From Burkholderiaceae bacterium (lineage in GTDB: Bacteria > Pseudomonadota > Gammaproteobacteria > Burkholderiales > Burkholderiaceae_C), in assembly GCA_019745555.1 (NCBI GenBank), contig JAIESX010000002.1:1-64000 (forward strand): DNA of 64,000 bases. The letters run 5' to 3'. The notes beneath the pieces are model-generated. The model worked only from the letters and a program-made list of their open reading frames with translations, was not told the origin of the DNA and did not search any database. A program made the translations under genes and the position numbers. Every line of letters starts with the position of its first letter. Within the stretch, counting starts at the first letter, position 1. This document shows positions 1 through 64,000 of this stretch, in pieces.

Positions 1-1185
<1,185 letters not shown>

Positions 1186-1243
1186 CCGGCGCGATAATCA
1201 CGAACGGGGCCCAGTGCCCCGTTTTGCATTTCCGCAGCTCCCC

Positions 1244-2107
1244 ATGATCTGGCAGACCACCCGTTTCCCCATCGCCCTGTCCCGGCCGCAGGTCATGGGC
1301 ATCGTCAACATCACTCCCGATTCCTTCTCGGACGGCGGCAGCCACCCGGACACGCGTTCGGCGCTGGCGCATTGCGAACAGCTGCTCAAGGACGGCGCCG
1401 ACATCCTCGACCTCGGTGCCGAGTCCACCCGCCCAGGGGCCGTCCAGGTGCCGGTGGTGCAGGAGCTGGACCGCCTGCTGCCCGTGCTGCGGGAGGTGCT
1501 CAAGCTCGGTGTGCCGGTGTCCATCGACACCTACAAGCCGCGCGTGATGAAGGCCGCGCTCGATCTGGGCGCGGACATCGTCAACGACATCTGGGCCCTG
1601 CGCTGGCAGGATACAGCCGATCCACTCGACGGTCGCGCAGTCGTCGCGGGTCATCCGTCTTGCGGTGTGTGCCTCATGCACATGCACGGCGAACCGCGGA
1701 CCATGCAGGTCAGCCCCATGGAGGGTGATGTGCTGCCGGCGGTGTCGACTTTCCTGGCCAATGCAGCCCAGGACCTGCGAACACGCGGTGTGGCCCAGGA
1801 GCGCATCGTGCTCGACCCCGGCATCGGTTTCGGCAAGACGGTGGCGCAGAACTTCTCGCTGCTGGCGCGCCAGGGCGAGCTGCTGGGGCTGGGCTATGCT
1901 CTGCTGGCCGGCTGGTCGCGCAAGTCCTCGCTGGGGGCCGTGGCGGGCCCGCGCCCGGGCAGCGTGGGACCGGCAGGACAGCACGAACGCATGGCGCCCA
2001 GCATCGCGGCGGCGCTGCTGGCCGTGGAGCGTGGTGCCGCCATCGTGCGTGTGCACGACGTCAGGGCAACCGTGCAGGCGCTGCAGGTGCTCGCAGCTAT
2101 AAAATGA
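1244..2107 (+). CDS. folP: Dihydropteroate synthase
   Basis: Condenses 6-hydroxymethyl-dihydropterin diphosphate with p-aminobenzoate to give dihydropteroate in folate synthesis; it is the sulfonamide target. Family signatures are VMGIVNITPDSFSDGG near the N-terminus, ESTRPGA, IDTYKPRV, GIGFGKT and SRKSSLG near the C-terminus. The open frame extends upstream into ftsH, but the ATG at 1244, right before the conserved core, gives a normal length of 287 residues. It lies 58 bp after ftsH and 37 bp before glmM and is probably cotranscribed with both. Confidence 0.96.
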   Translation: MIWQTTRFPIALSRPQVMGIVNITPDSFSDGGSHPDTRSALAHCEQLLKDGADILDLGAESTRPGAVQVPVVQELDRLLPVLREVLKLGVPVSIDTYKPRVMKAALDLGADIVNDIWALRWQDTADPLDGRAVVAGHPSCGVCLMHMHGEPRTMQVSPMEGDVLPAVSTFLANAAQDLRTRGVAQERIVLDPGIGFGKTVAQNFSLLARQGELLGLGYALLAGWSRKSSLGAVAGPRPGSVGPAGQHERMAPSIAAALLAVERGAAIVRVHDVRATVQALQVLAAIK

Positions 2108-2144
2108 ATAGCATCCAACAACATCGACAGACAGGGACCCAGAG

Positions 2145-3473
2145 ATGAGCAGGAAATACTTCGGCACCGACGGCATCCGCGGCACCGTGGGGCAGGACCC
2201 CATCACGCCGGACTTCGTGTTGCGTCTGGCGCATGCCGTGGGTCGGGTGCTCAAGCGCAGCGAGGAGCGGCCCGTGGTGCTGATCGGCAAGGACACCCGC
2301 ATCTCGGGCTATATGCTGGAAAGCGCGCTCGAGTCCGGCTTCAACTCGGCCGGGGTGGACGTGGTGCTGCTCGGCCCTCTGCCCACGCCGGGCGTGGCTT
2401 ACCTCACGCGCGCGCAACGGGCCTCGCTGGGGGTGGTCATCAGTGCCAGCCACAACGCCTATCCGGACAACGGCATCAAGTTCTTCAGTGCCCAGGGCAC
2501 CAAGCTGCCCGATGTCTGGGAACTGGCCGTGGAGGCCGCGCTCGACGAGCCGCCGGTCTGGGTGGACTCGGCCAACCTGGGCCGCGCGCGCCGGCTCGAC
2601 GATGCCTCGGGCCGTTACATCGAGTTCTGCAAGAGTACCTTTGCCGGCGACCTCACGCTCAAGGGGCTGAAGATCGTGGTCGACGCCGCGCACGGCGCGG
2701 CCTACCAGATCGCCCCCAAGGTCTTCCATGAACTCGGGGCCGAGGTCGTGGCCATCGGCTGCGCACCGGACGGCCTGAACATCAACCACGAGGTCGGAGC
2801 CACCCACACCGAAGCCCTGGTGGCCGCCGTCAAGGCACACCAGGCTGATTACGGCGTGGCGCTCGATGGCGATGCAGACCGCCTGATGATGGTCGACGCC
2901 GCGGGGCGTCTCTACAACGGTGACGAGCTGCTCTACCTCATGGTCGATGACCGCCTGGGCCGCGACGAGCATGTGCCAGGGGTGGTGGGCACGCTCATGA
3001 CGAACATGGCCGTGGAGGTGGCGCTGAAGAAGCGTGGCGTGCAGTTTGTGCGTGCCAAGGTCGGCGACCGCTATGTGCTGGAGGAACTGCACAAGCACCA
3101 GTGGCTGCTGGGCGGCGAGGGCTCGGGCCACCTGCTGGCGCTGGACAAGCAGACCACGGGCGACGGTCTGGTCTCGGCCCTGCAGGTCCTGCAGACCTGC
3201 GTGCGCAGCGAGAAAACCATGGCCGAACTGCTGGCCGGCGTCACGCTGTTCCCGCAGACCCTGATCAATGTGCGCCTGCAGCCGGGCGTGGACTGGAAGG
3301 CCAACACAGGCCTGAGCAGCGAGACCCGGGCCGTCGAGACCGAACTCGGCGACAGCGGCCGTGTGCTGATCCGCGCCAGCGGCACCGAGCCCCTGGTGCG
3401 TGTGATGGTCGAGGCGCGCGACGCGAAGCAGGCTCAGGCCTGCGCCGAGCGTCTGGCCGCGACCCTGCGCTGA
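2145..3473 (+). CDS. glmM: Phosphoglucosamine mutase
   Basis: Interconverts glucosamine-6-phosphate and glucosamine-1-phosphate on the way to UDP-GlcNAc for peptidoglycan and LPS. The 442-residue length is standard. Visible are the N-terminal FGTDGIRG, the catalytic phosphoserine loop [12 protein letters not shown], the metal loop DGDADR and the C-terminal phosphate-binding [12 protein letters not shown]. The start at 2145 follows a purine-rich stretch (agagatg). Its 3' end is convergent with the arsenic operon, 3 bp from the acr3 stop codon. Confidence 0.97.
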
Positions 3474-3476
3474 GCT

Positions 3477-4496
3477 TCAGGCTCGCGCGGGCCGCGGTGC
3501 CCAGGCGTTGACCATGGCGACCAGCGAGAGCATCACCGGGACCTCGACCAGCACACCGACCACCGTGGCCAGGGCGGCGCCCGAGTTCAGTCCGAACAGC
3601 GAGATGGCCACCGCCACGGCGAGCTCGAAGAAGTTCGACGTGCCGATCAGGCAGGCCGGACCGGCCACATCGTGCGGCAGCTTGAGCCAGCGCGCGGCGT
3701 ACCAGCTCAGGAAGAAGATGCCGTAGGTCTGCAGGATCAGCGGCACGGCAATCAGCACGATGACCTGGGGTTTGGCCACGATGGTGCCGGCCTGGAAGCC
3801 GAACAGCAGTACCACGGTGGCGATCAGGCCCACGATGGACCAGGGCTTGAGCCGGCCCACAAACCTGCCCAAGGCCTGGGGCCCGCCACCCCGCAGCTGC
3901 CGGCGTGTCACCATGCCGGCAGCCAGCGGCAGCACCACGTAAAGCACGGTCGAGAGCAGCAGCGTTTCCCAGGGCACGGTGATCTTCGTCACACCCAGCA
4001 GGAAGGCGGCAATCGGTGCGAAGGCCACCACCATGATGAGGTCGTTCACCGACACCTGGACCAGGGTGTAGTTGGCGTCACCCCTGACCAGCTGGCTCCA
4101 GACGAAGACCATGGCTGTGCAGGGGGCGACTCCCAGCAGGATCATGCCGGCGATGTACTCGCTCGCCGATTGCGGATCGACCCAGGGTGCGAACAGGTAG
4201 TGAAAGAAAAGCACGCCCAGCGCTGCCATGGTGAAGGGTTTGATGAGCCAGTTCACCACCAGGGTCAACAGCAGGCCGCGAGGCTTGCGCCCCACATCCT
4301 TGATGGCCGACCAGTCGATCTGGATCATCATCGGATAGATCATCACCCAGATGAAGACAGCAACCACCAGGTTGACATGCGCGATCTCGATGGCAGCGAC
4401 CATCTGGAACAGGCCGGGCAGCAGCAGGCCCAGGCCCACGCCGGTGGCGATACCCAGCGCGACCCACAGGGTCAGGAAGCGTTCGAACAAACCCAT
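3477..4496 (-). CDS. acr3: ACR3-type arsenite efflux permease
   Basis: Inner-membrane carrier that expels arsenite. The 339-residue protein is almost entirely hydrophobic, with about ten membrane segments. It carries the ACR3 hallmark [13 protein letters not shown], whose cysteine is needed for transport in the family, and the typical N-terminal block [10 protein letters not shown]. It belongs to the bile/arsenite/riboflavin transporter superfamily, not the ArsB antiporter family. It is the last gene of the minus-strand order arsR-arsI-arsC-acr3, 11 bp after arsC. Confidence 0.93.
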
Positions 4497-4507
4497 GGCG
4501 CTGTGCC

Positions 4508-5014
4508 TCAGTCTTTCTGGCCGAGCTCGCGGGCGCTTTGCTGGATCAACTGGCTGGCCAGCTTCTCCGGGGGCAGACTGACCAGCAGGTCCAGGCGCCG
4601 CTTGATCGCCTGCAGCGTCCGGCGGAAGGCCTCCAGCTTCTGCTCTTCGCTGCCCTGGGCTTCGGAAGGATCGGCATAACCCCAGTGGGCCGTGGCCGGG
4701 TGGCCGGGCCAGATGGGGCAGACCTCGCCGGCCGCGTTGTCACAGACCGTGATGATCAGGTCCATCTGCGGCGCGCCCGCGCCGGCGAACTCGTCCCAGC
4801 TCTTGCTGCGCAAGCCCTCGGTGGAGATACCGGCGGTGCGCAGCACCTGCAGGCCCAGGGGGTTGGGCTGCTGGTTCTCGCGCGGGCTGCTGCCGGCCGA
4901 CCAGGCCTTGAAGCGGCCGCCGCCGATGTGGTTCAGCGTGGCCTCGGCCAGGATGCTGCGCGCCGAGTTGTGCGTGCAGAGGAAAAGGACGTTCAGGGGT
5001 GTCGGGGTGTTCAT
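4508..5014 (-). CDS. arsC: Arsenate reductase, low-molecular-weight phosphatase (thioredoxin-linked) type
   Basis: Reduces arsenate to arsenite for export by Acr3. The N-terminal loop CTHNSARS is a CX5R phosphatase P-loop with C13 and R19. Two further cysteines, C91 and C99, match the redox relay of thioredoxin-coupled ArsC enzymes (C10/C82/C89 in the staphylococcal enzyme), although their spacing here is one residue longer. At 168 residues it is longer than the ~131-residue Gram-positive type and fits proteobacterial members. Cotranscribed with arsI and acr3. Confidence 0.93.
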
Positions 5015-5042
5015 GATGGGGCGGGGAGGGGCGCGTGGAAGT

Positions 5043-5561
5043 TCAGCAGCAGGACGTGTTGTTCTTGGAGGTCGGATTTGCCGTGGGCGCGCAGCAGGAT
5101 GTGCGGGCGGCGGGCGTCATGGTGACCGGAGTCACCGTTGCTTTCGGGGCACAGCAGGCCGCGGCCTCTTCAGGCGAGGCGGCCTTCTGGCTGAAGACCG
5201 GGATGTTGTCCAGCGTCTGGAACTGCTCCCAGGCGATGCCCTGCGGGTCGGTGATCCAGTACTTGTCGCTGCGCGCATAGCAACAGCTGGTCTCGCCCTC
5301 GTCGAGCAGGGCCATGTCGGCCTGGCGGGCCTGGGCCTTGAGCGCCTGCAGCTCCTCGGCCGTTTCGACCTGGATGCCCAGATGGTCCACACCGGGTTTG
5401 TCGCCGCGGGTGGAGATGGCAAAGTTCAGCGGCGGATCCTGCAGCATCCATTTGGCGTAGTCGCTCTCGGTGCGCGCGGGTTGCTGCTGGAACATGGCCG
5501 TGTAGAACGCGATGTTCTGCGCGAGATCTTCGACATGCAGGTGGAGGTGGAAGCGTTTCAT
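5043..5561 (-). CDS. arsI: ArsI-like C-As lyase / CadI family VOC protein with cysteine-rich tail
   Basis: Vicinal-oxygen-chelate fold protein; ArsI enzymes cleave the C-As bond of trivalent methyl- and aromatic arsenicals using non-haem iron. The pattern of ArsI is present: histidines at 5/7, H60 in GVDHLG and E112 in AWEQFQ as metal ligands, and the vicinal pair C93-C94 (ETSCCYARSDKYW) for arsenic binding. About 40 residues beyond the usual end form a Pro/Ala/Thr-rich tail with three more CC pairs (136-137, 156-157, 171-172). The start is supported by AGGAG six bases upstream. Second gene of the ars operon. A CadI (cadmium-induced) role cannot be excluded by sequence alone. Confidence 0.85.
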   Translation of the reverse strand: MKRFHLHLHVEDLAQNIAFYTAMFQQQPARTESDYAKWMLQDPPLNFAISTRGDKPGVDHLGIQVETAEELQALKAQARQADMALLDEGETSCCYARSDKYWITDPQGIAWEQFQTLDNIPVFSQKAASPEEAAACCAPKATVTPVTMTPAARTSCCAPTANPTSKNNTSCC

Positions 5562-5585
5562 GGGGAGCTCCTGGAAAAAAGGGGT

Positions 5586-5933
5586 TCAGCAGCAGACGGC
5601 CTTGCGGCTGCGGGTCGGAACGGCCTCGCAGACGCCGCCCTGGCAGCAGTGCTCGGTCAGATAGGCCAGCAGGGCGTCCATCTGCGCAAAGTTGGCGCGG
5701 TAGACCAGATGGCGCCCGTCGGGCTGGCTGGCAGCCAGCCCGGCGTGGACCAGTTCCTTGAGATGGAAGGAGAGGGCGCTGGGGCTGATCTCCAACTGCT
5801 CGGCCAGCACGCCGGGCGTGAGGCCCTCGGGGCCGGCCACCACCAGGGCGCGGAAGGCGCGCAGGCGCTGGGCCTGGGCCAGGGCAGCCAGGGAGTTCAG
5901 CGCCTCGGCTTCGCTGTACTTGGTTTTCTTCAT
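5586..5933 (-). CDS. arsR: ArsR family arsenic-responsive repressor
   Basis: Winged-helix SmtB/ArsR repressor released from DNA by As(III)/Sb(III). The recognition helix region reads ISPSALSFHLKEL. The inducer site is the C-terminal type: C96, C97 and C102 in HCCQGGVC, matching the C95/C96/C102 arrangement known from the Acidithiobacillus ferrooxidans ArsR, with another CC at the extreme C-terminus. 115 residues. First gene of the operon; the operator-like inverted repeat begins three bases before its start codon. Confidence 0.93.
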   Translation of the reverse strand: MKKTKYSEAEALNSLAALAQAQRLRAFRALVVAGPEGLTPGVLAEQLEISPSALSFHLKELVHAGLAASQPDGRHLVYRANFAQMDALLAYLTEHCCQGGVCEAVPTRSRKAVCC

Positions 5934-5935
5934 TT

Positions 5936-5969
5936 TTCAATAATACTTGAAATATTGAAATGAAAGCAA
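5936..5969 (-). promoter_or_regulatory. ars operon promoter with ArsR operator-like inverted repeat
   Basis: The arms TTCAATA (5936-5942) and TATTGAA (5953-5959) form a perfect inverted repeat, and TTCAA-N6-TTGAA (5936-5951) is nested in it. On the minus strand TATTAT (5945-5940) can serve as -10, with TTGCTT (5969-5964) as a poor -35 at 18 bp spacing. The repeat therefore lies across the -10/spacer, where a repressor would block RNA polymerase. The A/T-rich stretch stands out from its GC-rich surroundings. Confidence 0.7.
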
Positions 5970-5990
5970 GCCTGGTGCGAGCAGCCGGTT

Positions 5991-6030
5991 GCGTCACCGA
6001 TCTGTCATGTCTCCGCCATAAAGGCGTCAC
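5991..6030 (+). promoter_or_regulatory. Tandem Pho box before the orphan gene at 6054
   Basis: Four PhoB-type heptamers lie at exact 11-bp steps: GCGTCAC (5991), CTGTCAT (6002), CCGCCAT (6013, degenerate) and GCGTCAC (6024). The first pair matches the consensus CTGTCAT-N4-CTGTCAC. CATAAA at 6017-6022 could be a -10 for the upstream pair. The orientation points to the gene starting at 6054. Confidence 0.65.
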
Positions 6031-6053
6031 GTAGCGTCCCCACACTGGAGGCC

Positions 6054-6554
6054 ATGCAAGAGCGCAGCCTTTCATCTCCCAGTGAATCCGGTGAGGCCGG
6101 CGTCGTCCCTCTGGTCGGGCTGGGTACCGGCCGTCTGCGGGATTCAGGCTGGGCACCGGTCTTTGCGGAAGGGGCAGACCCTGCCGAGCCGGCGCGCACC
6201 CAGGTGCTGCACCACTGGGCGCTGTCCCCCGAGCAGCGGGCGGCGGGCCTGCTGTTCCAGCCGCTGGACGGCAACCCGCGTCACGGCGTACTCGCGCTCT
6301 TCGTCGACGAGGGCGAGTTGTACGGCGCCATCGAGATCGTCGAGCGTCAGGGGCGCTGGCTCGTGATGCCGGACGACCTGCGCGCGCGCAGCCTGGCCGT
6401 GGCGGCCATGGCGCAAGCGGGGCCATGCGGCTTTCTGCGCTCCAGCATTGCCGGCACGCCGGACCGGCGTTTCATCTTCTTCAACACCCTGCGCGACGGG
6501 GCCACGGCCACGATGGTCGAACGCCGCCGCGATGGAGGCATCGCCGTCACCTGA
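6054..6554 (+). CDS. Uncharacterised protein, probable Pho regulon member
   Basis: I do not recognise this 166-residue protein. It has no signal peptide or membrane segment and is probably cytoplasmic. The N-terminal 30 residues look disordered (Ser/Glu/Gly-rich). The middle (HGVLALFVDEGELYGAIEIVE) and the C-terminus (RRFIFFNTLRDGATATMVERR) alternate hydrophobic and charged residues as in a small beta-rich fold. The start is supported by GGAGG just upstream. It is preceded by a four-heptamer Pho box and followed at once by a strong terminator, so it may be transcribed alone under phosphate control, immediately before olsB and plcP. Confidence 0.7.
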   Translation: MQERSLSSPSESGEAGVVPLVGLGTGRLRDSGWAPVFAEGADPAEPARTQVLHHWALSPEQRAAGLLFQPLDGNPRHGVLALFVDEGELYGAIEIVERQGRWLVMPDDLRARSLAVAAMAQAGPCGFLRSSIAGTPDRRFIFFNTLRDGATATMVERRRDGGIAVT

Positions 6555-6564
6555 AGGATATCTG

Positions 6565-6588
6565 GCCCCGCTGACCCGGGGCTTTTTT
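6565..6588 (+). terminator. Rho-independent terminator after the orphan gene
   Basis: Stem GCCCCG (6565-6570) / CGGGGC (6577-6582), six-base loop, then six T residues (6583-6588). It lies 10 bp after the stop codon at 6554 and 42 bp before olsB, so it either separates the two units or lets partial read-through continue. Confidence 0.85.
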
Positions 6589-6629
6589 ACACCTGCAACC
6601 GATCACCCAAGCAGACCAAGGAGAGAAAA

Positions 6630-7454
6630 ATGAAAGAACTGCCCAATCCCACGTTCCCGCTGTCACCCGTCGCCCTGCCCAGGGGGTCGCTTCACCGCCA
6701 AGCTCAGGACCACACTCAGGCGCAGCGCGGCGGCATTGAAGTTTCGTGGGCGCGCCATCTCGATGAAGTCCGTGCGGCGCAGCGACTGAGGCACGACATC
6801 TTTGCCGGCGAGATGGGCGCGCGCCTGTCGACCAAGGTGCCGGGACATGACGTGGACCTGTTCGATGACTACTGCGAGCACCTGCTTGTGCGCGACCAGG
6901 AGTCGCAGCAGGTCATCGGCACCTACCGCGTGCTCACGCCCGAGCAGGCCCAGCGCATCGGCAGCACCTACAGCGAGCTGGAGTTCGACCTGACGCGTCT
7001 GCGCGCCCTGCGTGAGCGCATGGTGGAGCTGGGCCGCAGCTGCGTGCACCCGGACTTCCGCCATGGTGGCGTCATCATGGCCCTCTGGGGCGCACTGGCC
7101 GAATTCATGGTGCGCAATAAGCTCGACACCATGATCGGCTGCGCCAGCATTCCCATGCTGCACAACGGCGTGGTCAGCGGTGATGTGGCGGCCAGCATCT
7201 GGCGCCAGGTACGCGAGACGCATCTGGCCCCCATCGAGCACCAGGTCTGGCCGCGCCTGCCGCTGCCGGTCGATGAACTCGACAGCCATCTGGACGTGGA
7301 GCCGCCGGCGCTGATCAAGGGCTATCTGCGCCTGGGTGCCAAGGTGCTGGGTGCACCGGCCTGGGACCCGGATTTCAACAGTGCCGACCTGCCCATGCTC
7401 ATGCGCATTGCCGACCTGCCGGCGCGCTACCGCAAGCACTTCCTGGGGGCCTGA
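6630..7454 (+). CDS. olsB: OlsB-like ornithine/amino acid N-acyltransferase (GNAT fold)
   Basis: A 274-residue GNAT-type acyltransferase of the haemolysin/OlsB family. OlsB transfers a 3-hydroxyacyl chain from ACP to ornithine, the first step of phosphorus-free ornithine lipids. Family blocks visible are LRHDIFAGEMGARL, DVDLFDDYCEHLLVRD, GTYRVLTPEQAQ, ELGRSCVHPDFRHGGVIMALW and IGCASIPM. AAGGAG upstream of 6630 supports the start. It overlaps plcP in TGATG. No OlsA-type O-acyltransferase is present in the window. The substrate is inferred; other family members act on glutamine or glycine. Confidence 0.68.
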   Translation: MKELPNPTFPLSPVALPRGSLHRQAQDHTQAQRGGIEVSWARHLDEVRAAQRLRHDIFAGEMGARLSTKVPGHDVDLFDDYCEHLLVRDQESQQVIGTYRVLTPEQAQRIGSTYSELEFDLTRLRALRERMVELGRSCVHPDFRHGGVIMALWGALAEFMVRNKLDTMIGCASIPMLHNGVVSGDVAASIWRQVRETHLAPIEHQVWPRLPLPVDELDSHLDVEPPALIKGYLRLGAKVLGAPAWDPDFNSADLPMLMRIADLPARYRKHFLGA

Positions 7455-8326
7455 TGAAGCACCCGCTCGAACACGGCAGCAACTGGCTGGGCCATGCCAT
7501 GGAACGCAGCACGATGCACGACCCCGATGAAGACAAGGGCGGCACGCGCCGCTACCGCACGGTCTTCATCTCGGACCTGCACCTGGGCACGCCGGGCTGC
7601 CGCGCCGAGGAGCTGCTGGCCTTTCTCAAGGCCAGTTCCTGCGAGCAGCTCTACCTGGTGGGTGACATCATCGATGGCTGGCAGCTGCGCCGCCGCTGGT
7701 TCTGGCCCCAGGCGCACAACGACGTGGTGCAGAAGCTGCTGCGCGCCGCACGCAAGGGCTGCCGCGTGGTCTTCGTGCCGGGCAACCACGACGAGTTCGC
7801 GCGCGGCTTCATCGGCCACCAGTTCGGCGGCATTGAGGTGGTGGACGACGCCGTGCACACCACGGCCGCGGGCCAGCGCCTGTGGGTCACGCACGGCGAC
7901 TACTTCGACGGCGTGATCCAGTACGCCAAGTGGCTGGCCTATGTGGGCGACAACCTCTACGAATTTGCCCTGCGCCTGAACCGCTACCTCAACCACCTGC
8001 GCGCCAAGTTCGGCCTGCCCTACTGGTCGCTCTCGGCCTACCTCAAGCTCAAGGTCAAAAAGGCCGTGAGCTTCATCAACGACTTCGAGCAGGCCGTGGC
8101 GCATGAAGCACGCAAGCGCGGCCACCACGGCGTGGTCTGCGGCCACATCCACCACGCCGAGATCCGCGAGATCGAGGGTGTGCTCTACTGCAACGACGGC
8201 GACTGGGTCGAAAGCCTGACGGCCCTGGTCGAGCACCACGACGGCCGGCTGGAGATTCTGCGGTGGGGCGATATGGCTCCGGCCCGAGACCTGCAGCAGA
8301 GCGCGGGTGCGCCTGCCACGGCGTGA
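7454..8326 (+). CDS. plcP: PlcP-like metallophosphoesterase (phospholipase C candidate)
   Basis: Calcineurin-type metallophosphoesterase of the UDP-2,3-diacylglucosamine hydrolase-like group (COG2908). All metal motifs are present: SDLHLG (D41, H43), GDIIDGW, GNHDE, THGDYFD and GHIHHAE. The phrases GWQLRRRWFWPQAHNDVVQKLLR and YWSLSAYLKLKVKKAV resemble the rhizobial PlcP proteins. In phosphate starvation these hydrolyse phosphatidylcholine, -ethanolamine and -glycerol to diacylglycerol. The ATG at 7454 overlaps the olsB stop, implying coupling. A role as LpxH in lipid A synthesis is the main alternative, but the pairing with olsB and the surrounding Pho boxes favour PlcP. Confidence 0.68.
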   Translation: MKHPLEHGSNWLGHAMERSTMHDPDEDKGGTRRYRTVFISDLHLGTPGCRAEELLAFLKASSCEQLYLVGDIIDGWQLRRRWFWPQAHNDVVQKLLRAARKGCRVVFVPGNHDEFARGFIGHQFGGIEVVDDAVHTTAAGQRLWVTHGDYFDGVIQYAKWLAYVGDNLYEFALRLNRYLNHLRAKFGLPYWSLSAYLKLKVKKAVSFINDFEQAVAHEARKRGHHGVVCGHIHHAEIREIEGVLYCNDGDWVESLTALVEHHDGRLEILRWGDMAPARDLQQSAGAPATA

Positions 8327-8392
8327 CGATGGCACGGCCCCCGGTGTGCAGATGGACGTCCATCGTCCCCACGCTGGCGCCGGCCAACACGC

Positions 8393-8433
8393 ATGTCATA
8401 TAAATGTCATCAAGACTGTCAACAATCTGTCAT
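8393..8433 (+). promoter_or_regulatory. Tandem Pho boxes before ppk1
   Basis: Two 18-bp boxes, ATGTCATATAAATGTCAT (8393-8410) and CTGTCAACAATCTGTCAT (8416-8433), give heptamers at 8393, 8404, 8416 and 8427. This is a near-consensus PhoB binding region. AACAAT (8421-8426) is a possible -10 for the upstream box. Confidence 0.85.
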
Positions 8434-8464
8434 GACTTTCTCATCCACGCATCTGGAGTCCAGG

Positions 8465-10543
8465 GTGCCGGCTGATCCCGTCTCCAACACCGCAGCGCTG
8501 CCCCTGCTGGACCGCGACCACAGCATCCTGGCCTTCAACTGGCGGGTCTTCGACTGGGCCTGTCGCCCCGACGTTCCCCTGCTCGAGCGCCTGCGTTATC
8601 TGTGCATCGTCTCGTCCAACCTCGATGAGTTCTTCGAAGTCCGCGCCGAGCCGCACCTGAGCGCGCACAAGGTGCAGAACCAGCAGGGCGTCTACACCGC
8701 CGCCTCCTTCGAGCGCATGTCCAGGGCCATCCACGAGCTGGTCGAGCGCCAGTATGCGCTCTACAACGAGCAGCTCATGCCGGCCTTCGAGAAGCAGGGC
8801 ATCAAGATCGTCTCCCACGGCGAGCGCAATGCAGCGCAGCGCCGCTGGGTGCACCAGTACTTCGAGAGCGACGTCAAGCCCTTGCTGATCCCCGTCGGGC
8901 TCGATCCCTCGCACCCCTTTCCGCAGGTGGCCAACAAGTCGCTCAACTTCATCGTGCGCCTGGGCGGCAACGATGCCTTCGGCCGCGCCAACGACATCGC
9001 CATCGTCAAGGTGCCGCGTGCGTTGCCACGCCTGATTCCCATGCCCGAGAAGCTGTGCGGCAAGCGCCGGCTCTTCGTCTCGCTCTCCAGCGTGATCCGT
9101 GCGCATCTGGACGAGCTCTTCCCCGGCCGAGAGGTCGGACAGTTCTCGCAGTTCCGAGTCACGCGCCATTCCGACCTGGCCGTGGACGAGGAAGACGTGA
9201 AAAACCTGCGCACCGCCCTGCGCCAGGGCCTGCAGCACCGTCACTATGGCCAGGCCGTACGCCTGGAGGTCTCGGCCGGGTGTTCGGAATATCTGTCCAG
9301 TTTTCTGCTGCGCCAGTTCGAGCTGCCCGAGGGCGCGCTCTTCCGTGTCCATGGGCCGGTGAACCTGGTGCGCCTGGGCCAGCTCGTGGATCTCGTGGAC
9401 GAGCCCCGCCTGCGCTTCCCGTCCTACAAGGCGGCCTATCCGGCCCAGCTGCAGCCGGGCCAGTCCATCTTCGAGCAGCTCAGGCGCGGCGACGTGCTGA
9501 TTCACCAGCCCTACGAAAGCTTCGACGGTGTGCTGGACTTCCTGCGCGAGGCCGTCAACGACCCGCAGGTGCTGGCCATCAAGCAGACCATCTACCGCAC
9601 CGGTGCCAACTCCGTGCTCATGGACCTGCTGCGCGAGGCCGTGCGCCGCGGCAAGGAGGTGACCGTGGTGCTCGAACTCAAGGCGCGCTTCGATGAAGAG
9701 GTCAACATCAACTGGGCCGAGCAGCTCGAGTCCATCGGCGTGCAGGTGCTCTACGGCGTGGTCGGGCTCAAGACCCACGCCAAGATGATGCTGGTCACGC
9801 GACGCGAGGGCAAGGTGCTCAAGCGCTATGCCCATCTGTCCACGGGCAACTACAACCCGGTGACGGCGCGCTTCTATACCGACCTGAGTCACCTCACGGC
9901 CGACGTCGCACTCACGGCTGATGTGGAGCACGTCTTCGTCCACCTGGCCGGGCAGAGCAGGCTGCCACGGCTCAACCGGCTCTGGCTGGCCCCCTTCCAT
10001 CTGCAGCGCAAGCTGATCGAAAAGATCGAGAGCCTGGGGGCGGCCGCCGCGGCCGGCAAGTCCACGCGACTCGTGGCCAAGATGAACGCGCTGACCGATG
10101 AGGCCATCATCCGCGCGCTCATCGCCGCCGGCCAGAAAGGCGTGAAGATCGATCTCATCGTGCGCGGCGCCTGCATGCTGCCGGCCCAGCTGCCCGGCCA
10201 GACCGCCAACATCCGTGTGCGCTCGCTGATCGGCCGCTTTCTCGAGCACGCGCGTGTCTTCTACTTCCGCGAGGGCGAGCAGGAAGAGCTGTACCTCTCC
10301 AGCGCCGACTGGATGAACCGCAACATGCTGCGGCGCGTGGAGCTGGCCTGGCCCGTGCTCGATCCAGTGTTGCGCCAGCGCATTGTCGACGAATGCCTGG
10401 TGGCCGGCCTGCACGATGTGCAGGGCTCCTGGGAACTGCGTCCCGATGGCCGCTACGAGCGAATAGGCCCGGCGACGGGCCGCGCGGCACCCGGCGCCCA
10501 AGAAGCTCTGATGGCGCGTTACGGACAACGCGAGGTACGTTGA
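8465..10543 (+). CDS. ppk1: Polyphosphate kinase 1
   Basis: Transfers the gamma-phosphate of ATP to polyphosphate. The N-terminal domain opens LLDRDHSILAFNWRVFDWA. Two phospholipase-D-like catalytic domains follow, with AIKQTIYRTG, the GLKTHAKMMLV autophosphorylation histidine region and the late YLSSADWMNRNM. The frame stays open to 8393, but the ATGs at 8393 and 8432 lie inside Pho boxes. GTG at 8465 has GGAG (8455-8458) six bases upstream and gives 692 residues, close to E. coli PPK (688). sixA follows after one base. Confidence 0.95.
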   Translation: MPADPVSNTAALPLLDRDHSILAFNWRVFDWACRPDVPLLERLRYLCIVSSNLDEFFEVRAEPHLSAHKVQNQQGVYTAASFERMSRAIHELVERQYALYNEQLMPAFEKQGIKIVSHGERNAAQRRWVHQYFESDVKPLLIPVGLDPSHPFPQVANKSLNFIVRLGGNDAFGRANDIAIVKVPRALPRLIPMPEKLCGKRRLFVSLSSVIRAHLDELFPGREVGQFSQFRVTRHSDLAVDEEDVKNLRTALRQGLQHRHYGQAVRLEVSAGCSEYLSSFLLRQFELPEGALFRVHGPVNLVRLGQLVDLVDEPRLRFPSYKAAYPAQLQPGQSIFEQLRRGDVLIHQPYESFDGVLDFLREAVNDPQVLAIKQTIYRTGANSVLMDLLREAVRRGKEVTVVLELKARFDEEVNINWAEQLESIGVQVLYGVVGLKTHAKMMLVTRREGKVLKRYAHLSTGNYNPVTARFYTDLSHLTADVALTADVEHVFVHLAGQSRLPRLNRLWLAPFHLQRKLIEKIESLGAAAAAGKSTRLVAKMNALTDEAIIRALIAAGQKGVKIDLIVRGACMLPAQLPGQTANIRVRSLIGRFLEHARVFYFREGEQEELYLSSADWMNRNMLRRVELAWPVLDPVLRQRIVDECLVAGLHDVQGSWELRPDGRYERIGPATGRAAPGAQEALMARYGQREVR

Positions 10544-10544
10544 G

Positions 10545-11006
10545 ATGGACCTGGTGCTGTGGCGTCACGCGGAGGCCCACGAGGCCGAGCCCGGGCAGGA
10601 CGATCTGTCGCGCGCGCTGACACCGCGTGGCGAGAAGCAGGCCGCGCGCATGGCGCTCTGGCTGGATCGCCAGCTCCCCGAGGGCACGCGCATCCTGGTC
10701 AGCCCGGCCAGGCGCACCGAGCAGACCGCCCAGTCCCTGGGGCGCAAGTACAAGTTGCGCGAGGAACTCAGTCCCAATGCCACGGTGGAGCAGCTGCTGC
10801 AGCTGGTGCAATGGCCCCAGGGCAAGGGCGTGATCCTGGTCGTCGGGCATCAGCCCGTGCTGGGGCAGACCATCGCGCGCCTGCTGGCCATCCACGGCAG
10901 CGAATGCAGCGTGAAGAAGGGCGCGGTCTGGTGGCTGCGCCACCGCCTGCGTGACGCGGTGTCGCAGATCACCCTGGTGTCGGTGCAGTCGCCCGACACG
11001 CTGTAG
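10545..11006 (+). CDS. sixA: Phosphohistidine phosphatase SixA
   Basis: Small histidine-phosphatase superfamily enzyme of 153 residues. It has the RHAEA catalytic motif at residues 7-11, LVSPARRTEQTAQ and the second catalytic histidine in VVGHQPVLG. SixA proteins dephosphorylate phosphohistidine on HPt domains or PTS proteins. It starts one base after the ppk1 stop, so it is almost certainly in the same PhoB-controlled transcript. Confidence 0.88.
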   Translation: MDLVLWRHAEAHEAEPGQDDLSRALTPRGEKQAARMALWLDRQLPEGTRILVSPARRTEQTAQSLGRKYKLREELSPNATVEQLLQLVQWPQGKGVILVVGHQPVLGQTIARLLAIHGSECSVKKGAVWWLRHRLRDAVSQITLVSVQSPDTL

Positions 11007-11014
11007 GCGCAAGC

Positions 11015-11422
11015 TCAGCCTTTCTTCGGAGTGCCGGCCTTGGCCTTGGTTGCTGGCAGCGCCTGCAGCGCGGCCAGCAGGGCCTTGTCGTTGAGCGCTG
11101 CGAGCAGCTTCAGGCCGGCGCGCAGCAACTCGCTCTTCTTGCCCGGGCGTCCCAGCGTCGCGCTGCGTTGCTTCAGTGCTCCCAGGACCTCGTACTCGTC
11201 GCGGGGCATGGAGAAGCTGTCGCGCACACGCTTGACCTTCTTGGCGCCCTGTTCCGGTGCCGCCTGCCTGCCCGCTGAGGTCCGGCCTGTCTTCACGGTC
11301 TTTTTCTGCGGCGCCGTCGTGGCCTTGCGCGGGGCGGGTTGGCGTGCCGCCTTCGCGCTGGCTGTGCGGGGCTTGGGGGAGGGCTGGGCCGGTGTGGCGG
11401 AGGAAGTCGTAGTGGTGGTCAT
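11015..11422 (-). CDS. Basic protein with histone-H1-like N-terminus and possible ribbon-helix-helix C-terminus
   Basis: 135 residues. Residues 1-65 are a disordered Thr/Ala/Pro/Lys/Arg-rich tract like bacterial H1-type tails. From about residue 66, KRVRDSFSMPRDEYEVLGALKQRSATLG...KSELLRAGLKLL resembles a ribbon-helix-helix unit (a beta strand, then two helices), and a short KAKAGTPKKG tail closes the protein. This suggests a DNA-binding nucleoid or regulatory role; no family name is recognised. Convergent with sixA (8 bp apart). TATAAA on the minus strand near 11455 could be its -10. Confidence 0.65.
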   Translation of the reverse strand: MTTTTTSSATPAQPSPKPRTASAKAARQPAPRKATTAPQKKTVKTGRTSAGRQAAPEQGAKKVKRVRDSFSMPRDEYEVLGALKQRSATLGRPGKKSELLRAGLKLLAALNDKALLAALQALPATKAKAGTPKKG

Positions 11423-11596
11423 GGTCCAGGCAGGCTCGGGTCAGTGAAAGACTTTTTATACCGTCTTCCTCGCGTGCCCGCTACCGTGTGTGGCGAACGT
11501 CATTGAAGCGAAACACAGACGTCACGAAATGGTCATGGTGCCGGGGCACAGTTGGCACATACAAACAGTCGTTGGGGGCAAGATGCCCCGCCCAGC

Positions 11597-11890
11597 ATGT
11601 CGGACCTTCTTTGTGATGAGGCGGCGACCGCGCCCGTCGCGTCGCGCCCTCCCATGATCGATCACGTCCGCCTCTTCGCCGCCGAGTTCTGGCCCACCCT
11701 CAGCGGACGCGAAGGCCCGCTGGCCCGCCTGCTGCGCGAGGATGCCCTCTACCCGGTGTTCCAGCCCGTCGTCGATCTCAAGACCGCGGCCGTGCACGCC
11801 CACGAGGCGCTGATCCGCGGGCCCGCAGGCAGCTGGCTGCAGTCGGGGACGGCCGCCAACGTTGTGCAGCCACTCGCACTCGCGGCCTAG
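11597..11890 (+). pseudogene. Truncated EAL (c-di-GMP phosphodiesterase) domain remnant
   Basis: A 97-codon frame from ATG 11597 (ATG 11654 is an alternative). Its last ~50 residues read LLREDALYPVFQPVVDLKTAAVHAHEALIRGPAGSWL, the first strand and helix of an EAL domain with the signature in HEALIRGP. The rest of the ~240-residue domain, with all remaining metal and substrate residues, is missing. The frame drifts into unrelated residues and stops at 11890, three bases before the Pho boxes of ugd. A GGGGCA-AGA-TGCCCC hairpin (11575-11589) precedes it. It is best read as a deletion remnant. Confidence 0.65.
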
Positions 11891-11892
11891 AC

Positions 11893-11932
11893 CCGTCATC
11901 GCTTCTTCACGCCGGCGACACGGCGTGGTCAC
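11893..11932 (+). promoter_or_regulatory. Tandem Pho box before ugd
   Basis: Four heptamers at exact 11-bp steps: CCGTCAT (11893), TCTTCAC (11904), GCGACAC (11915) and TGGTCAC (11926). Each is a partial match to CTGTCAT/C, but the phasing is regular. CATCAT at 11943-11948 sits 10 bp downstream, the normal distance from a Pho box to a -10. Confidence 0.55.
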
Positions 11933-11973
11933 ATGACGCTTCCATCATCTCCTCAACCTAGAAGGAGATGTCC

Positions 11974-13398
11974 ATGAAAGTCGCCGTCATCGGAGCAGGG
12001 TATGTGGGGCTGGTCACCGCCAGCTGTCTGGCCGAGCTGGGCCATGAGGTGGTCTGCATGGACAGCGACCCGCGCCGTGTGGAGCTGTTGCGCGCAGGTG
12101 TCGTGCCGATCTACGAGCCGGGTCTGGACGCGCTGATCGAACGCAGTACCCGCGCCCAGCGCCTCTTTTTCACTATCCGCCTGGCCGATGCACTCGAGGC
12201 CGCCGAGGTGCTGTTCATCGCCGTCGGCACCCCGCCGCGCGAGGACGGCTCGGCCGACCTGGGCCATGTGCTCGAGGTGGCGCGCCAGGTGGGCGCCACG
12301 CTGAAGCGCCCGCTCGTCGTGGTCAACAAGTCCACCGTACCCGTGGGCACGGCCGAGCGCGTGCAGGCCGCGCTGGATGCCGGCCTGGCCGCGCGCGGCC
12401 TCGGCGGCCTGCCGGTGGCCGTGATCTCCAACCCCGAATTCCTCAAGGAAGGCGCGGCCATCGACGACTTCATGCACCCTGACCGCATCGTCATCGGCCT
12501 GCCCGCGGGTGAGGCTGGCGCGCAGGCCCGCACGGCCATGACGCAGCTCTACGCCTCGCTCAACCGCCACCACGAACGCACGGTCTGGATGGACCTGCGC
12601 AGCGCCGAGCTGACCAAGTACGCGGCCAATGCCATGCTGGCCACGCGCATCTCCTTCATGAACGAGATGGCCAACCTGGCCGACCTCGTGGGCGCCGACG
12701 TGGACGCGATCCGCCGTGGCATCGGCAGCGACAGCCGCATCGGCCCGAGCTTCCTCTACGCAGGCACGGGCTACGGCGGCAGCTGCTTCCCCAAGGACAC
12801 GCGCGCGCTCATGCAGACCGCGCAGCAGCACGGCAGCCAGATGCAGCTCGTCGAGGCCACGGAGCGCGTCAACCAGGCCCAGCGCCAGGTGCTGGCACGC
12901 CGCGTCATGCAGCACTTCGGCGCCGACCTGCGCGGCCGCCGCTTCGCACTCTGGGGCCTGGCCTTCAAGCCGCAGACCGACGACATGCGCGAGGCGCCCA
13001 GCCGCCACCTGATCCGCCAGCTCATCCTGCGCGGCGCCGAGGTGGTGGCGCACGACCCGGTGGCGCTGGAGACCGCGCGTGCCGCGCTGGCCGACGATCT
13101 GGCCGACATCCCACAGGGCCTGGCGCGCCTGCAGCTCGTGGGGGACGCCATGGCCGCACTCGACGGCGCCGACGCGCTGATCGTGGTCACCGAGTGGAAG
13201 CAGTTCCACAACCCGGACTTCGCGCTGATCCGCGAGAGCCTGCGCCGCCCGCTGATCATCGACGGCCGCAACCTCTACGACCCGCAGCAGCTCCAGGCCC
13301 TGGGGCTTGCCTACCAGGGCATCGGCCGGCGCAACGACCTGGCCGGCGAACGTGTCGTGAGCTCGGCTGCCCAGCAGGCCCTGGCCGAGGCGGCTTGA
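11974..13398 (+). CDS. ugd: UDP-glucose 6-dehydrogenase
   Basis: Oxidises UDP-glucose to UDP-glucuronate with NAD+. The N-terminal Rossmann motif is [29 protein letters not shown] and STVPVGT follow. The catalytic cysteine lies in [14 protein letters not shown], and the C-terminal domain contains [13 protein letters not shown]. An in-frame ATG at 11968 abuts the AAGGAG at 11962-11967, so ATG 11974, six bases from it, is the better start (474 residues). It heads a unit with lplT. Beyond exopolysaccharide, UDP-glucuronate is the donor for glucuronosyl-diacylglycerol, a phosphorus-free membrane lipid. Confidence 0.94.
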
Positions 13399-14669
13399 GG
13401 GCGGGCGCCCGTCGTCTGCCGGCCGGCTTCGGCTGGTTCATGGCGGCGCAGTTCCTCTCGGCCCTGGCCGACCACGCGCTGCTCATCGTCACCATCGCCC
13501 ATCTGCAGCTGCTCGGTGCGCCGCTGTGGTGGGCGCCGCTGCTCAAGTTCAGCTTCACCCTGTCCTATGTGCTGCTCGCACCCGGCATCGGTGCGCTGGC
13601 CGACGCGGTGTGCAAGCGCCGCCTCATGATGGCCATGAACGCGCTCAAACTCTTTGGGGCGCTGGCACTGCTTTGCGGCCTGCACCCGCTGGCCGCCTTT
13701 GCCGTCGTGGGCCTGGGCGCCTCGGCCTATGCGCCGGCCAAGTACGGTCTGCTGACCGAGAGCGTGCCGCCCGCGGCCCTGGTGGCGGCCAACGGCTGGG
13801 CCGAATCGGCCGTGGTGCTTTCGGTGCTGCTGGGCACGGCACTCGGCGGCCTGCTGGTCTCGCCGCTGTGGCTGCAGGTCGCTGCGGCCTGGCTGCCGCT
13901 GCCCGGTGCGTCCAGCCCGGCGCTCAACGTCTCGCTGGCCTGCGTGCTCGGGCTCTATGGCCTGGCGGCGTTCTGCCATCTCGGCATCGTGCCCAGCGGC
14001 GTGCGTCATGCCCGGCGCAGCCATGCGCCGGCACGGCTGCTCGCCGATTTCCTGCAGGCCAACACACGGCTGTGGCGCGACCGCAGCGGCGGCCTGTCGC
14101 TGGCCGTGACCACGGTGTTCTGGGGTGTGGGTGCGCTGCTGCAGTTCGCGGTGCTGCTCTGGGCCGCGCAGCAACTGGCCCTGGGCCTGGACCAGGCCGC
14201 CTGGCTGCAGGGCGTGGTGGCCCTGGGTGTGGTGGTGGGTGCCATGCTGGTGGCGCGCCGCCTGCGCCTGCGCCACGCCACGGCCGTGCTCGTGCTGGGC
14301 CTGCTCATGGGCGCGCTCATGGCCAGCGCCCCACTGATCCACGACTGGCGCGCCGCCGTGCCGGTGCTGCTGCTGATCGGTGGCCTGGGCGGCATGCTGC
14401 TCGTGCCCATGAATGCACTGCTGCAGCACCGCGGCCACCGCCTGTTGAGTTCAGGCCAGTCCATCGCCGTACAGGGCTTCAACGAGAACCTCAGCGTGCT
14501 GCTGAGCCTGGGCCTCTACGCAACCCTGCTGGCGCTTCAGGTGCCGGTGACGCTCATCATGGTGCTGGCCGGTGCCGTGCTCGCCTGCTTCAGTGCGTGG
14601 ACGCTCATGCGCCGGCGCCGGCCGCGGGGCCTGCAGACGCTCTCAGGCCATCTGCTGCGCCGCGATTGA
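13395..14669 (+). CDS. lplT: Lysophospholipid transporter LplT
   Basis: Major-facilitator protein that flips lysophospholipids inward for re-acylation. The LplT start pattern [15 protein letters not shown] and the loop [15 protein letters not shown] are present, with about eleven or twelve membrane segments. No ATG lies before the first helix except 13440 inside it. TTG at 13395 overlaps the ugd stop codon and has GAGG four bases upstream, giving 424 residues and implying translational coupling. No Aas acyltransferase domain is fused. The 3' end overlaps the convergent glycosyltransferase by 27 bp. Confidence 0.85.
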
Positions 14670-15875
14670 GCGTCGCTGGCCGTCGCCGGAGTGGTGGCCG
14701 GAGATCGCCAGCTTCATCACGCTCTCGATCTGCGCCACGATGCCGCCCCAATCGTTCAGGCGTGCCGACGCGCGTGCCTCGGCGCGCAGGCGCGCACGCA
14801 GGCCGTCGCTCTGCACCAGCTCGGCCAGCTGGCGCACGAAGGACTCTTCATCGTCCATGGCTACCAGCAGGCCGTTGACCCCGTGCGTGATGTTCTCCGA
14901 AGCGGCGGCGTAGTCATAGGCCAACACGGCCAGGCCGCTGGCCATGGCCTCGAGCACCACGTTGCCGAAGGTCTCGGTCTGGCTGGGGAAGCCGAAGATG
15001 TCGGCGCTGGCGTAGTGCTGGGCCAGCGCCACGCGGTCCAGCGCGCCGGTGTACAGGGCGTCGGGGGCCAGGGCCTGCAGCTCGGCGCGCTGGGGGCCGT
15101 CGCCCACGAGCACGAGCTTGAGGTCCGGGCGCAGCAGCCGCGCCTGGGCATAGGCGCGGATCAGCAGGGGCAGGTTCTTCTCCTTGGCCAGGCGGCCCAC
15201 GCAGAGCAGCACGGGCGTGTCGGGCTGCACACCCCAGCGCGCGCGCAGTTCCTCGCTGCGCAGGGCCGGGTCGAACAGCGTGGTGTCCACGCCGCGCGCC
15301 ACCACCTGCAGGCGTTCGAAGCCCGCGGCGGCCAGGCGATCGGCCAGGCCGCGCGTGGGCACCATGGTGGTCAGCGTCTGGTTATGGAAGCGGCGCAGGT
15401 AGGCCATGATGGGCTTGCTGAGCCAGCCCATGCCGTAATGGCTGCTGTAGGCGTGGAAGTTGGTGCGGAAATCCGAGGTGACGGGGATGCGCAGCTTGCG
15501 CGCCACGCGCAGCGCCGACCAGCCCAATGGCCCCTCGGTGGCAATGTGCACCAGATCGGGCCGCTGCAGCGTCCACAGCGGCTGCAGCTGGCGGCGCGAG
15601 GGCAGGCCCAGCTGCAGGTGCGGGTAGCGCGGAATCGCCATGCCGCGCAGCAGCACGTCGCCGTCCTTGCTGTCCGGCCGGACGTCACCGCCCTGGCGCG
15701 GGCGCACCAGCTGCACATCGTGCCCGCGCTCGCGCAGGCCCAGTACCACGCGTTGCAGTGTGAGCGCCACGCCGTTGATCTCGGGCGGGTAGGTCTCGGT
15801 GACGACGGCGATGCGCAGATGGGTTTGCGCGGCGGGCAGGTTTTCGACCAGCAGGTCGGTGGTGTCGGGCTTCAT
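14643..15875 (-). CDS. GT4 glycosyltransferase, candidate glycolipid synthase
   Basis: GT-B fold, GT4 family, 410 residues. The N-terminal domain begins RIAVVTETYPPEINGVALTLQ and the C-terminal nucleotide-sugar domain contains CVGRLAKEKNLP, LVGDGPQ and FGFPSQTETFGNVVLEAMASG with the EX7E-type glutamates. No membrane helix. Proteins of this type include mannosyltransferases and the rhizobial Agt enzyme that glycosylates diacylglycerol under phosphate limitation. Its neighbours (ugd-lplT convergent, Pho-like boxes upstream, plcP nearby) make diacylglycerol glycosylation with UDP-glucuronate or UDP-hexose the favoured inference. The donor and acceptor are not visible in the sequence. Confidence 0.75.
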   Translation of the reverse strand: MKPDTTDLLVENLPAAQTHLRIAVVTETYPPEINGVALTLQRVVLGLRERGHDVQLVRPRQGGDVRPDSKDGDVLLRGMAIPRYPHLQLGLPSRRQLQPLWTLQRPDLVHIATEGPLGWSALRVARKLRIPVTSDFRTNFHAYSSHYGMGWLSKPIMAYLRRFHNQTLTTMVPTRGLADRLAAAGFERLQVVARGVDTTLFDPALRSEELRARWGVQPDTPVLLCVGRLAKEKNLPLLIRAYAQARLLRPDLKLVLVGDGPQRAELQALAPDALYTGALDRVALAQHYASADIFGFPSQTETFGNVVLEAMASGLAVLAYDYAAASENITHGVNGLLVAMDDEESFVRQLAELVQSDGLRARLRAEARASARLNDWGGIVAQIESVMKLAISGHHSGDGQRRSIAAQQMA

Positions 15876-15897
15876 GACTGCATGCTGATCGCTGTTT

Positions 15898-15957
15898 ATC
15901 TCAGAACGATGACAACGTGGCGTGGCAGCCGCAACAGCCCGTGAAGTTTCGGTGACA
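15898..15957 (-). promoter_or_regulatory. Pho-like boxes reading towards the GT4 gene
   Basis: On the minus strand, CTGTCACCGAAACTTCAC (15957-15940) and TTGTCATCGTTCTGAGAT (15915-15898) each hold one good and one weaker heptamer at 11-bp spacing. The two boxes are 42 bp apart, slightly out of 11-bp phase. They lie 23-82 bp before the GT4 start codon. Confidence 0.45.
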
Positions 15958-15966
15958 GGCCTTGCG

Positions 15967-15984
15967 CTGTCATCGTTCTTTCAT
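15967..15984 (+). promoter_or_regulatory. Pho box before the gene at 16050
   Basis: CTGTCATCGTTCTTTCAT has heptamers CTGTCAT and CTTTCAT separated by four bases, one mismatch from the two-heptamer consensus. It points to the plus-strand gene at 16050 and is back-to-back with the minus-strand boxes. Confidence 0.6.
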
Positions 15985-16049
15985 GGGACGGGCCGACCAT
16001 CCCCGCAGGCGCACCGTCGTGCCGCCACATGACACACACAGGAGTCTTC

Positions 16050-16697
16050 GTGAGCTCATTTCTGCAAGCCCTCAAGGTCCAGCGCTGGGACGACCACCGC
16101 TACTACCATCACAGCCGCATCAACCAGTCCCTGCACCTCATCAGCGCCATCGCCTTCCTCGTGGCCTATGCCTTCCTCTTCATCGAGCCGCCGGTGGCCG
16201 CGCTCATCGCCTGGCTGATCTCCATGGTCTCGCGCCAGTCGGGCCACTTCTTCTTCGAGCCCAAGGGCTACGACGAGGTCAACCAGGCCACGCACGAGTA
16301 CAAGGAAGAGATCAAGGTGGGCTACAACCTGCAGCGCAAGGTGGTGCTCATGGCCGTCTGGGCTGGCCTGCCCGTGGTACTGTGGCTGCAGCCCGATTTC
16401 TTTGGTCTGCTGGAGGCGCACACCCAGCCCAGCGGCTACGTGCTCAACGTGGGCTGGCTCTGGCTCTGGCTGGGCGCGGGTGGCCTGGCCTTCCGCGTGC
16501 TGCAGCTGGCGCTGACGCAGAGCCTCTACACCGGCATCGTCTGGGCCACCAAGATCATCACCGACCCCTTCCACGACATCATGCTCTACTGGAAGTCGCC
16601 CTGGTACCTGCTGCAGGGTGAACTGATCGCCAAGCCCGAATACCTGCAGGCCGAGCGCGCCGAGCACGAGGCCGAGCTGGCCCGCCAGCAGGGTTGA
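16050..16697 (+). CDS. Mpo1-like (DUF962-like) membrane protein
   Basis: 215 residues with about four hydrophobic segments. The arrangement HHSRINQSLHLISAIAFL followed after one helix by RQSGHFFFEPKGY resembles the histidine pattern of Mpo1/DUF962 proteins. Yeast Mpo1 is an iron-dependent dioxygenase acting on 2-hydroxy fatty acids. The match is from memory and moderate. An in-frame ATG at 16029 has no ribosome site; GTG 16050 has AGGAG five bases upstream and was chosen. It carries its own Pho box and diverges from the GT4 gene. A role in lipid remodelling is inferred from context only. Confidence 0.6.
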   Translation: MSSFLQALKVQRWDDHRYYHHSRINQSLHLISAIAFLVAYAFLFIEPPVAALIAWLISMVSRQSGHFFFEPKGYDEVNQATHEYKEEIKVGYNLQRKVVLMAVWAGLPVVLWLQPDFFGLLEAHTQPSGYVLNVGWLWLWLGAGGLAFRVLQLALTQSLYTGIVWATKIITDPFHDIMLYWKSPWYLLQGELIAKPEYLQAERAEHEAELARQQG

Positions 16698-16700
16698 ATG

Positions 16701-16726
16701 AAAAGGCCCCGGATGTCTCCGGGGCC
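16701..16726 (-). terminator. Terminator hairpin between the Mpo1-like and aminotransferase genes
   Basis: Perfect 9-bp stem GGCCCCGGA (16705-16713) / TCCGGGGCC (16718-16726) with a four-base loop. Four A residues at 16701-16704 read as a T tract on the minus strand, so it mainly ends the aminotransferase transcript; it may also stall the convergent one. Confidence 0.7.
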
Positions 16727-16747
16727 GCGTTGGATCAGCGGGGCAGC

Positions 16748-18394
16748 TCAGCGCTTGAAGATCTGCCCCAGCATCTCCCGCAGCAGCCCGCGCTTGATGG
16801 CTTTGTTCGTCAGGCCCGGGGCCTGCCACCACCAGCCGTCACGCTGCATCTGCAGGCCGGCCTGCACACAACGCTCCAGCATGTCCTCGAAATCGCGTTC
16901 AGTGAAATTCAGGCTGAAGATGAAGCGGCCCGTGCCCACCCAGCTCAGGGCCAGGCCATGATCGCGCAGGTAGTACTGCAGCATCCAGTTGTAGCGCGAG
17001 GGGCGGGTGTAGCCCAGGGTCCAGACGCTGCTCATATTGGCCGCCTGCAGCGGCAGGCCCTCGGCCAGCATGCGCGCATTGAAGCGCTCGCGCCGTGCGT
17101 CCCAGGTGGCGTCCAGGTCGCGGTAGATCGCCTGCACCTCGGGCGTGTCCAGCCGGCGCAGGAACTCGTTCATCGCGCCCATCACATAAGGGTGGGCGTT
17201 GAAGGTGCCGCGTGCGAAGCAGATGTCGGCTGGCCTGTCCTCGCGGAAGCGCTGCATCAGTTCATTCTTGCCACAGACCACGCCCACGGGCAGGCCGCCG
17301 CCCAGGGTCTTGCCGTAGGTCACCAGATCGGCCTGCACGCCAAAGTACTCCTGCGCGCCCCTGGCCGCCAGGCGGAAGCCCAGAAACACCTCGTCGAAGA
17401 TCAGCACGATGCCGCGCTCGGTACAGACCTCGCGCAGCTGCTGCAGCCAGCGCGTGTAGGCCGCGCGTTCGTAGCCTGCGCTGCGGCTGCTGTCGAGCAG
17501 GGTGGAGTCCCCTGGCGCGTTCTTGTTGGGATGCAGGGCTTGCAGCGGGTTGATGAGCACACAGGCGATGTCCTTGCGCGTGCGCAGCACCTTCAGCGAT
17601 GCCTCGTGCATGTCGCGCAGGGTGTAGGTCTCGCGCGGGGGCAGGGGGTTGCCCGGGCCGGGCTGCACGTCTTCCCACCAGCCATGGTAGGCGCCGCAGA
17701 AGCGCACCAGGTGGCGCTTGCCCGTGTGGTAACGCGCCAGGCGCACGGCCTGCATCACGGCCTCGGTGCCGCTCATGTGGAAGGACACGGCGTCCAGGCC
17801 GCTGATCTGCTGCAAACGGCGCACGTTGTCGGCCACGCAGGGGTGGTAGGCGCCGAGCACGGGGCCCAGGTCCTGCGCGATGCGCGCCCCTGCCGCGATG
17901 CAGGATTTGTAGAAGTCCACGCCGAAGACGTTGACGCCGTAGGAGCCGGTGAGGTCGATGTAGCGCTTGCCGTCCAGGTCCGTGACCGTCACGCCCTCGC
18001 TGCTCTGCACAAAGCCGCCTACGGCCAGGTGCTGGCGCAGGTAAGGGCTGAACTGGTAGGGCACGCGGTAGGCGCCGGTGAAACGCAGGTCCGGGATGCC
18101 TTCACGCATCTCCTTGGTCAGCGCGATCGACTGGGGCGACGCGGCCTGCAGCCTGCCAGCCAGCGCAAAAAAGCCCGCGCGGCGCTGCTGCACCACGACC
18201 TCGGGCGCGCCGTCGCAGGCGAAGAAGGTGGCCTCGTCGTAGGCATAACCCGGGATCCAGCGCGCCAGGCGCTTGGCCATGCGCGAGTGCCCGGCCAGCG
18301 AGGGGTGTTTGGCCCGCGAGAGTTCGAGCCGGCGTTTGAGCCAGGGCAGGGTGGCACCGGCGGCGCCGGCAATCCAGGCAAGTTCGTAGGTCAT
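16748..18394 (-). CDS. PLP-dependent class-III aminotransferase / aminomutase, long form
   Basis: Fold-type I PLP enzyme related to glutamate-1-semialdehyde aminomutase. Visible are HMSGTEAVMQAVRLAR (phosphate-binding region), the aspartate of LIFDEVFLGFR and the Schiff-base lysine K362 in TYGKTLGGGLPVGV, followed by RGTFNAHP. At 548 residues it exceeds the usual ~430. An extra ~100-residue N-terminal part opens with a hydrophobic segment (AWIAGAAGATLPWL) that may anchor it to the membrane. It is not hemL, which lacks such an extension. It lies head-to-head with psd, suggesting amino-lipid or head-group chemistry, but the substrate is unknown. Confidence 0.8.
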   Translation of the reverse strand: MTYELAWIAGAAGATLPWLKRRLELSRAKHPSLAGHSRMAKRLARWIPGYAYDEATFFACDGAPEVVVQQRRAGFFALAGRLQAASPQSIALTKEMREGIPDLRFTGAYRVPYQFSPYLRQHLAVGGFVQSSEGVTVTDLDGKRYIDLTGSYGVNVFGVDFYKSCIAAGARIAQDLGPVLGAYHPCVADNVRRLQQISGLDAVSFHMSGTEAVMQAVRLARYHTGKRHLVRFCGAYHGWWEDVQPGPGNPLPPRETYTLRDMHEASLKVLRTRKDIACVLINPLQALHPNKNAPGDSTLLDSSRSAGYERAAYTRWLQQLREVCTERGIVLIFDEVFLGFRLAARGAQEYFGVQADLVTYGKTLGGGLPVGVVCGKNELMQRFREDRPADICFARGTFNAHPYVMGAMNEFLRRLDTPEVQAIYRDLDATWDARRERFNARMLAEGLPLQAANMSSVWTLGYTRPSRYNWMLQYYLRDHGLALSWVGTGRFIFSLNFTERDFEDMLERCVQAGLQMQRDGWWWQAPGLTNKAIKRGLLREMLGQIFKR

Positions 18395-18402
18395 GGTCGT
18401 GT

Positions 18403-18420
18403 GTGAAATGACGATGACTC
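18403..18420 (-). promoter_or_regulatory. Weak Pho-like box before the aminotransferase
   Basis: On the minus strand GAGTCATCGTCATTTCAC gives heptamers GAGTCAT and ATTTCAC at 11-bp spacing, each five of seven to consensus. A CTGTCAA half-site lies about 25 bp further upstream. Suggestive only. Confidence 0.3.
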
Positions 18421-18458
18421 TTTGTATTCAGATGATTTGACAGCCTTGTGAAAACAAT

Positions 18459-19322
18459 ATGACCAACAGAAGATTCCTCGACCGAATGCTCCAGCAGGAA
18501 GCCCTGAACTTCGTGCTCACCAACCGCCTGCCGCGCGTGGCGCTCACGCGTTTCATGGGCCGCTTCAGTAAGGTGCGCCAGCCACTGGTACGAGATGTGT
18601 CCATTGCACTCTTCAAGTTCTTCGGCGGGCTGGATCTGAGTGAGGCGAAGAAGCAGACATTCGACAGCCTGCACGACTGCTTCGTGCGCGAGCTCAAAGA
18701 CGGCGCGCGGCCTTTCGACGCCGAACCGCAAGTCATCTGCAGCCCCAGCGACGGCATCGTTGGCGGCCACGGCCGCATCGAAGGCGACGAGCTGCTGCAG
18801 ATCAAGGGCATGCCCTACAGCCTCACCCAGCTGCTGGGCAGTGCGGAGCTGGCGGCGCAGCACGAGGGTGGCACTTATGTGACCCTGCGCCTGCGCGCCA
18901 GCATGTACCACCGCTTCCACGCGCCCACCGACTGCACGGTGCGCCGTGTCACGCACATCCAGGGCGATATGTGGAACGTCAATCCCATCGCGCTCAAGCG
19001 CGTGCCCAGCCTCTATTGCCGCAATGACCGCGCCGTGATCGAGGCGGTTCTGCCCTCAGGCCAGGCGCTGACTCTGGTGCCCGTGGGCGCCATCCTCGTG
19101 GCCAGCGTGCGCCTGCACTTCCTGGGCCTGAACCTGCACCACGACTACCGGGGCGAGCAGGTGATCGCCTGTGATGCGCCGCTCAAGCGCGGGCAGGAGA
19201 TGGGCTGGTTCGAACACGGCTCGACCATCGTTGTGTTGGCGCCGAAGGGCGTGGAGATCGTGGAAGGGCTGACGACCGGCGCGGAGGTGAGGGCGGGGCA
19301 GGCTTTGCTGCGGCGGGTTTGA
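18459..19322 (+). CDS. psd: Phosphatidylserine decarboxylase proenzyme
   Basis: Converts phosphatidylserine to phosphatidylethanolamine at the inner membrane. The proenzyme self-cleaves to create a pyruvoyl group; the site is the serine S255 of EHGSTIVVL near the C-terminus. Other family blocks are DGIVGGHGRI, MYHRFHAPTDCTV and PVGAILVASV. 287 residues, normal for the bacterial PSD-B type. It diverges from the aminotransferase. No clear Shine-Dalgarno sequence precedes 18459. Together with LplT it represents the phospholipid side of the lipid cluster. Confidence 0.93.
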   Translation: MTNRRFLDRMLQQEALNFVLTNRLPRVALTRFMGRFSKVRQPLVRDVSIALFKFFGGLDLSEAKKQTFDSLHDCFVRELKDGARPFDAEPQVICSPSDGIVGGHGRIEGDELLQIKGMPYSLTQLLGSAELAAQHEGGTYVTLRLRASMYHRFHAPTDCTVRRVTHIQGDMWNVNPIALKRVPSLYCRNDRAVIEAVLPSGQALTLVPVGAILVASVRLHFLGLNLHHDYRGEQVIACDAPLKRGQEMGWFEHGSTIVVLAPKGVEIVEGLTTGAEVRAGQALLRRV

Positions 19323-19393
19323 ACGACAGCGCAGGCTGGTACGCAGTGGCTGTCGCAGCGTCCGGGTGCCGATACACGGCTGGCTTTGCCGGT

Positions 19394-19422
19394 TTGTTAT
19401 GTGTGTGGCTGTGCGCTATAGT
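19394..19422 (+). promoter_or_regulatory. Sigma-70-like promoter of the low-GC patch
   Basis: TTGTTA (19394-19399), a 17-base spacer, then TATAGT (19417-19422). It is oriented towards the small gene at 19548. A small hairpin CCGCA/TGCGG (19501-19514) lies in the leader. No gene was found in the 225 bp from psd to 19548. Confidence 0.55.
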
Positions 19423-19547
19423 GAGCCGAATTCTTCAATCAAAACAGGCACTTAGCTTGCAGCAAGGGAGGCGACAGGATGAATATCCGTCCATGTTATT
19501 CCGCACTTTTGCGGTCCACATCAAATTAGATTGAGGAGGTGCATCTG

Positions 19548-19889
19548 ATGGCGTTACCGTCCTACAAAGACATCGTCGAATTGCTAAAGAAGGGCGCTAC
19601 TGTCGAAGCACAAGAACAAATCATGGCTCTCCGAGAGGGGGCAATCGCGCTACAGGAAGAGAACTTCGGGCTGCGTGAGAAGGTTAAGAGTCTTGAGGAA
19701 GCTTTACGAACTAAAGGGCAACTCACTTTTGATGGTGCCTCGTACTGGCTAATGGAGGGAAACAGCAAAGAGGGCCCGTTTTGTCAACACTGCTACGACA
19801 TGTCAGGAAAGCTTGTGCGGCTCCAGGACTGGGGGGATTCGTGGATGTGCTTTGCATGCAAGAATTTACCCGACAAGAAGGCGAGATGA
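19548..19889 (+). CDS. Small coiled-coil protein with C-terminal zinc ribbon, accessory type
   Basis: 113 residues. The N-terminal half (residues 4-55) is a charged helix/coiled coil rich in E, K and L. The C-terminal half holds CQHC and CFAC, a four-cysteine zinc-ribbon pattern. GAGGAGG eight bases before ATG 19548 gives a strong ribosome site, so an upstream in-frame GTG at 19539 is not used. Base composition is clearly lower in GC than the flanking genes. Proteins of this shape recur in accessory and mobile regions of proteobacteria; their function is unknown to me. Confidence 0.75.
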   Translation: MALPSYKDIVELLKKGATVEAQEQIMALREGAIALQEENFGLREKVKSLEEALRTKGQLTFDGASYWLMEGNSKEGPFCQHCYDMSGKLVRLQDWGDSWMCFACKNLPDKKAR

Positions 19890-19899
19890 CGGAGACACA

Positions 19900-19957
19900 A
19901 TCTAGCGAATTAATCGAGATGATCACTTACGGATCCCACTCATCTCCAGCATTAGAC
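19900..19957 (+). repeat. attC-like imperfect inverted repeat after the zinc-ribbon gene
   Basis: ATCTAGC (19900-19906) and ATTAGAC (19951-19957) are outer arms resembling degenerate integron core sites. GAGATGA (19916-19922) and TCATCTC (19940-19946) form a perfect inner stem. Spacing on the left is longer than in typical attC sites, so this is a weak call. A 25-codon frame (19886-19963) overlapping it is probably not a gene. Confidence 0.3.
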
Positions 19958-19985
19958 TTTTGACCAAACCACGGTGCTTGAATGC

Positions 19986-20392
19986 ATGGAAACCTCCGAC
20001 TGGCTATCCTTGTTGGCTGCAGTAATCTCACTTTGGGCGCTTTATCTCGGAATTCGTGCCGAGAGACGTTCAAAAAAATCGAAGGTGCGCAGAAGATTGG
20101 ACAACTCCAGCTGACTCTTTTAAATACTCATCTAAAGCTGGAGTTACAGCTTGGACGGTATAGGGAGGCTTTGTCCCGCGCGCATTCGGGGAGTGATGAA
20201 GAAGCCACATGGAAGAGGGTCATTGCCAAAGCGTCGGCGCTGGTCGCCGAACTGGAGTCACAGTCCAATAGTCTGTTCGGTGCGACTGTCATAGACGAAG
20301 TGGGAATGGAGCAGGCGCTTGCCACTGCAAAGTTGGCGGAACGAACCGCCGAGCACATCGAAAGTCTGCTAGTCCAGATTCCGGCGGCCTAA
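19986..20392 (+). CDS. Small membrane-anchored protein split by an A7 slippery sequence (-1 frameshift needed)
   Basis: From ATG 19986 the frame reads METSDWLSLLAAVISLWALY, then LGIRAERRSKK, a clear single membrane helix with a positive inside flank. It runs out of frame at 20112. The -1 frame continues with IEGAQKIGQLQLTLLNTH and a ~100-residue helical domain ending SLLVQIPAA at 20392. The switch can occur at tcA AAA AAA (20072-20078), a canonical A AAA AAA slippery heptamer. Without slippage the downstream half opens with an unnatural peptide from ATG 19982. Programmed frameshifting, a one-base indel and a sequence error are all possible. No family recognised. Confidence 0.5.
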
Positions 20393-20471
20393 CAAATCGT
20401 TGCAACGCCATAACCCATAAAGTGCTCACTTCAGACGCCGGCGGGCGGCCTACTGAACTCGGGCGTCAGCA
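20387..20471 (+). repeat. attC-like (59-base-element-like) site
   Basis: Starts GCCTAAC (20387-20393), an exact RYYYAAC-type core that contains the stop codon of the preceding gene, as in integron cassettes. It continues AAATCGTTGCAA and ends CTGAACTCGGGCGTCAGC (20453-20470), which resembles the right side of attC sites. The right core GTCAGCA departs from GTTRRRY. The inner arms GTTGCAA and TGAAC pair with a bulge. The 85-bp length is within the attC range. No integrase gene is in the window. Confidence 0.4.
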
Positions 20472-20562
20472 TGGCATAGCAGGATGGACGCATAGCAGCA
20501 CAGCTTCCGCTCTCTGTGAACCGCGACCTCGTTTTATTAATAGCATTCCGGAAATCCCCGTC

Positions 20563-20850
20563 ATGACTCACGCCTACGTCGTTGGACAGATCACCGTTAA
20601 AGACCCCCTGAAATGGGTCGCGTACCGGGACCAGGTGCCCGGCACCTTGCAGCCCTGGGGTGCCGAGCTGGTGTTTCGGGGCCGGCAGCGGGCGGCCCTG
20701 GCCGGCGTCAACCCGCATGCAGACATCGTGGTCATACGTTTCCCCAACCTTGCTGCGGCCGACGGGTGGTTCAGGTCCGAGGCCTACCAGGCGCTCATCC
20801 CGCTCAGGGAGCAGGCGGCCGATGTCATGCTGACCTCGTATGAGACCTAG
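20563..20850 (+). CDS. DUF1330 family protein
   Basis: 95 residues. The pattern AYVVGQITVKDPLKWVAYRDQVPGTLQPWGAELVFRGR...FPNLAAADGWFRSEAYQALIPLREQAADV is that of the small ferredoxin-like alpha+beta DUF1330 proteins (dimeric alpha-beta barrel superfamily). Their biochemical role is not established. The chosen ATG is the one before the conserved core; the frame open upstream to 20422 covers the attC-like site and has no family match. GC is back to the genomic norm here. Confidence 0.8.
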   Translation: MTHAYVVGQITVKDPLKWVAYRDQVPGTLQPWGAELVFRGRQRAALAGVNPHADIVVIRFPNLAAADGWFRSEAYQALIPLREQAADVMLTSYET

Positions 20851-20895
20851 GGACGTTCTGGTGACGCAGCGCTGTTGGCTGGGGGGCCAGGCGGC

Positions 20896-21141
20896 ATGAG
20901 GCGGTCTGCGCTGTTCATGATCTGTAGGGGTCTGTCGGCTTTGTGTGGGGTCCTGGGCTGTGTCCTGGCCGTGGTGGCCTGGCAGCGCGCCGGCCTGCCT
21001 TACAACGAACAAGGCCACTACTTCGATGGTCTGGTCAATTACCATCAGCAGAGTGTGCTGGGCTACGCCCTTGCGGCCCTGGCCGCCTTGCTGCTGGCTG
21101 GGGCGCTGGCCTGGGTGGTCTCAGGGACCCGGCGGCGCTGA
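20896..21141 (+). CDS. Small two-helix membrane protein
   Basis: 81 residues with two hydrophobic helices (about 10-30 and 53-74) flanking a polar loop containing LPYNEQGHYFDGLVNYHQQSV. Arginines at both termini suggest cytoplasmic ends. Not recognised beyond this. An in-frame TTG at 20875 is the alternative start, but ATG 20896 leads directly into the basic N-terminus. Confidence 0.6.
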   Translation: MRRSALFMICRGLSALCGVLGCVLAVVAWQRAGLPYNEQGHYFDGLVNYHQQSVLGYALAALAALLLAGALAWVVSGTRRR

Positions 21142-21229
21142 CCGTGTGCCGGCGTTTCCCCGCCCGTGGTGTGCAGCTGAGTCATAGCGACATGCGCCCT
21201 TACCAGATTGCAGCGTTGCCTTATTCATC

Positions 21230-21901
21230 ATGACTTTCTCCATGACTTCTTCTCCTCTGCGCTCTTTCTTGTCCCGCCGTCATCTGCTCGCTGCCCTGGC
21301 TGTCAGCACCTTGCTGGCTGCCTGCGGCAAAAGGGCGCCCCAGGCTCAGGCGCTGCCCGCGGGCAGCACCGTGCTGGCTCTCGGCGATTCCCTGACCTCG
21401 GGCGTGGGCGCCACGCCGGACACGGCCTATCCCACCGTGCTGCAGTCGCTCACGGGCTGGCAGGTGGTCAACGGCGGGGTTTCGGGCGACACCACGGCCC
21501 AGGCGCTGGCGCGCTTGCCGGGGCTGCTGCAGGAGCATCAGCCGCGGCTGGTGATCGTGAGCATCGGCGGCAATGATTTCCTGCGGCAGATGAGCGCTGG
21601 CACGGCCAAGGCCACGATCCGCGAGCTCAGCCGCACGGCGCAGGCCGGTGGGGCGCAGGTGCTGCTGGTGGCGGTGCCCCAGGTGTCGCTGCTGGCGGCG
21701 GGCACGGGCAGCCTCAAGGACCATCCGCTCTATGCCGAACTGGCCGAGGAGCTCAAGCTGCCGCTGCACGCCGAGGGCTGGGCCGATGTGCTGTCACGGC
21801 CCGAGCTGCGGGCCGACACCGTGCATGCCAATGCCCAGGGTTATCGCCAGTTCGCGGAGGGTCTGGTGCAGACGCTCCGCAAAGTCGGCTGGCTTATTTA
21901 A
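21230..21901 (+). CDS. TesA-like SGNH esterase, predicted lipoprotein
   Basis: GDSL/SGNH hydrolase of the TesA/arylesterase type. Block I GDSLTSG (nucleophile serine), block II NGGVSGDTTAQ, block III GGND and block V DTVHANAQGY (catalytic Asp-His) are all present. The N-terminus SRRHLLAALAVSTLLAAC carries a lipobox-like LAAC, and its twin arginines could allow Tat export. 223 residues from ATG 21230; ATG 21242 is an equal alternative since neither has a good ribosome site. Such enzymes cleave thioesters, aryl esters or lysophospholipids. Convergent with ppx. Confidence 0.85.
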   Translation: MTFSMTSSPLRSFLSRRHLLAALAVSTLLAACGKRAPQAQALPAGSTVLALGDSLTSGVGATPDTAYPTVLQSLTGWQVVNGGVSGDTTAQALARLPGLLQEHQPRLVIVSIGGNDFLRQMSAGTAKATIRELSRTAQAGGAQVLLVAVPQVSLLAAGTGSLKDHPLYAELAEELKLPLHAEGWADVLSRPELRADTVHANAQGYRQFAEGLVQTLRKVGWLI

Positions 21902-21912
21902 GCCAAGCCGGC

Positions 21913-23409
21913 TCAGCCCACGCTGCTCACGCGCAGCACCCAGGCCGTCTTCTGCCAGGCCTGTACTTCTTCCTGCAGCAGCCAGGCCGACTGCGGGTAG
22001 CTCGCGCCCCAGGTGGCGGGGTGGCGCAGCTGGACTTCGGTGCCGCCGTCCCACGCCATCTGCAGGCCCTGCAGGTCGGGGTCGCGTCGGGCATGGCAGA
22101 GCACGACGGCCAGGCGCAGGGCCAGCAGCTGCAGGGTGAAGGCCGCGTCGTCGAGCTCGAGATCGAGCTTGCGCAGCTTGCCGCGGTGGCCCAGCACGAG
22201 CTGGCCCAGGCGGTGGAGTTCGTTCATGGTGAAGCCGGCGGCGTCGGCGTTGTCCAGGATGTAGGCGCCGTGCTTGTGGTAGTCGCTGTGCGAGATGGCG
22301 CTGCCGATCTCATGCAGCTGCGCGGCCCAGCCGAGCTTGCGCAGGTGGCGCTCCAGCTCGGGCAGGTTGTGGCCGTGCGCCAGTTGCTGCAGCAGGGTCT
22401 CGGCGACCTGGCTCACGCGCCGGGCCTGGGCCGGGTCCACGCCGAAGTTGCGCGCCAGGCGCTGCACGCTGGTGCTGCGCGGGTCGCTCTGCTCGTGTTC
22501 GCGGTCCAGCAGGTCGAAGAGGGCGCCATGGCGCAGCGCACCCTGCGACACATGCATCTCCTCGATCTCCAGCAGGGAGAAAACCGCACGCAACACGCTG
22601 ACGCCGCCGCCGATCACGGCCCGGCGGTCGTCCTTCATGCCCTCGAGGCGCAGGCGCTCGGCGCTGCCGGCCTTGAGCAGGCGGTCGAGCAGCCAGTCCA
22701 GGCCTTCGCGGGTGATCAGGCCGGCCGGCCAGCCCGCGACCTGCAGCACGTCGCCCACGGCGCCCACGGTGCCCGAGGAGCCGTAGGCCGTGTCCCAGTC
22801 CTGCGGGCGGCAGCTGTTGAGGGCTTCCTCGAGCACGGCCTGGGCCGCGATCTCGGCGGTGTCGAAGGCGGCGGTGCTGAAGATGCCTTCGGGGAAGTAA
22901 CGCATGGACCAGGCCACACTGCCTACGCGGTAGGAATCCATGAAGCGCGGGCGGTAGCCCTGGCCCAGGATGAGTTCGGTGGAGCGTCCGCCGATGTCCA
23001 CCACCAGGCGGCGCTCGTCGCTCTGCGGCAGCAGGTGGGACACGCCCTGGTAGATCAGGCGCGCTTCCTCGCGGCCGGAGATGACCTCGATGGGAAAGCC
23101 CAGGATCTGCTGTGCGCGGCCCAGGAACTCTTCGCGGTTGCGTGCCTCGCGCAGGGTCTGGGTGGCGACGGCGCGCACCTGGAATTTCTTGAAACCGGCC
23201 AGGCGCTCGGCAAAACGGCCCAGGCAGTCCCAGCCGCGCTGCATGGCCTCGCGCGTGAGGTTGCGGTCCTCGTCCAGGCCGTTGCCCTGGCGCACGGTTT
23301 CCTTGAGGTACTCGCGGCGCTTGAGCAGGCCGTGATCGAGCTGGGCGATTTCGAGCCGGAAGCTGTTGGAGCCCAGGTCGATGGCGGCGAGGTCGGTTCC
23401 GTTCTTCAT
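21913..23409 (-). CDS. ppx: Exopolyphosphatase / pppGpp phosphatase family
   Basis: Ppx/GppA phosphatase of the ASKHA fold that releases orthophosphate from polyphosphate. Family motifs are AAIDLGSNSFRLEIAQ, AVATQTLREARNREEF, VISGREEARLIYQGV, VVDIGGRSTELI and YGSSGTVGAV, plus a C-terminal HD-like helical domain with HEIGSAISHSDYHKHGAY. 498 residues, matching full-length Ppx. In related genomes ppx commonly lies beside ppk; here about 11 kb of lipid and accessory genes separate them. No Pho box was seen near its start. Confidence 0.93.
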   Translation of the reverse strand: MKNGTDLAAIDLGSNSFRLEIAQLDHGLLKRREYLKETVRQGNGLDEDRNLTREAMQRGWDCLGRFAERLAGFKKFQVRAVATQTLREARNREEFLGRAQQILGFPIEVISGREEARLIYQGVSHLLPQSDERRLVVDIGGRSTELILGQGYRPRFMDSYRVGSVAWSMRYFPEGIFSTAAFDTAEIAAQAVLEEALNSCRPQDWDTAYGSSGTVGAVGDVLQVAGWPAGLITREGLDWLLDRLLKAGSAERLRLEGMKDDRRAVIGGGVSVLRAVFSLLEIEEMHVSQGALRHGALFDLLDREHEQSDPRSTSVQRLARNFGVDPAQARRVSQVAETLLQQLAHGHNLPELERHLRKLGWAAQLHEIGSAISHSDYHKHGAYILDNADAAGFTMNELHRLGQLVLGHRGKLRKLDLELDDAAFTLQLLALRLAVVLCHARRDPDLQGLQMAWDGGTEVQLRHPATWGASYPQSAWLLQEEVQAWQKTAWVLRVSSVG

Positions 23410-23449
23410 GCGGGGTGTTCGTCAGACTCGCGGCAGCATAGCACCGGGC

Positions 23450-24622
23450 TTATCCAAGAATGCGGCCGTCCGCGGTCAGCATGCTCTGCGTGACGTAGGC
23501 GCTGCTGCGGCGCTGGGCCTGGAAGCTGATGCGAAAGCCCGCCAGGTCCAGCTGGCTGCGCTGGCGGAAGGCCTGCAGCACCTGGGCGCGGGTGGCCGTG
23601 GGTTCCAGGGTCTGCAGCACGTCCTGCGCGTAGCGCGCGGCGATGTAGCCGGCCAGGCTCTGCGGCGTGGGTGGTTCGTCGAACAGGCGTGCCAGTGTCT
23701 CGCGGTAGGCGCGAACGATGGGCAGGCCGGCGGTGACCATGGGCACGACCTGGGTGGCCATGACGGGGGTGTTGCGCGCGGCGCCGAGCTGGTTGAGCGT
23801 CTGCAGGTTCACGTCGGCCAGGCCGATGACGTAGCGCTGGCGGTCCTGCCGGTCCAGGCCCTGGGTGAACTGCGCCAGTTCGGGCGTGCCGCCGACGAAG
23901 AGCAGGATGGGCGGCGTCTGGGGCGTGAGCCTGCGGCCCAGCTCCTGCAGGCTGTTGGCGGGGGCGTAGGTCTGCAGGCGCAGCTGCAGCTGCAGGGTGC
24001 GCACGATGCGCTGGACCTCGTTGTCGTAGAGGCGCTGCTCCTGGGCCGAGGCATAGACCACGCCGAGCTCGGGCACGCCGATGACCGAGAGCGAGCGCAG
24101 GGCGTGGGCGATCTGCTCCTGGCGCGAGGCGAAGATGGGGAAGGTACGCTGCTCGGCGACCGGGGCCAGGTCCTGGTGCAGCCAGGGCGCCACGTGGGCG
24201 ATCTCCAGCGGGTCCAGACGCAGCAGCTCCACCAGCTGGGCGGCGGTGCGGTCCCCCGCGGTGCCGCACAGGGCCAGGCAGCCGGGCAGGGCGCGCACGG
24301 TTTCCACGGCCAGTCTCAGGCTGGCGGTGCTGCCATCCACCTCGATCACGGTGTGCTGCACGGTGCGGCCGCGCCAGCCGCCGCGGGCATTGAATTCCTG
24401 CCAGGCGGCGCGCGAGCCGATGAGGAAGTCGCGCGAGACGTCGAGCTGGTCGGAGGCGCTGTCGACGATCTGCACGATGTCGGCGGGGCGTGTTGCCGTT
24501 GCGTTGCGCAGCGGCTGGGCCTGCGCGGCACCCAGCAGGGGCAGGCTGGCGGCGGCGAGCAGGAGCTGGCGACGGGTGGGGACGGGGTAGGGTGCTTGCG
24601 TCACGGTGGGGGCACGGAACAT
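23450..24622 (-). CDS. Periplasmic binding protein of the branched-chain amino acid (Leu/Ile/Val) receptor type
   Basis: 390 residues. The N-terminus TRRQLLLAAASLPLLGAAQA is an export signal with a twin-arginine-like pair. The mature part follows the type-I periplasmic binding fold: ADIVQIVDSASDQLDVSRDFLIGSRAAWQEFNARGG, GTAGDRTAAQLVELL and VYASAQEQRLYDNEVQRI. The start at ATG 24622 precedes the signal. No permease or ATPase genes are adjacent, so it is an orphan receptor; the ligand is unknown. Confidence 0.8.
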   Translation of the reverse strand: MFRAPTVTQAPYPVPTRRQLLLAAASLPLLGAAQAQPLRNATATRPADIVQIVDSASDQLDVSRDFLIGSRAAWQEFNARGGWRGRTVQHTVIEVDGSTASLRLAVETVRALPGCLALCGTAGDRTAAQLVELLRLDPLEIAHVAPWLHQDLAPVAEQRTFPIFASRQEQIAHALRSLSVIGVPELGVVYASAQEQRLYDNEVQRIVRTLQLQLRLQTYAPANSLQELGRRLTPQTPPILLFVGGTPELAQFTQGLDRQDRQRYVIGLADVNLQTLNQLGAARNTPVMATQVVPMVTAGLPIVRAYRETLARLFDEPPTPQSLAGYIAARYAQDVLQTLEPTATRAQVLQAFRQRSQLDLAGFRISFQAQRRSSAYVTQSMLTADGRILG

Positions 24623-24637
24623 GGAGGTCTCAAAGGC

Positions 24638-24663
24638 GCAGGCCCACCGGGGGGTGGGCCTGC
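24638..24663 (-). terminator. Strong hairpin after the FAS1 gene
   Basis: Perfect 11-bp stem GCAGGCCCACC (24638-24648) / GGTGGGCCTGC (24653-24663) with a GGGG loop. The minus-strand transcript leaves it into CGCCTTTG, only a short T stretch, so termination strength is uncertain. Confidence 0.5.
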
Positions 24664-24702
24664 ACGGAGGGGGCGCGCCGGCCAGGGGGCGGCGCAGCGG
24701 TT

Positions 24703-25194
24703 TCAGCGACGCACGGGCGGCATCAGCACGCGGTCGACCACGTGCACCACGCCGTTGGTAGCGGCCACGTCGGCGCGGGTCACCATGGCGTCTTCCACGG
24801 TGACGAAGGCACCGGCGCGGGCCAGGCCCACATTGGCGCCCTGCACGGTCTTGGCCGGGCCGTTCTTGACGTCGGCGGCCATGACCTTGCCGGCTACCAC
24901 GTGGTAGCTGATCACGTCCTTGAGGCGGGCCGGGTTGGCGGCCAGCTCTTCCAGGGTCTTGGCGGGCACGGCCTTGAAGGCCTCGTTGCTGGGCGCGAAG
25001 ACGGTGTAGGTGCCGGACTTCAGCGTGTCCTGCAGGCCGGCCTTCTGGACCAGGCTGTTCAGGGTGCTGAGCTGCGGGTCGCGGGCCAGGGTGTCGGCCA
25101 GGTTGGCGGGCTGGTTCATGCTGGCGCAGCCGGCCAGGCCCCAGGCCACGGCAGTGGCAAGGATGAGGCGGCGGGTGAGGGCGGTCTTGTTCAT
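24703..25194 (-). CDS. FAS1 (fasciclin) domain lipoprotein
   Basis: 163 residues: a basic N-terminus, hydrophobic stretch and lipobox LAGC (cysteine near residue 23), then one FAS1 domain. The domain shows LADTLARDPQLSTLNSLVQKAGL, the TVFAPSNEAF motif, LKDVISYHVVAGKV and the closing NGVVHVVDRVLMP. FAS1 proteins mediate surface adhesion or matrix binding. AGGAG lies six bases before ATG 25194, so this start is preferred to the adjacent ATG 25197. Divergent from pstS. Confidence 0.88.
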   Translation of the reverse strand: MNKTALTRRLILATAVAWGLAGCASMNQPANLADTLARDPQLSTLNSLVQKAGLQDTLKSGTYTVFAPSNEAFKAVPAKTLEELAANPARLKDVISYHVVAGKVMAADVKNGPAKTVQGANVGLARAGAFVTVEDAMVTRADVAATNGVVHVVDRVLMPPVRR

Positions 25195-25305
25195 CATGGG
25201 CTCCTGAGTGGGAAAGAGGAACCCGAAGGCTATCTTTGGCATGTGACAGACGCGTGACGGTGATTTGAAAAGTGCGCGGCGCGCTACACTCGCGGTGTAG
25301 GGGAT

Positions 25306-25339
25306 ATGTCACGTCCCTGTCACAAAAGCTTCGTAAATT
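25306..25339 (+). promoter_or_regulatory. Pho box and -10 of the pst operon
   Basis: ATGTCACGTCCCTGTCAC (25306-25323) matches the two-heptamer PhoB consensus. TAAATT at 25334-25339, exactly 10 bp downstream, serves as a -10 at the standard Pho-promoter spacing. A second phased pair is not evident. Confidence 0.85.
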
Positions 25340-25376
25340 TGGCTGGCTTTCCCGTCAATCAACCAGGAGTCATTCC

Positions 25377-26423
25377 ATGAAAGCTAGCTTGAAGTTTTCG
25401 ACGATGCTGGGCCTTGCGGCCAGCGCCACCCTGCTGCTGGCAGGTACGGCCAACGCCCAGAACGTGACCGGTGCCGGTGCAACCTTCCCGGCCCCGCTGT
25501 ATGCCAAGTGGGCTTCCGAATACGCCAAGGCCACGGGCAACAAGGTCAATTACCAGTCCGTGGGTTCGGGCGCCGGCATCCGCCAGATCGACGCCAAGAC
25601 CGTGGACTTCGGCGCTTCCGACATGCCCCTGAAGGACGAGGACCTGGCCAAGAAGGGCCAAGTGCAGTTCCCCACCGTGATCGGTGGCGTGGTGCCGGTG
25701 GTCAACATCCAGGGTGTCGCCCCGGGCCAGCTCAAGCTGACCGGCCCGCTGATCGCCGACATCTACCTGGGCAAGATCACCAAGTGGACCGACCCGGCCA
25801 TCACCGCGCTCAACCCCGGCGTGAAGCTGCCCGACGCCACCATCGCCCCGGTGCGCCGTGCCGACGGCTCGGGCACCACCTTTCTGTTCACCAACTACCT
25901 GAGCAAGGTCAGCCCCGAGTGGAAGGACAAGGTCGGTGATGGCACCGCCGTGAACTGGCCCACGGGCGCCGGCGGCAAGGGCAACGAGGGTGTGGCCGCT
26001 TTCGTCGGCCGCCTGCCCAACTCCATCGGCTACGTCGAGTACGCCTATGTGAAGCAGAACAAGATGACCTACGCGCTGATACGCAACAAGGACGGCAACT
26101 TCGTGCCGCCCAGCGACACGGCCTTCAAGGCCGCCGCTGCCGGTGCCGACTGGCTCAAGAGCTTCTACCAGATCCTGACCGAGCAGTCGGGCAAGGACGC
26201 CTGGCCGATCTCCGGCGCCACCTTCATCCTGATGCACAAGGTGCAGGACAAGCCCGCCAGCGCCGCCGGTTCTCTCAAGTTCTTCGCCTGGGCCTACGCC
26301 AACGGCGACAAGATGGCCGACGACCTGGACTACGTGCCCATGCCCGCCAGCGTGAAGGCCGCCATCGAGAAGTCCTGGGCCGAGATCAAGGACGCCTCGG
26401 GCAAGCCCATCGCCTACAAGTAA
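25377..26423 (+). CDS. pstS: Phosphate ABC transporter, periplasmic phosphate-binding protein
   Basis: High-affinity phosphate receptor. Signal peptide [20 protein letters not shown] ending ...GTANAQ, then the conserved [35 protein letters not shown] and [20 protein letters not shown] loops that bind phosphate. 348 residues. AGGAG eight bases upstream fixes ATG 25377; the open frame extends to 25272 across the Pho box and is not coding there. pstC follows after 4 bp. Confidence 0.96.
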
Positions 26424-26427
26424 TCTG

Positions 26428-27411
26428 ATGCCACAACAGCACACCATGAGTTCCTCCCCACCCGCGCAACGCCCCCGCTCCGGCGCCTGGTTCGACGTCG
26501 TCTTCGGCTGGCTGGCCCAGGGCGCGGCCTGGGTGACTCTGGCGCTGCTGGCCAGCATCCTGATCTCGCTCCTGGTCGGCGCCTGGCCGGCCATCGAGCG
26601 CTTCGGCCTGGGTTTCCTGACGAATGCGGTCTGGGACCCGGTGCAGGAGAATTTCGGTGGCCTGGTGATGATCTACGGCACCCTGGCCACCTCCTTCATC
26701 GCCTTGCTGATCGCGGTGCCCGTGAGTTTCGGCATCGCGCTCTTTCTCACGGAAATGTGCCCGGCCTGGCTCAGGCGCCCGCTGGGCACGGCCATCGAAC
26801 TGCTGGCGGCGGTGCCGTCCATCGTCTACGGCATGTGGGGCCTGCTGGTCTTCGGCCCCATCCTCGCGACCTATGTGCAGCAGCCGCTGCAGAAATTGCT
26901 GACCGGTGTGCCGTATCTCGGCGCACTCGTCTCCGGGCCCCCGGTGGGCATCGGTATCCTCTCGGCCGGCATCATCCTGGCCATCATGATCATCCCCTTC
27001 ATCGCCGCGGTGATGCGCGATGTGTTCGAGGTCACGCCCCCACTGCTCAAGGAGTCGGCCTATGGCCTGGGTTCCACCACCTGGGAGGTGGTCTCCAAGG
27101 TGGTGCTGCCCTACACCAAGACCGGCGTGGTCGGCGGCATCATGCTGGGTCTGGGCCGTGCCTTGGGTGAGACCATGGCCGTGACCTTCGTGATCGGCAA
27201 CATGAACCAGCTCGATTCGTTGAGTCTGTTCGAGGCCGCCAACAGCATCACCTCGGCGCTGGCCAACGAGTTTGCCGAGGCCTCCGCAGGCCTGCACCAG
27301 GCTTCGCTGATCTACCTGGGCCTGGTGCTGTTCTTCATCACCTTCGTGGTGCTGTCGCTGTCCAAGCTGCTGCTCCTGCAGCTCAAGAAGAACGAAGGAG
27401 CCAAGTCATGA
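26428..27411 (+). CDS. pstC: Phosphate ABC transporter permease PstC
   Basis: Inner-membrane permease, 327 residues with six main membrane segments. Contains the binding-protein-dependent transport signature region [45 protein letters not shown] and the PstC-typical [20 protein letters not shown] 26446 is a possible alternative start. The last codons overlap pstA in ATGA. Confidence 0.95.
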
Positions 27412-28265
27412 GTGCACTCGACGACGTTCGCCGCGCGGCTTTTGCGAAGCGCAAGCGCGTCAACTTCATCGCGCTTGCGCTCTCCCTCGCGGCCATGGCC
27501 TTCGGTCTGTTCTGGCTGTTCTGGATCCTCTGGGAGACGCTGCGCCTGGGGATCGGCGGCCTGGCCTGGGCAACGTTCACGCAGATGACCCCGCCACCCA
27601 ACGAGGTGGGCGGCATTGCCAACGCGATCTACGGCTCCTTCCTCATGGTCATGCTGGCCACCCTGGTGGGTACGCCCATTGGCATCCTGGCCGGCATCTA
27701 CCTGGCCGAGTACAACCCCAAGGGGCTGCTGGCCGAGGTGACGCGTTTTGTCAACGACATCCTGCTGTCGGCGCCCTCGATCGTGATCGGTCTTTTCGTT
27801 TACGCCGTGATCGTGGCGCGCTTCAAGTCCTTCTCGGGCTGGGCTGGCGTGATCGCGCTGGCGCTGATCGTGATTCCCGTCGTGATCCGTACCACCGAGA
27901 ACATGCTGCAGCTCGTGCCCTCGGCCATGCGCGAGGCGGCCTATGCGCTGGGCACGCCCAAGTGGAAGGTCGTCACCATGATCACCCTGCGCGCGGCCCT
28001 GGCCGGTGTGGTGACCGGGGTGCTGCTCGCCGTGGCCCGCATTGCCGGCGAGACCGCACCGCTGCTGTTCACAGCGCTCAGCAACCAGTTCTGGACCTCT
28101 GACCTTTCGAATCCGATGGCCAGCCTGCCCGTGACCATCTTCAAGTTTGCCATGAGTCCCTACGAGAACTGGCAGCAGCTGGCCTGGGCCGGTGTGCTGC
28201 TGATCACCGTGGCGGTGCTCGGCCTCAACATCCTGGCGCGCGTGCTGACGCGTCGCAAGCACTGA
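27408..28265 (+). CDS. pstA: Phosphate ABC transporter permease PstA
   Basis: Second Pst permease, 285 residues and six membrane segments. PstA-type motifs are [31 protein letters not shown] and [50 protein letters not shown] overlap with pstC indicates coupled translation. pstB follows. Confidence 0.95.
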
Positions 28266-28308
28266 CGTTCCCATGTACACCAGCGACTATTCCCAAGCAA
28301 GGCAACCC

Positions 28309-29094
28309 ATGGACCCCATTTCCAACCCGGCCGAGATGCCCGCCCCGAAGATCTCGGTGCGCGACCTGAACTTCTACTACGGCAAGTTCCACGCGCTCAA
28401 GGGCATCAACCTGGACATTCCCGAGAACAAGGTCACGGCCTTCATCGGCCCCTCGGGTTGCGGCAAGTCCACGCTGCTGCGCGTGTTCAACCGCATGTAC
28501 GAGCTGTACGCGGATCAGCGCGCCGAAGGGCAGGTGCTGCTCGACGGCGAGAACCTGCTGACCAGCAAGCAGGACGTGGCCCTGCTGCGCGCCAAAGTGG
28601 GCATGGTGTTCCAGAAGCCCACACCCTTCCCGATGTCGATCTACGACAACATCGCCTTCGGCATCAAGCTCTTCGAAAGCCTCAGCACGACCGACATGGA
28701 GGAGCGTGTCGAGTGGGCGCTGCGCAAGGCGGCGCTGTGGAACGAGGTCAAGGACAAGCTCAAGCAAAGCGGCTCCAGCCTCTCGGGCGGCCAGCAGCAG
28801 CGCCTGTGCATTGCGCGCGGCATCGCGATCAAGCCCGAGGTCATCCTGCTCGACGAGCCCTGCTCGGCGCTGGACCCGATCTCCACCGCCAAGATCGAGG
28901 AGCTGATCACCGAGCTCAAGACCGATTACACGGTGGTCATCGTCACGCACAACATGCAGCAGGCCGCGCGCTGCAGCGACTACACGGCCTATATGTACCT
29001 GGGCGACCTGGTGGAGTTCGGCTCCACGGAACAGATGTTCTTCAAGCCCACGCGCAAAGAGACGGAAGATTACATCACTGGGAGGTTCGGATGA
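28309..29094 (+). CDS. pstB: Phosphate ABC transporter ATPase PstB (altered 3' end)
   Basis: ATP-binding subunit with Walker [10 protein letters not shown], the Q-loop [14 protein letters not shown], signature LSGGQQQR, Walker [13 protein letters not shown] and the H-loop [10 protein letters not shown] 28309 (MDPISNP) gives 261 residues; an in-frame ATG at 28273 is an alternative. The coding sequence ends with EDYITGRFG at 29094. A second, diverged copy of the last codons lies 92 bp downstream, showing that the 3' end has been rebuilt by an insertion. Confidence 0.95.
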
Positions 29095-29186
29095 ACCGAG
29101 CTGTTATGCAATGGTGCAGGATAACTTCGCGCAGCGAAGTTAAGCGCAGCGGACGTAACCACTACATCACGGGCCGCTTTGGCTAA
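29071..29186 (+). repeat. Insertion scar: duplicated pstB tail flanking a palindrome
   Basis: The codons for YITGRFG-stop occur twice, at 29071-29094 (in frame with pstB, stop TGA) and at 29163-29186 (stop TAA). They share the exact first 8 bases TACATCAC and the same protein but differ at synonymous positions. Between them lies a perfect palindrome with 9-bp arms TAACTTCGC (29122-29130) and GCGAAGTTA (29134-29142) around GCA. The second copy overlaps the AAGGAG of phoU as an original pstB end would. Confidence 0.8.
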
Positions 29187-29197
29187 GGAGTGACGAC

Positions 29198-29899
29198 ATG
29201 CCGGATAAACACCTTTCCACCCAGTTCGACACCGAACTGAGTTCCGTCTCCAGCCGCGTCATGGAAATGGGCGGCCTGGTCGAGACCCAGGTCCAGCAGG
29301 CCGTGCAGGCCCTGGGCCAGTTCAACGCCGAGGCGGCGCGCCAGGTCATCGAGCTGGAAACGCGCGTCAACGCCATGGACGTGGAGCTGGACCACGAGAT
29401 CGCCTCCATCATCGGCCGGCGCCAGCCCACCGCGCGCGACCTGCGCCTGCTCATGGCCGTGGCCAAGGCCGTGGCCAACCTCGAGCGCGCGGGTGACGAG
29501 GCCGAGAAGATGGCGCGCATGGTGCTCTCGATCATCCAGAGCGGTGCCCCGCGCAACCTGCCGGCGTCCGAGCTGCGCACCGCAGCCGACCTGGCGGCCG
29601 GCCAGCTGCGCAAGGCGCTCGATGCCTTCGCCCGCCTGGACGTGGTGACCGCCGTGGCCATCCTGCGCGAGGACGACCTGATCGACAAGGAGTTCGACAG
29701 CTTCGTGCGCGTGCTCATCACCTACATGATGGAAGACCCGCGCACCATCTCCAGCAGCCTGGACCTGCTCTTCCTGGCCAAGGCGATCGAGCGCGTCGGC
29801 GACCACGCCAAGAACATCGCCGAGCTCATCATCTACATCGTCAAGGGTGCCGACATCCGTCACGCTTCGATCGAAGAAATCGAAGCGGTCCTCAAATGA
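29198..29899 (+). CDS. phoU: Phosphate signalling accessory protein PhoU
   Basis: Links Pst transporter state to PhoR and represses Pho signalling when phosphate is plentiful. 233 residues forming two three-helix PhoU repeats. Metal-binding-type motifs are LERAGDEAEKMARM in the first and AIERVGDHAKNIAE in the second. AAGGAG seven bases before ATG 29198. Overlaps phoB in ATGA. Confidence 0.95.
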   Translation: MPDKHLSTQFDTELSSVSSRVMEMGGLVETQVQQAVQALGQFNAEAARQVIELETRVNAMDVELDHEIASIIGRRQPTARDLRLLMAVAKAVANLERAGDEAEKMARMVLSIIQSGAPRNLPASELRTAADLAAGQLRKALDAFARLDVVTAVAILREDDLIDKEFDSFVRVLITYMMEDPRTISSSLDLLFLAKAIERVGDHAKNIAELIIYIVKGADIRHASIEEIEAVLK

Positions 29900-30609
29900 A
29901 GCAGCCCGCGGTTCTGGTGGTCGAGGACGAGCCGGCGATCGCCGAGCTGATCGCCGTCAACCTGCGCCACAACGGTTTCCGGCCCACGCTGGCTATGGAC
30001 GGTGACAGCGCCCAGCGCGAGATCGACGCCATGCTGCCGGATCTGGTGCTGCTGGACTGGATGCTGCCCGGCGCCAGCGGCCTGACCCTGGCGCGGCGCT
30101 GGCGCAGCGACCCGCGGACCAAGGCGGTGCCCATCATCATGCTGACGGCGCGTGGCGACGAAGCCGACCGCGTGGCCGGCCTCGATGCCGGAGCCGACGA
30201 CTACATGGCCAAGCCCTTCTCCACCAAGGAGATGCTGGCGCGCATCCGCGCCGTGCTGCGCCGTCGCGCCCCCGAGCAGACCTCGGTCACGCTGGAGATC
30301 GGCCAGCTCAGGCTCGACACCGCCACGCACCGCGTCACTTACGCCGAGCAGTCGCTCAAGCTCGGCCCCACCGAGTTCAAGCTGCTGCAGTACCTCATGA
30401 GCCATGCCGAACGCGTGCACAGCCGCGGCCAGCTGCTCGACAAGGTCTGGGGCGACCACGTCTTCATCGAGGAACGCACGGTGGACGTGCACATCAAGCG
30501 CCTGCGCGAGGCCCTGGGCGAGGCCGCACCCATGGTGGAAACCGTGCGCGGTGCGGGCTACCGGCTCTCGGCCCAGGCCCTGAGCCCCGCCGCACCGGCG
30601 CGCGGCTGA
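29896..30609 (+). CDS. phoB: Phosphate response regulator PhoB
   Basis: OmpR/PhoB-type regulator, 237 residues. The receiver domain has the acidic pair D11/E12 and phosphoacceptor D54 (LVLLDWMLPG), then the conserved threonine and lysine (MLTARG, MAKPFS). The C-terminal winged helix contains RVHSRGQLLDKVWGDHVFIEERTVDVHIKRLR, the recognition helix that binds Pho boxes. This is the presumed activator at the boxes found at 5991, 8393, 11893, ~15900-15984 and 25306. Confidence 0.96.
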   Translation: MKQPAVLVVEDEPAIAELIAVNLRHNGFRPTLAMDGDSAQREIDAMLPDLVLLDWMLPGASGLTLARRWRSDPRTKAVPIIMLTARGDEADRVAGLDAGADDYMAKPFSTKEMLARIRAVLRRRAPEQTSVTLEIGQLRLDTATHRVTYAEQSLKLGPTEFKLLQYLMSHAERVHSRGQLLDKVWGDHVFIEERTVDVHIKRLREALGEAAPMVETVRGAGYRLSAQALSPAAPARG

Positions 30610-30634
30610 ACCGTCCCGGTCCCGGCGTCTTCCC

Positions 30635-31999
30635 ATGCTGCTGCGCATCCTGTCCTTTCTTCTGCTGCAGGGCTTGGGTGGCGTGCTGGGCGTCTGGCTG
30701 GCGCCGCAGTCGCTGGAGATCCGCGGTGGCCTGGCCGGCATGCTGGCCGCCGGCACGGTCTGGGTGCTGTGGGATTTCACGCGTGGCCTGCGCGTGCTGC
30801 AGTGGCTGCGTGGCGACGAGCTGTCCGAGGCGCCGCTGCGCCTGGGGCTGTGGGGTGCGGTGGCCGAGCGTGTGCGGCGTGCGGCGCGTGTGCGCGAGCA
30901 GGCCACGCGTGAGAGTGACCGCCGCCTGCAGGATTTTCTGGCGGCGCTGCAGGCCTCGCCCAACGGGGTGGTGCTGCTGGATGCAAGTGGACGCATCGAA
31001 TGGTTCAACCAGACCGCATCCAGCCATCTGGGCCTCGATCCGGCGCGCGACCAGCTGCAGCACCTCGTGAACCTGGTGCGCGACCCGGCCTTCACGGCCT
31101 ATGTCGCCGCGGGCGACTACCACGGCAGTGTGACCATGCCGGGGCGTGCGCACAGCAGCTCGCACCCGGTGCGCATCTCGGTGCAGCTGCACGACTACGG
31201 CCAGGGCCGGCGCCTGCTGCTGTCGCGCGACATCACCATGTTCGAGCAGGCCGAGGCCATGCGGCGCGACTTCGTGGCCAATGTCTCGCACGAGATCCGT
31301 ACGCCGCTGACCGTGCTCTCGGGCTTTGTCGAGACCCTGCAGACCCTGCCGCTGGAGGCCAGCGAGCGTGCGCGCTATCTGGACCTCATGGCCCAGCAGG
31401 CTGGACGCATGCAGTCTCTGGTCAGCGACCTGCTCACGCTCTCGCGTCTGGAGGGCAGCCCTTTGCCTGGGGCGGGTGAATGGATACCGGTGGCCGGTCT
31501 CATGGGCCAGCTGCAACAGGAAGCGCAAGCGCTCTCGGCCGTGCTCAACCCGCCCATGACCGGTCCGGGCCAGGTGCTGGATTTCGAGCCGGCGCCTCCC
31601 TGCGAGCTGGGGGGCACACCGGGTGAGCTGCACAGCGCGCTGTCCAATCTCGTGAGCAATGCCGTGCGCTACACGCCGGCCGGCGGCACGGTGCGTTGCG
31701 GCTGGCTGCTGCATGCCGACGGCCGTGCCGAATTCTGGGTGCAGGACAGCGGACCGGGCATCGCCCCGGAGCACATCCCGCGCCTGACCGAGCGTTTCTA
31801 CCGCGTGGACCGCAGCCGTTCGCGTGACACCGGGGGCACGGGCCTGGGCCTGGCCATTGTCAAGCATGTGGTGCAGCGCCACGGTGCGGAGCTCAAGGTG
31901 GAGAGCACGCCGGGCAAGGGTTCGCGCTTTGCCATCGTCTTTCCGGCCAGCCGCGTGCGGCGCGTCTCGCAGCCGGCCGTCCTGGCCGCAGCGGCCTGA
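30635..31999 (+). CDS. phoR: Phosphate regulon sensor kinase PhoR
   Basis: Inner-membrane histidine kinase of 454 residues. Two N-terminal hydrophobic segments without a large periplasmic domain are followed by a PAS domain (LQASPNGVVLLDASGRIEWFN). Then comes a HisKA domain with phosphoacceptor H219 in VSHEIRTPLT, and an ATPase domain with N, G1 and G2 boxes (LSNLVSNAVRY, VQDSGPGI, GGTGLGLAIVKHV). Starts 25 bp after phoB, closing the pst-pho operon. Confidence 0.95.
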   Translation: MLLRILSFLLLQGLGGVLGVWLAPQSLEIRGGLAGMLAAGTVWVLWDFTRGLRVLQWLRGDELSEAPLRLGLWGAVAERVRRAARVREQATRESDRRLQDFLAALQASPNGVVLLDASGRIEWFNQTASSHLGLDPARDQLQHLVNLVRDPAFTAYVAAGDYHGSVTMPGRAHSSSHPVRISVQLHDYGQGRRLLLSRDITMFEQAEAMRRDFVANVSHEIRTPLTVLSGFVETLQTLPLEASERARYLDLMAQQAGRMQSLVSDLLTLSRLEGSPLPGAGEWIPVAGLMGQLQQEAQALSAVLNPPMTGPGQVLDFEPAPPCELGGTPGELHSALSNLVSNAVRYTPAGGTVRCGWLLHADGRAEFWVQDSGPGIAPEHIPRLTERFYRVDRSRSRDTGGTGLGLAIVKHVVQRHGAELKVESTPGKGSRFAIVFPASRVRRVSQPAVLAAAA

Positions 32000-32002
32000 G
32001 GC

Positions 32003-33346
32003 TCAGGGCCGCGCTTCCCGCTTCAGCACCTGCCAGATCATCCCCCAGAACGTCAGGGCGGCGAGCGCCATCGCGGCCGCGCCGGCCATCCAGAAGGCCG
32101 AGGGCGTCTGCAGCGCGGGCCAGGGGCCGATGCCGCGGTAGGCCAGCAGGTAGCCGCCGTACAGTCCCAGGCCCCAGAGCAGCACACCATAGATCACGAA
32201 GGGGGCCAGCGTGATGCGCCAGCAGCGCAGCACGAAGACGCCCAGGGCCTGCAGGCCGTCGAACAGGTGATAGAGCGCGACCCAGAGCAGCAGAGGCACG
32301 GCCTGGGCCACGACCTCCGCGCTGCTGGCGTAGACACCAGCCAGGGGTGCGCGTACCAGCACCAGGGTCAGGGCCAGCAGCACGGCGCTGCCGGCCACCA
32401 GACCGAAGCCCACGCCCACGGCGTGGCGCGCGCGCGCCGGCTGCCCCGCGCCCAGCCAGTAGCTGGTGCGCGCGCTGCTGGCGATGCCGATGGCCAGCGG
32501 CACCATGTAGAGCACGGCGGCCAGGTTGGCGGCGATCTGGTGCGCGGCTGCGGCCGTGGTGCCCTGGCGTGCGATGAACAGCGCCATGAGGGTGAAGGAG
32601 GTGACCTCGACCAGGATGCTCAGGCCGCTGGGCACGCCCAGACGCAGCAGCGGGCCGAGCACCTTGCCGTCCGGCCGTCCCGGCCATCGCCAGAGCGCAT
32701 AGGGCGTGTAGAGCGGACGGGTGCGCAGCAGCCACAACGCGAGCATGAGCATGCCCAGGTGCACGAGCAGCGTGGCCCAGGCGCAGCCGGGGGCACCGAG
32801 GGCGGGCAGGCCCCAGCCGCCGAAGGTGAACCAGATCGAGAGTGGCACCTTGATGGCGAGCGAGCCCAGCTGCAGCCAGGTGACGAGCTGGGGATGGCCC
32901 AGGCTCTGGTTGAGCGTGCTGTAGAGGCGGAAGGCCAGGGCCGCGGGCAGGGCCAGGGCCAGCACGCCCAGATAGGCGCGTACCTCACCGCGCAGGGACT
33001 CGGGCACATCGGCCCAGGCCAGCAGCGGGTCGGGGCTGAGCAGGATGGCCATGCCCACAGTCACGAGGCCGGCCCAGAGGTAGAGCGACTGGCGGAAGGC
33101 GTGGCCCAGGCGCTCGGGCTGGCGTGCGCCATGCAGCTCGGACCAGGCGGGCAGCAGCGCCTGCAGCACACCCATCAGGGCCACGTAGACGCTCATGTAG
33201 AGCGCGGAGCCGACCGAGAGGGCTGCCAGTGAGGCTTCGGCATAACGGCCGGCGACGATGGTGTCGGTCACGCCATAGGCCATGGTGGCCAGCTGGCCGG
33301 CCAGCACGGTGCCGGCGTGGCGCGTGATCGTGCGGAACTCGGCCAC
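32003..33346 (-). CDS. MATE family multidrug efflux transporter
   Basis: 447 residues and twelve hydrophobic segments in two homologous halves, as in NorM-type cation/drug antiporters. Typical are the opening GQLATMAYGVTDTIVAGRYAEASLAALSVG and the mid-protein SGLSILVEVTSFTLMALFIARQGTTAAAAHQIAANL. Its stop codon is 3 bp from the phoR stop (convergent). The substrate is not predictable. The next minus-strand gene ends 3 bp upstream, so both may share a transcript. Confidence 0.9.
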   Translation of the reverse strand: MAEFRTITRHAGTVLAGQLATMAYGVTDTIVAGRYAEASLAALSVGSALYMSVYVALMGVLQALLPAWSELHGARQPERLGHAFRQSLYLWAGLVTVGMAILLSPDPLLAWADVPESLRGEVRAYLGVLALALPAALAFRLYSTLNQSLGHPQLVTWLQLGSLAIKVPLSIWFTFGGWGLPALGAPGCAWATLLVHLGMLMLALWLLRTRPLYTPYALWRWPGRPDGKVLGPLLRLGVPSGLSILVEVTSFTLMALFIARQGTTAAAAHQIAANLAAVLYMVPLAIGIASSARTSYWLGAGQPARARHAVGVGFGLVAGSAVLLALTLVLVRAPLAGVYASSAEVVAQAVPLLLWVALYHLFDGLQALGVFVLRCWRITLAPFVIYGVLLWGLGLYGGYLLAYRGIGPWPALQTPSAFWMAGAAAMALAALTFWGMIWQVLKREARP

Positions 33347-33349
33347 GAT

Positions 33350-35068
33350 TCAGCGCGCGGCGGGAGCGGCGGCGTCGGACAGGCGGCGCAGCAGCACCAG
33401 GCCCTCGTCACCCGGGCGCGGGTGATCCAGGCCCGCCACACGCTCCCAGAGGCTGGCGCTCATGATCTCGGGCGTCTGGTCCAGGATGTCGCGGTCGATC
33501 ACGGCCCAGTCGCAGCGGGCGCTGTCGCTCAGCGGTTCCAGTCGCAGCGGGCTGTGCATCTGCAGGCCCGCGAGCTGGCCACGTGAGAGGCCGAACCAGG
33601 CCAGGCAGTCCGAGGGCTGGACGACCTCGACCACGCGTTCGACCAGTGGCGCGTAGCTGCGCGCGTGGTTGACCGCCGGCATCCACAGCGTGGTCAGCAG
33701 CAGCCAGCACAGGGCCGCGCCGCCTGCGGGCAGCACCATGCTTTTCCAGAGGGCCGCGCGGTGCCGGCCGATGCGCCACTTCACGAGCCAGCCCCAGGCC
33801 AGCGTGGCGATCGTCGCGAAGACGAAGGGCAGGATGATGAAGCGCGGCTCGAAGCCGGGCAGCAGTTTGGCGACGTTGGCCGCGGGCTGGGGCGGTGTGC
33901 CGGTGAGCATGGCGACCCAGACCACCCAGATCACGACGGCGCAGCCTGTGAAGAAGAGCAGGGTGAACCAGTCGATGATGGCCGAGACGCTGCGGTTCAT
34001 GGTCGGCAGGGCGAAGGCCGCGAGCGCGGCCAGGGCCGGCAGGGCCAGCAGCAGGGCGCGGTCGCTGGCCGGGGTGAGCACCGTGGCGCTCACGGTGATC
34101 AGCGCGTACCACAGCGGCAGCGAGAGATGCCGGCTGGGCCGCAGGTCGAAGAGCTGGCGGTGCCAGCGCCACAGCGTCCACAGCACCAGGGGCCACAGCG
34201 GCCAGGTGAACCACAGCAGCAGGCGCGCCAGGCTCTGCCAGGAGCTGGCGCTGGCGGGCAGACCCAGGCGCCAGCGCCAGAGGTCGAGCACCGTGGCGAG
34301 CAGGGCGATGAAGACGGTGAGCGCGATCAGCCGCCACAGGCCCTGACGGTGCCGGCGGGGCTCTTCCTGTGCCTGCGTACGGTCCAGCACATGGGCCAGG
34401 ATGCCGCCGAGCGCGAGCAGCAGGGCCAGTGACGGGCCGCCCGAGAGCGTGAGGCCGCTCAGTCCGATGAGCGCTGATAGCGCGGGCGTCCAGCGCCGGT
34501 AGGGCAGGGCCGCAAAGGCGTAGAAGCTCAGCGCGACGAAGCAGAGCTGGGCCACGGCCGGGGTGGTCTCGTGCGAGAGCTGGGCCAGGCCCAGGCTGGC
34601 GATGAAGGCCAGCAGCCCGCCGTCGGCCATGGTGCGGGCATAGTCCTTGGGCTGGGCCTCGCCACCAAAGGCAAAGGCCACGGGCTGCGCCAGCGGGCTG
34701 CGCGCCAGGTAGTAGATGCCGTACCAGACCGCCATCAGGGCCAGGCCCAGCAGGGCGATGAAGGGCAGACGGGCCGCAAAGCCCGGATAGACCCAGGACG
34801 GTGCCAGTTGCAGGGCCCAGGCGCCGAGCCAGTAGGGCAGCAGGCCGTCGACGTCGGGCGGCATGCCGCCCAGGGTCGGGGCCAGCCAGGGGGTGCGACC
34901 TGCGGCCAGTTCGGCCATATAGCCATAGGCCGTGATGTCGGCGCTGCGCCAAGGCGTGCGACCGATGAAGCCGGGCAGCACATAGGCCAGGGCGAAGAGC
35001 CAGAGCGCGAGATGCGGCAGGCGGCGTACGGCGCCCTGGGGAACGATGGCGGGACTGGGCTGGTTCAC
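33350..35068 (-). CDS. GT39/ArnT-like membrane glycosyltransferase (GT-C fold)
   Basis: 572 residues with about a dozen membrane helices. The first periplasmic loop has RTPWRSADITAYGYMAEL, the position where GT-C enzymes such as ArnT/PMT carry a catalytic acidic residue. A soluble C-terminal part (from about 470, YAPLVERVVEVVQPSDCLAWFGLSRG) follows. Family members transfer sugars from polyprenyl-phosphate donors to lipid A or proteins. Exact donor and acceptor unknown. Starts 92 bp from the rpmE2 stop codon. Confidence 0.7.
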   Translation of the reverse strand: MNQPSPAIVPQGAVRRLPHLALWLFALAYVLPGFIGRTPWRSADITAYGYMAELAAGRTPWLAPTLGGMPPDVDGLLPYWLGAWALQLAPSWVYPGFAARLPFIALLGLALMAVWYGIYYLARSPLAQPVAFAFGGEAQPKDYARTMADGGLLAFIASLGLAQLSHETTPAVAQLCFVALSFYAFAALPYRRWTPALSALIGLSGLTLSGGPSLALLLALGGILAHVLDRTQAQEEPRRHRQGLWRLIALTVFIALLATVLDLWRWRLGLPASASSWQSLARLLLWFTWPLWPLVLWTLWRWHRQLFDLRPSRHLSLPLWYALITVSATVLTPASDRALLLALPALAALAAFALPTMNRSVSAIIDWFTLLFFTGCAVVIWVVWVAMLTGTPPQPAANVAKLLPGFEPRFIILPFVFATIATLAWGWLVKWRIGRHRAALWKSMVLPAGGAALCWLLLTTLWMPAVNHARSYAPLVERVVEVVQPSDCLAWFGLSRGQLAGLQMHSPLRLEPLSDSARCDWAVIDRDILDQTPEIMSASLWERVAGLDHPRPGDEGLVLLRRLSDAAAPAAR

Positions 35069-35108
35069 GGCGGCGATGATGCCAGAGACGGTGGTGGTTC
35101 CGGAAATG

Positions 35109-35139
35109 AAAAGGGCAGCGCGGAAAACCGGGCTGCCCT
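35109..35139 (-). terminator. Rho-independent terminator of rpmE2
   Basis: On the minus strand AGGGCAGC (35139-35132) pairs with GCTGCCCT (35119-35112) across a 12-base loop, followed by TTTT (35112-35109). It lies about 20 bp after the rpmE2 stop codon. Confidence 0.8.
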
Positions 35140-35159
35140 GGGCTGGACGACGGTGCCGA

Positions 35160-35420
35160 TTACTTGGCGACTGCGTTCTTGCCGAAGCGGTTGCGGAACT
35201 TCTCGACGCGACCGCCCATGTTGTCCACCGACTTCTGGGTGCCAGTGTAGAAGGGGTGCGACTCGCTGGTGGTGTCCAGCTTGATCCACGGCAGTTCGCG
35301 GCCGTCTTCCATCTTGATCATTTCCTTGGCGCTGGCGCAGGAACGGGTGACGAACTTGAAGCCGTTGGACATGTCCTGGAAGCACACGTCGCGGTAGTTG
35401 GGGTGGATGCCTTCTTTCAT
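35160..35420 (-). CDS. rpmE2: 50S ribosomal protein bL31, type B (zinc-free)
   Basis: 86 residues beginning MKEGIHPNYRDVCFQD with the bL31 core SHPFYTGTQKSVDNMGGRVEKFRNRFG. The CxxC zinc pair of the C+ form is absent, marking the type-B paralogue that in many bacteria replaces the zinc form under zinc shortage. Here it is downstream of rho, with its own 99-bp intergenic leader; a type-A copy is not in the window. Confidence 0.95.
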   Translation of the reverse strand: MKEGIHPNYRDVCFQDMSNGFKFVTRSCASAKEMIKMEDGRELPWIKLDTTSESHPFYTGTQKSVDNMGGRVEKFRNRFGKNAVAK

Positions 35421-35519
35421 GATCTCTTCCTCATCTGCGGGAGCCGGCCCGGCCTATTCCAGACTACTTTCCGCCGAAAACGCGGGATTATACAGAAAAA
35501 TCAATGACTTGCGTCTGGC

Positions 35520-36785
35520 TTAGCCACCGCGGCGCATCATGTCGAAGAACTCGTTGTTGTTCTTCGTGGCGCGCATCTGCTTGAGCACCATCTCCATGGA
35601 CTCGATCTCGTCCATGTTGTAGAGGAACTGTCGCAGGATGCGGGTCTTCTGCAGGATCTCGGGCTGCAGCAGCAGCTCCTCGCGGCGGGTGCCGCTGCGG
35701 TTGAGCTGGATGGACGGGAACACGCGCTTCTCGTATAGGCGGCGGTCCAGGTGGATCTCGCAGTTGCCCGTGCCCTTGAATTCCTCGAAGATCACCTCGT
35801 CCATGCGGCTGCCGGTGTCGACCAGGGCAGTGGCGATGATGGTCAGGCTGCCGCGTTCTTCCACATTACGTGCCGCCCCCAGGAAGCGCTTGGGGCGCTG
35901 CAGGGCGTTGGCGTCCACGCCGCCGGTCAGCACCTTGCCGGAGGAGGGCACGACGTTGTTGTAGGCGCGGGCCAGACGGGTGATGGAGTCCAGCAGAATG
36001 ACCACATCCTTCTTGAGTTCGACCAGGCGCTTGGCGCGCTCGATCACCATCTCGGCCACGTGTACGTGGCGCGCGGCGGGCTCGTCGAAGGTGGAGGCGA
36101 TGACCTCGCCCTTGACGGTGCGCTGCATCTCGGTCACTTCCTCCGGACGCTCGTCCACCAGCAGCACCATCATGTGGCTGTCGGGGTAGTTGGCCGAGAT
36201 CGCGTGGGCGATGTGCTGCATCATCACGGTCTTGCCGCTCTTGGGCGGGGCGACCAGCAGGGCGCGCTGGCCCTTGCCGATGGGAGCGATGATGTCGATG
36301 ATGCGGCCGGTGATGTTCTCGTCGCTCTTGAGACCGTCCTGCTCCAGCTTCATCTGGACCTTGGGGAACAGCGGGGTCAGGTTCTCGAACATGACCTTGT
36401 GCTTGTTGGTCTCGGGCGAGCCGCCGTTGACCTTCTCCAGCTTGTTGAGCGCGAAGTAACGCTCGCCATCCTTGGGCGTGCGCACCTCGCCTTCGATCAT
36501 GTCGCCGGTATGCAGGTTGAAGCGGCGCACCTGGCTGGGGGAGATGTAGATGTCGTCCGTGCTCGCCGTGTAGCTCGAATCGGGGCTGCGCAGGAAACCG
36601 AAGCCGTCGGGCAGGATTTCCAGGACGCCGTCAGCGAAAACCTGTTCACCGGCCTTGGCGCGCTTCTTGATGATGGCGAACATCAGCTCCTGCTTGCGCA
36701 TGCGGCCGGTGTTTTCAATCTCGAGCGCTTCAGCCTGCAGCAGCAATTCGGAGACGTGCAGGGCCTTGAGTTCGTTTAAGTGCAT
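35520..36785 (-). CDS. rho: Transcription termination factor Rho
   Basis: Hexameric RNA helicase that ends transcription. The start [19 protein letters not shown] at 36785 opens the N-terminal domain; the RNA-binding cold-shock domain has DGFGFLRS and [15 protein letters not shown]. The ATPase domain has PPKSGKTVM (Walker A), [13 protein letters not shown] and [17 protein letters not shown], with the RNA-binding Q-loop/R-loop [14 protein letters not shown]. 421 residues as in E. coli (419). The frame extends upstream by 50 codons without homology, so the longer start is rejected. Order trxA-rho-rpmE2 is standard in betaproteobacteria. Confidence 0.97.
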
Positions 36786-36914
36786 GGATGGAGTCCCAAC
36801 AGGGGATTCGGTCAGACGGGGGGAGGTGTGAGGGCAGGTCGACGCGGGGCCGGCCTGCCGGGAACTTGAGCCGGCTCCGACAGGAGCCCGGCGTTCGGAA
36901 ATGATTATGACAGG

Positions 36915-36951
36915 AAAAACGGCCGCCGCCCACAAGGGGTCTGGCGGCCGT
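36915..36951 (-). terminator. Rho-independent terminator of trxA
   Basis: Minus-strand stem ACGGCCGCC (36951-36943) / GGCGGCCGT (36927-36919) followed by a T tract (36919-36915). It lies 21 bp after the trxA stop codon and separates trxA from rho; the remaining 130 bp upstream of rho would hold the rho promoter and leader. Confidence 0.85.
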
Positions 36952-36972
36952 GGCTGGCAGGGGAGGCGGGAC

Positions 36973-37308
36973 TCAGGCCGCCAGCTGCTGGTCGATAAAG
37001 GCGGTCAGCTGGGCCTTGCTCATGGCGCCGACCTTGGTGGCGGCGAGCTGGCCGCCCTTGAACAGCATGAGCGTGGGGATGCCGCGGATGCCGAACTTGG
37101 CGGGGATGTCGCGGTTCTCGTCCACGTTCATCTTGGCCACCTGCAGCTTGCCCTGGTAGGTGCCGGCCACTTCGTCGAGCACGGGAGCGATCATCTTGCA
37201 CGGACCGCACCACTCAGCCCAGTAGTCGACCAGCACGGGCTGATCGGATTTGAGGACGTCGTTCTCGAAGGAGGCGTCAGAAACATGCTTGATGAGGTCG
37301 CTGGCCAT
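36973..37308 (-). CDS. trxA: Thioredoxin
   Basis: 111-residue thioredoxin with the [13 protein letters not shown] active site, the cis-proline loop [14 protein letters not shown] and the buried Asp of VLVDYWAEW. Cytosolic disulfide reductant; also the expected electron donor for the thioredoxin-type ArsC upstream in the window. Confidence 0.97.
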
Positions 37309-37366
37309 CGTGGGCTCCTTTGTATCTAGGCGTTGCGGCTACAGTTGCGGCATTGTGACAGAAACC

Positions 37367-39880
37367 ATGGATCAACGTTGGCAACAGTGGCTTCCTGGCA
37401 TCGCTGCTCACATGCAGGCGCGCGGGGCCCATCCGGCCCGCACGGTGGTCCTGCTGCCCTATGCGCAGCTCATGCCGCAGGCCGCGCGCAGCTGGGCCCG
37501 GCTGCATCCCGCAGGCTTCGCGCCGCGCTTCGAGACCACGCAGAACTGGTGCCGCAGCCTGGGCCAGCACAGCCCCGGGCCCACCGATTACAGCGGCGAT
37601 GTCGCGCTCGACGCGCTCACGGCCAGAGCCCTGCTGGAGCAGGCCGGCCTGCGTGAGCGTGCCGAGCTGGCCACGCCCCTGCTGCTGGATTCGGCACGTG
37701 AGCTCGCGCCGCTGGCGGCGTCGGTGCCGCCACCCGAGCGGGCCGCCTGGGGGCAGCGTGCCCGGCTGGCCGCGCTCGCGGGGCTGGAGGCCGGCGTGCT
37801 CGCACTCGAGGCCCAGGTGGCGCAGGTCGCCGTGGCCTGGCTGGCGCATTCTTCCTATTCCAGCGATATTCTTTTTTCATCACAGCTGATCGCCACCGTC
37901 GACTGCCTTGTCATCGTGCCCGGTCTGCAACCCGATCCGCTGCCCGCCGGCCTGCAGGCGGTCTGGGGCGAGCGGCTCTGCGTGCTCGAGACGCCGGTCA
38001 TCGGTGCGGCCACACCGTCCCTCGTCTTCCACGAGGCCACCGATGTCCCGGACGAGGCGCTGCGCGCCGCGGCCTGCGTGCTGCGCCATCTCGAGGCCGG
38101 GCGCTCGCCGGTGGCCGTGGCCGTGACCGACCGCGCGCTCACGCGGCGTGTGCGCGCCATGCTCGCCAGCCACGGTGTGCAGATGCGCGACGAGACGGGC
38201 TGGAAGCTTTCGACCAGCCGCGCCGGTGCTCAGGTCATGGTGGCCCTGCGTGCCGCGGCCTGGAACGCCAGCAGTGACGCCGTGCTGGACTGGCTCAAGC
38301 ATGTGCCGGCCTGCGACGCACAGGCCTTGCGCGAGCTCGAGGCCGGCCTGCGACATCGGCCCCAGCGCGCCTGGCGCCATGTGCCGGACACGCTGACGCT
38401 GCGCCCGCCCTCGGCCGTGCCCGAGCTGCTCCAGCGCATCGAGGCCTGGCGCTCGCCGCTGCAGGGCATGCGAACCCTGGCCCAATGGCTTGTCGTGCTG
38501 CGTGAGTTGCTGCAGACCACGGGTCAGTGGGCGCTGCTGCAGGAGGATGTGGCCGGCGCCGATGTGCTGGCGGCGCTGCGGCTCAGCGAGACCGCGGCCC
38601 TGCCGAGCGATGCCCTGTGGGCGCGCCGTCGCTTGCACCTGGCGGACTTCACGCGCTGGGTGGACCAGGTCTTGGAGGCGTCAAGCTTCAAGCCCGTCTA
38701 CCCGGTCCAGGAGCAGGCCGTGCTGCTGCCGCTGGCGCAGATGCTGGGCCGCGATTTTGCGGCGGTGGTGCTGCCCGGCTGCGACGAAGTGCGCCTGCCG
38801 GTGTCCCCCGAGCCGGCGGGTCTGTGGACGGCGGCGCAGCGCGCGGCCCTGGGCCTGCCGGCGCGCGAGTCCCTCGAAGCCGCCCTGCGCGCGGCCTGGG
38901 CTGACGCCCTGGCCCGACCCGCCGTGGACGTGCTCTGGCGTTGCAGTGACGAGGGCGGTGAGCCTCTGCTGCCCAGCCCGCTGGTACAGCTGGCGCGCAG
39001 CGCTGCGTCGGCACAGCGCGCTCCCGATCCGCTGGCCATGCGCACGCTCGTGCCCACGCCGGTGACGCGACCGGCCCCCGTGGCGCCCGCCCTGGCCCTG
39101 AAGCGGATCTCGGCCAGTGCCTACCAGGACCTGCGGCACTGTCCCTATCGCTACCACGCCGTGCGCCAGCTCGGTCTCAGGGAGGCCGAGGAAATCGAGG
39201 GTGAACTCGACAAGCGCGATGTCGGGCTCTGGCTCCATGCCGTGCTGCAGCGCTTCCATGCGAAGCTGGACCAGCCCGGCGCGGACCGCGTGCAACGTCG
39301 CGCCTGGCTCGACACCGCCGCGACCGACGAGGCGCAGGCTCAGCGTCTGGCCGAGGACGAGTTCCTGCCCTTTCGGGCCGCCTGGCCGCGCCTGCGCGAG
39401 GGCTACCTCGACTGGCTGGACCAGCATGAGGCCGGTGGCTGGCGCCATGCCGACAGCGAGTGCGACGCCGAGCAGCCACTGGGCACGCTCATCCTGTTCG
39501 GCCGCATGGACCGGATCGACCGCGGCAGCGACGGGCTGAAGCTGCTCATCGACTACAAGACCGAGGCCCTGCAGAAGACGCGCGATCGCATCCGCGAGCC
39601 GCTGGAGGACACGCAGCTGGCTTTCTATGCCGCCCTGCAGCCCGACGACCGCCTGCGTGCGGCCTATGTCAACGTGGGCGAGCGTGACGGCTCGCGCACC
39701 GTCGAGCAGGAGGACGTGGTGACGGTGCGCGACGCGCTGATCGAAGGGCTGCTCGACGAGCTCGGGCGCATTGCCGGCGGTGCGGCCCTGCCGGCGCTTG
39801 GGGAAGGCGCGGTCTGCGAAACCTGCGCCGCGCGCGGCCTGTGCCGCAAGGATTTCTGGGCCGAGGAGCCGACGCCATGA
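37367..39880 (+). CDS. addB: AddB-like RecB-family nuclease subunit with Fe-S cysteines
   Basis: 837 residues. The N-terminal two thirds is a degenerate helicase-like region without Walker motifs. The C-terminal PD-(D/E)XK nuclease has FGRMDRID and LLIDYKTEAL. The cysteines CPYRY plus CETCAARGLC (CX2CX5C) match the four iron-sulfur ligands that staple AddB-type nuclease domains. The frame opens at 37250; ATG 37367 (MDQRWQQW) begins the homologous part, with GTG 37355 as alternative. It overlaps the helicase gene in ATGA, so both subunits are coupled for double-strand break end processing. Confidence 0.85.
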   Translation: MDQRWQQWLPGIAAHMQARGAHPARTVVLLPYAQLMPQAARSWARLHPAGFAPRFETTQNWCRSLGQHSPGPTDYSGDVALDALTARALLEQAGLRERAELATPLLLDSARELAPLAASVPPPERAAWGQRARLAALAGLEAGVLALEAQVAQVAVAWLAHSSYSSDILFSSQLIATVDCLVIVPGLQPDPLPAGLQAVWGERLCVLETPVIGAATPSLVFHEATDVPDEALRAAACVLRHLEAGRSPVAVAVTDRALTRRVRAMLASHGVQMRDETGWKLSTSRAGAQVMVALRAAAWNASSDAVLDWLKHVPACDAQALRELEAGLRHRPQRAWRHVPDTLTLRPPSAVPELLQRIEAWRSPLQGMRTLAQWLVVLRELLQTTGQWALLQEDVAGADVLAALRLSETAALPSDALWARRRLHLADFTRWVDQVLEASSFKPVYPVQEQAVLLPLAQMLGRDFAAVVLPGCDEVRLPVSPEPAGLWTAAQRAALGLPARESLEAALRAAWADALARPAVDVLWRCSDEGGEPLLPSPLVQLARSAASAQRAPDPLAMRTLVPTPVTRPAPVAPALALKRISASAYQDLRHCPYRYHAVRQLGLREAEEIEGELDKRDVGLWLHAVLQRFHAKLDQPGADRVQRRAWLDTAATDEAQAQRLAEDEFLPFRAAWPRLREGYLDWLDQHEAGGWRHADSECDAEQPLGTLILFGRMDRIDRGSDGLKLLIDYKTEALQKTRDRIREPLEDTQLAFYAALQPDDRLRAAYVNVGERDGSRTVEQEDVVTVRDALIEGLLDELGRIAGGAALPALGEGAVCETCAARGLCRKDFWAEEPTP

Positions 39881-42800
39881 CGCCGGCCTACGAACGCAAT
39901 GGCGCGCCGGTGGCGCGCGAGGATTTCTACCGCATCGCCTGCGATCCGCAGCGTCACGTGGTCGTGGAGGCCTGTGCCGGTGCGGGCAAGACCTGGATGC
40001 TGGTCTCGCGCATCCTGCGCGCCCTGCTCGAAGGCGCGGCGCCGCAGGAAATTCTGGCCATCACCTTCACCAAGAAGGCCGCGGGCGAGATGCGCCAGCG
40101 CCTCATGGAGTGGCTGGAGGACTTCGCGCAAGCGGACGAAGAGCGTCTGCGCAAGGAGCTGCTCATCCGCGGTGTCGATGCCACGCGTGTACCCGCGCTG
40201 ATCGAGCCGCTGCGCCAGCTGCATCGCAGCCTGCTGCTGCAGGGAAGGACGGTGCAGATCCGCACCTTCCACAGCTGGTTTGCGGCCCTGCTGCGCAATG
40301 CACCGATCTCGGTGCTGGAGACGCTGGGATTTCCGGCCACCTATGAGCTGCTGGAGCAGGATGCGCCGGCCATCGCCCAGCTCTGGCGACCGTTCCAGGC
40401 CCGTCTGCTGCACGAGCCCGAGTGGCGCGCCGACTACGAAGCCGTGATCGCCACGCACGGCCGCAGCCAGACCGAGAAGGCGCTCGAAGCCGCCCTGCAG
40501 CGGCGCGTGGAGTTCATGCTGGCCGACGCACTGGCGGTGGTCGAGCGCTCGGTGCCGACGGCGGCCGAACTCCATACCGAGTTTGCCGGGCTGGACGCGC
40601 CGGTGCAATGGCTGGCGCAAACCCGGGTGCGCGAACGCTGGCTGGCCCGCGCCAAGATCCTGGGGCAGGAGAAAAACAAGACCCCGCAGTCTGCGGCTGC
40701 AGACATCATCGACGCCTATGCTTTGCTCGATCAGGGGGAAGAGGCGCCAGCCCTGGATTTGTTGCGATCCGCTTTTTTTGTCAAGGACGAAGACCGCCTG
40801 ACGAAGAATCTGCAGAAATTCGACGCGGCCCAGGAAGCCGAGATGGAGTTGCAGCGACTCTGTGCGGCCCAGCGGCAGCACGAGGCCTGGCTCTACCAGC
40901 AGCGCATGACCCGGCTCTCGCGCCTGCTCATCGACGAGTACGCCGCGCTCAAGCGCGAGCGCGGCTGGGTGGACATGAGCGATGTCGAGCGTGCCGCGCT
41001 GCACCTGCTCTCGGACTCTGCGCTCAGTGGCTGGGTGCAGGAACGGCTGGATGCGCGCACGCGTCACCTGCTGATCGACGAGTTCCAGGACACCAACCCC
41101 TTGCAGTGGCAGGCCCTGCATGCCTGGCTGGCCGGTTATGGTGGCAGCGGGGGCGGGGCGACGGCGCCTCGGCTCTTCATCGTCGGCGATCCCAAACAGA
41201 GCATCTACCGCTTTCGCCGCGCCGAGCCCCAGGTCTTCGAGGCGGCCAAGGGCTTTGTGCGCGAGCTGGGCGGTGAGCAGCTGAGCTGTGACCATACACG
41301 ACGCAACGCGACCGAGGTGCTGACCCTGGTCAACACCGCACTCGAAGCGGCGCAGGCCGAGGGCGAGTACGCGGGCTTTCGCACGCACAGCACGGAGTCG
41401 CAGGAGGCCGGTGCCGTACTGGCGCTGCCGGCTATCCCGCGACCGGAGAAGGAGAAGAAGGAGGCTGCGACCGTGTGGCGGGACAGCCTGACCCAGCCGC
41501 GCCACACGCCCGAGGACACGCTGCGCGAACTCGAATGTCGCCAGGCTGCACGCTGGATCGCCAGCCAGATCGCGGCCGGCTTGCACCCGCGTGAGGTCAT
41601 GGTGCTGGCGCGCAAGCGCGACCGCCTGACGGCCATGGAGGTCGAGCTGCGCGCGCTCGGCATTGCGGCCCTGCAGCCGGAGAAGACCGAGTTGGGCGAA
41701 GCCCCCGAGGTGCAGGACCTGGTTGCCCTCATCGACGTACTGGTGTCGCCCGCGCACGATCTCTCGCTGGCGCGCGTGCTCAAGTCGCCGCTGTTCGGCC
41801 TGTCCGACGAGGCCCTGGTCGAGATCGCGCTGCGACAGCGTGACCAGAAGATCCCCTGGTTCGACCTGTTGCAGCAGGAAGGCGGGCCGCCGGCCCTGCA
41901 GGGCGTGGGCGCGCGCCTGCGCCGCTGGCAGCAATGGGTCAGCGAGCTCCCGCCGCACGATGCGCTGGATGCGATCTACGAGGACGGCGACGTGCTGGCT
42001 CGTTTCGTGACCGCTGCGCCGCCCACGCTGCGTGCCGGCGTGCGTGCCAGGCTGCAGGCGTTGCTGTCCGCAGCCCTGCAGCTCGACGGCGGCCGTTATG
42101 CCACGCCTTACGGTCTGGTGCGGGCATTGCGTGCCGGCGGCGTGCCCGCACCGCAGGTTGCGGGGGCGGATGCTGTGCAACTGCTCACCGTGCATGGCGC
42201 CAAAGGCCTGGAGGCCGAGCTGGTGCTGCTGCTCGACACCGACGCGCCGCCCCAGCGCGCGCAGACCATGGGTGTGTTGCTGGACTGGCCCGGCGAGGCC
42301 GAGGCGCCGCTGTCCTTCATCTTTCTTGCCAGCGAAAGCCGCGTGCCGCCCAGCGTGCGTCCCGCGCTGGAGAAAGAGCAGGGCGAGCGCCAGCGCGAGG
42401 AGCTCAACGCGCTCTATGTGGCCCTCACGCGGGCCCGGCAGCGGCTGGTGTTGTCCTCGGTGCAGCCGCATGCGGACAGCGGGCGCAGCTGGTGGCAGCG
42501 ATTGTGGCCTTCATGCGCGCCGCTGTCCCTGGACGGCTTGCCGGCGGCGGTGAGCGCGGTCGTGGACGACGCGACCATCGTTCTGCCTGTGCTGCCCGAG
42601 GTGCGCTTCGAGGCGCCACGCGGTGCGGTCATGGCACCAGAGGAGGACACGCCCGAGGCGCGCATCGGCCAGGCCATGCACCGCCTGCTCGAATGGGCCG
42701 CGCTGGACGCACCCGACTGGAGCGCGGCCCAGGTGCAGCGTGCCGCCGCCGAGTTCGGCCTGGACGCCGCGCAGGCACAGCAGGCCGCAGCCCTGGCGCG

Positions 42801-43095
42801 GCGCATCCTGCACGGCGAAGGTGCCTGGGCCTGGCATGGCGCCGAGGTGGAGTGGCAGGCCAATGAGGTGCCTGTGGTGGTGCAGGGCAGCGTGCGCCGC
42901 ATCGACCGCCTGGTGCGCCGGCGCGATGGCTGCTGGTGGGCGCTGGATTACAAATCGGCCGCGCGGCCGCAGGAACACGAGGAACTGCTGGCCCAGCTGC
43001 GCGGCTACCGTGCAGCCGTGCAGGCCGCCAGCCCTGGCGACACCGTGCGTGCGGCTTTCCTGAGCGCGCTCGGACGGCTGGAAGAAATCAAGTAG
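39877..43095 (+). CDS. addA: AddA-like UvrD-family helicase/nuclease
   Basis: 1072 residues from ATG 39877. SF1A helicase motifs: I ACAGAGKTWMLVSRIL, Ia AITFTKKAAGEMRQRL, II LLIDEFQDTNPLQWQ, III FIVGDPKQSIYRFRRAEP, V LLTVHGAKGLEAELV and VI ALYVALTRARQRLVLS. A C-terminal RecB-type nuclease follows with WWALDYKSAARPQEHEE. Paired with the upstream nuclease subunit, it forms an AddAB-type complex that replaces RecBCD; no recC or recD is present here. Confidence 0.9.
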   Translation: MTPAYERNGAPVAREDFYRIACDPQRHVVVEACAGAGKTWMLVSRILRALLEGAAPQEILAITFTKKAAGEMRQRLMEWLEDFAQADEERLRKELLIRGVDATRVPALIEPLRQLHRSLLLQGRTVQIRTFHSWFAALLRNAPISVLETLGFPATYELLEQDAPAIAQLWRPFQARLLHEPEWRADYEAVIATHGRSQTEKALEAALQRRVEFMLADALAVVERSVPTAAELHTEFAGLDAPVQWLAQTRVRERWLARAKILGQEKNKTPQSAAADIIDAYALLDQGEEAPALDLLRSAFFVKDEDRLTKNLQKFDAAQEAEMELQRLCAAQRQHEAWLYQQRMTRLSRLLIDEYAALKRERGWVDMSDVERAALHLLSDSALSGWVQERLDARTRHLLIDEFQDTNPLQWQALHAWLAGYGGSGGGATAPRLFIVGDPKQSIYRFRRAEPQVFEAAKGFVRELGGEQLSCDHTRRNATEVLTLVNTALEAAQAEGEYAGFRTHSTESQEAGAVLALPAIPRPEKEKKEAATVWRDSLTQPRHTPEDTLRELECRQAARWIASQIAAGLHPREVMVLARKRDRLTAMEVELRALGIAALQPEKTELGEAPEVQDLVALIDVLVSPAHDLSLARVLKSPLFGLSDEALVEIALRQRDQKIPWFDLLQQEGGPPALQGVGARLRRWQQWVSELPPHDALDAIYEDGDVLARFVTAAPPTLRAGVRARLQALLSAALQLDGGRYATPYGLVRALRAGGVPAPQVAGADAVQLLTVHGAKGLEAELVLLLDTDAPPQRAQTMGVLLDWPGEAEAPLSFIFLASESRVPPSVRPALEKEQGERQREELNALYVALTRARQRLVLSSVQPHADSGRSWWQRLWPSCAPLSLDGLPAAVSAVVDDATIVLPVLPEVRFEAPRGAVMAPEEDTPEARIGQAMHRLLEWAALDAPDWSAAQVQRAAAEFGLDAAQAQQAAALARRILHGEGAWAWHGAEVEWQANEVPVVVQGSVRRIDRLVRRRDGCWWALDYKSAARPQEHEELLAQLRGYRAAVQAASPGDTVRAAFLSALGRLEEIK

Positions 43096-43102
43096 AGAGC
43101 GA

Positions 43103-44422
43103 ATGACGACATTGCAGAACAAGAAAGTCGCCGTGATCGGCGGCGGACCCGCCGGTCTGATGGCGGCCGAGGTGCTGGTCGAGGCCGGCGTGGCCGTGGA
43201 TCTCTTTGACGCCATGCCCTCGGTGGGGCGCAAGTTCCTGCTCGCGGGCAAGGGCGGGCTCAACCTCACGCACGCTGAAGGTGCGGACCGTTTTGCCGAG
43301 CGCTACGGCGCGCGGCGTGCACAGATCGAGGGCCTGCTGCGTGACTTCGGCGCGCACGAGCTGCGAGCCTGGGCCCAGGCCCTGGGCATTGCCACCTTTG
43401 TCGGAACCTCGGGCCGGGTCTTCCCCCAGGACATGAAGGCCGCGCCCCTGCTGCGCGCCTGGCTGCAGCGCCTGCGCCATCCGGAACATGGCGGAAGCGG
43501 GGTGGTCTTCCACATGCGGCATCGCTGGACCGGTTGGGCCGAGGACGGCCGCACGCTGCGTTTCGACACACCGCAGGGGGAGGTCCAGGCGCAGGCCGAC
43601 GCCGTGGTGCTGGCCCTGGGCGGCGGCAGCTGGGCGCGCCTGGGATCGAACGGCGCCTGGGTGCCTCTGCTGGCCGGGCGCGGTGTGGCTGTGGCTCCGC
43701 TGCTGCCGGCCAACTGCGGTTTCGACGTCGCCATGCAGCGCCCGCTGCCGCCTGAGGGACAGGCGCTGCCCGTGCAGGCGGTGTCGGCGCGCGCGGGCTG
43801 GAGCGAGTTCTTCGCCAGCCGCCATGCGGGCCATCCCTTCAAGACCGTGGCAATCTCCTTCACCGACAGCCAGGGGCGCCGCTTCGAGCGCAAGGGGGAG
43901 TTCGTGGCCACCGCCACCGGGGTGGAGGGCAGTCTGATCTATGCGGCGTCCGCCCTGCTGCGCGAGGAGATCATCCGCACCGGCCACGCCACACTGCACG
44001 TGGACCTGCTGCCGGACTGGACGGCCGAGCGTGTGCGTGCCGAGGTGCTGCACCCGCGGGGTTCACGTTCGCTCTCCAGCCACCTCAAGAGCCGGCTCGG
44101 GCTGGACGGCATCAAGAGTGCGGTGCTGCACGAGGTGCTGGGCAAGGAGGGCGTGCATGACAGCGAGATGCTCGCGCGTGCCATCAAGGCCCTGCCTTTG
44201 CACCTCCTCGCTGCGCGTCCGATCGACGAAGCCATCAGCAGCGCGGGCGGGGTACTTTTTGAAGTGCTGAACGACGACCTGATGTGCGAGGCCCTGCCCG
44301 GGGTTTTCTGCGCGGGCGAGATGCTGGATTGGGAGGCGCCGACCGGCGGCTACCTGCTCACGGCCTGTTTTGCCAGCGGCAAGCGGGCAGGCGAGGGTGT
44401 CTTGCGTCGTTTGCAGGCATGA
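43103..44422 (+). CDS. HI0933-family FAD flavoprotein
   Basis: 439-residue NAD(P)/FAD-dependent oxidoreductase-like protein. It begins VAVIGGGPAGLMAAEVLVEAG (Rossmann FAD site). The family-specific PSVGRKFLLAGKGGLNLTHAE, GTSGRVFPQDMKA, VLALGGGSWARLGSNG and the C-terminal GEMLDWEAPTGGYLLTACFASGKRAGEG follow. Biochemical role unestablished in most bacteria. Seven base pairs after addA, probably cotranscribed. Confidence 0.87.
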   Translation: MTTLQNKKVAVIGGGPAGLMAAEVLVEAGVAVDLFDAMPSVGRKFLLAGKGGLNLTHAEGADRFAERYGARRAQIEGLLRDFGAHELRAWAQALGIATFVGTSGRVFPQDMKAAPLLRAWLQRLRHPEHGGSGVVFHMRHRWTGWAEDGRTLRFDTPQGEVQAQADAVVLALGGGSWARLGSNGAWVPLLAGRGVAVAPLLPANCGFDVAMQRPLPPEGQALPVQAVSARAGWSEFFASRHAGHPFKTVAISFTDSQGRRFERKGEFVATATGVEGSLIYAASALLREEIIRTGHATLHVDLLPDWTAERVRAEVLHPRGSRSLSSHLKSRLGLDGIKSAVLHEVLGKEGVHDSEMLARAIKALPLHLLAARPIDEAISSAGGVLFEVLNDDLMCEALPGVFCAGEMLDWEAPTGGYLLTACFASGKRAGEGVLRRLQA

Positions 44423-44451
44423 AAAAAGCCGCTGGCGCGTGCCAGCGGCTT
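44422..44451 (-). terminator. Rho-independent terminator of the SRP RNA gene
   Basis: Perfect 11-bp stem: plus-strand AAGCCGCTGGC (44426-44436) and GCCAGCGGCTT (44441-44451), four-base loop. On the minus strand it is followed by a T tract (44427-44422), so it ends the SRP RNA. It also abuts the stop codon of the flavoprotein gene. Confidence 0.9.
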
Positions 44452-44463
44452 GCTGAATAAGGT

Positions 44464-44557
44464 GACGGACCTGGATCCTGGCACTGACTCCACAGTTAGG
44501 GCTGCTTGGTTCCCCACCTGACCCGGTTGGCCGCTTCACCATGCAGGGAGGCCCGTC
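44464..44557 (-). ncRNA. ffs: Signal recognition particle RNA, small bacterial type (4.5S)
   Basis: On the minus strand the apical domain reads GGTCAGGTGGGGAACCAAGC then AGCC, matching the conserved SRP helix 8 (GGTCAGG...GGAA tetraloop...AAGCAGCC). The 5' end GACGGGCC pairs with the 3' end GGTCCGTC to close the long hairpin, giving about 94 nt. A strong terminator follows. It forms the scaffold for Ffh in membrane protein targeting. Location beside dnaX is common in betaproteobacteria; it diverges from dnaX. Confidence 0.88.
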
Positions 44558-44641
44558 GCTTTGTATTGTAAGGGCTGGGGTCGGAACTTAAAGCCCGCCG
44601 GTCCGGAAAATTGCGGCGATCCACACCGTAGAATCCGGCGC

Positions 44642-46534
44642 ATGTCCTATCTCGTGCTCGCGCGCAAATACCGGCCGAAAAGCTTCACCGAAATGGTGGG
44701 CCAGGAGCACGTGGTGCGGGCCCTGGGCAACGCGCTGCAGACGCAGCGCCTGCACCATGCCTATCTGTTCACCGGCACGCGCGGCGTGGGCAAGACCACG
44801 GTGTCGCGCATCCTAGCCAAGTCGCTCAACTGCGTGGGCCCGGACGGACAGGGCGGCATCACCGACCAGCCTTGTGGCGTCTGCCAGGCCTGCACCGACA
44901 TCGACTCGGGCCGTTTCGTGGACTACACCGAGCTGGACGCGGCCTCCAACCGCGGTGTGGACGAGGTCCAGTCCCTGCTGGAGCAGGCGGTCTACAAGCC
45001 GGTGCAGGGCCGCTTCAAGGTCTTCATGATCGACGAAGTCCACATGCTCTCGAACACGGCCTTCAATGCCATGCTCAAGACGCTGGAGGAGCCGCCCGAG
45101 TACCTCAAGTTCGTGCTGGCCACGACCGACCCGCAGAAGGTGCCCGTGACCGTGCTCTCGCGCTGCCTGCAGTTCAACCTGCGGCCCATGGCGCCCGAGA
45201 CCGTGCTGGAGCATCTCACCCGGGTGCTGGCCGCCGAGAATGTGCCGGCCGAGCCGGGGGCGCTGCGCCTGCTGGCGCGCGCCGCACGCGGATCGATGCG
45301 CGACGCGCTCTCGCTGACCGATCAGGCCATCGCCTTCGGTTCCGGCAACCTCGAAGAGGCCACGGTGCGCCAGATGCTGGGCAGCGTGGACCGCTCCCAT
45401 GTCTATACGCTGATCGATGCGCTGGCGCGCGGCGACGGCAAGACCGTGGTGGAAACCTCCGAGGCCCTGCGCGTCAACGGCCTGAGCGCGGCTTCCACAC
45501 TCGAAGAGATGACCGTGGTGCTGCAGCGCATGGCCGTGCTGCAGGCCGTGCCGGACAGTGCCGACGCCTCCGATCCCGAGGCCGCGGAGACCGCGCGCCT
45601 GGCCGCGCTGCTGCCGGCCGACGAGACCCAGCTGCTCTACAGCCTGTGTCTGCATGGCCGCGGCGAGCTGGGCCTGGCACCCGACGAGTACGCAGCCCTG
45701 ACCATGGTGCTGTTGCGCCTGCTGGCCTTCAAGCCCGGCGCCATGCCCTCGGGCGGTTCGTCGGAAAAAAAAACACTGAAATCGCCTGAGGCCGTCCCAT
45801 CGCGTCCCCAGCCCGTGATGGCAGCTGCGCAGCCCGTGGTCCCTGCGACACGGCCCACACCGCCCTCCGTGCCCGCACCACCTGCTGCCGCTCGTCCTAT
45901 CTCTGCCTCCGCAGCGGCGCCCGTAGCCCGTCCTGCTGGCGTCACGCCGCCGGGCCAGGTGCTGTCCGTGGTGGATGAAGAACATCCTGTGCAGCCCGCC
46001 AGGCCCGTGACGGCCATGCCCACCGCGCAGGTGGTGGCCGTGCCCGTGCGCGTGGCGGCCGAATCGCGTGCCGATGCACCTGCGCCCGGTGCGGTCCAGG
46101 GTACGCCCCTGGTGCCGACGGAAGAGGGCGGCTACTGGCATCAGGTCGTACGTGGCCTGATTGCCAGCGAAGCTATCACGGCGCTGGCGCGCGAACTCGC
46201 CCTGCAGTCGCAGCTGGTGGCGCGCGACGCCGACCAGTGGCTGCTGCGCGTGGAGCGCGAGTCGCTCAACTCCGCCTCCAGCCGTGAGCGTCTGCAGGCC
46301 GCCCTGCAGGCCGCGGGCCATGGCGTGACGCTGGCCGTGGAGATCGGTCGCGTGAGCGACAGTCCGGCCAAGCGCAATGCTGCCATCGCCGAAGAAAAGC
46401 AGCTCGCGGCGGAGAAGCTGATCCACGAAGACCCCTTCGTGCAGGCCATGATGCGGGACTTTGGCGCGAAAATCGTGCCCGGCAGCATCAAGCCCATCGA
46501 ACCCAACGGTTCATCGAACACCCAACCGAAATAG
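44642..46534 (+). CDS. dnaX: DNA polymerase III subunits tau and gamma
   Basis: Clamp-loader ATPase. Walker A GTRGVGKT (residues 45-52), zinc ligands C64, C78, C81 and C84, Walker [10 protein letters not shown] and the SRC sensor region [10 protein letters not shown] are present. Domain III is followed by a Pro/Ala-rich linker (about 380-500) and a tau-specific C-terminal domain ending ...[12 protein letters not shown] 44642 is chosen because the open frame upstream runs through the SRP promoter region. 630 residues for full-length tau; an A9 run at codons 375-378 can yield a 382-residue gamma. ybaB and recR follow. Confidence 0.95.
45765..45773 (+). other. A9 slippage site in dnaX (putative tau/gamma switch)
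   Basis: Nine consecutive A residues within the codons for SEKKT. A -1 shift gives SEKKNTEIA and a stop at 45787-45789, predicting a 382-residue gamma cut just after ATPase domain III. A-run slippage (transcriptional in Thermus, ribosomal at A AAA AAG in E. coli) is the known way dnaX makes gamma. Confidence 0.65.
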
Positions 46535-46545
46535 AAGGAACTCCC

Positions 46546-46878
46546 ATGTTCAACAAAGGACAACTCGCCGGCCTGATGAAGCAGGCCCAGGCCATGCAGG
46601 ACAACCTCAAGAAGGCGCAGGAAGAGCTCGCCTTCATCGAGGTCACGGGTGAGTCAGGCGCAGGCCTGGTCAAGGTGGTCATGACCTGCAAGCACGACGT
46701 CAAGCGCGTGACCATCGATCCCAGCCTGCTGGGTGAGGACAGGGACATGCTGGAAGACCTGGTGGCCGCCGCCTTCAACGCCGCCGTGCGCAAGGCAGAG
46801 GAGACCAGCCAGGAGAAGATGGGAAAACTGACAGCGGGCATGCCGGGACTGCCGGGTGGGATGAAGTTCCCCTTCTAA
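46546..46878 (+). CDS. ybaB: YbaB/EbfC nucleoid-associated protein
   Basis: 110 residues with the family blocks [51 protein letters not shown] and [17 protein letters not shown], and a C-terminal [13 protein letters not shown]. Tweezer-shaped dimeric DNA-binding protein. AAGGA precedes the start; it lies 11 bp after dnaX and before recR, the conserved order. Confidence 0.95.
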
Positions 46879-47016
46879 GGGCTACTGCGCGGGCGTGATG
46901 CGTCGTTGCGGGGCCCGTCGGGAAATCCTCATGGACCTCAAGTCCATTCCGGTTTCCCGCCACCCGCGCCTCGCCTGACGCCCGCTCGCTACGCCCGAGA
47001 CATTGCTCGCACCCTC

Positions 47017-47607
47017 ATGTCCGACGCTCATACCCTCGATGCGCTGATCCAGGCCCTGCGCCGGCTGCCGGGCGTGGGCGTGAAGTCGGCGTCGCGCATG
47101 GCTTTTCATCTGCTGCAGCACGACCGCGAGGGAGCGCAGCTGTTGTCACGGGCCTTGCAGGAGGCGGCGACCAGCGTGCGCCATTGCACGCGCTGCCACA
47201 CCTTCAGCGAGGCCGAGGTCTGCGGGACCTGCCAGGACCCGGCGCGCGATGCGAGCAAGCTCTGTGTGGTCGAGACGCCGGCGGACCAGATGGCGCTGGA
47301 GCGCACGGGGGCCTACAAGGGCCTGTACTACGTGCTCATGGGCAAGCTCAGCCCGCTCGACGGGATCGGCCCGCGTGACATCGGCATCAAGGGCCTGCTG
47401 GAGCGGGCCAGTGACGGCACGGTGCGCGAGGTCATCCTGGCGACCAACTTCACCGCCGAAGGGGAGACCACGGCACACGTGATCGCCGAAGGCCTCAAGG
47501 CGCGCGGTGTGGCCTTCACCCGGCTGGCGCGCGGCGTGCCCATCGGCAGTGAGCTCGAGTACGTGGACCTGGGCACGATCGCCCACGCCCTGGTGGACCG
47601 GCGCTGA
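47017..47607 (+). CDS. recR: Recombination mediator RecR
   Basis: Helps load RecA at gaps with RecF/RecO. 196 residues: helix-hairpin-helix [20 protein letters not shown], a four-cysteine zinc finger ([16 protein letters not shown]), a Toprim domain ([28 protein letters not shown]) and the C-terminal [25 protein letters not shown] 47017 is chosen because the frame upstream (to 46906) has no homology. Confidence 0.96.
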
Positions 47608-47673
47608 AGGATAATCCGGCGCAGTTTTCCAGCCCCGCGACACCTTTCCCTTCCTTCCTTTTCATCCCCCATC

Positions 47674-48087
47674 ATGACGTTTGCCCGCTTCACTCTGGCC
47701 TACTGGTGTGTCTTCATCGCCGCGCTGCTGCCCATGGCCTGCGCCATCCTGGCCAAGTCCGGCATGATGGGCAAGCCGCGCAAGGAGGGGGGCTATGACA
47801 ACGACAATCCGCGTGCCTGGCTGGCCCGCCAGACCGACTGGCGCGCGCGGGCGAACGCTGCGCAGCAGAACAGCTTCGAGGCGCTGCCTTTCTTCATCGG
47901 CGCGGTCATCGTTGCGCACCTGATGGGCGCCCACCAGCTGCGGCTGGACATGCTGGCCTTCCTCTTCGTCTTCCTGCGCCTGATCTACATCATGGCCTAC
48001 GTCTCGGGCATGAGCACGGCACGCTCCGTGATCTGGGCCCTGGGCCTGCTGACCAATATCGCCATCTTTTTCCTCGGCTACCACTGA
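47674..48087 (+). CDS. MAPEG family membrane protein
   Basis: 137 residues with four membrane helices. The MAPEG (membrane-associated eicosanoid/glutathione metabolism) pattern is present: NPRAWLARQTDWRARANAAQQNSFEALPFFIGAVIVAH and RLIYIMAYVSG. Bacterial members are of unknown or glutathione-transferase-like function. The 122 bp after it contain a 7-bp-stem hairpin (GGAAACC/GGTTTCC, 48118-48140) without a T tract. Confidence 0.88.
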   Translation: MTFARFTLAYWCVFIAALLPMACAILAKSGMMGKPRKEGGYDNDNPRAWLARQTDWRARANAAQQNSFEALPFFIGAVIVAHLMGAHQLRLDMLAFLFVFLRLIYIMAYVSGMSTARSVIWALGLLTNIAIFFLGYH

Positions 48088-48209
48088 GCTGCGGCGCGGC
48101 GTGCCGACGGCTTTAGGGGAAACCCGGTCGGGAGGTTTCCTGATGCACAGGTGCCGCCGCCCGGGTAGCCTTGAGGATCAGGAAATGTCATACCGGGGAG
48201 TACAACAAC

Positions 48210-49256
48210 ATGTCCGACCATCGCATCAGCCGACGGCTCTTCACGGCCGGCGCCACACTGGCCGTGGCCAGCCTGGGTGCACCAGCCCTGGCGGCCGACC
48301 CCAGGCCTGAAAAGAGCAAGGTGGCCATCGCTGTCGGTGGCAAGGCCTCCTTCTACTATCTGCCGCTGACCATCGCCGAGCAGCTCGGCTACTTCAAGGC
48401 CGAAGGCCTGGACGTCGAGATCAGCGACTTCGCCGGCGGTGCGCGTGCGCTGCAGGCCGTGGTAGGCGGCTCGGCTGACGTGGTCAGCGGGGCCTACGAG
48501 CACACCATCAATTTGCAGAACAAGGGCCAGATGTTCCAGGCCTTCGTGCTGCAGGGGCGCGCGCCCCAGATCGCGCTGGGGATCTCGAACAAGACCCTGC
48601 CGCACTACAAGACGGTGGCCGATCTCAAGGGCAAGAAGATCGGCGTCACGGCGCCGGGTTCGTCGACCAACATGATGGCCAACCTCGTGCTGGCCCGGGC
48701 CGGCCTCAAGGCCAGTGATGTGAGCTTCATCGGCGTGGGCACCTCGGCGGGGGCGCTCACAGCCCTGCGCTCGGGGCAGATCGACGCCATCTGCAACATC
48801 GACCCGGTCATGACCATGCTGGAGCAGAAGGGCGATGTGCGCGTGGTCTTCGACACCCGCACGCTCAAGGGCACGCGCGAGGTCTTCGGCGGCCCCATGC
48901 CTGCGGGCTGTCTCTACGCGCCGCTGGACTTCGTGCAGAAGAACCCGGCCACGGCCCAGGCCCTGACCCATGCCATGGTGCACGCGCTCAAATGGCTCCA
49001 GACCGCCGGCCCGAGCGACATCATCAAGACCGTGCCCGAGTCCTACCTGCTGGGCGACCGTGGCCTCTACCTGGCGTCCTTCGACAAGGTGCGCGAGGCG
49101 CTGGCCATCGACGGCATGTTCCCCGAAGAGGGTGGGAAGACGGCCTTGCGTGCCCTGGCCAGCTTCGACAGCACGCTCAAGGCCGACCGGATTGACCTGG
49201 GCAAGACCTGGACCAACCAGTTCGCGGCCCGGGCCAAGGCGCGTTTCAAGGCCTGA
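48210..49256 (+). CDS. ABC transporter substrate-binding protein, nitrate/sulfonate/taurine (NMT1/SsuA) type
   Basis: 348 residues. The signal MSDHRISRRLFTAGATLAVA is twin-arginine-like (SRRLF), ending at APALAA. The mature part begins VAIAVGGKASFYYLPLTIAEQLGYFKAEGLDVEI and has GGSADVVSGAYEHTI, LKGKKIGVTAPGSST and RSGQIDAICNIDPVM, the layout of SsuA/TauA/NMT1 receptors for sulfonates, nitrate or pyrimidine precursors. GGGGAG lies nine bases before ATG 48210. The cognate ATPase and permease are downstream, separated by two lipoprotein genes. Confidence 0.85.
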   Translation: MSDHRISRRLFTAGATLAVASLGAPALAADPRPEKSKVAIAVGGKASFYYLPLTIAEQLGYFKAEGLDVEISDFAGGARALQAVVGGSADVVSGAYEHTINLQNKGQMFQAFVLQGRAPQIALGISNKTLPHYKTVADLKGKKIGVTAPGSSTNMMANLVLARAGLKASDVSFIGVGTSAGALTALRSGQIDAICNIDPVMTMLEQKGDVRVVFDTRTLKGTREVFGGPMPAGCLYAPLDFVQKNPATAQALTHAMVHALKWLQTAGPSDIIKTVPESYLLGDRGLYLASFDKVREALAIDGMFPEEGGKTALRALASFDSTLKADRIDLGKTWTNQFAARAKARFKA

Positions 49257-49342
49257 GGGCCGTCGAGTCGCCGTGTGTCGCCGCTGGCGGCAGGCCAGGG
49301 CGCTCAGGCATTTCCAAGAACGTATCGAAACCGGGAGACACC

Positions 49343-49903
49343 ATGATCCATACTCTTTACCGCGGCGGGCTGCTGATCCTCGTCGCCCTGCTCGCTGCCT
49401 GTGGCAGCAGCTCGATCGGCCCTGAACGCGACATCAACGACCCGACCAATTCCCTGGTCTTCGCCTATGTAGACATGAGCGAGGCGCCGACCAAGATCGA
49501 CGGCGCCAGTCTCAAGCCGCAGGGCGAGGAAGGCTACTGGCACATGAACGTGGCCAAGGACGGTCAGCTGCTGAGCCAGCCCTATCTGCCTCCGGGGTCC
49601 TACCAGCTGTCCCAGCTCGATGGCTCGGGCTTCTTCGCGGGCAACAACGTCTACCGTTTCCCGGCCTATGGCCGCAACGAGACCGCCGTGCGTATCCAGA
49701 AGCCCGGCATCTACTTCCTCGGTTCCTACCGCTACGCCAAGGTCAAGACCGGCTTCTTCGAGGGCGGCAAGTTCGCGATCGAGCGCACGAACAAGCCTTC
49801 CGAGCTGGAGCTCCTGCAGCGTCTCGAAAAGGAGGACTGGGTCAAGGGCACACAGTGGGAGGCCCGCATCCGCACCCGCATGGCCGAGCTGAGGAAGAAA
49901 TGA
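49343..49903 (+). CDS. Uncharacterised lipoprotein inside the ABC operon
   Basis: 186 residues with lipoprotein signal MIHTLYRGGLLILVALLAAC (lipobox LAAC). The mature part is beta-rich with YLPPGSYQLSQLDGSGFF and KPGIYFLGSYRYAKVKTGFF, like a small immunoglobulin-like or carboxypeptidase-regulatory fold, then a helical tail (KPSELELLQRLEKEDWVKGTQW). Not recognised. CGGGAGA precedes the start. It overlaps the next lipoprotein gene in ATGA, so they probably act together. Confidence 0.75.
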   Translation: MIHTLYRGGLLILVALLAACGSSSIGPERDINDPTNSLVFAYVDMSEAPTKIDGASLKPQGEEGYWHMNVAKDGQLLSQPYLPPGSYQLSQLDGSGFFAGNNVYRFPAYGRNETAVRIQKPGIYFLGSYRYAKVKTGFFEGGKFAIERTNKPSELELLQRLEKEDWVKGTQWEARIRTRMAELRKK

Positions 49904-50541
49904 TGATCCGGGTGCAACATCGTCTGGCGCCGATGTGCCGCCTGATCTGGGTGGGCATTGCCGCCCTCTTGCTGACGGCTTGCGTGCCGACCAGCCGCAT
50001 CCAGCCTGTTGAGAAACTGGCCGATCTGCCCTCGGGGGAGGTTGTGCTGGTCGGACGGATCGAGCTCGATCCTCCGCTCAAGCCCGGCGAGCAGAAGCTG
50101 AGCCCGCGTTACGCCGAGTACGAGCGCCTGGCCATGGTGATCGTGGGCGAGGACCTGCGCGAGATCGATCGCCCGGCCCTGGGCGATATGAAACAGCGCA
50201 TCAACGCGACCTTCGGTGAGCATTTCTTCGTCAACCACCCGGCCCGGCCCTTCTACATCCTCAAGACCTGGGTGGTGATGCGGGCGGAGATCAAGGTCGT
50301 GTCCCCGAACGCGCGCACGGACGATGGTGTGGCGCCATTGCAGGGTCTGTTCCGCGTCGACGTGAAGCCCGGAGACCAGGCGGTCTACATCGGCACCATC
50401 CGCTACCACCGCGACGAGTTCTTCGGCACCACCCGGGTGGTGGTGCGTGACGACTACGCCAGCGCGAACGCCGAGTTCCAGCGCCGTTTCGGTCGCACCA
50501 TGACCTTGCGCAAGTCGCTGGCCGTCCCGGTGCGGCCCTGA
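49900..50541 (+). CDS. Second uncharacterised lipoprotein inside the ABC operon
   Basis: 213 residues from ATG 49900 (ATG 49903 adjacent). Signal LIWVGIAALLLTAC with lipobox LTAC, then EKLADLPSGEVVLVGRIELDPPL, a long mixed region and FRVDVKPGDQAVYIGTIRYHRDEFFGTTRVVVRDDYASANAEFQRRFG. The 'level/price' phrase VKPGDQAVYIGTIRY resembles the GYF/CYF segments of the upstream lipoprotein, so the two may be distant paralogues. No function recognised. Ends 9 bp before the ATPase gene. Confidence 0.75.
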   Translation: MMIRVQHRLAPMCRLIWVGIAALLLTACVPTSRIQPVEKLADLPSGEVVLVGRIELDPPLKPGEQKLSPRYAEYERLAMVIVGEDLREIDRPALGDMKQRINATFGEHFFVNHPARPFYILKTWVVMRAEIKVVSPNARTDDGVAPLQGLFRVDVKPGDQAVYIGTIRYHRDEFFGTTRVVVRDDYASANAEFQRRFGRTMTLRKSLAVPVRP

Positions 50542-50550
50542 GCCCACGCC

Positions 50551-51372
50551 ATGACGGACCCCGTGGCGCACGCCCTCGAGCTGCTGGGCATCACCTGCAT
50601 CTTCCCCTCATCGCAGGGTGGGACGTCCTACACGGCGGTGGCCGATACCACGCTGCGCGTGGCCGCCGGCGAGTTCGTCTCGGTGGTGGGCCCCACGGGC
50701 TGCGGTAAATCGACGCTGCTCAATGTGGGCGCGGGTCTGCTGGCGCCGAGTGCGGGCGAGGTGCGCGTCTTCGGTGAGCCCTTGCATGGGCTGAACCGGC
50801 GCGCCGGCTACATGTTCCAGGCCGAAGCCCTGCTGCCCTGGCGCAGTGCGCTGGACAATGTGCTGCTGGGCCTGCAATACCGCGGTGTGCCCGAGGCCGA
50901 GGCGCGGGCCCAGGCCGAGGATTGGCTGGCGCGCGTGGGCCTGGCCGGCTTTGGCGACCGCTACCCGCACCAGCTCTCGGGCGGCATGCGCAAGCGCACG
51001 GCCCTGGCCCAGACCCTGGCGCTGGACCCGGACATCATCCTCATGGACGAGCCCTTCAGTGCGCTGGATGTGCAGACGCGCCAGCTGATGGAAAACGAGG
51101 TGCTGGATCTCTGGAGCGCGAAGAAAAAGGCTGTGCTCTTCATCACGCATGATCTCGATGAGGCCATTGCCATGAGTGACCGTGTGGTCGTGCTCTCGGC
51201 CGGTCCGGCCACGCGCCCCATCGGTGAATTCGGCATCGACCTGCCGCGCCCCCGCAATGTGGCCGAAGTACGCAACACACCGCGTTTCGTCGAGCTGCAT
51301 CGTCAGATCTGGGATGTGCTGCGCGAGGAGGTGCTCAAGGGCTACCAGCAGCAGCTGAGGAGGGCGGCATGA
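50551..51372 (+). CDS. ABC transporter ATPase, nitrate/sulfonate (SsuB/TauB) type
   Basis: 273 residues: Walker A GPTGCGKST, Q-loop FQAEALLPWRSALDNVLLGL, signature LSGGMRKRTALAQTLA, Walker B IILMDEPFSALD and the H-loop FITHDLDEAIAMSDR. This set is characteristic of SsuB/TauB/NrtD ATPases. Overlaps the permease gene in ATGA. Confidence 0.9.
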   Translation: MTDPVAHALELLGITCIFPSSQGGTSYTAVADTTLRVAAGEFVSVVGPTGCGKSTLLNVGAGLLAPSAGEVRVFGEPLHGLNRRAGYMFQAEALLPWRSALDNVLLGLQYRGVPEAEARAQAEDWLARVGLAGFGDRYPHQLSGGMRKRTALAQTLALDPDIILMDEPFSALDVQTRQLMENEVLDLWSAKKKAVLFITHDLDEAIAMSDRVVVLSAGPATRPIGEFGIDLPRPRNVAEVRNTPRFVELHRQIWDVLREEVLKGYQQQLRRAA

Positions 51373-52214
51373 CGCTCTGGCAGCTGATCAGGCCACGGGC
51401 CGGCAATCTGCGCTGGTGGCAGCTCGGCGTGCTGCTGGCCTTTCTGGGTCTGTGGCAGCTGGCCTCGCGCGATGCCAAGCTGGCCTTCTTCCTGGGCGAT
51501 CCCGTGCAGGTGGCCGGGCGCATCTGGTCCTGGTTCCTGCCCTGGGCCGTGGCGCCCAATGCCCTGTTTCCCGACGGGCTGAGCGGCAATGCCGATATCT
51601 ACCGCCATCTCGGGACCACCTTGCTGGAGACTTTCCTGGCCTTCGGCATCGGCACCGTGCTGGGTCTGGTCTGCGGGCTCTGGCTGGCGCTCTCGCCCAT
51701 GGCCAGCGCCATCCTCGACCCCTACATCAAGGCGGCGAATGCCATGCCGCGCGTGATCCTCGCGCCGATTTTTGCCATGTGGTTCGGCCTCGGGATCTGG
51801 AGCAAGGTGGCGCTGGCGGTCACGCTGGTCTTCTTCATCGTCTTCTTCAACGTCTACCAGGGTGTGCGCGAGGTCAGCCCGGTGGTGCTGGCGAATGCGC
51901 GCATGCTGGGCGCCAATCAAAGGCAGTTGCTGCGCACCGTCTACCTGCCCAGCGCCACGGCCTGGGTCTTTTCCAGCCTGCATACCTCGGTGGGGCTGGC
52001 CTTTGTCGGGGCGGTGGTGGGCGAGTACCTGGGCTCGGCGCGCGGCGTGGGCTACCTGATCCTGCAGGCCGAGGGAACCTTCGACGTGAACACCGTCTTC
52101 GCGGGCATCGTGGTGCTGACGGCCTTTGCGCTGCTGCTCGACGGCCTGGTCGGGCGTATCGAGCGGCGCCTCATGAAGTGGCAGCCGCGCGCGGGCGAGA
52201 CCGAGAAGCTCTGA
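51369..52214 (+). CDS. ABC transporter permease, nitrate/sulfonate (SsuC/TauC) type
   Basis: 281 residues with about six membrane segments. The EAA-type loop ANARMLGANQRQLLRTVYLPSATAWVFSSLHTSVGLAF and the preceding IKAANAMPRVILAPIFAMWFGLGIWSKV are typical of the SsuC/TauC family. Last gene of the transporter operon; its stop is 22 bp from the convergent mltD stop. Confidence 0.9.
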   Translation: MTLWQLIRPRAGNLRWWQLGVLLAFLGLWQLASRDAKLAFFLGDPVQVAGRIWSWFLPWAVAPNALFPDGLSGNADIYRHLGTTLLETFLAFGIGTVLGLVCGLWLALSPMASAILDPYIKAANAMPRVILAPIFAMWFGLGIWSKVALAVTLVFFIVFFNVYQGVREVSPVVLANARMLGANQRQLLRTVYLPSATAWVFSSLHTSVGLAFVGAVVGEYLGSARGVGYLILQAEGTFDVNTVFAGIVVLTAFALLLDGLVGRIERRLMKWQPRAGETEKL

Positions 52215-52235
52215 GCGCTGCCAGTCGGCACGGCC

Positions 52236-53687
52236 TCAAAGGAAGACGATGACCTTGTCGCCAGCTTTGAAGACGGCCTTCTCGCTGACCTTGTTCCAGC
52301 GTGCCACCGAACTGACGGGCAGGCGGTAGCGCTGCGCGATATTGGCGACGGTGTCGCCCTTGCGGCCCACCTTGAGCACAGTGCGTCGCGGTGCGCCGGC
52401 CTTGCGCGGCACATGTTCACGCGCCAGGTGCAGCTGACCGTTGTCGGCGATGCGTTCGGTCACGTCGCGCTCCTGGCTGGCCGGACGCGGCACCAGCAGG
52501 GTGGAGCCGGCGCGGATCAGCATGCGCGGCGGGATGCGGTTGACATAGCGCAGGTCGGCCTCGCTCATCTTCACGCGCCGCGCAGCCTCCTCGGGCTTCA
52601 TGGTGGTCGGGGCGATCCAGACCGTCCAGCTCGACAGCCGGTCACCCGCATAGGCGTCGAGGTTGCGCTGGAAGATCTCGGCGTTGTCCCAGGGCAGCAG
52701 GATCTGCGGCGTGCCTGCAGCCAGGATGACCGGGCGGTGCAGCGAAGGGTTGAGTGCCTTGAAGTCCTCCAGCCGCACCTCGGCCAGCTTGGCGGCCAGG
52801 GCCACGTCGATGTCGCGGGTGATGGTGACGGTGTCGAAATAGGGGTGGTTATCGATGACCGGCAGCCTGACGTTGAACTTGCCAGGGTCGGCCACGATGT
52901 TCTTCATGGCCTGCAGCTTGGGAATGTAATAGCGCGTCTCCATGGGCATGCTCAGGTCCAGGTAGCCTGTGCCCTTGTTGAGTCGCCTGTTCTTGGCGAT
53001 GGCGCGGCCCACGCTGCCTTCGCCCCAGTTGTAGGAGGCCAGGGCCAGGTGCCAGTCGCCGAACATGCCGTAGAGGCGCTCCAGATAGTCGAGCGCAGCG
53101 CGCGTGGAGGCCAGCACGTCACGCCGGTCGTCGCGAAAGGCGTTCTGTTTGAGCTGGTAGAGCTTGCCTGTGCTGGGGATGAACTGCCACATGCCGGCAG
53201 CGCGCGCATGCGAGTAGGCCTGTGGGTTGTAGGCACTCTCGATGAAGGGCAGCAGGGCCAGTTCGGTCGGCAGGCCGCGACGCTCGATCTCCTCGACGAT
53301 ATGGAAGAGGTACATGCGCGAACGCTCCGCCATGTTCTCCAGATCCTGGGGACGCGCCGCATACCACTGCTCGCGGCCCGGCACCAGGGGGCTGTCGAGA
53401 TCGGGCATCGCGAAACCGCTGCGGATGCGTTCCCAGAGATCGGCCGGCGGCGTGAGGGCGATGACCTTGCGCTGCGCGGGTTCGAGTGCTGTGATCGGGG
53501 TGAGTTCACCCTGGGGATAGACGGGGCGATGCAGGCTGAAGCCGGACGCGGCAGGCGCCGCGTCGTCGCGGGCCGGGGAGGTGGAAGAGGGAGTGTCAGA
53601 GGAAGCGCTGGGACCGGGGGCCAGGCTGGCGCAGCCAGCCAGCAGTAACAGGAGGGCCGCAAGGCCGGCAGTGCGAAACAGTTTCAT
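52236..53687 (-). CDS. mltD: Membrane-bound lytic transglycosylase D with LysM domain
   Basis: 483 residues. Lipoprotein signal [11 protein letters not shown]. The SLT catalytic domain has the glutamate in [30 protein letters not shown] and the motif [17 protein letters not shown] linker and a C-terminal LysM repeat ([45 protein letters not shown]) bind peptidoglycan. Cleaves glycan strands with 1,6-anhydro product formation in the outer-membrane-facing periplasm. Overlaps gloB in ATGA. Confidence 0.93.
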
Positions 53688-54451
53688 CGGAAGTCGTTTT
53701 TCCAGAGTCGCAGGGCGGCAAAGATGCCGGCCTCGTCATGGGCCTGCGCCCGGGGGTGCACGGCCTGCACGACGGCAGGCTGGCGGGTGCGCAGGAAGGG
53801 GTTGATGTCGCGCTCGACGGCGAGGGTCGAGGGCAGGGTGGGTTGCTGCCGGGCGCGCAGGCTTTCGCAGTGCTGCGCATACTGCCGCAGCGCCATGTTG
53901 CCAGGCTCGACGGCACGGGCAAAGCGCAGATTGCTCAGCGTGTATTCATGGGCGCAGCACACGCGGGTGCTGCCGGGCAGGGCCGCGAGCTTGTCGAGCG
54001 AGGCCAGCATCTGCGCGGGCGTACCTTCGAAGAGACGGCCGCAACCGCCGGAGAAGAGCGTGTCGCCGCAGAAGAGCACGGGCGCACCGTCGACGTCCGG
54101 ACAGTACCAGGCGATGTGGCCGGCCGTGTGGCCCGGTACATCGAGCACCTCGAAGCGCAGTCCCAGCAGATCCAGCGCATCGCCCTCGCTGTAGCGCTGC
54201 AGCGGTTCGGGCATCTCCTCGCCGGCCGGGCCGTGCACCGTGGCGCCCGTCGCGGCGCGCAACTCGGCGACGCCGCCCACATGATCAGCATGGTGGTGTG
54301 TGACTAGAATCGCCTGGAGTTGCAGGTGTTGGGCCTGCAGCGCCTGCAGCACCGGTTGTGCATCACCGGGGTCGACGACGAGAGCCTGGTGGCCGTCATG
54401 CAGCATCCAGATGTAGTTGTCGTCGAAGGCGGGCAGTGGAAGCAGGGTCAT
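53684..54451 (-). CDS. gloB: Hydroxyacylglutathione hydrolase (glyoxalase II)
   Basis: Metallo-beta-lactamase fold; hydrolyses S-lactoylglutathione to lactate. The metal motif [10 protein letters not shown], then [27 protein letters not shown] and [11 protein letters not shown] match GloB. 255 residues. The start codon at 54451-54449 overlaps the start of the divergent methyltransferase gene by two bases. TATAAT on the minus strand at 54466-54461 is a possible -10. Confidence 0.93.
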
Positions 54452-55238
54452 GAATGCCGGAATTATAGGTTTGCAGGACTGGTTCGAGAGTCCCGCGGGG
54501 GCTTATCTGTTGGCGTGGGAGCAACAGAAACTCGATCTCGCGGTCGTCGACATCTTCGGCTACCACGCCCTGCAGCTGGGCCTTCCCGCGCTCGATGCGC
54601 TCGCCGCCAACCGCATGCCACATCGCTGGCTTGCCACGGCCGAGGGCGTGCACAGCTCGCGCGCCGCCTTGCAGGCGGATTACGCGGCGCTGCCCTTTCC
54701 CGAGTCGAGTCTGGATCTGGTGGTGTTGCCGCATGCACTGGACAGCCATGTCGATCCGCATGCGGTGCTGCGCGAGGTCGCGCGTGTGCTCGTGCCCGGC
54801 GGGCGGGTGGTGGTCAGCGGCTTCAACCCCGCCAGCCTGTGGGGATTACGCCAGGGCTGCGAGCACCTGTGCCGGCGCTTCGACGTAGGCAAGCCGCTGC
54901 TGCCGCAAGGATTGGACTTCATTGGTTCACGCCGTCTGCGTGACTGGCTGCGCCTGCTGGACTTCGAGGTCGAGACCGGCGGCTACGGTTGTTATCGCCC
55001 GCTGCTGGCCAGCGACAAGTGGCTGCAGCGCTGGCGCTGGATGGACCGGGCCGGCGCGCGCTGGTGGTCGTTCTTCGGCGCGGCCTACGTGCTGGTGGCG
55101 GTCAAGCGTGTGCATGGCGTGCGTCTGCTCGAGCCGGCCTGGCGCAAGGCCGGCAGCAAGGCGGCGGCTACGGTGCCGCTGGCGCGGCGTGGCAGCAGCG
55201 ACAATCCCCTGTCCATGAAACAGGAACGACACGAGTGA
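54450..55238 (+). CDS. SAM-dependent methyltransferase, class I
   Basis: 262 residues. The N-terminal part [39 protein letters not shown] is the conserved opening of a betaproteobacterial family commonly placed next to rnhA and gloB. The SAM fold shows [46 protein letters not shown], motifs typical of methyltransferase domain 11. The substrate is unknown. Its GTGA overlap with rnhA implies coupled translation. Confidence 0.82.
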
Positions 55239-55675
55239 ACACGGTTGAGATCTATACCGACGGGGCCTGCAAGGGCAACCCGGGCCCCGGCGGCTGGGGC
55301 GTGCTGCTGAAGTCCGGCGGCGTGGAGAAGGAGCTGTTCGGGGGGGAGCGCGAGACCACCAACAACCGCATGGAGATGATGGCCGTGATCCAGGCGCTCG
55401 AAGCCCTCAAGCGACCCTGTCACGTCATCCTGCATGCCGACAGCCAGTACGTGCTCAAGGGCATCAATGAATGGCTCGCGGGCTGGAAGGCCCGGGGCTG
55501 GAAGACCGCTGCGAAGCAGCCGGTCAAGAACGTGGACCTGTGGCAGCGCCTGGATGCACTGGTCACCGGCGCGGGTCACCGCATCGAGTGGCGTTGGGTC
55601 AAGGGGCACGATGGCGACCCGGGCAACGAGCGCGCCGATGCCCTGGCCAATCGCGGCGTGGAGCAGGTTCTGTAA
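55235..55675 (+). CDS. rnhA: Ribonuclease HI
   Basis: Degrades RNA in RNA-DNA hybrids. 146 residues starting with GTG 55235. The catalytic acids are visible in [17 protein letters not shown] (Asp), [13 protein letters not shown] (Glu), [10 protein letters not shown] (Asp) and [10 protein letters not shown] (Asp), with the catalytic histidine in [10 protein letters not shown] and the handle region [16 protein letters not shown]. Confidence 0.96.
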
Positions 55676-55774
55676 AGTTCTGCAAAGCCAGGGTTTGGGG
55701 AGCAGAGCCTGCGTAGCTACCCGCATGCGGAGCGGGCGACAGGCTGCTACAGTCGGCGGAGTTCAGCTCCCCCA

Positions 55775-55791
55775 GGACACCACCGGTGTCC
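55775..55791 (+). promoter_or_regulatory. Palindrome before the RND efflux pair
   Basis: Perfect 7-bp arms GGACACC (55775-55781) and GGTGTCC (55785-55791) around ACC, 19 bp before the adaptor start codon. It could be a repressor operator or an mRNA hairpin masking the ribosome site. The rest of the 134-bp gap shows nothing clear. Confidence 0.35.
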
Positions 55792-55809
55792 GCTGCCTGT
55801 TTGTTATCC

Positions 55810-56937
55810 ATGGCTTCCAAAATTCTTTATCCGGTGATCGCCGCCGTCGGCATCGCGACGGCCTCGGGCGCCGCCTGGTGGTTCCAGAATCGCAGTACGG
55901 CGAATGCGCCGGCACCGGCCGGTTCGGCCGCGCGCGGCAATGGCGCAGATCCTTCGCGTCCTGTCACGGTCGAAGCGGTGCGGGTCAAGGTGATGAAGCT
56001 CACCGATGATGCCCAGTCCGTGGGCAGCCTGCGCTCGCGCCAGAGCGTGATGCTGCGCCCCGAGGTCAGCGGTCGCGTGGTGCGGCTCAACTTCAGGGAT
56101 GGCGAGCGCGTGCGCCAGGGGCAGCTGCTGGTGCAGTTCGATGACCAGCTGCAGCAGGCCCAGATCAAGCAGAGCCAGGCCGAACTCTCGATCGCGCAGG
56201 CCAACCACAAGCGCAACGAGGAGCTGCTGGCGCAGAACTTCGTGAGCCAGCGCTCGCTGGACGAGAGTGCGGCCAATCTGGAAGTGGCGCAGGCCAAGCT
56301 CGCACTGGCAAAGGCTACGGCCGACCGGCTCCGGATCATCGCGCCGTTTGACGGTATTGCCGGCATCCGCAATGTCAACGTGGGCGACTACCTCAAGGAC
56401 GGCACCGACATCGTCAACCTCGAGGACATCGACACGGTCTACGTGGACTACCGCCTGCCCGAGCGCTACCAGACCCAGGTGAAGGCCGGGCAGCGCGTCT
56501 CGGTGGAGCTCGACGCGCTGCCCGGTCGCAGCTTCGAGGCGCGGGTACAGGCGGTCGACCCGCTCATCGATGCCAATGGCCGCTCCATCGGTGTGCGCGC
56601 CAGCATCCCCAATCGCCAGCTGCTGCTGCGTCCGGGCATGTTCGCGCGCGTCAACACGCTGTTCGGCGTACGCGAGCGCGCCCGTGTCGTGCCCGAGGAA
56701 GCCATCGTGCCGCAGGGCGGCCGCCAGTTCGTCATCAAGCTCGTGCCGGGGCCGGACAACGACACCCTGGTTTCGCGCCGGGTCGAGGTCAAGGTGGGCA
56801 TTCGCCGCCCGGGCCAGGTCGAGATCGTCGAGGGCCTGCAGGAAGGTGACACCGTGGTCACGGCCGGCCAGCAGCGTCTGCAACGCGATGGCAGCCCGGT
56901 CAAAGTGCTGGAACTCAACCGTCCCGCGGCCGGCTGA
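55810..56937 (+). CDS. RND efflux periplasmic adaptor (membrane fusion protein)
   Basis: 375 residues. One N-terminal hydrophobic anchor (LYPVIAAVGIATASGAAWWF), then the lipoyl half-motifs RPEVSGRVVRLNFRDGERVRQGQLLVQFD and RIIAPFDGIAGIRNVNVGDYLKDGTDIVNLED flanking a coiled-coil hairpin with an AQANHKRNEELLAQNFVS-type sequence. Beta-barrel and membrane-proximal domains follow. Hydrophobic-drug efflux (HAE1-type) adaptor. The transporter gene follows after 12 bp; no outer-membrane channel gene is adjacent, so TolC-type partners must be encoded elsewhere. Confidence 0.9.
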   Translation: MASKILYPVIAAVGIATASGAAWWFQNRSTANAPAPAGSAARGNGADPSRPVTVEAVRVKVMKLTDDAQSVGSLRSRQSVMLRPEVSGRVVRLNFRDGERVRQGQLLVQFDDQLQQAQIKQSQAELSIAQANHKRNEELLAQNFVSQRSLDESAANLEVAQAKLALAKATADRLRIIAPFDGIAGIRNVNVGDYLKDGTDIVNLEDIDTVYVDYRLPERYQTQVKAGQRVSVELDALPGRSFEARVQAVDPLIDANGRSIGVRASIPNRQLLLRPGMFARVNTLFGVRERARVVPEEAIVPQGGRQFVIKLVPGPDNDTLVSRRVEVKVGIRRPGQVEIVEGLQEGDTVVTAGQQRLQRDGSPVKVLELNRPAAG

Positions 56938-56949
56938 TCCGGAGGCCAC

Positions 56950-59900
56950 ATGCAACTGCCTGAGATCTCGATCCGCCGCCCGGTCTTTGCGACTGTGCTT
57001 TCGCTGCTCGTGCTGCTGATCGGAGCGGTCAGCTTCCTGCAATTGCCAGTGCGCGAGTACCCCAAGATCGACGAGCCCGTGGTGACGGTGACCGTGCGCT
57101 ACGCCGGCGCCTCGGCCGAGGTGGTGGAGTCGCAGATCGCCAAGCCGCTGGAAGACTCGATTGCCGGCATCGATGCGGTGGACGTGATCACCTCGATCTC
57201 GCGTGCCGAGCAGGCCCAGATCACGGTGCGTTTCCGCCTTGAAAAGGATGCGGACGCTGCCGCAGCCGAGGTGCGTGACCGCACTTCGCGGGTGCGCAAC
57301 AGGCTTCCGCAGACCATCGACGAACCGGTGATCGCCAAGGTCGAGGCGGACGCCTTCCCCGTGATCTGGCTGGCTTTCTCCAGCGACACGCACAACGCGC
57401 TGCAGCTCAACGAGATGATCAACCGCCTGGTCAAGCCGCGCTTGCAGACGGTGACCGGTGCTGCCGATGTGCGCATCTTCGGCGAACGCAAGTACGCCAT
57501 GCGCGTCTGGCTGGACCCGGACCGCCTCGCGGCCTACAAGCTGACCACCCAGGATGCCGAGGACGCCTTGCGTCGCAGCAATCTGGAGGTGCCGGCCGGG
57601 CGCATCGAGAGCCGGCAGCGCGAGTTCTCGGTCTCGTCCAACACCGACCTGCGCACGCCCCAGCAGTTTGGCGAGATCGTGATCCGCACGGTCAACGGCT
57701 TTCCCGTCAAGCTGCGCGACGTGGCGCGCATCGAGGAGGGAGCGGCCGAAGAGCGTACCTCGGTGCGCCTCAATGGCCGCCCGGCGATTGCCACCGGCGT
57801 GATCCGCCAGGCCACGGCCAACCCGCTGGAACTGAGCGCCGGCGTGCGCGCCATGCTGCCCAAGCTGCAGGCTGACCTGCCTGCGGGCGTGAGCATCACC
57901 GTGGCCAACGACAACTCGGTCTTCATCGACCGCTCGATCAAGAACGTGTTCCAGACCATCGTCGAGGCCGTGGTGCTGGTGGCGCTGGTGATCTTCGTCT
58001 TCCTGCGCACCCTGCGTGCTTCCATCATTCCCATCGTCACCATCCCCGTGAGCCTGGTGGGGGCCTTCGCGCTCATGGCACTGGCCGGTTTCTCGATCAA
58101 CACGCTGACCTTGCTGGCCCTGGTGCTGGCCATTGGCCTGGTGGTGGACGACGCCATCGTGGTGCTGGAGAACATCTACCGCCACATCGAGGAGGGGCTG
58201 GACCCTTTCAGCGCGGCCATCAAGGGCGCGCGCGAGGTCGGCTTTGCCGTGGTGGCCATGACGCTCACGCTGGCTGCCGTGTACGCGCCGCTGGCCTTCA
58301 CGCCAGGGCGTACGGGCCGCCTGTTCGTGGAGTTCGCGCTGGCGCTGGCGGGCGCGGTGGTGGTCTCGGGTTTCATCGCACTCACGCTCTCGCCCATGAT
58401 GTGCTCCAAGCTGCTGCGGCACAACCCCAAGCCGGGTGTCTTCGACCGCACCATGGAACGCTGGCTCACCGCGCTGAGCACGGGTTACGAGAACCTGCTG
58501 CGCCGTGTGCTGGCGATGCGCTGGGTGGTGCTGCTGGGCATGGGTGTGGTGATCGCGGCGATCGCGCTCATCCTGCCGGGCATGAAGAGCGAGCTGGCAC
58601 CGCTGGAAGACCGCGGTGTGGTGCTCAATGTGGTCAATGCGCCGGACGGTTCCACGCTGGACTACACCGACCGCTACGCCAGCGCCATCGAGACCATCGG
58701 CAAGGACTTCCCAGAGTTCGATCGCATCTTTGTCGTGGCGGGCAACCCCACGGTGAGCCAGGCCAGCGTGTCCATGCGGGCCGTGGACTGGGACGAGCGC
58801 AAGCGCACCACGCTGGAGATGGCGCGCGAGATGCAGCCGCGCATCAGCATGCTGCCCGGCGTGTCGGCGTTCCCGATCACGCCGCCCTCGCTGGGCCAGG
58901 GCTTCCGCGAGCGGCCGGTGAACTTCGTGATCCTGACCTCCGAAAGCTACGAGGACCTGAACCAGGTCACGCGTCAGTTTCTCGACGAGATCGCCAAGAA
59001 TCCGGGCATCCAGGGGGCCGACGTGGACCTGCGCCTGAACAAGCCCGAGCTCAAGATCGACGTCAACCGCGAGAAGGCGGCCGACCTGGGTGTGGGCGTG
59101 GACACGGTGGCGCGTGCCATCGAGACCATGCTGGGGGGCAGGCTCGTGACACGTTACAAGCGCGAGGGCGATCAGTACGACGTGATCGTGCAGACCCAGT
59201 CGGCGGGGCGTGACACGCCCGACGACATCGAGCGCATCTTCGTGCGTGGCCGCAACGACGCCATGATTCCGCTGGCTTCGCTGGTCACCGTCAAGGAATC
59301 CGTGGCCCCGCGCGAGCTGAACCACTTCAGCCAGCGCCGCGCCGTGACCATCACGGCCAATCTGGCACCGGACTATTCGCTGGGCCAGGCACTGGACTTC
59401 CTGGACGGGGTGGCCAAGCGCGTGCTCAAGCCCGGTTACACCACCGATCTCAACGGCACCTCGCGTGAGTTCCGCAACTCCCAGGGCTCGCTGACCATCG
59501 TCTTCATCCTCGCGCTGCTCTTCATCTTCCTGGTGCTGGCGGCGCAGTTCGAGAGCTTTGTCGACCCCTTCGTGATCATGCTCTCGGTGCCGCTGTCCAT
59601 GATCGGCGCGCTGCTGGCGCTCAAGGTTACGGGCGGCTCGCTCAACGTGTATTCGCAGATCGGTCTGATCACGCTCGTGGGGCTGATCACCAAGCACGGC
59701 ATCCTGATCGTCGAGTTCGCCAACCAGATGCGCGAGCAGGGCATGGAGACCATGGAAGCCGTGGTCAAGGCGGCCGGCCAGCGCCTGCGTCCCATCCTCA
59801 TGACCACCGGTGCCATGGTGCTGGGCGCCGTGCCGCTGGCGCTGGCCACCGGTGCGGGTGCCGAGAGCCGCGTGCAGATCGGCTGGGTCATCGTCGGTGG

Positions 59901-60039
59901 CATGACGCTGGGCACGCTGCTGACCATCTTCGTTGTGCCGACCATGTACACCCTGCTGGCCCGCCGGCACGCGCCCGGGGCCGACAAACGCGCGGTCAGC
60001 GAGGCGGGCGCGCACGACGCCGGGCTGATCGCCAAGTAA
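56950..60039 (+). CDS. RND multidrug efflux transporter, inner-membrane pump
   Basis: 1029 residues in two homologous halves, each with a membrane helix, large periplasmic loop and five further helices. The start QLPEISIRRPVFATVLSLLVLL, the proton-relay region LVLAIGLVVDDAIVVLEN with paired aspartates, and the C-terminal ITLVGLITKHGILIVEFANQM are HAE1-type. Single-subunit AcrB/MexF-like architecture; substrates not predictable. Coding is intact throughout. Confidence 0.93.
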   Translation: MQLPEISIRRPVFATVLSLLVLLIGAVSFLQLPVREYPKIDEPVVTVTVRYAGASAEVVESQIAKPLEDSIAGIDAVDVITSISRAEQAQITVRFRLEKDADAAAAEVRDRTSRVRNRLPQTIDEPVIAKVEADAFPVIWLAFSSDTHNALQLNEMINRLVKPRLQTVTGAADVRIFGERKYAMRVWLDPDRLAAYKLTTQDAEDALRRSNLEVPAGRIESRQREFSVSSNTDLRTPQQFGEIVIRTVNGFPVKLRDVARIEEGAAEERTSVRLNGRPAIATGVIRQATANPLELSAGVRAMLPKLQADLPAGVSITVANDNSVFIDRSIKNVFQTIVEAVVLVALVIFVFLRTLRASIIPIVTIPVSLVGAFALMALAGFSINTLTLLALVLAIGLVVDDAIVVLENIYRHIEEGLDPFSAAIKGAREVGFAVVAMTLTLAAVYAPLAFTPGRTGRLFVEFALALAGAVVVSGFIALTLSPMMCSKLLRHNPKPGVFDRTMERWLTALSTGYENLLRRVLAMRWVVLLGMGVVIAAIALILPGMKSELAPLEDRGVVLNVVNAPDGSTLDYTDRYASAIETIGKDFPEFDRIFVVAGNPTVSQASVSMRAVDWDERKRTTLEMAREMQPRISMLPGVSAFPITPPSLGQGFRERPVNFVILTSESYEDLNQVTRQFLDEIAKNPGIQGADVDLRLNKPELKIDVNREKAADLGVGVDTVARAIETMLGGRLVTRYKREGDQYDVIVQTQSAGRDTPDDIERIFVRGRNDAMIPLASLVTVKESVAPRELNHFSQRRAVTITANLAPDYSLGQALDFLDGVAKRVLKPGYTTDLNGTSREFRNSQGSLTIVFILALLFIFLVLAAQFESFVDPFVIMLSVPLSMIGALLALKVTGGSLNVYSQIGLITLVGLITKHGILIVEFANQMREQGMETMEAVVKAAGQRLRPILMTTGAMVLGAVPLALATGAGAESRVQIGWVIVGGMTLGTLLTIFVVPTMYTLLARRHAPGADKRAVSEAGAHDAGLIAK

Positions 60040-60108
60040 GCGCCGAAACGGTTTGTACTTGAGAAAAGGGGTGTGAACCACCCCGTGCCATGTCGCACAA
60101 TCGTCGAC

Positions 60109-62618
60109 ATGAGCCTGCAAGCTACCGATGATCCGGGCCTGAGCGCTGCTGAAGCGGCAAGGCGACTGGCCCAGGATGGCCCCAATGCCCTGCCGGGCGA
60201 CGGGGGCCGCAGCTGGTTGCACATCCTGCGCGAGACCGTGCGCGATCCCATGTTTGCCCTGCTGCTCGCCGCGGCCGGTCTGTATCTGCTCCTGGGCGAG
60301 TTACAGGAGAGCCTGAGCCTGGGCCTGATGGTCTGCGTGGTGATCGGGCTGACGCTGTACCAGGAGGGCAAGACCGAGCGTGCCATCCAGGCCCTGCGCG
60401 ACCTGTCCAGCCCACGGGCGCGCGTGATCCGCGACGGCCAGGCGCTGACCGTGGCCGGTCGCGAACTGGTGCGTGGCGACCTCATCCTGCTGGCCGAGGG
60501 TGACCGCATCGCGGCCGATGCCGAGCTGCTCTCGGCGGGCGAGCTTCAGGTGGACGAATCGCTGCTCACGGGCGAGTCGTTGCCGGTCAGCAAGAGCGCA
60601 GACGGGGTGTCGGCGCTGCACGCCGGCACGCTGGTGGTGCAGGGGCAGGGTCTCGCGCGCGTGAGCGCCACCGGGCCGCGCAGCCAGATGGGGCAGATCG
60701 GCCGGGCGTTGCAGACGGTGCGGGCCGAGGAGTCGCCGCTGCGGCGACAGACGCGCAATCTGGTGCACCGACTGGCCTGGCTGGGCCTGCTGTTGTGTCT
60801 GACGCTCGTGCTGCTGCAGGGCCTGTTGCGCGGTGACTGGTTGCAGGCCCTGCTGGCCGGCATTGCGCTGGCGATCGCGATGATGCCGGAGGAGTTCACG
60901 GTGGTGTTGACCGTGCTGCCGGCCCTGGGCGCCTGGCGCCTGTCACGCGAGCAGGTTCTGACGCGACGCATCGCCGCGATCGAAACCCTGGGTGCGACCT
61001 CGGTTCTGTGTGTGGACAAGACGGGTACGCTGACTCAGAACCGCATGCGTGTGGCCAGCCTCTACGCCGGTGACGCCGAACTGGCGCTGGATGTGCCTTC
61101 ACACGGCGAGCTGCCGGAGGATTTCCATGCGCTCCTCGAGTACGCCATCCTGGCCAGCCGCACCGATCCTTACGACCCGATGGAGCAGGCTTTTCACGCC
61201 CTGGGCCAGCAGTTCCTGGCACAGACCGAGCATCTGCACCGGGACTGGGCGCTGGTGCAGGAATACGCGCTCACGCCGGAGCTGCGGGCCATGGCCCATG
61301 TCTGGCGGGGCGATGCGCCCGGTGAGCACGTGGTGGCCGCCAAGGGCTCACCGGAAGCCATCGTCGACCTCTGCCAACTCGATCCGAAACGTCAGGCGAC
61401 GGTGGCCGCCGCCGCGGATGCGATGGCTGCACGGGGCCTGCGCGTGCTGGGCGTGGCGCGGGCGCGGCATCCAGGGCCGCCCTGGCCGGCAGGTGAGCAC
61501 GACTTCGATTTCGCGTTCGTCGGCCTGCTGGGCCTGGCCGACCCTTTGCGCGAGGAGATTCCCCAGGCCGTGCGGGAATGCCGCGAGGCTGGCATCCGCG
61601 TGGTGATGATCACGGGCGACTATCCCGTCACCGCGCGCGCCATCGCACGCCAGGCCGGCCTGACGGAGGGCACGGTCCTGCTCGGCGATGAGATGGAGCG
61701 CCTGTCGGACGTTGAGCTGCAGCAGCGTCTGCAGACGACGAGCATCTGCGCGCGCATCGCGCCCACCCAGAAGCTGCGCATCGTGCAGGCCCTGCAGGCC
61801 GGGGGGGCGGTGGTGGCCATGACGGGCGATGGTGTCAACGACGCCCCGGCACTCAAGGCGGCCCATGTGGGCGTGGCCATGGGGGGCGCGGTACCGATGT
61901 GGCGCGTGAGGCGGCAGCCATCGTGCTGGTCGACGACAACTTTGCCTCCATCGTGCGCGCCGTGCGCCAGGGGCGGCGTATCTTCGCCAATCTGCGCAAG
62001 TCCATGAGCTACATCATGGCGGTGCACGTGCCGATCGCCGGCATGGCCCTGCTGCCGCTGCTGCTGGGCTGGCCCATCGTGCTCTTCCCCATGCACATCG
62101 CCCTGCTGGAGCTGGCCATCGATCCGGCCTGTGCCATGGTGTTCGAGAGCGAGCCGGCTGACGAGGATGTGATGCGCCAGCCGCCGCGCGACCCGGCCAC
62201 TCCGCTGTTTGCCGGCAGCACGCTGGTGCAGGCCGTGCTCCAGGGCCTGGGGGTGCTGGCGGCGGTGCTGGGCACTTATCTCTGGGGGACTCAGCAGCTG
62301 GACGAAGTGCAGGCGCGATCGCTGGCTTTCAGCACCCTGGTGCTGGGCAATCTGGCGCTGATCCTGTCCAACCGGGCCGGCGCCCGCGGCCTGTGGGCCG
62401 CCTTGCGCGTGCGCAACCGCATGCTCTGGGTGGTGACGGCCTTCACGCTGGGGCTGCTGGCCCTGGCGCTCTACCTGCCGCCGCTGGCGGCCGTGCTGCG
62501 CATGACGCCGCTGGGGCCGGACTTGCTGGGCGTGGCGCTGCTGGCGGCAGGGCTCTGCCTGCTGTGGTTCGAGGGGATCCGGCGGATGGCGCGGCGCCTG
62601 GCCCGGGCGCGTGGCTGA
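60109..62618 (+). pseudogene. Cation-transporting P-type ATPase, frameshifted in a G run
   Basis: The first 1.78 kb encodes a P-type ATPase: actuator motif LLTGESLPVSKS, M4 region AMMPEEFTVVLTVLPALGAW, phosphorylation site CVDKTGTLTQNR and hinge TGDGVNDAPALKAAHVGVAMGG. At the six G residues 61881-61886 the frame then turns into nonsense ending at 62007. One frame over, the expected continuation GTDVAREAAAIVLVDDNFASIV, M5-M10 helices and end follow to 62618. Adding one G restores a single ~837-residue protein. A real mutation or a sequencing error is possible. Type II (Ca2+-like) by overall form, but the ion is uncertain. Confidence 0.85.
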
Positions 62619-63896
62619 TCAGATCACGCCGTCGAACATCATCACATCCACCTCGTCGCCGACGGCGACGTTGCCCTGGTGGTGATGCAGCACGATCAGG
62701 CCATTGCCCTGGACCATGGAGCTCAGCACGCCGGAGCCCTGGTTGCCGGTGGTGCGGACCTCCAGCGTGCCGTCGGGCGCCGTGCTGACCCGTCCGCGCT
62801 GGTACTCGGTCCGCCCCGGCTTCTTGCGCATGGGCTCCAGGCTGCGCGCGCGCAGCAGCGGCACGGGCGCGGCCTGGCAGCCCATCATCTTCAGCAGGGC
62901 GGGGCGCACGAAGGCGAGGAAGGTCACCATCACGGCCACCGGGTTGCCGGGCAGGCCGAAGAGCACGCAGGGATGGGTGCCGCTGTTGATGCGCCCGACC
63001 GCCATGGGCCGGCCCGGGCGCATGGCGATGCGCCAGAAGGCCACATCGCCGAGCTGCTTCATCATGGTCTTGGTGTGGTCGGCCTCGCCCACGCTGACAC
63101 CGCCGCTGGTGATGATGGCGTCGGCCTCGGCGGCGGCGCGGCGGAAGGTGGCCTCGAGCTTCTGGGGCTCATCACCGACGACGCCATAGTCCAGCACCTC
63201 GATGCCCAGCCGCGTGAGCAGGCCGAAGACGGTGTAGCGGTTGCTGTCGTAGACCGCTCCTTCGCGCGGTGCCTCGCCCAGACTCAGGATCTCGTCGCCG
63301 GTGGAGAAATAGGCCACCTTGAGGCGGCGCCACACCTGCACCGTGGGGATGCCCAGGCTGGCCGCCAGGCCCAGCGCCGCCGGCGACAGGCGTGTGCCGG
63401 CGCGTAGCGCCGGCTGCCCCTGCATGACGTCCTCGCCCTTGAGGCGGCGGTTGTCGCCGGGCTGCAGCAGGCCCGCGGGTATGGTGATCTGCTCGCCGCT
63501 TTGCTGTACGAATTCCTGCGGCACCACGGTGTCCAGACCGGTGGGCATGATCGCGCCCGTCATGATACGCACGCACTGGCTGGGACCCACCTGGCCAGCC
63601 CAGGCCTTGCCGGCCAAGGCCGTGCCCACGGGCTGGAGCGTGAGCGGTGCGTCCGCGCGCAGCTGGGCGCCGGCGAAGGCGTAGCCATCCATGGCCGAGT
63701 TGTCGTGGGGTGGCACGCTGACCGGGGAAATCACATCCTGGGCCAGCACGCGGTCCAGGGCCTGGAAGAGCGGCAGGTCCTCGGTCTCGCGCACGGGCTC
63801 GACCAGGCGTGCGAGGAAGTCGTTGACCGCCTGGGCGCTCAATGCCTGCGGGTCATAGCCCTGCAGCTCGGCGGCGATCTGCTCGATGCTTTTCAT
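62619..63896 (-). CDS. moeA: Molybdopterin molybdenumtransferase MoeA
   Basis: Inserts molybdate into adenylylated molybdopterin. 425 residues from ATG 63896. Motifs: SVPPHDNSAMDGYAF, GQVGPSQCVRIMTGAIMPTGLDTVVPQE, the MPT-binding ITSGGVSVGEADHTK and FGLPGNPVAVMVTFLAFVRPAL. Its stop codon directly abuts that of the convergent ATPase gene. It follows mobA by 4 bp. Confidence 0.95.
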   Translation of the reverse strand: MKSIEQIAAELQGYDPQALSAQAVNDFLARLVEPVRETEDLPLFQALDRVLAQDVISPVSVPPHDNSAMDGYAFAGAQLRADAPLTLQPVGTALAGKAWAGQVGPSQCVRIMTGAIMPTGLDTVVPQEFVQQSGEQITIPAGLLQPGDNRRLKGEDVMQGQPALRAGTRLSPAALGLAASLGIPTVQVWRRLKVAYFSTGDEILSLGEAPREGAVYDSNRYTVFGLLTRLGIEVLDYGVVGDEPQKLEATFRRAAAEADAIITSGGVSVGEADHTKTMMKQLGDVAFWRIAMRPGRPMAVGRINSGTHPCVLFGLPGNPVAVMVTFLAFVRPALLKMMGCQAAPVPLLRARSLEPMRKKPGRTEYQRGRVSTAPDGTLEVRTTGNQGSGVLSSMVQGNGLIVLHHHQGNVAVGDEVDVMMFDGVI

Positions 63897-63900
63897 GCCC

Positions 63901-64000
63901 TCAGGAGTTTTCGAGTTGCTTGAGTTCGGCCAGGGTGTTGGCGTTGGCAAAGGCCAGCGGGTCGTCGCCGGCCTGGTCGAAGGGCACGACTACGGTGGAG
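63901..64000 (-). CDS. mobA: Molybdenum cofactor guanylyltransferase MobA, C-terminal end (partial)
   Basis: The last 32 codons read STVVVPFDQAGDDPLAFANA followed by NTLAELKQLENS and a stop (63903-63901). FANANTLAELKQLE is the usual MobA C-terminus. The rest lies outside the window. The 4-bp gap to moeA indicates a mobA-moeA unit for molybdenum cofactor synthesis. Confidence 0.8.
   Translation of the reverse strand, partial: STVVVPFDQAGDDPLAFANANTLAELKQLENS

Follow-up and report, generated by a model that had tools for sequence, protein, structure and literature searches.

Bacteria short of phosphate are known to replace their phospholipids with glycolipids, with betaine lipids, or with ornithine lipids and further N-acyl amino-acid lipids. 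Lipid renovation by PlcP and Agt has been described in Pseudomonas aeruginosa and marine bacteria (PMC8528852, PMC4796936), and the btaA-btaB betaine lipid route adjoins plcP (PMC4796936). A figure legend in the latter paper lists uncharacterised aminolipids together with a betaine lipid, so mass spectra may already await their genes, and the words aminotransferase and decarboxylase are absent from its main text.

The locus described here was analysed within a window of 64 kb, i.e. the whole 64,000-nucleotide stretch of a Burkholderiaceae genome. It resembles the PlcP-Agt system in its Pho-box-linked metallophosphoesterase and GT4 glycosyltransferase genes, and an Agt-type gene stands beside plcP in L209 and L210, the two genomes of the same genus that were examined; the locus differs in that the Agt-type gene is missing and a different GT4 is tied to a trio of genes for an Mpo1-like membrane protein, a class-III aminotransferase (AT3) and a phosphatidylserine decarboxylase (PSD). 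Ornithine lipid synthesis by OlsBA or OlsF has its parallel in an OlsB-like protein encoded upstream of plcP and in an OlsF gene adjoining the trio in a related locus (L083, 841 bits), although the OlsB-like protein falls under the OlsB equivalog cut-offs. With btaA-btaB the locus would share an amine-bearing, phosphorus-free lipid coupled to PlcP, whereas PF11899, which we take to be the BtaA family, had no match in the present genome (88.6% complete).

The Pho-box-bearing membrane-lipid island that a sequence-only reading had proposed in this betaproteobacterium is real and sits beside phosphate-sensing genes, and its gene content looks suited to exchanging phosphate-bearing membrane lipids for phosphate-free ones; we infer its control by PhoB itself. 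No part of the island is better conserved or less understood than the Mpo1-like/AT3/psd trio, of which no earlier description was found. It may make an amine-bearing membrane lipid, although we infer the chemistry. A conserved, Pho-box-linked trio with enzyme types not met in the known replacement routes points to an unassigned lipid, and its genes are named candidates for tracing that lipid genetically.

Gene content of the island

The first gene (6054–6554, + strand) encodes a hypothetical protein of 166 aa, which had no Pfam or NCBIfam match in profile searches and has a relative of 84% identity at the same position in the nearest genome, L209. It is followed by an OlsB-like N-acyltransferase (6630–7454, +; PF13444, 120.6 bits), whose best NCBIfam match is the OlsB model NF052554. 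Its scores of 154 and 148.5 bits are under the OlsB equivalog cut-offs of 350 and 320, although no other NCBIfam family comes close to these two. The next product (7454–8326, +) is a calcineurin-like metallophosphoesterase over the cut-offs of PF12850 (48.1 bits) and PF00149 (33.9 bits), and is a predicted PlcP-like phosphohydrolase. As the initial reading required, it is not orthologous to LpxH: it scored 40 bits to the lpxH model against a cut-off of 190.35, and the LpxH of the genome (192 bits) is encoded on another contig, C27.

Downstream follow a gene which we take to be ppk1 from its translation (8432–10543, +; start set downstream of the Pho boxes, with matches in relatives), a UDP-glucose dehydrogenase family gene, ugd (11968–13398, +; Pfam and NCBIfam), and an lplT-like transporter gene (13422–14669, +, start approximate; NF008397 at 440.5 bits, cut-off 297). 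The block of interest comprises the GT4 gene (14643–15875, −), the Mpo1-like gene (16029–16697, +), the AT3 gene (16748–18394, −) and psd (18459–19322, +). In agreement with the earlier placement of phoB-phoR in the same stretch, the region 25377–31999 carries genes presumed to be pstSCAB (25377–29094, +; translations, with the same gene runs in relatives) and phoU, followed by phoB and phoR (29198–31999 in all, +; response-regulator and kinase domains found).

The GT4 gene at 15875, which the initial reading proposed to compare with Agt, is not the plcP-partner gene. In L209 and L210 the partner gene lies between plcP and ppk1, and sequence comparison found it missing from the present genome: at 8271–8394, 123 bp separate the matching flanks here versus 1110 bp in L209 (blastn), where the gene of about 1 kb is present. 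The 15875 protein carries GT4 Pfam domains and is 35–38% identical to the partner glycosyltransferase (38% to the plcP-adjacent one of L134); its gene lies 6.3 kb from plcP and tracks the trio.

Pho boxes in the window and genome

Pho boxes were searched for as CTGTCAT-N4-CTGTCAT (heptamers in 11-bp phase, mismatches counted) and with a weight matrix that we wrote from the consensus. The pattern matched 13 times with up to 3 mismatches in the window versus 3.7 expected, a number reached in 0 of 100 shuffles, and the matrix gave 11 sites scoring at least 14, whereas 15 simulated sequences averaged 1.1 such sites and never had more than 4. Only 8 sites with up to 2 mismatches were present in the whole genome (3 for a reversed control pattern); 5 of them are in the window, all within 10 kb of island, and represent three promoters: 6002, the array 8393, 8416 and 8427, and 15967.

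Of the promoters assigned Pho heptamers by the sequence-only reading, all but that of ugd were borne out. Phased heptamers precede the 6054 gene (5991–6019, +; 6002–6019 being one of the 8 genome-wide sites), and the strongest array stands before ppk1 (8393–8444, +; pattern, matrix and genome scan) and recurs in L209. Between GT4 and the Mpo1-like gene (15898–15984), a Pho-like site faces GT4 (15898–15915, −; pattern and matrix) and a Pho box faces the Mpo1-like gene (15956–15984, +; pattern, matrix and genome scan), and a further box precedes pstS (25306–25323, +; pattern and matrix). A Pho box for ugd is not supported, as the nearest upstream sites score just 10.3 (11519–11536) and 10.8 (11444–11461), and simulated windows average 16 sites of at least 10. 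A site scoring 13.6 at 11963 is on the opposite strand and overlaps the ugd start itself.

Pho-like sites also face the Peripla_BP_6 gene at 23450 (25243–25271, −; scores 13.3 and 10.9). The olsB and plcP genes showed no Pho box of their own in the window. The 6054 gene is separated from olsB by a terminator-like hairpin (6564–6583; 12 such hairpins were found in 5900–25400, with 8.7 expected), so that the 5991 box need not drive olsB-plcP.

The first reading overlooked heptamers that face AT3 from the gap between that gene and psd (18403–18465, −; matrix scores 11.6, 15.9 and 14.0). Taken alone they are unexceptional, the best site per simulated 64 kb having scored 12.4 to 18.8, and they carry weight because they are conserved in relatives. 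Sites in the gaps of relatives were ranked among windows of equal length taken from their own locus (top 5%, p ≤0.05), with 29 of 37 AT3/psd and 20 of 37 GT4/mpo pairs testable. A top-5% Pho-like site was found in 25 of 29 AT3/psd gaps and in 19 of 20 GT4/mpo gaps; against shuffles of each gap the counts were 24/29 and 17/20, and with GC-matched control windows they dropped to 20/29 and 18/20. Four loci (L086, L087, L082, L046) had no top-5% site in the AT3/psd gap, and PhoB control is therefore not universal.

Conservation of the block

Neighbours were counted in those 62 of the 80 named AT3 loci that extend 3.5 kb to either side: all 62 carried psd and the Mpo1-like gene, and 60 carried the block GT4. 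The Mpo1-like gene, AT3 and psd lay within 6.4 kb in all 37 other loci. In 100 genomes of the one family from which co-occurrence was counted, including all that is reported for plcP, and in which kin are not independent, the block GT4 was present in 25/25 AT3-carrying versus 5/75 AT3-free genomes (p 6e-19), and plcP in 25/25 versus 46/75 (p 6e-5). The GT4 goes with the Mpo1-like/AT3/psd trio and is not the partner gene of plcP. The suggestion of a single lipid module stands in so far as plcP co-occurs with the aminotransferase block, but requires revision as to its loose membership, since the Mpo1-like gene, AT3 and psd form a tight, conserved trio.

Enzymes of the trio

The nearest solved relative of AT3, by both sequence and fold, is the aminotransferase domain of MycA (PDB 6kfm, 6kfu), with 229 bits versus 155 bits for the best glutamate-1-semialdehyde aminomutase (GSAM) among 36 matches to solved structures; beta-selective transaminases are among the further matches. 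Class-III phospholyases were not named among the 36. Against the hemL (GSAM) model AT3 scored 167.9 bits, under the cut-off of 527.3. The PLP-lysine motif, shared with the MycA domain, is retained in 117/117 AT3 sequences. The MycA domain sits in an NRPS/PKS (mycosubtilin synthase), whereas AT3 is a stand-alone reading frame outside any NRPS/PKS line, both in the window and in the loci inspected, and carries an N-terminal hydrophobic helix. In the predicted model this helix spans residues 2–28, where confidence is low to intermediate (block pLDDT 54, 72, 80), and it suggests that AT3 may act on a lipid substrate. Reading frames in the loci were called at 90 residues or more, a length below which a carrier protein would fall.

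Yeast Mpo1 is a 2-hydroxy fatty acid dioxygenase acting in phytosphingosine breakdown. The Mpo1-like protein matches PF06127 weakly (20.5 bits, under the gathering score of 24), and two better Mpo1-like matches occur elsewhere in the genome. Its motifs YH[HQ]xxxNxxLH and GHFxFEP are kept in 111/111 sequences and presumably correspond to the metal-binding His residues of yeast Mpo1. As the Pfam score is below gathering and the predicted model had no match among solved structures, calling the protein an oxygenase is conjecture.

The psd product exceeds the TIGR00163 cut-off (173.3 versus 111.75 bits) and matches the solved PSD 6l06 at 1.4e-32. It is a second, long-form enzyme, the other PS_Dcarbxylase match of the genome being on contig C53, and may simply use phosphatidylserine as its substrate. 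The motifs YHRFH and [HL]GST, which with SPxD[GA] we take to be catalytic, were found in 114/114 sequences, and SPxD[GA] in 109/114; five PSDs deviate from the latter pattern as written here. In 10 of the 37 loci, though not in the window, the trio is accompanied by a phospholipid N-methyltransferase-like (Pmt-like; R-type by our own reading) gene. The clustered enzymes are closest to the phosphatidylethanolamine methyltransferase 8ys9, but at 136 and 151 bits are below the NCBIfam PmtA cut-off of 390.

Proposed pathway and alternatives

The reading we prefer, at a probability of roughly 45%, is a PhoB-controlled membrane-lipid renovation module in which the trio builds a primary-amine lipid. 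PlcP would strip phosphate head groups to leave diacylglycerol, the OlsB-like enzyme would start an N-acyl amino-acid lipid, and GT4 would form a glycolipid from a UDP-sugar, perhaps UDP-glucuronate supplied by Ugd. The Mpo1-like protein, as an iron oxygenase, might generate a carbonyl by oxidising a hydroxyl or hydroxy-acid that is linked to a lipid, and membrane-anchored AT3 would aminate this carbonyl; the second PSD would then take off a carboxyl to give the amine head group, and the Pmt-like enzyme, where clustered, would N-methylate it. These reaction steps, their order and the phosphorus-free product are putative, and no enzyme making the carbonyl- or acid-bearing starting lipid was identified in the present analysis. 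The more specific proposal is rather unlikely, i.e. that the trio is a new PhoB-controlled route, on PlcP-derived diacylglycerol, to a phosphorus-free amine-headgroup lipid mimicking phosphatidylethanolamine (or phosphatidylcholine with the Pmt-like enzyme) in Burkholderiales and several other Pseudomonadota families.

Ordinary phospholipid turnover would have PSD make phosphatidylethanolamine and the Pmt-like enzyme phosphatidylcholine, both feeding PlcP, while AT3 and the Mpo1-like protein degrade released head groups or 2-hydroxy acids. The good PSD score with its 6l06 match and kept motifs, the likeness of the clustered methyltransferase to 8ys9 and the presence of plcP in every AT3-carrying genome of the 100 agree with it, but the genome already has another PSD, and the kinship of AT3 to an acyl-chain aminotransferase domain, with phospholyases not named among its matches, and its lipid-suggesting helix make this explanation improbable. 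The same kinship, by sequence and fold, and the beta-selective transaminases favour a MycA-like amination of 3-oxoacyl thioesters to 3-amino fatty acyl lipids, beside an OlsB/OlsF pathway using 3-hydroxyacyl chains; olsB was present on 12 of the 62 flanked loci, and in L083 the trio has OlsF as a neighbour. This leaves the PSD and the Pmt-like gene unexplained and seems distinctly unlikely.

Quite doubtful, too, is that lipid replacement is confined to the PlcP-Agt and ornithine-lipid routes already known and the trio is a separate system sharing PhoB control, e.g. in sphingoid or 2-hydroxy fatty acid metabolism. The role of yeast Mpo1 speaks for it, as does the module of Sphingomonas parapaucimobilis, about 10 kb from spt-, acp- and ceramide reductase-like genes (named by reading their products). 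Against it, weakly, the spt-like gene had no match in the 37 or the 80 named loci, just 3 of the 37 having 11 kb on a side; AT3 co-occurs with plcP, and in several families the trio stands beside lipid-remodelling genes. In favour of the primary-amine lipid module, the neighbours in other families are lipid genes, and 10 of the 80 named loci carry phoU, pstB and pstA beside the block.

Genome and gene order

The assembly holding the window comprises 2.99 Mb in 57 contigs and is 88.6% complete. The gene order in the window is ftsH, folP, glmM, an SBF-family transporter gene, a hypothetical gene at 6054, an olsB-like gene, a plcP-like gene, ppk1, sixA and ugd, followed by lplT, GT4, the Mpo1-like gene, AT3, psd, a mixed stretch, ppx, a periplasmic binding protein gene, pstSCAB, phoU, phoB and phoR. 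From their translations, we take ftsH, folP, glmM, ppk1, pstSCAB and phoU to be the genes so named. Four genes form the block considered here, i.e. the glycosyltransferase gene GT4 (14643–15875, minus strand), the Mpo1-like gene (16029–16697, plus strand), the class-III aminotransferase gene AT3 (16748–18394, minus strand) and psd (18459–19322, plus strand), the last three being referred to as the trio. The AT3 protein shares 97% identity with its counterpart in a Hylemonella sp. MAG (L096). Between psd and a DUF1330 gene, positions 19330–20420 have a GC content of 51%, against 66–68% on either side; this stretch contains a small reading frame (19982–20392) without Pfam match, and looks like inserted DNA.

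Conservation of the block

In the same family, 38 of 150 genomes carried AT3, and all four block genes were present in each of the 20 loci read around it. Among 398 genomes of the phylum, 22 more AT3-bearing genomes were found, and the 17 further loci fetched (one from the same order, one from the same class, and 15 from other classes) all contained the Mpo1-like gene, AT3 and psd. In none of the 37 loci is the trio longer than 6.4 kb, and its median span is 3.3 kb. A set of 80 named loci, the best 80 of at least 582 confirmed AT3 loci, shares at least five contigs, judged by their length, with the same-family loci above, and in 62 of the 80 AT3 is flanked on each side by 3.5 kb. In these 62, psd and the Mpo1-like gene were each found in 62/62, and the block GT4 in 60 at ≥45% identity; at any identity 61 loci have a match, but the glycosyltransferase match in locus L173 is the plcP-adjacent gene and not the block GT4. 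Anywhere on the same 62 loci, lplT was present in 34, plcP in 24, ugd in 21 and olsB in 12, and phoU together with pstB and pstA was present in 10 of the 80. Distance correlations were 0.68–0.76 within the block and 0.46–0.64 with plcP, and were given no weight, because relatedness alone yields such values.

Other genes accompany the block in part of the 37 loci. A Pmt-like methyltransferase gene was found in ten, all from other classes, and OlsF scored above the cut-off in L083. A PPK2 polyphosphate kinase family gene (as in L038, 11132–12241) occurs in six of the 37, recalling the ppk1 of the window. Six of the 37 loci encode a long protein that ends in a GT4 domain at its C-terminus; in the two scanned, L083 (9349–12174) and L092 (6607–9483), the proteins have ca. 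950 residues and an N-terminal half without Pfam match, and neither locus has a separate block GT4. To judge by sequence, this N-terminal half gives the impression of a PHP-type phosphoesterase. The block is also carried by three MAG contigs (L139, L165 and L166) titled Akkermansia muciniphila, Bordetella parapertussis and Klebsiella pneumoniae, with AT3 proteins 69–71% identical to that of the window; these record titles are probably wrong.

Co-occurrence with plcP and the plcP neighbourhood

Among 100 genomes of the family, representing 99 genera, 25 carried AT3, 30 carried GT4 and 71 had a plcP match at E ≤1e-40, plcP being counted in this family only. All 25 AT3 genomes had plcP, against 46 of the 75 without AT3 (Fisher 6e-5, kinship ignored), and all 25 had GT4, against 5 of the 75 (Fisher 6e-19, phylogeny likewise ignored). 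When restricted to the 89 genomes at least 90% complete, the corresponding figures with and without AT3 were 22/22 and 43/67 for plcP, and 22/22 and 5/67 for GT4.

The protein encoded at 7454–8326 (plus strand) belongs to the LpxH/PlcP superfamily of metallophosphoesterases, and returned no match at 0.001 against PDB sequences. Clear orthology to LpxH, which would have contradicted the PlcP assignment of the sequence-only reading, was not seen, and the protein was rejected as LpxH since an LpxH orthologue is encoded elsewhere in the genome. The same reading had taken GT4 at 15875 for the Agt-type partner of plcP, which did not hold. In the nearest relative (L209), olsB, plcP, an Agt-type glycosyltransferase gene and ppk1 stand in a row, and the order is the same in L210, likewise from the same genus and without an AT3 match, the label Agt-type referring to position and family only. 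In the window, the matching flanks are separated by 123 bp (8271–8394), against 1110 bp in L209, and the partner gene is absent from the assembled sequence; similarity to L209 ends 55 bp short of the plcP end. When the plcP-adjacent glycosyltransferase of locus L134 was compared with this assembly, the sole match was GT4 itself, at 38% identity. GT4 at 15875 is thus the only Agt-like glycosyltransferase found here, yet not the plcP partner.

Pho boxes

Phased Pho heptamers in the window, reported from sequence alone, do exceed chance. With at most two mismatches, the Pho-box pattern has eight sites in the whole assembly, five of which, at three promoters, lie within window positions 6002–15984, and the backward-read control pattern has three matches. 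The box also proposed before ugd was dropped, as no convincing site is present there in the window, and an array in the gap between AT3 and psd had been overlooked.

In relatives, a Pho-like site was ranked against same-length windows of the same locus, in those of the 37 loci where the genes are divergent within 900 bp. The gap between GT4 and the Mpo1-like gene had a top-5% site in 19 of 20 testable loci, all except L035 (18/20 with GC-matched windows), and the gap between AT3 and psd in 25 of 29, all except L086, L087, L082 and L046 (20/29 with GC-matched windows). With a shuffle control of each gap, the counts were 17/20 and 24/29, respectively. A wider count covered 119 loci from overlapping sets and 220-bp upstream stretches of genes matched at >45% identity with enough sequence upstream. 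Top-5% stretches preceded GT4 in 84/90, the Mpo1-like gene in 94/110, AT3 in 83/116 and psd in 80/114 cases, and olsB in 11/17, ppk1 in 4/6 and pstS in 4/5, against 1/12 and 2/14 for the control genes sixA and h11015. The count was 17/49 for lplT, 17/34 for ugd, whose sites may not be independent of neighbouring boxes, and 7/34 for plcP, which may be low because plcP often comes after olsB.

The neighbours of the three remaining genome sites were named by reading of the sequence. One site lies 5′ of an AraC-type regulator gene (L211), one falls within a TonB-receptor-like reading frame (L212), and one precedes the gene for a second Peripla_BP_6-like protein (L213). The site at L211 position 1520 is the sole perfect match in the genome, and no phosphate gene was recognised in the 5 kb read around it. 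Two Peripla_BP_6-like genes of this genome (window 23450–25271 and L213 2585–3830) are each preceded by Pho-like sites; the first is divergent from pstS, and the second, on contig C39, is Peripla_BP_6-like by reading of the sequence.

Enzymes of the trio and their possible product

The AT3 model (whole-model pLDDT 80.7, pTM 0.84) has an N-terminal helix at residues 2–28 (block pLDDT 54, 72, 80), after which the body is a class-III aminotransferase. Its nearest solved relative by sequence is the aminotransferase domain of MycA (229 bits; best GSAM 155), which also took ranks 1 and 2 in the fold search. MycA, according to PMC3870968, takes a beta-ketothioester as substrate and aminates it at the expense of glutamine. 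HemL was rejected on the hemL model score. The Mpo1-like protein has weak likeness to the Pfam Mpo1 family, with its two His motifs kept in 111/111; its model is helical (pLDDT 85.9) and gave no fold-search match at E ≤0.001. The motifs of PSD, the psd product, are kept, and this PSD is a second copy in the genome.

PSD requires an alpha-amino acid and yields a primary amine, an aminotransferase converts a carbonyl to an amine, and Pmt methylates a primary amine. These amine chemistries are clustered with an oxygenase-like membrane protein and lie behind Pho boxes, and in the sample of 100 genomes the cluster was confined to those bearing plcP; an aminolipid of phosphate starvation explains this best. 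We infer the order of the trio steps, and a product that would be without phosphorus. Ordinary phosphatidylethanolamine turnover is a main rival. A further main rival has a 3-amino-acyl lipid as the trio product. The trio may also be an unrelated system which shares PhoB control, another main rival. DGTS formation via BtaA was rejected, as PF11899 had no match in this genome (88.6% complete).

Membrane renovation by PlcP-Agt and by ornithine lipids is already known. For the trio, no description was recognised in the literature among the matches listed, most subscription papers being outside the search, and the words aminotransferase, transaminase, decarboxylase and dioxygenase are absent from the main text of an aminolipid review (PMC11631085). 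A sphingolipid link, in the form of an spt-like gene, had no match in the 37 loci or in the 80 named loci (best 80 of at least 582), few of which extend far enough to decide. On a Sphingomonas parapaucimobilis plasmid (L093), the trio and a methyltransferase gene are located ca. 10 kb from serine palmitoyltransferase-, acyl carrier protein- and ceramide reductase-like genes.
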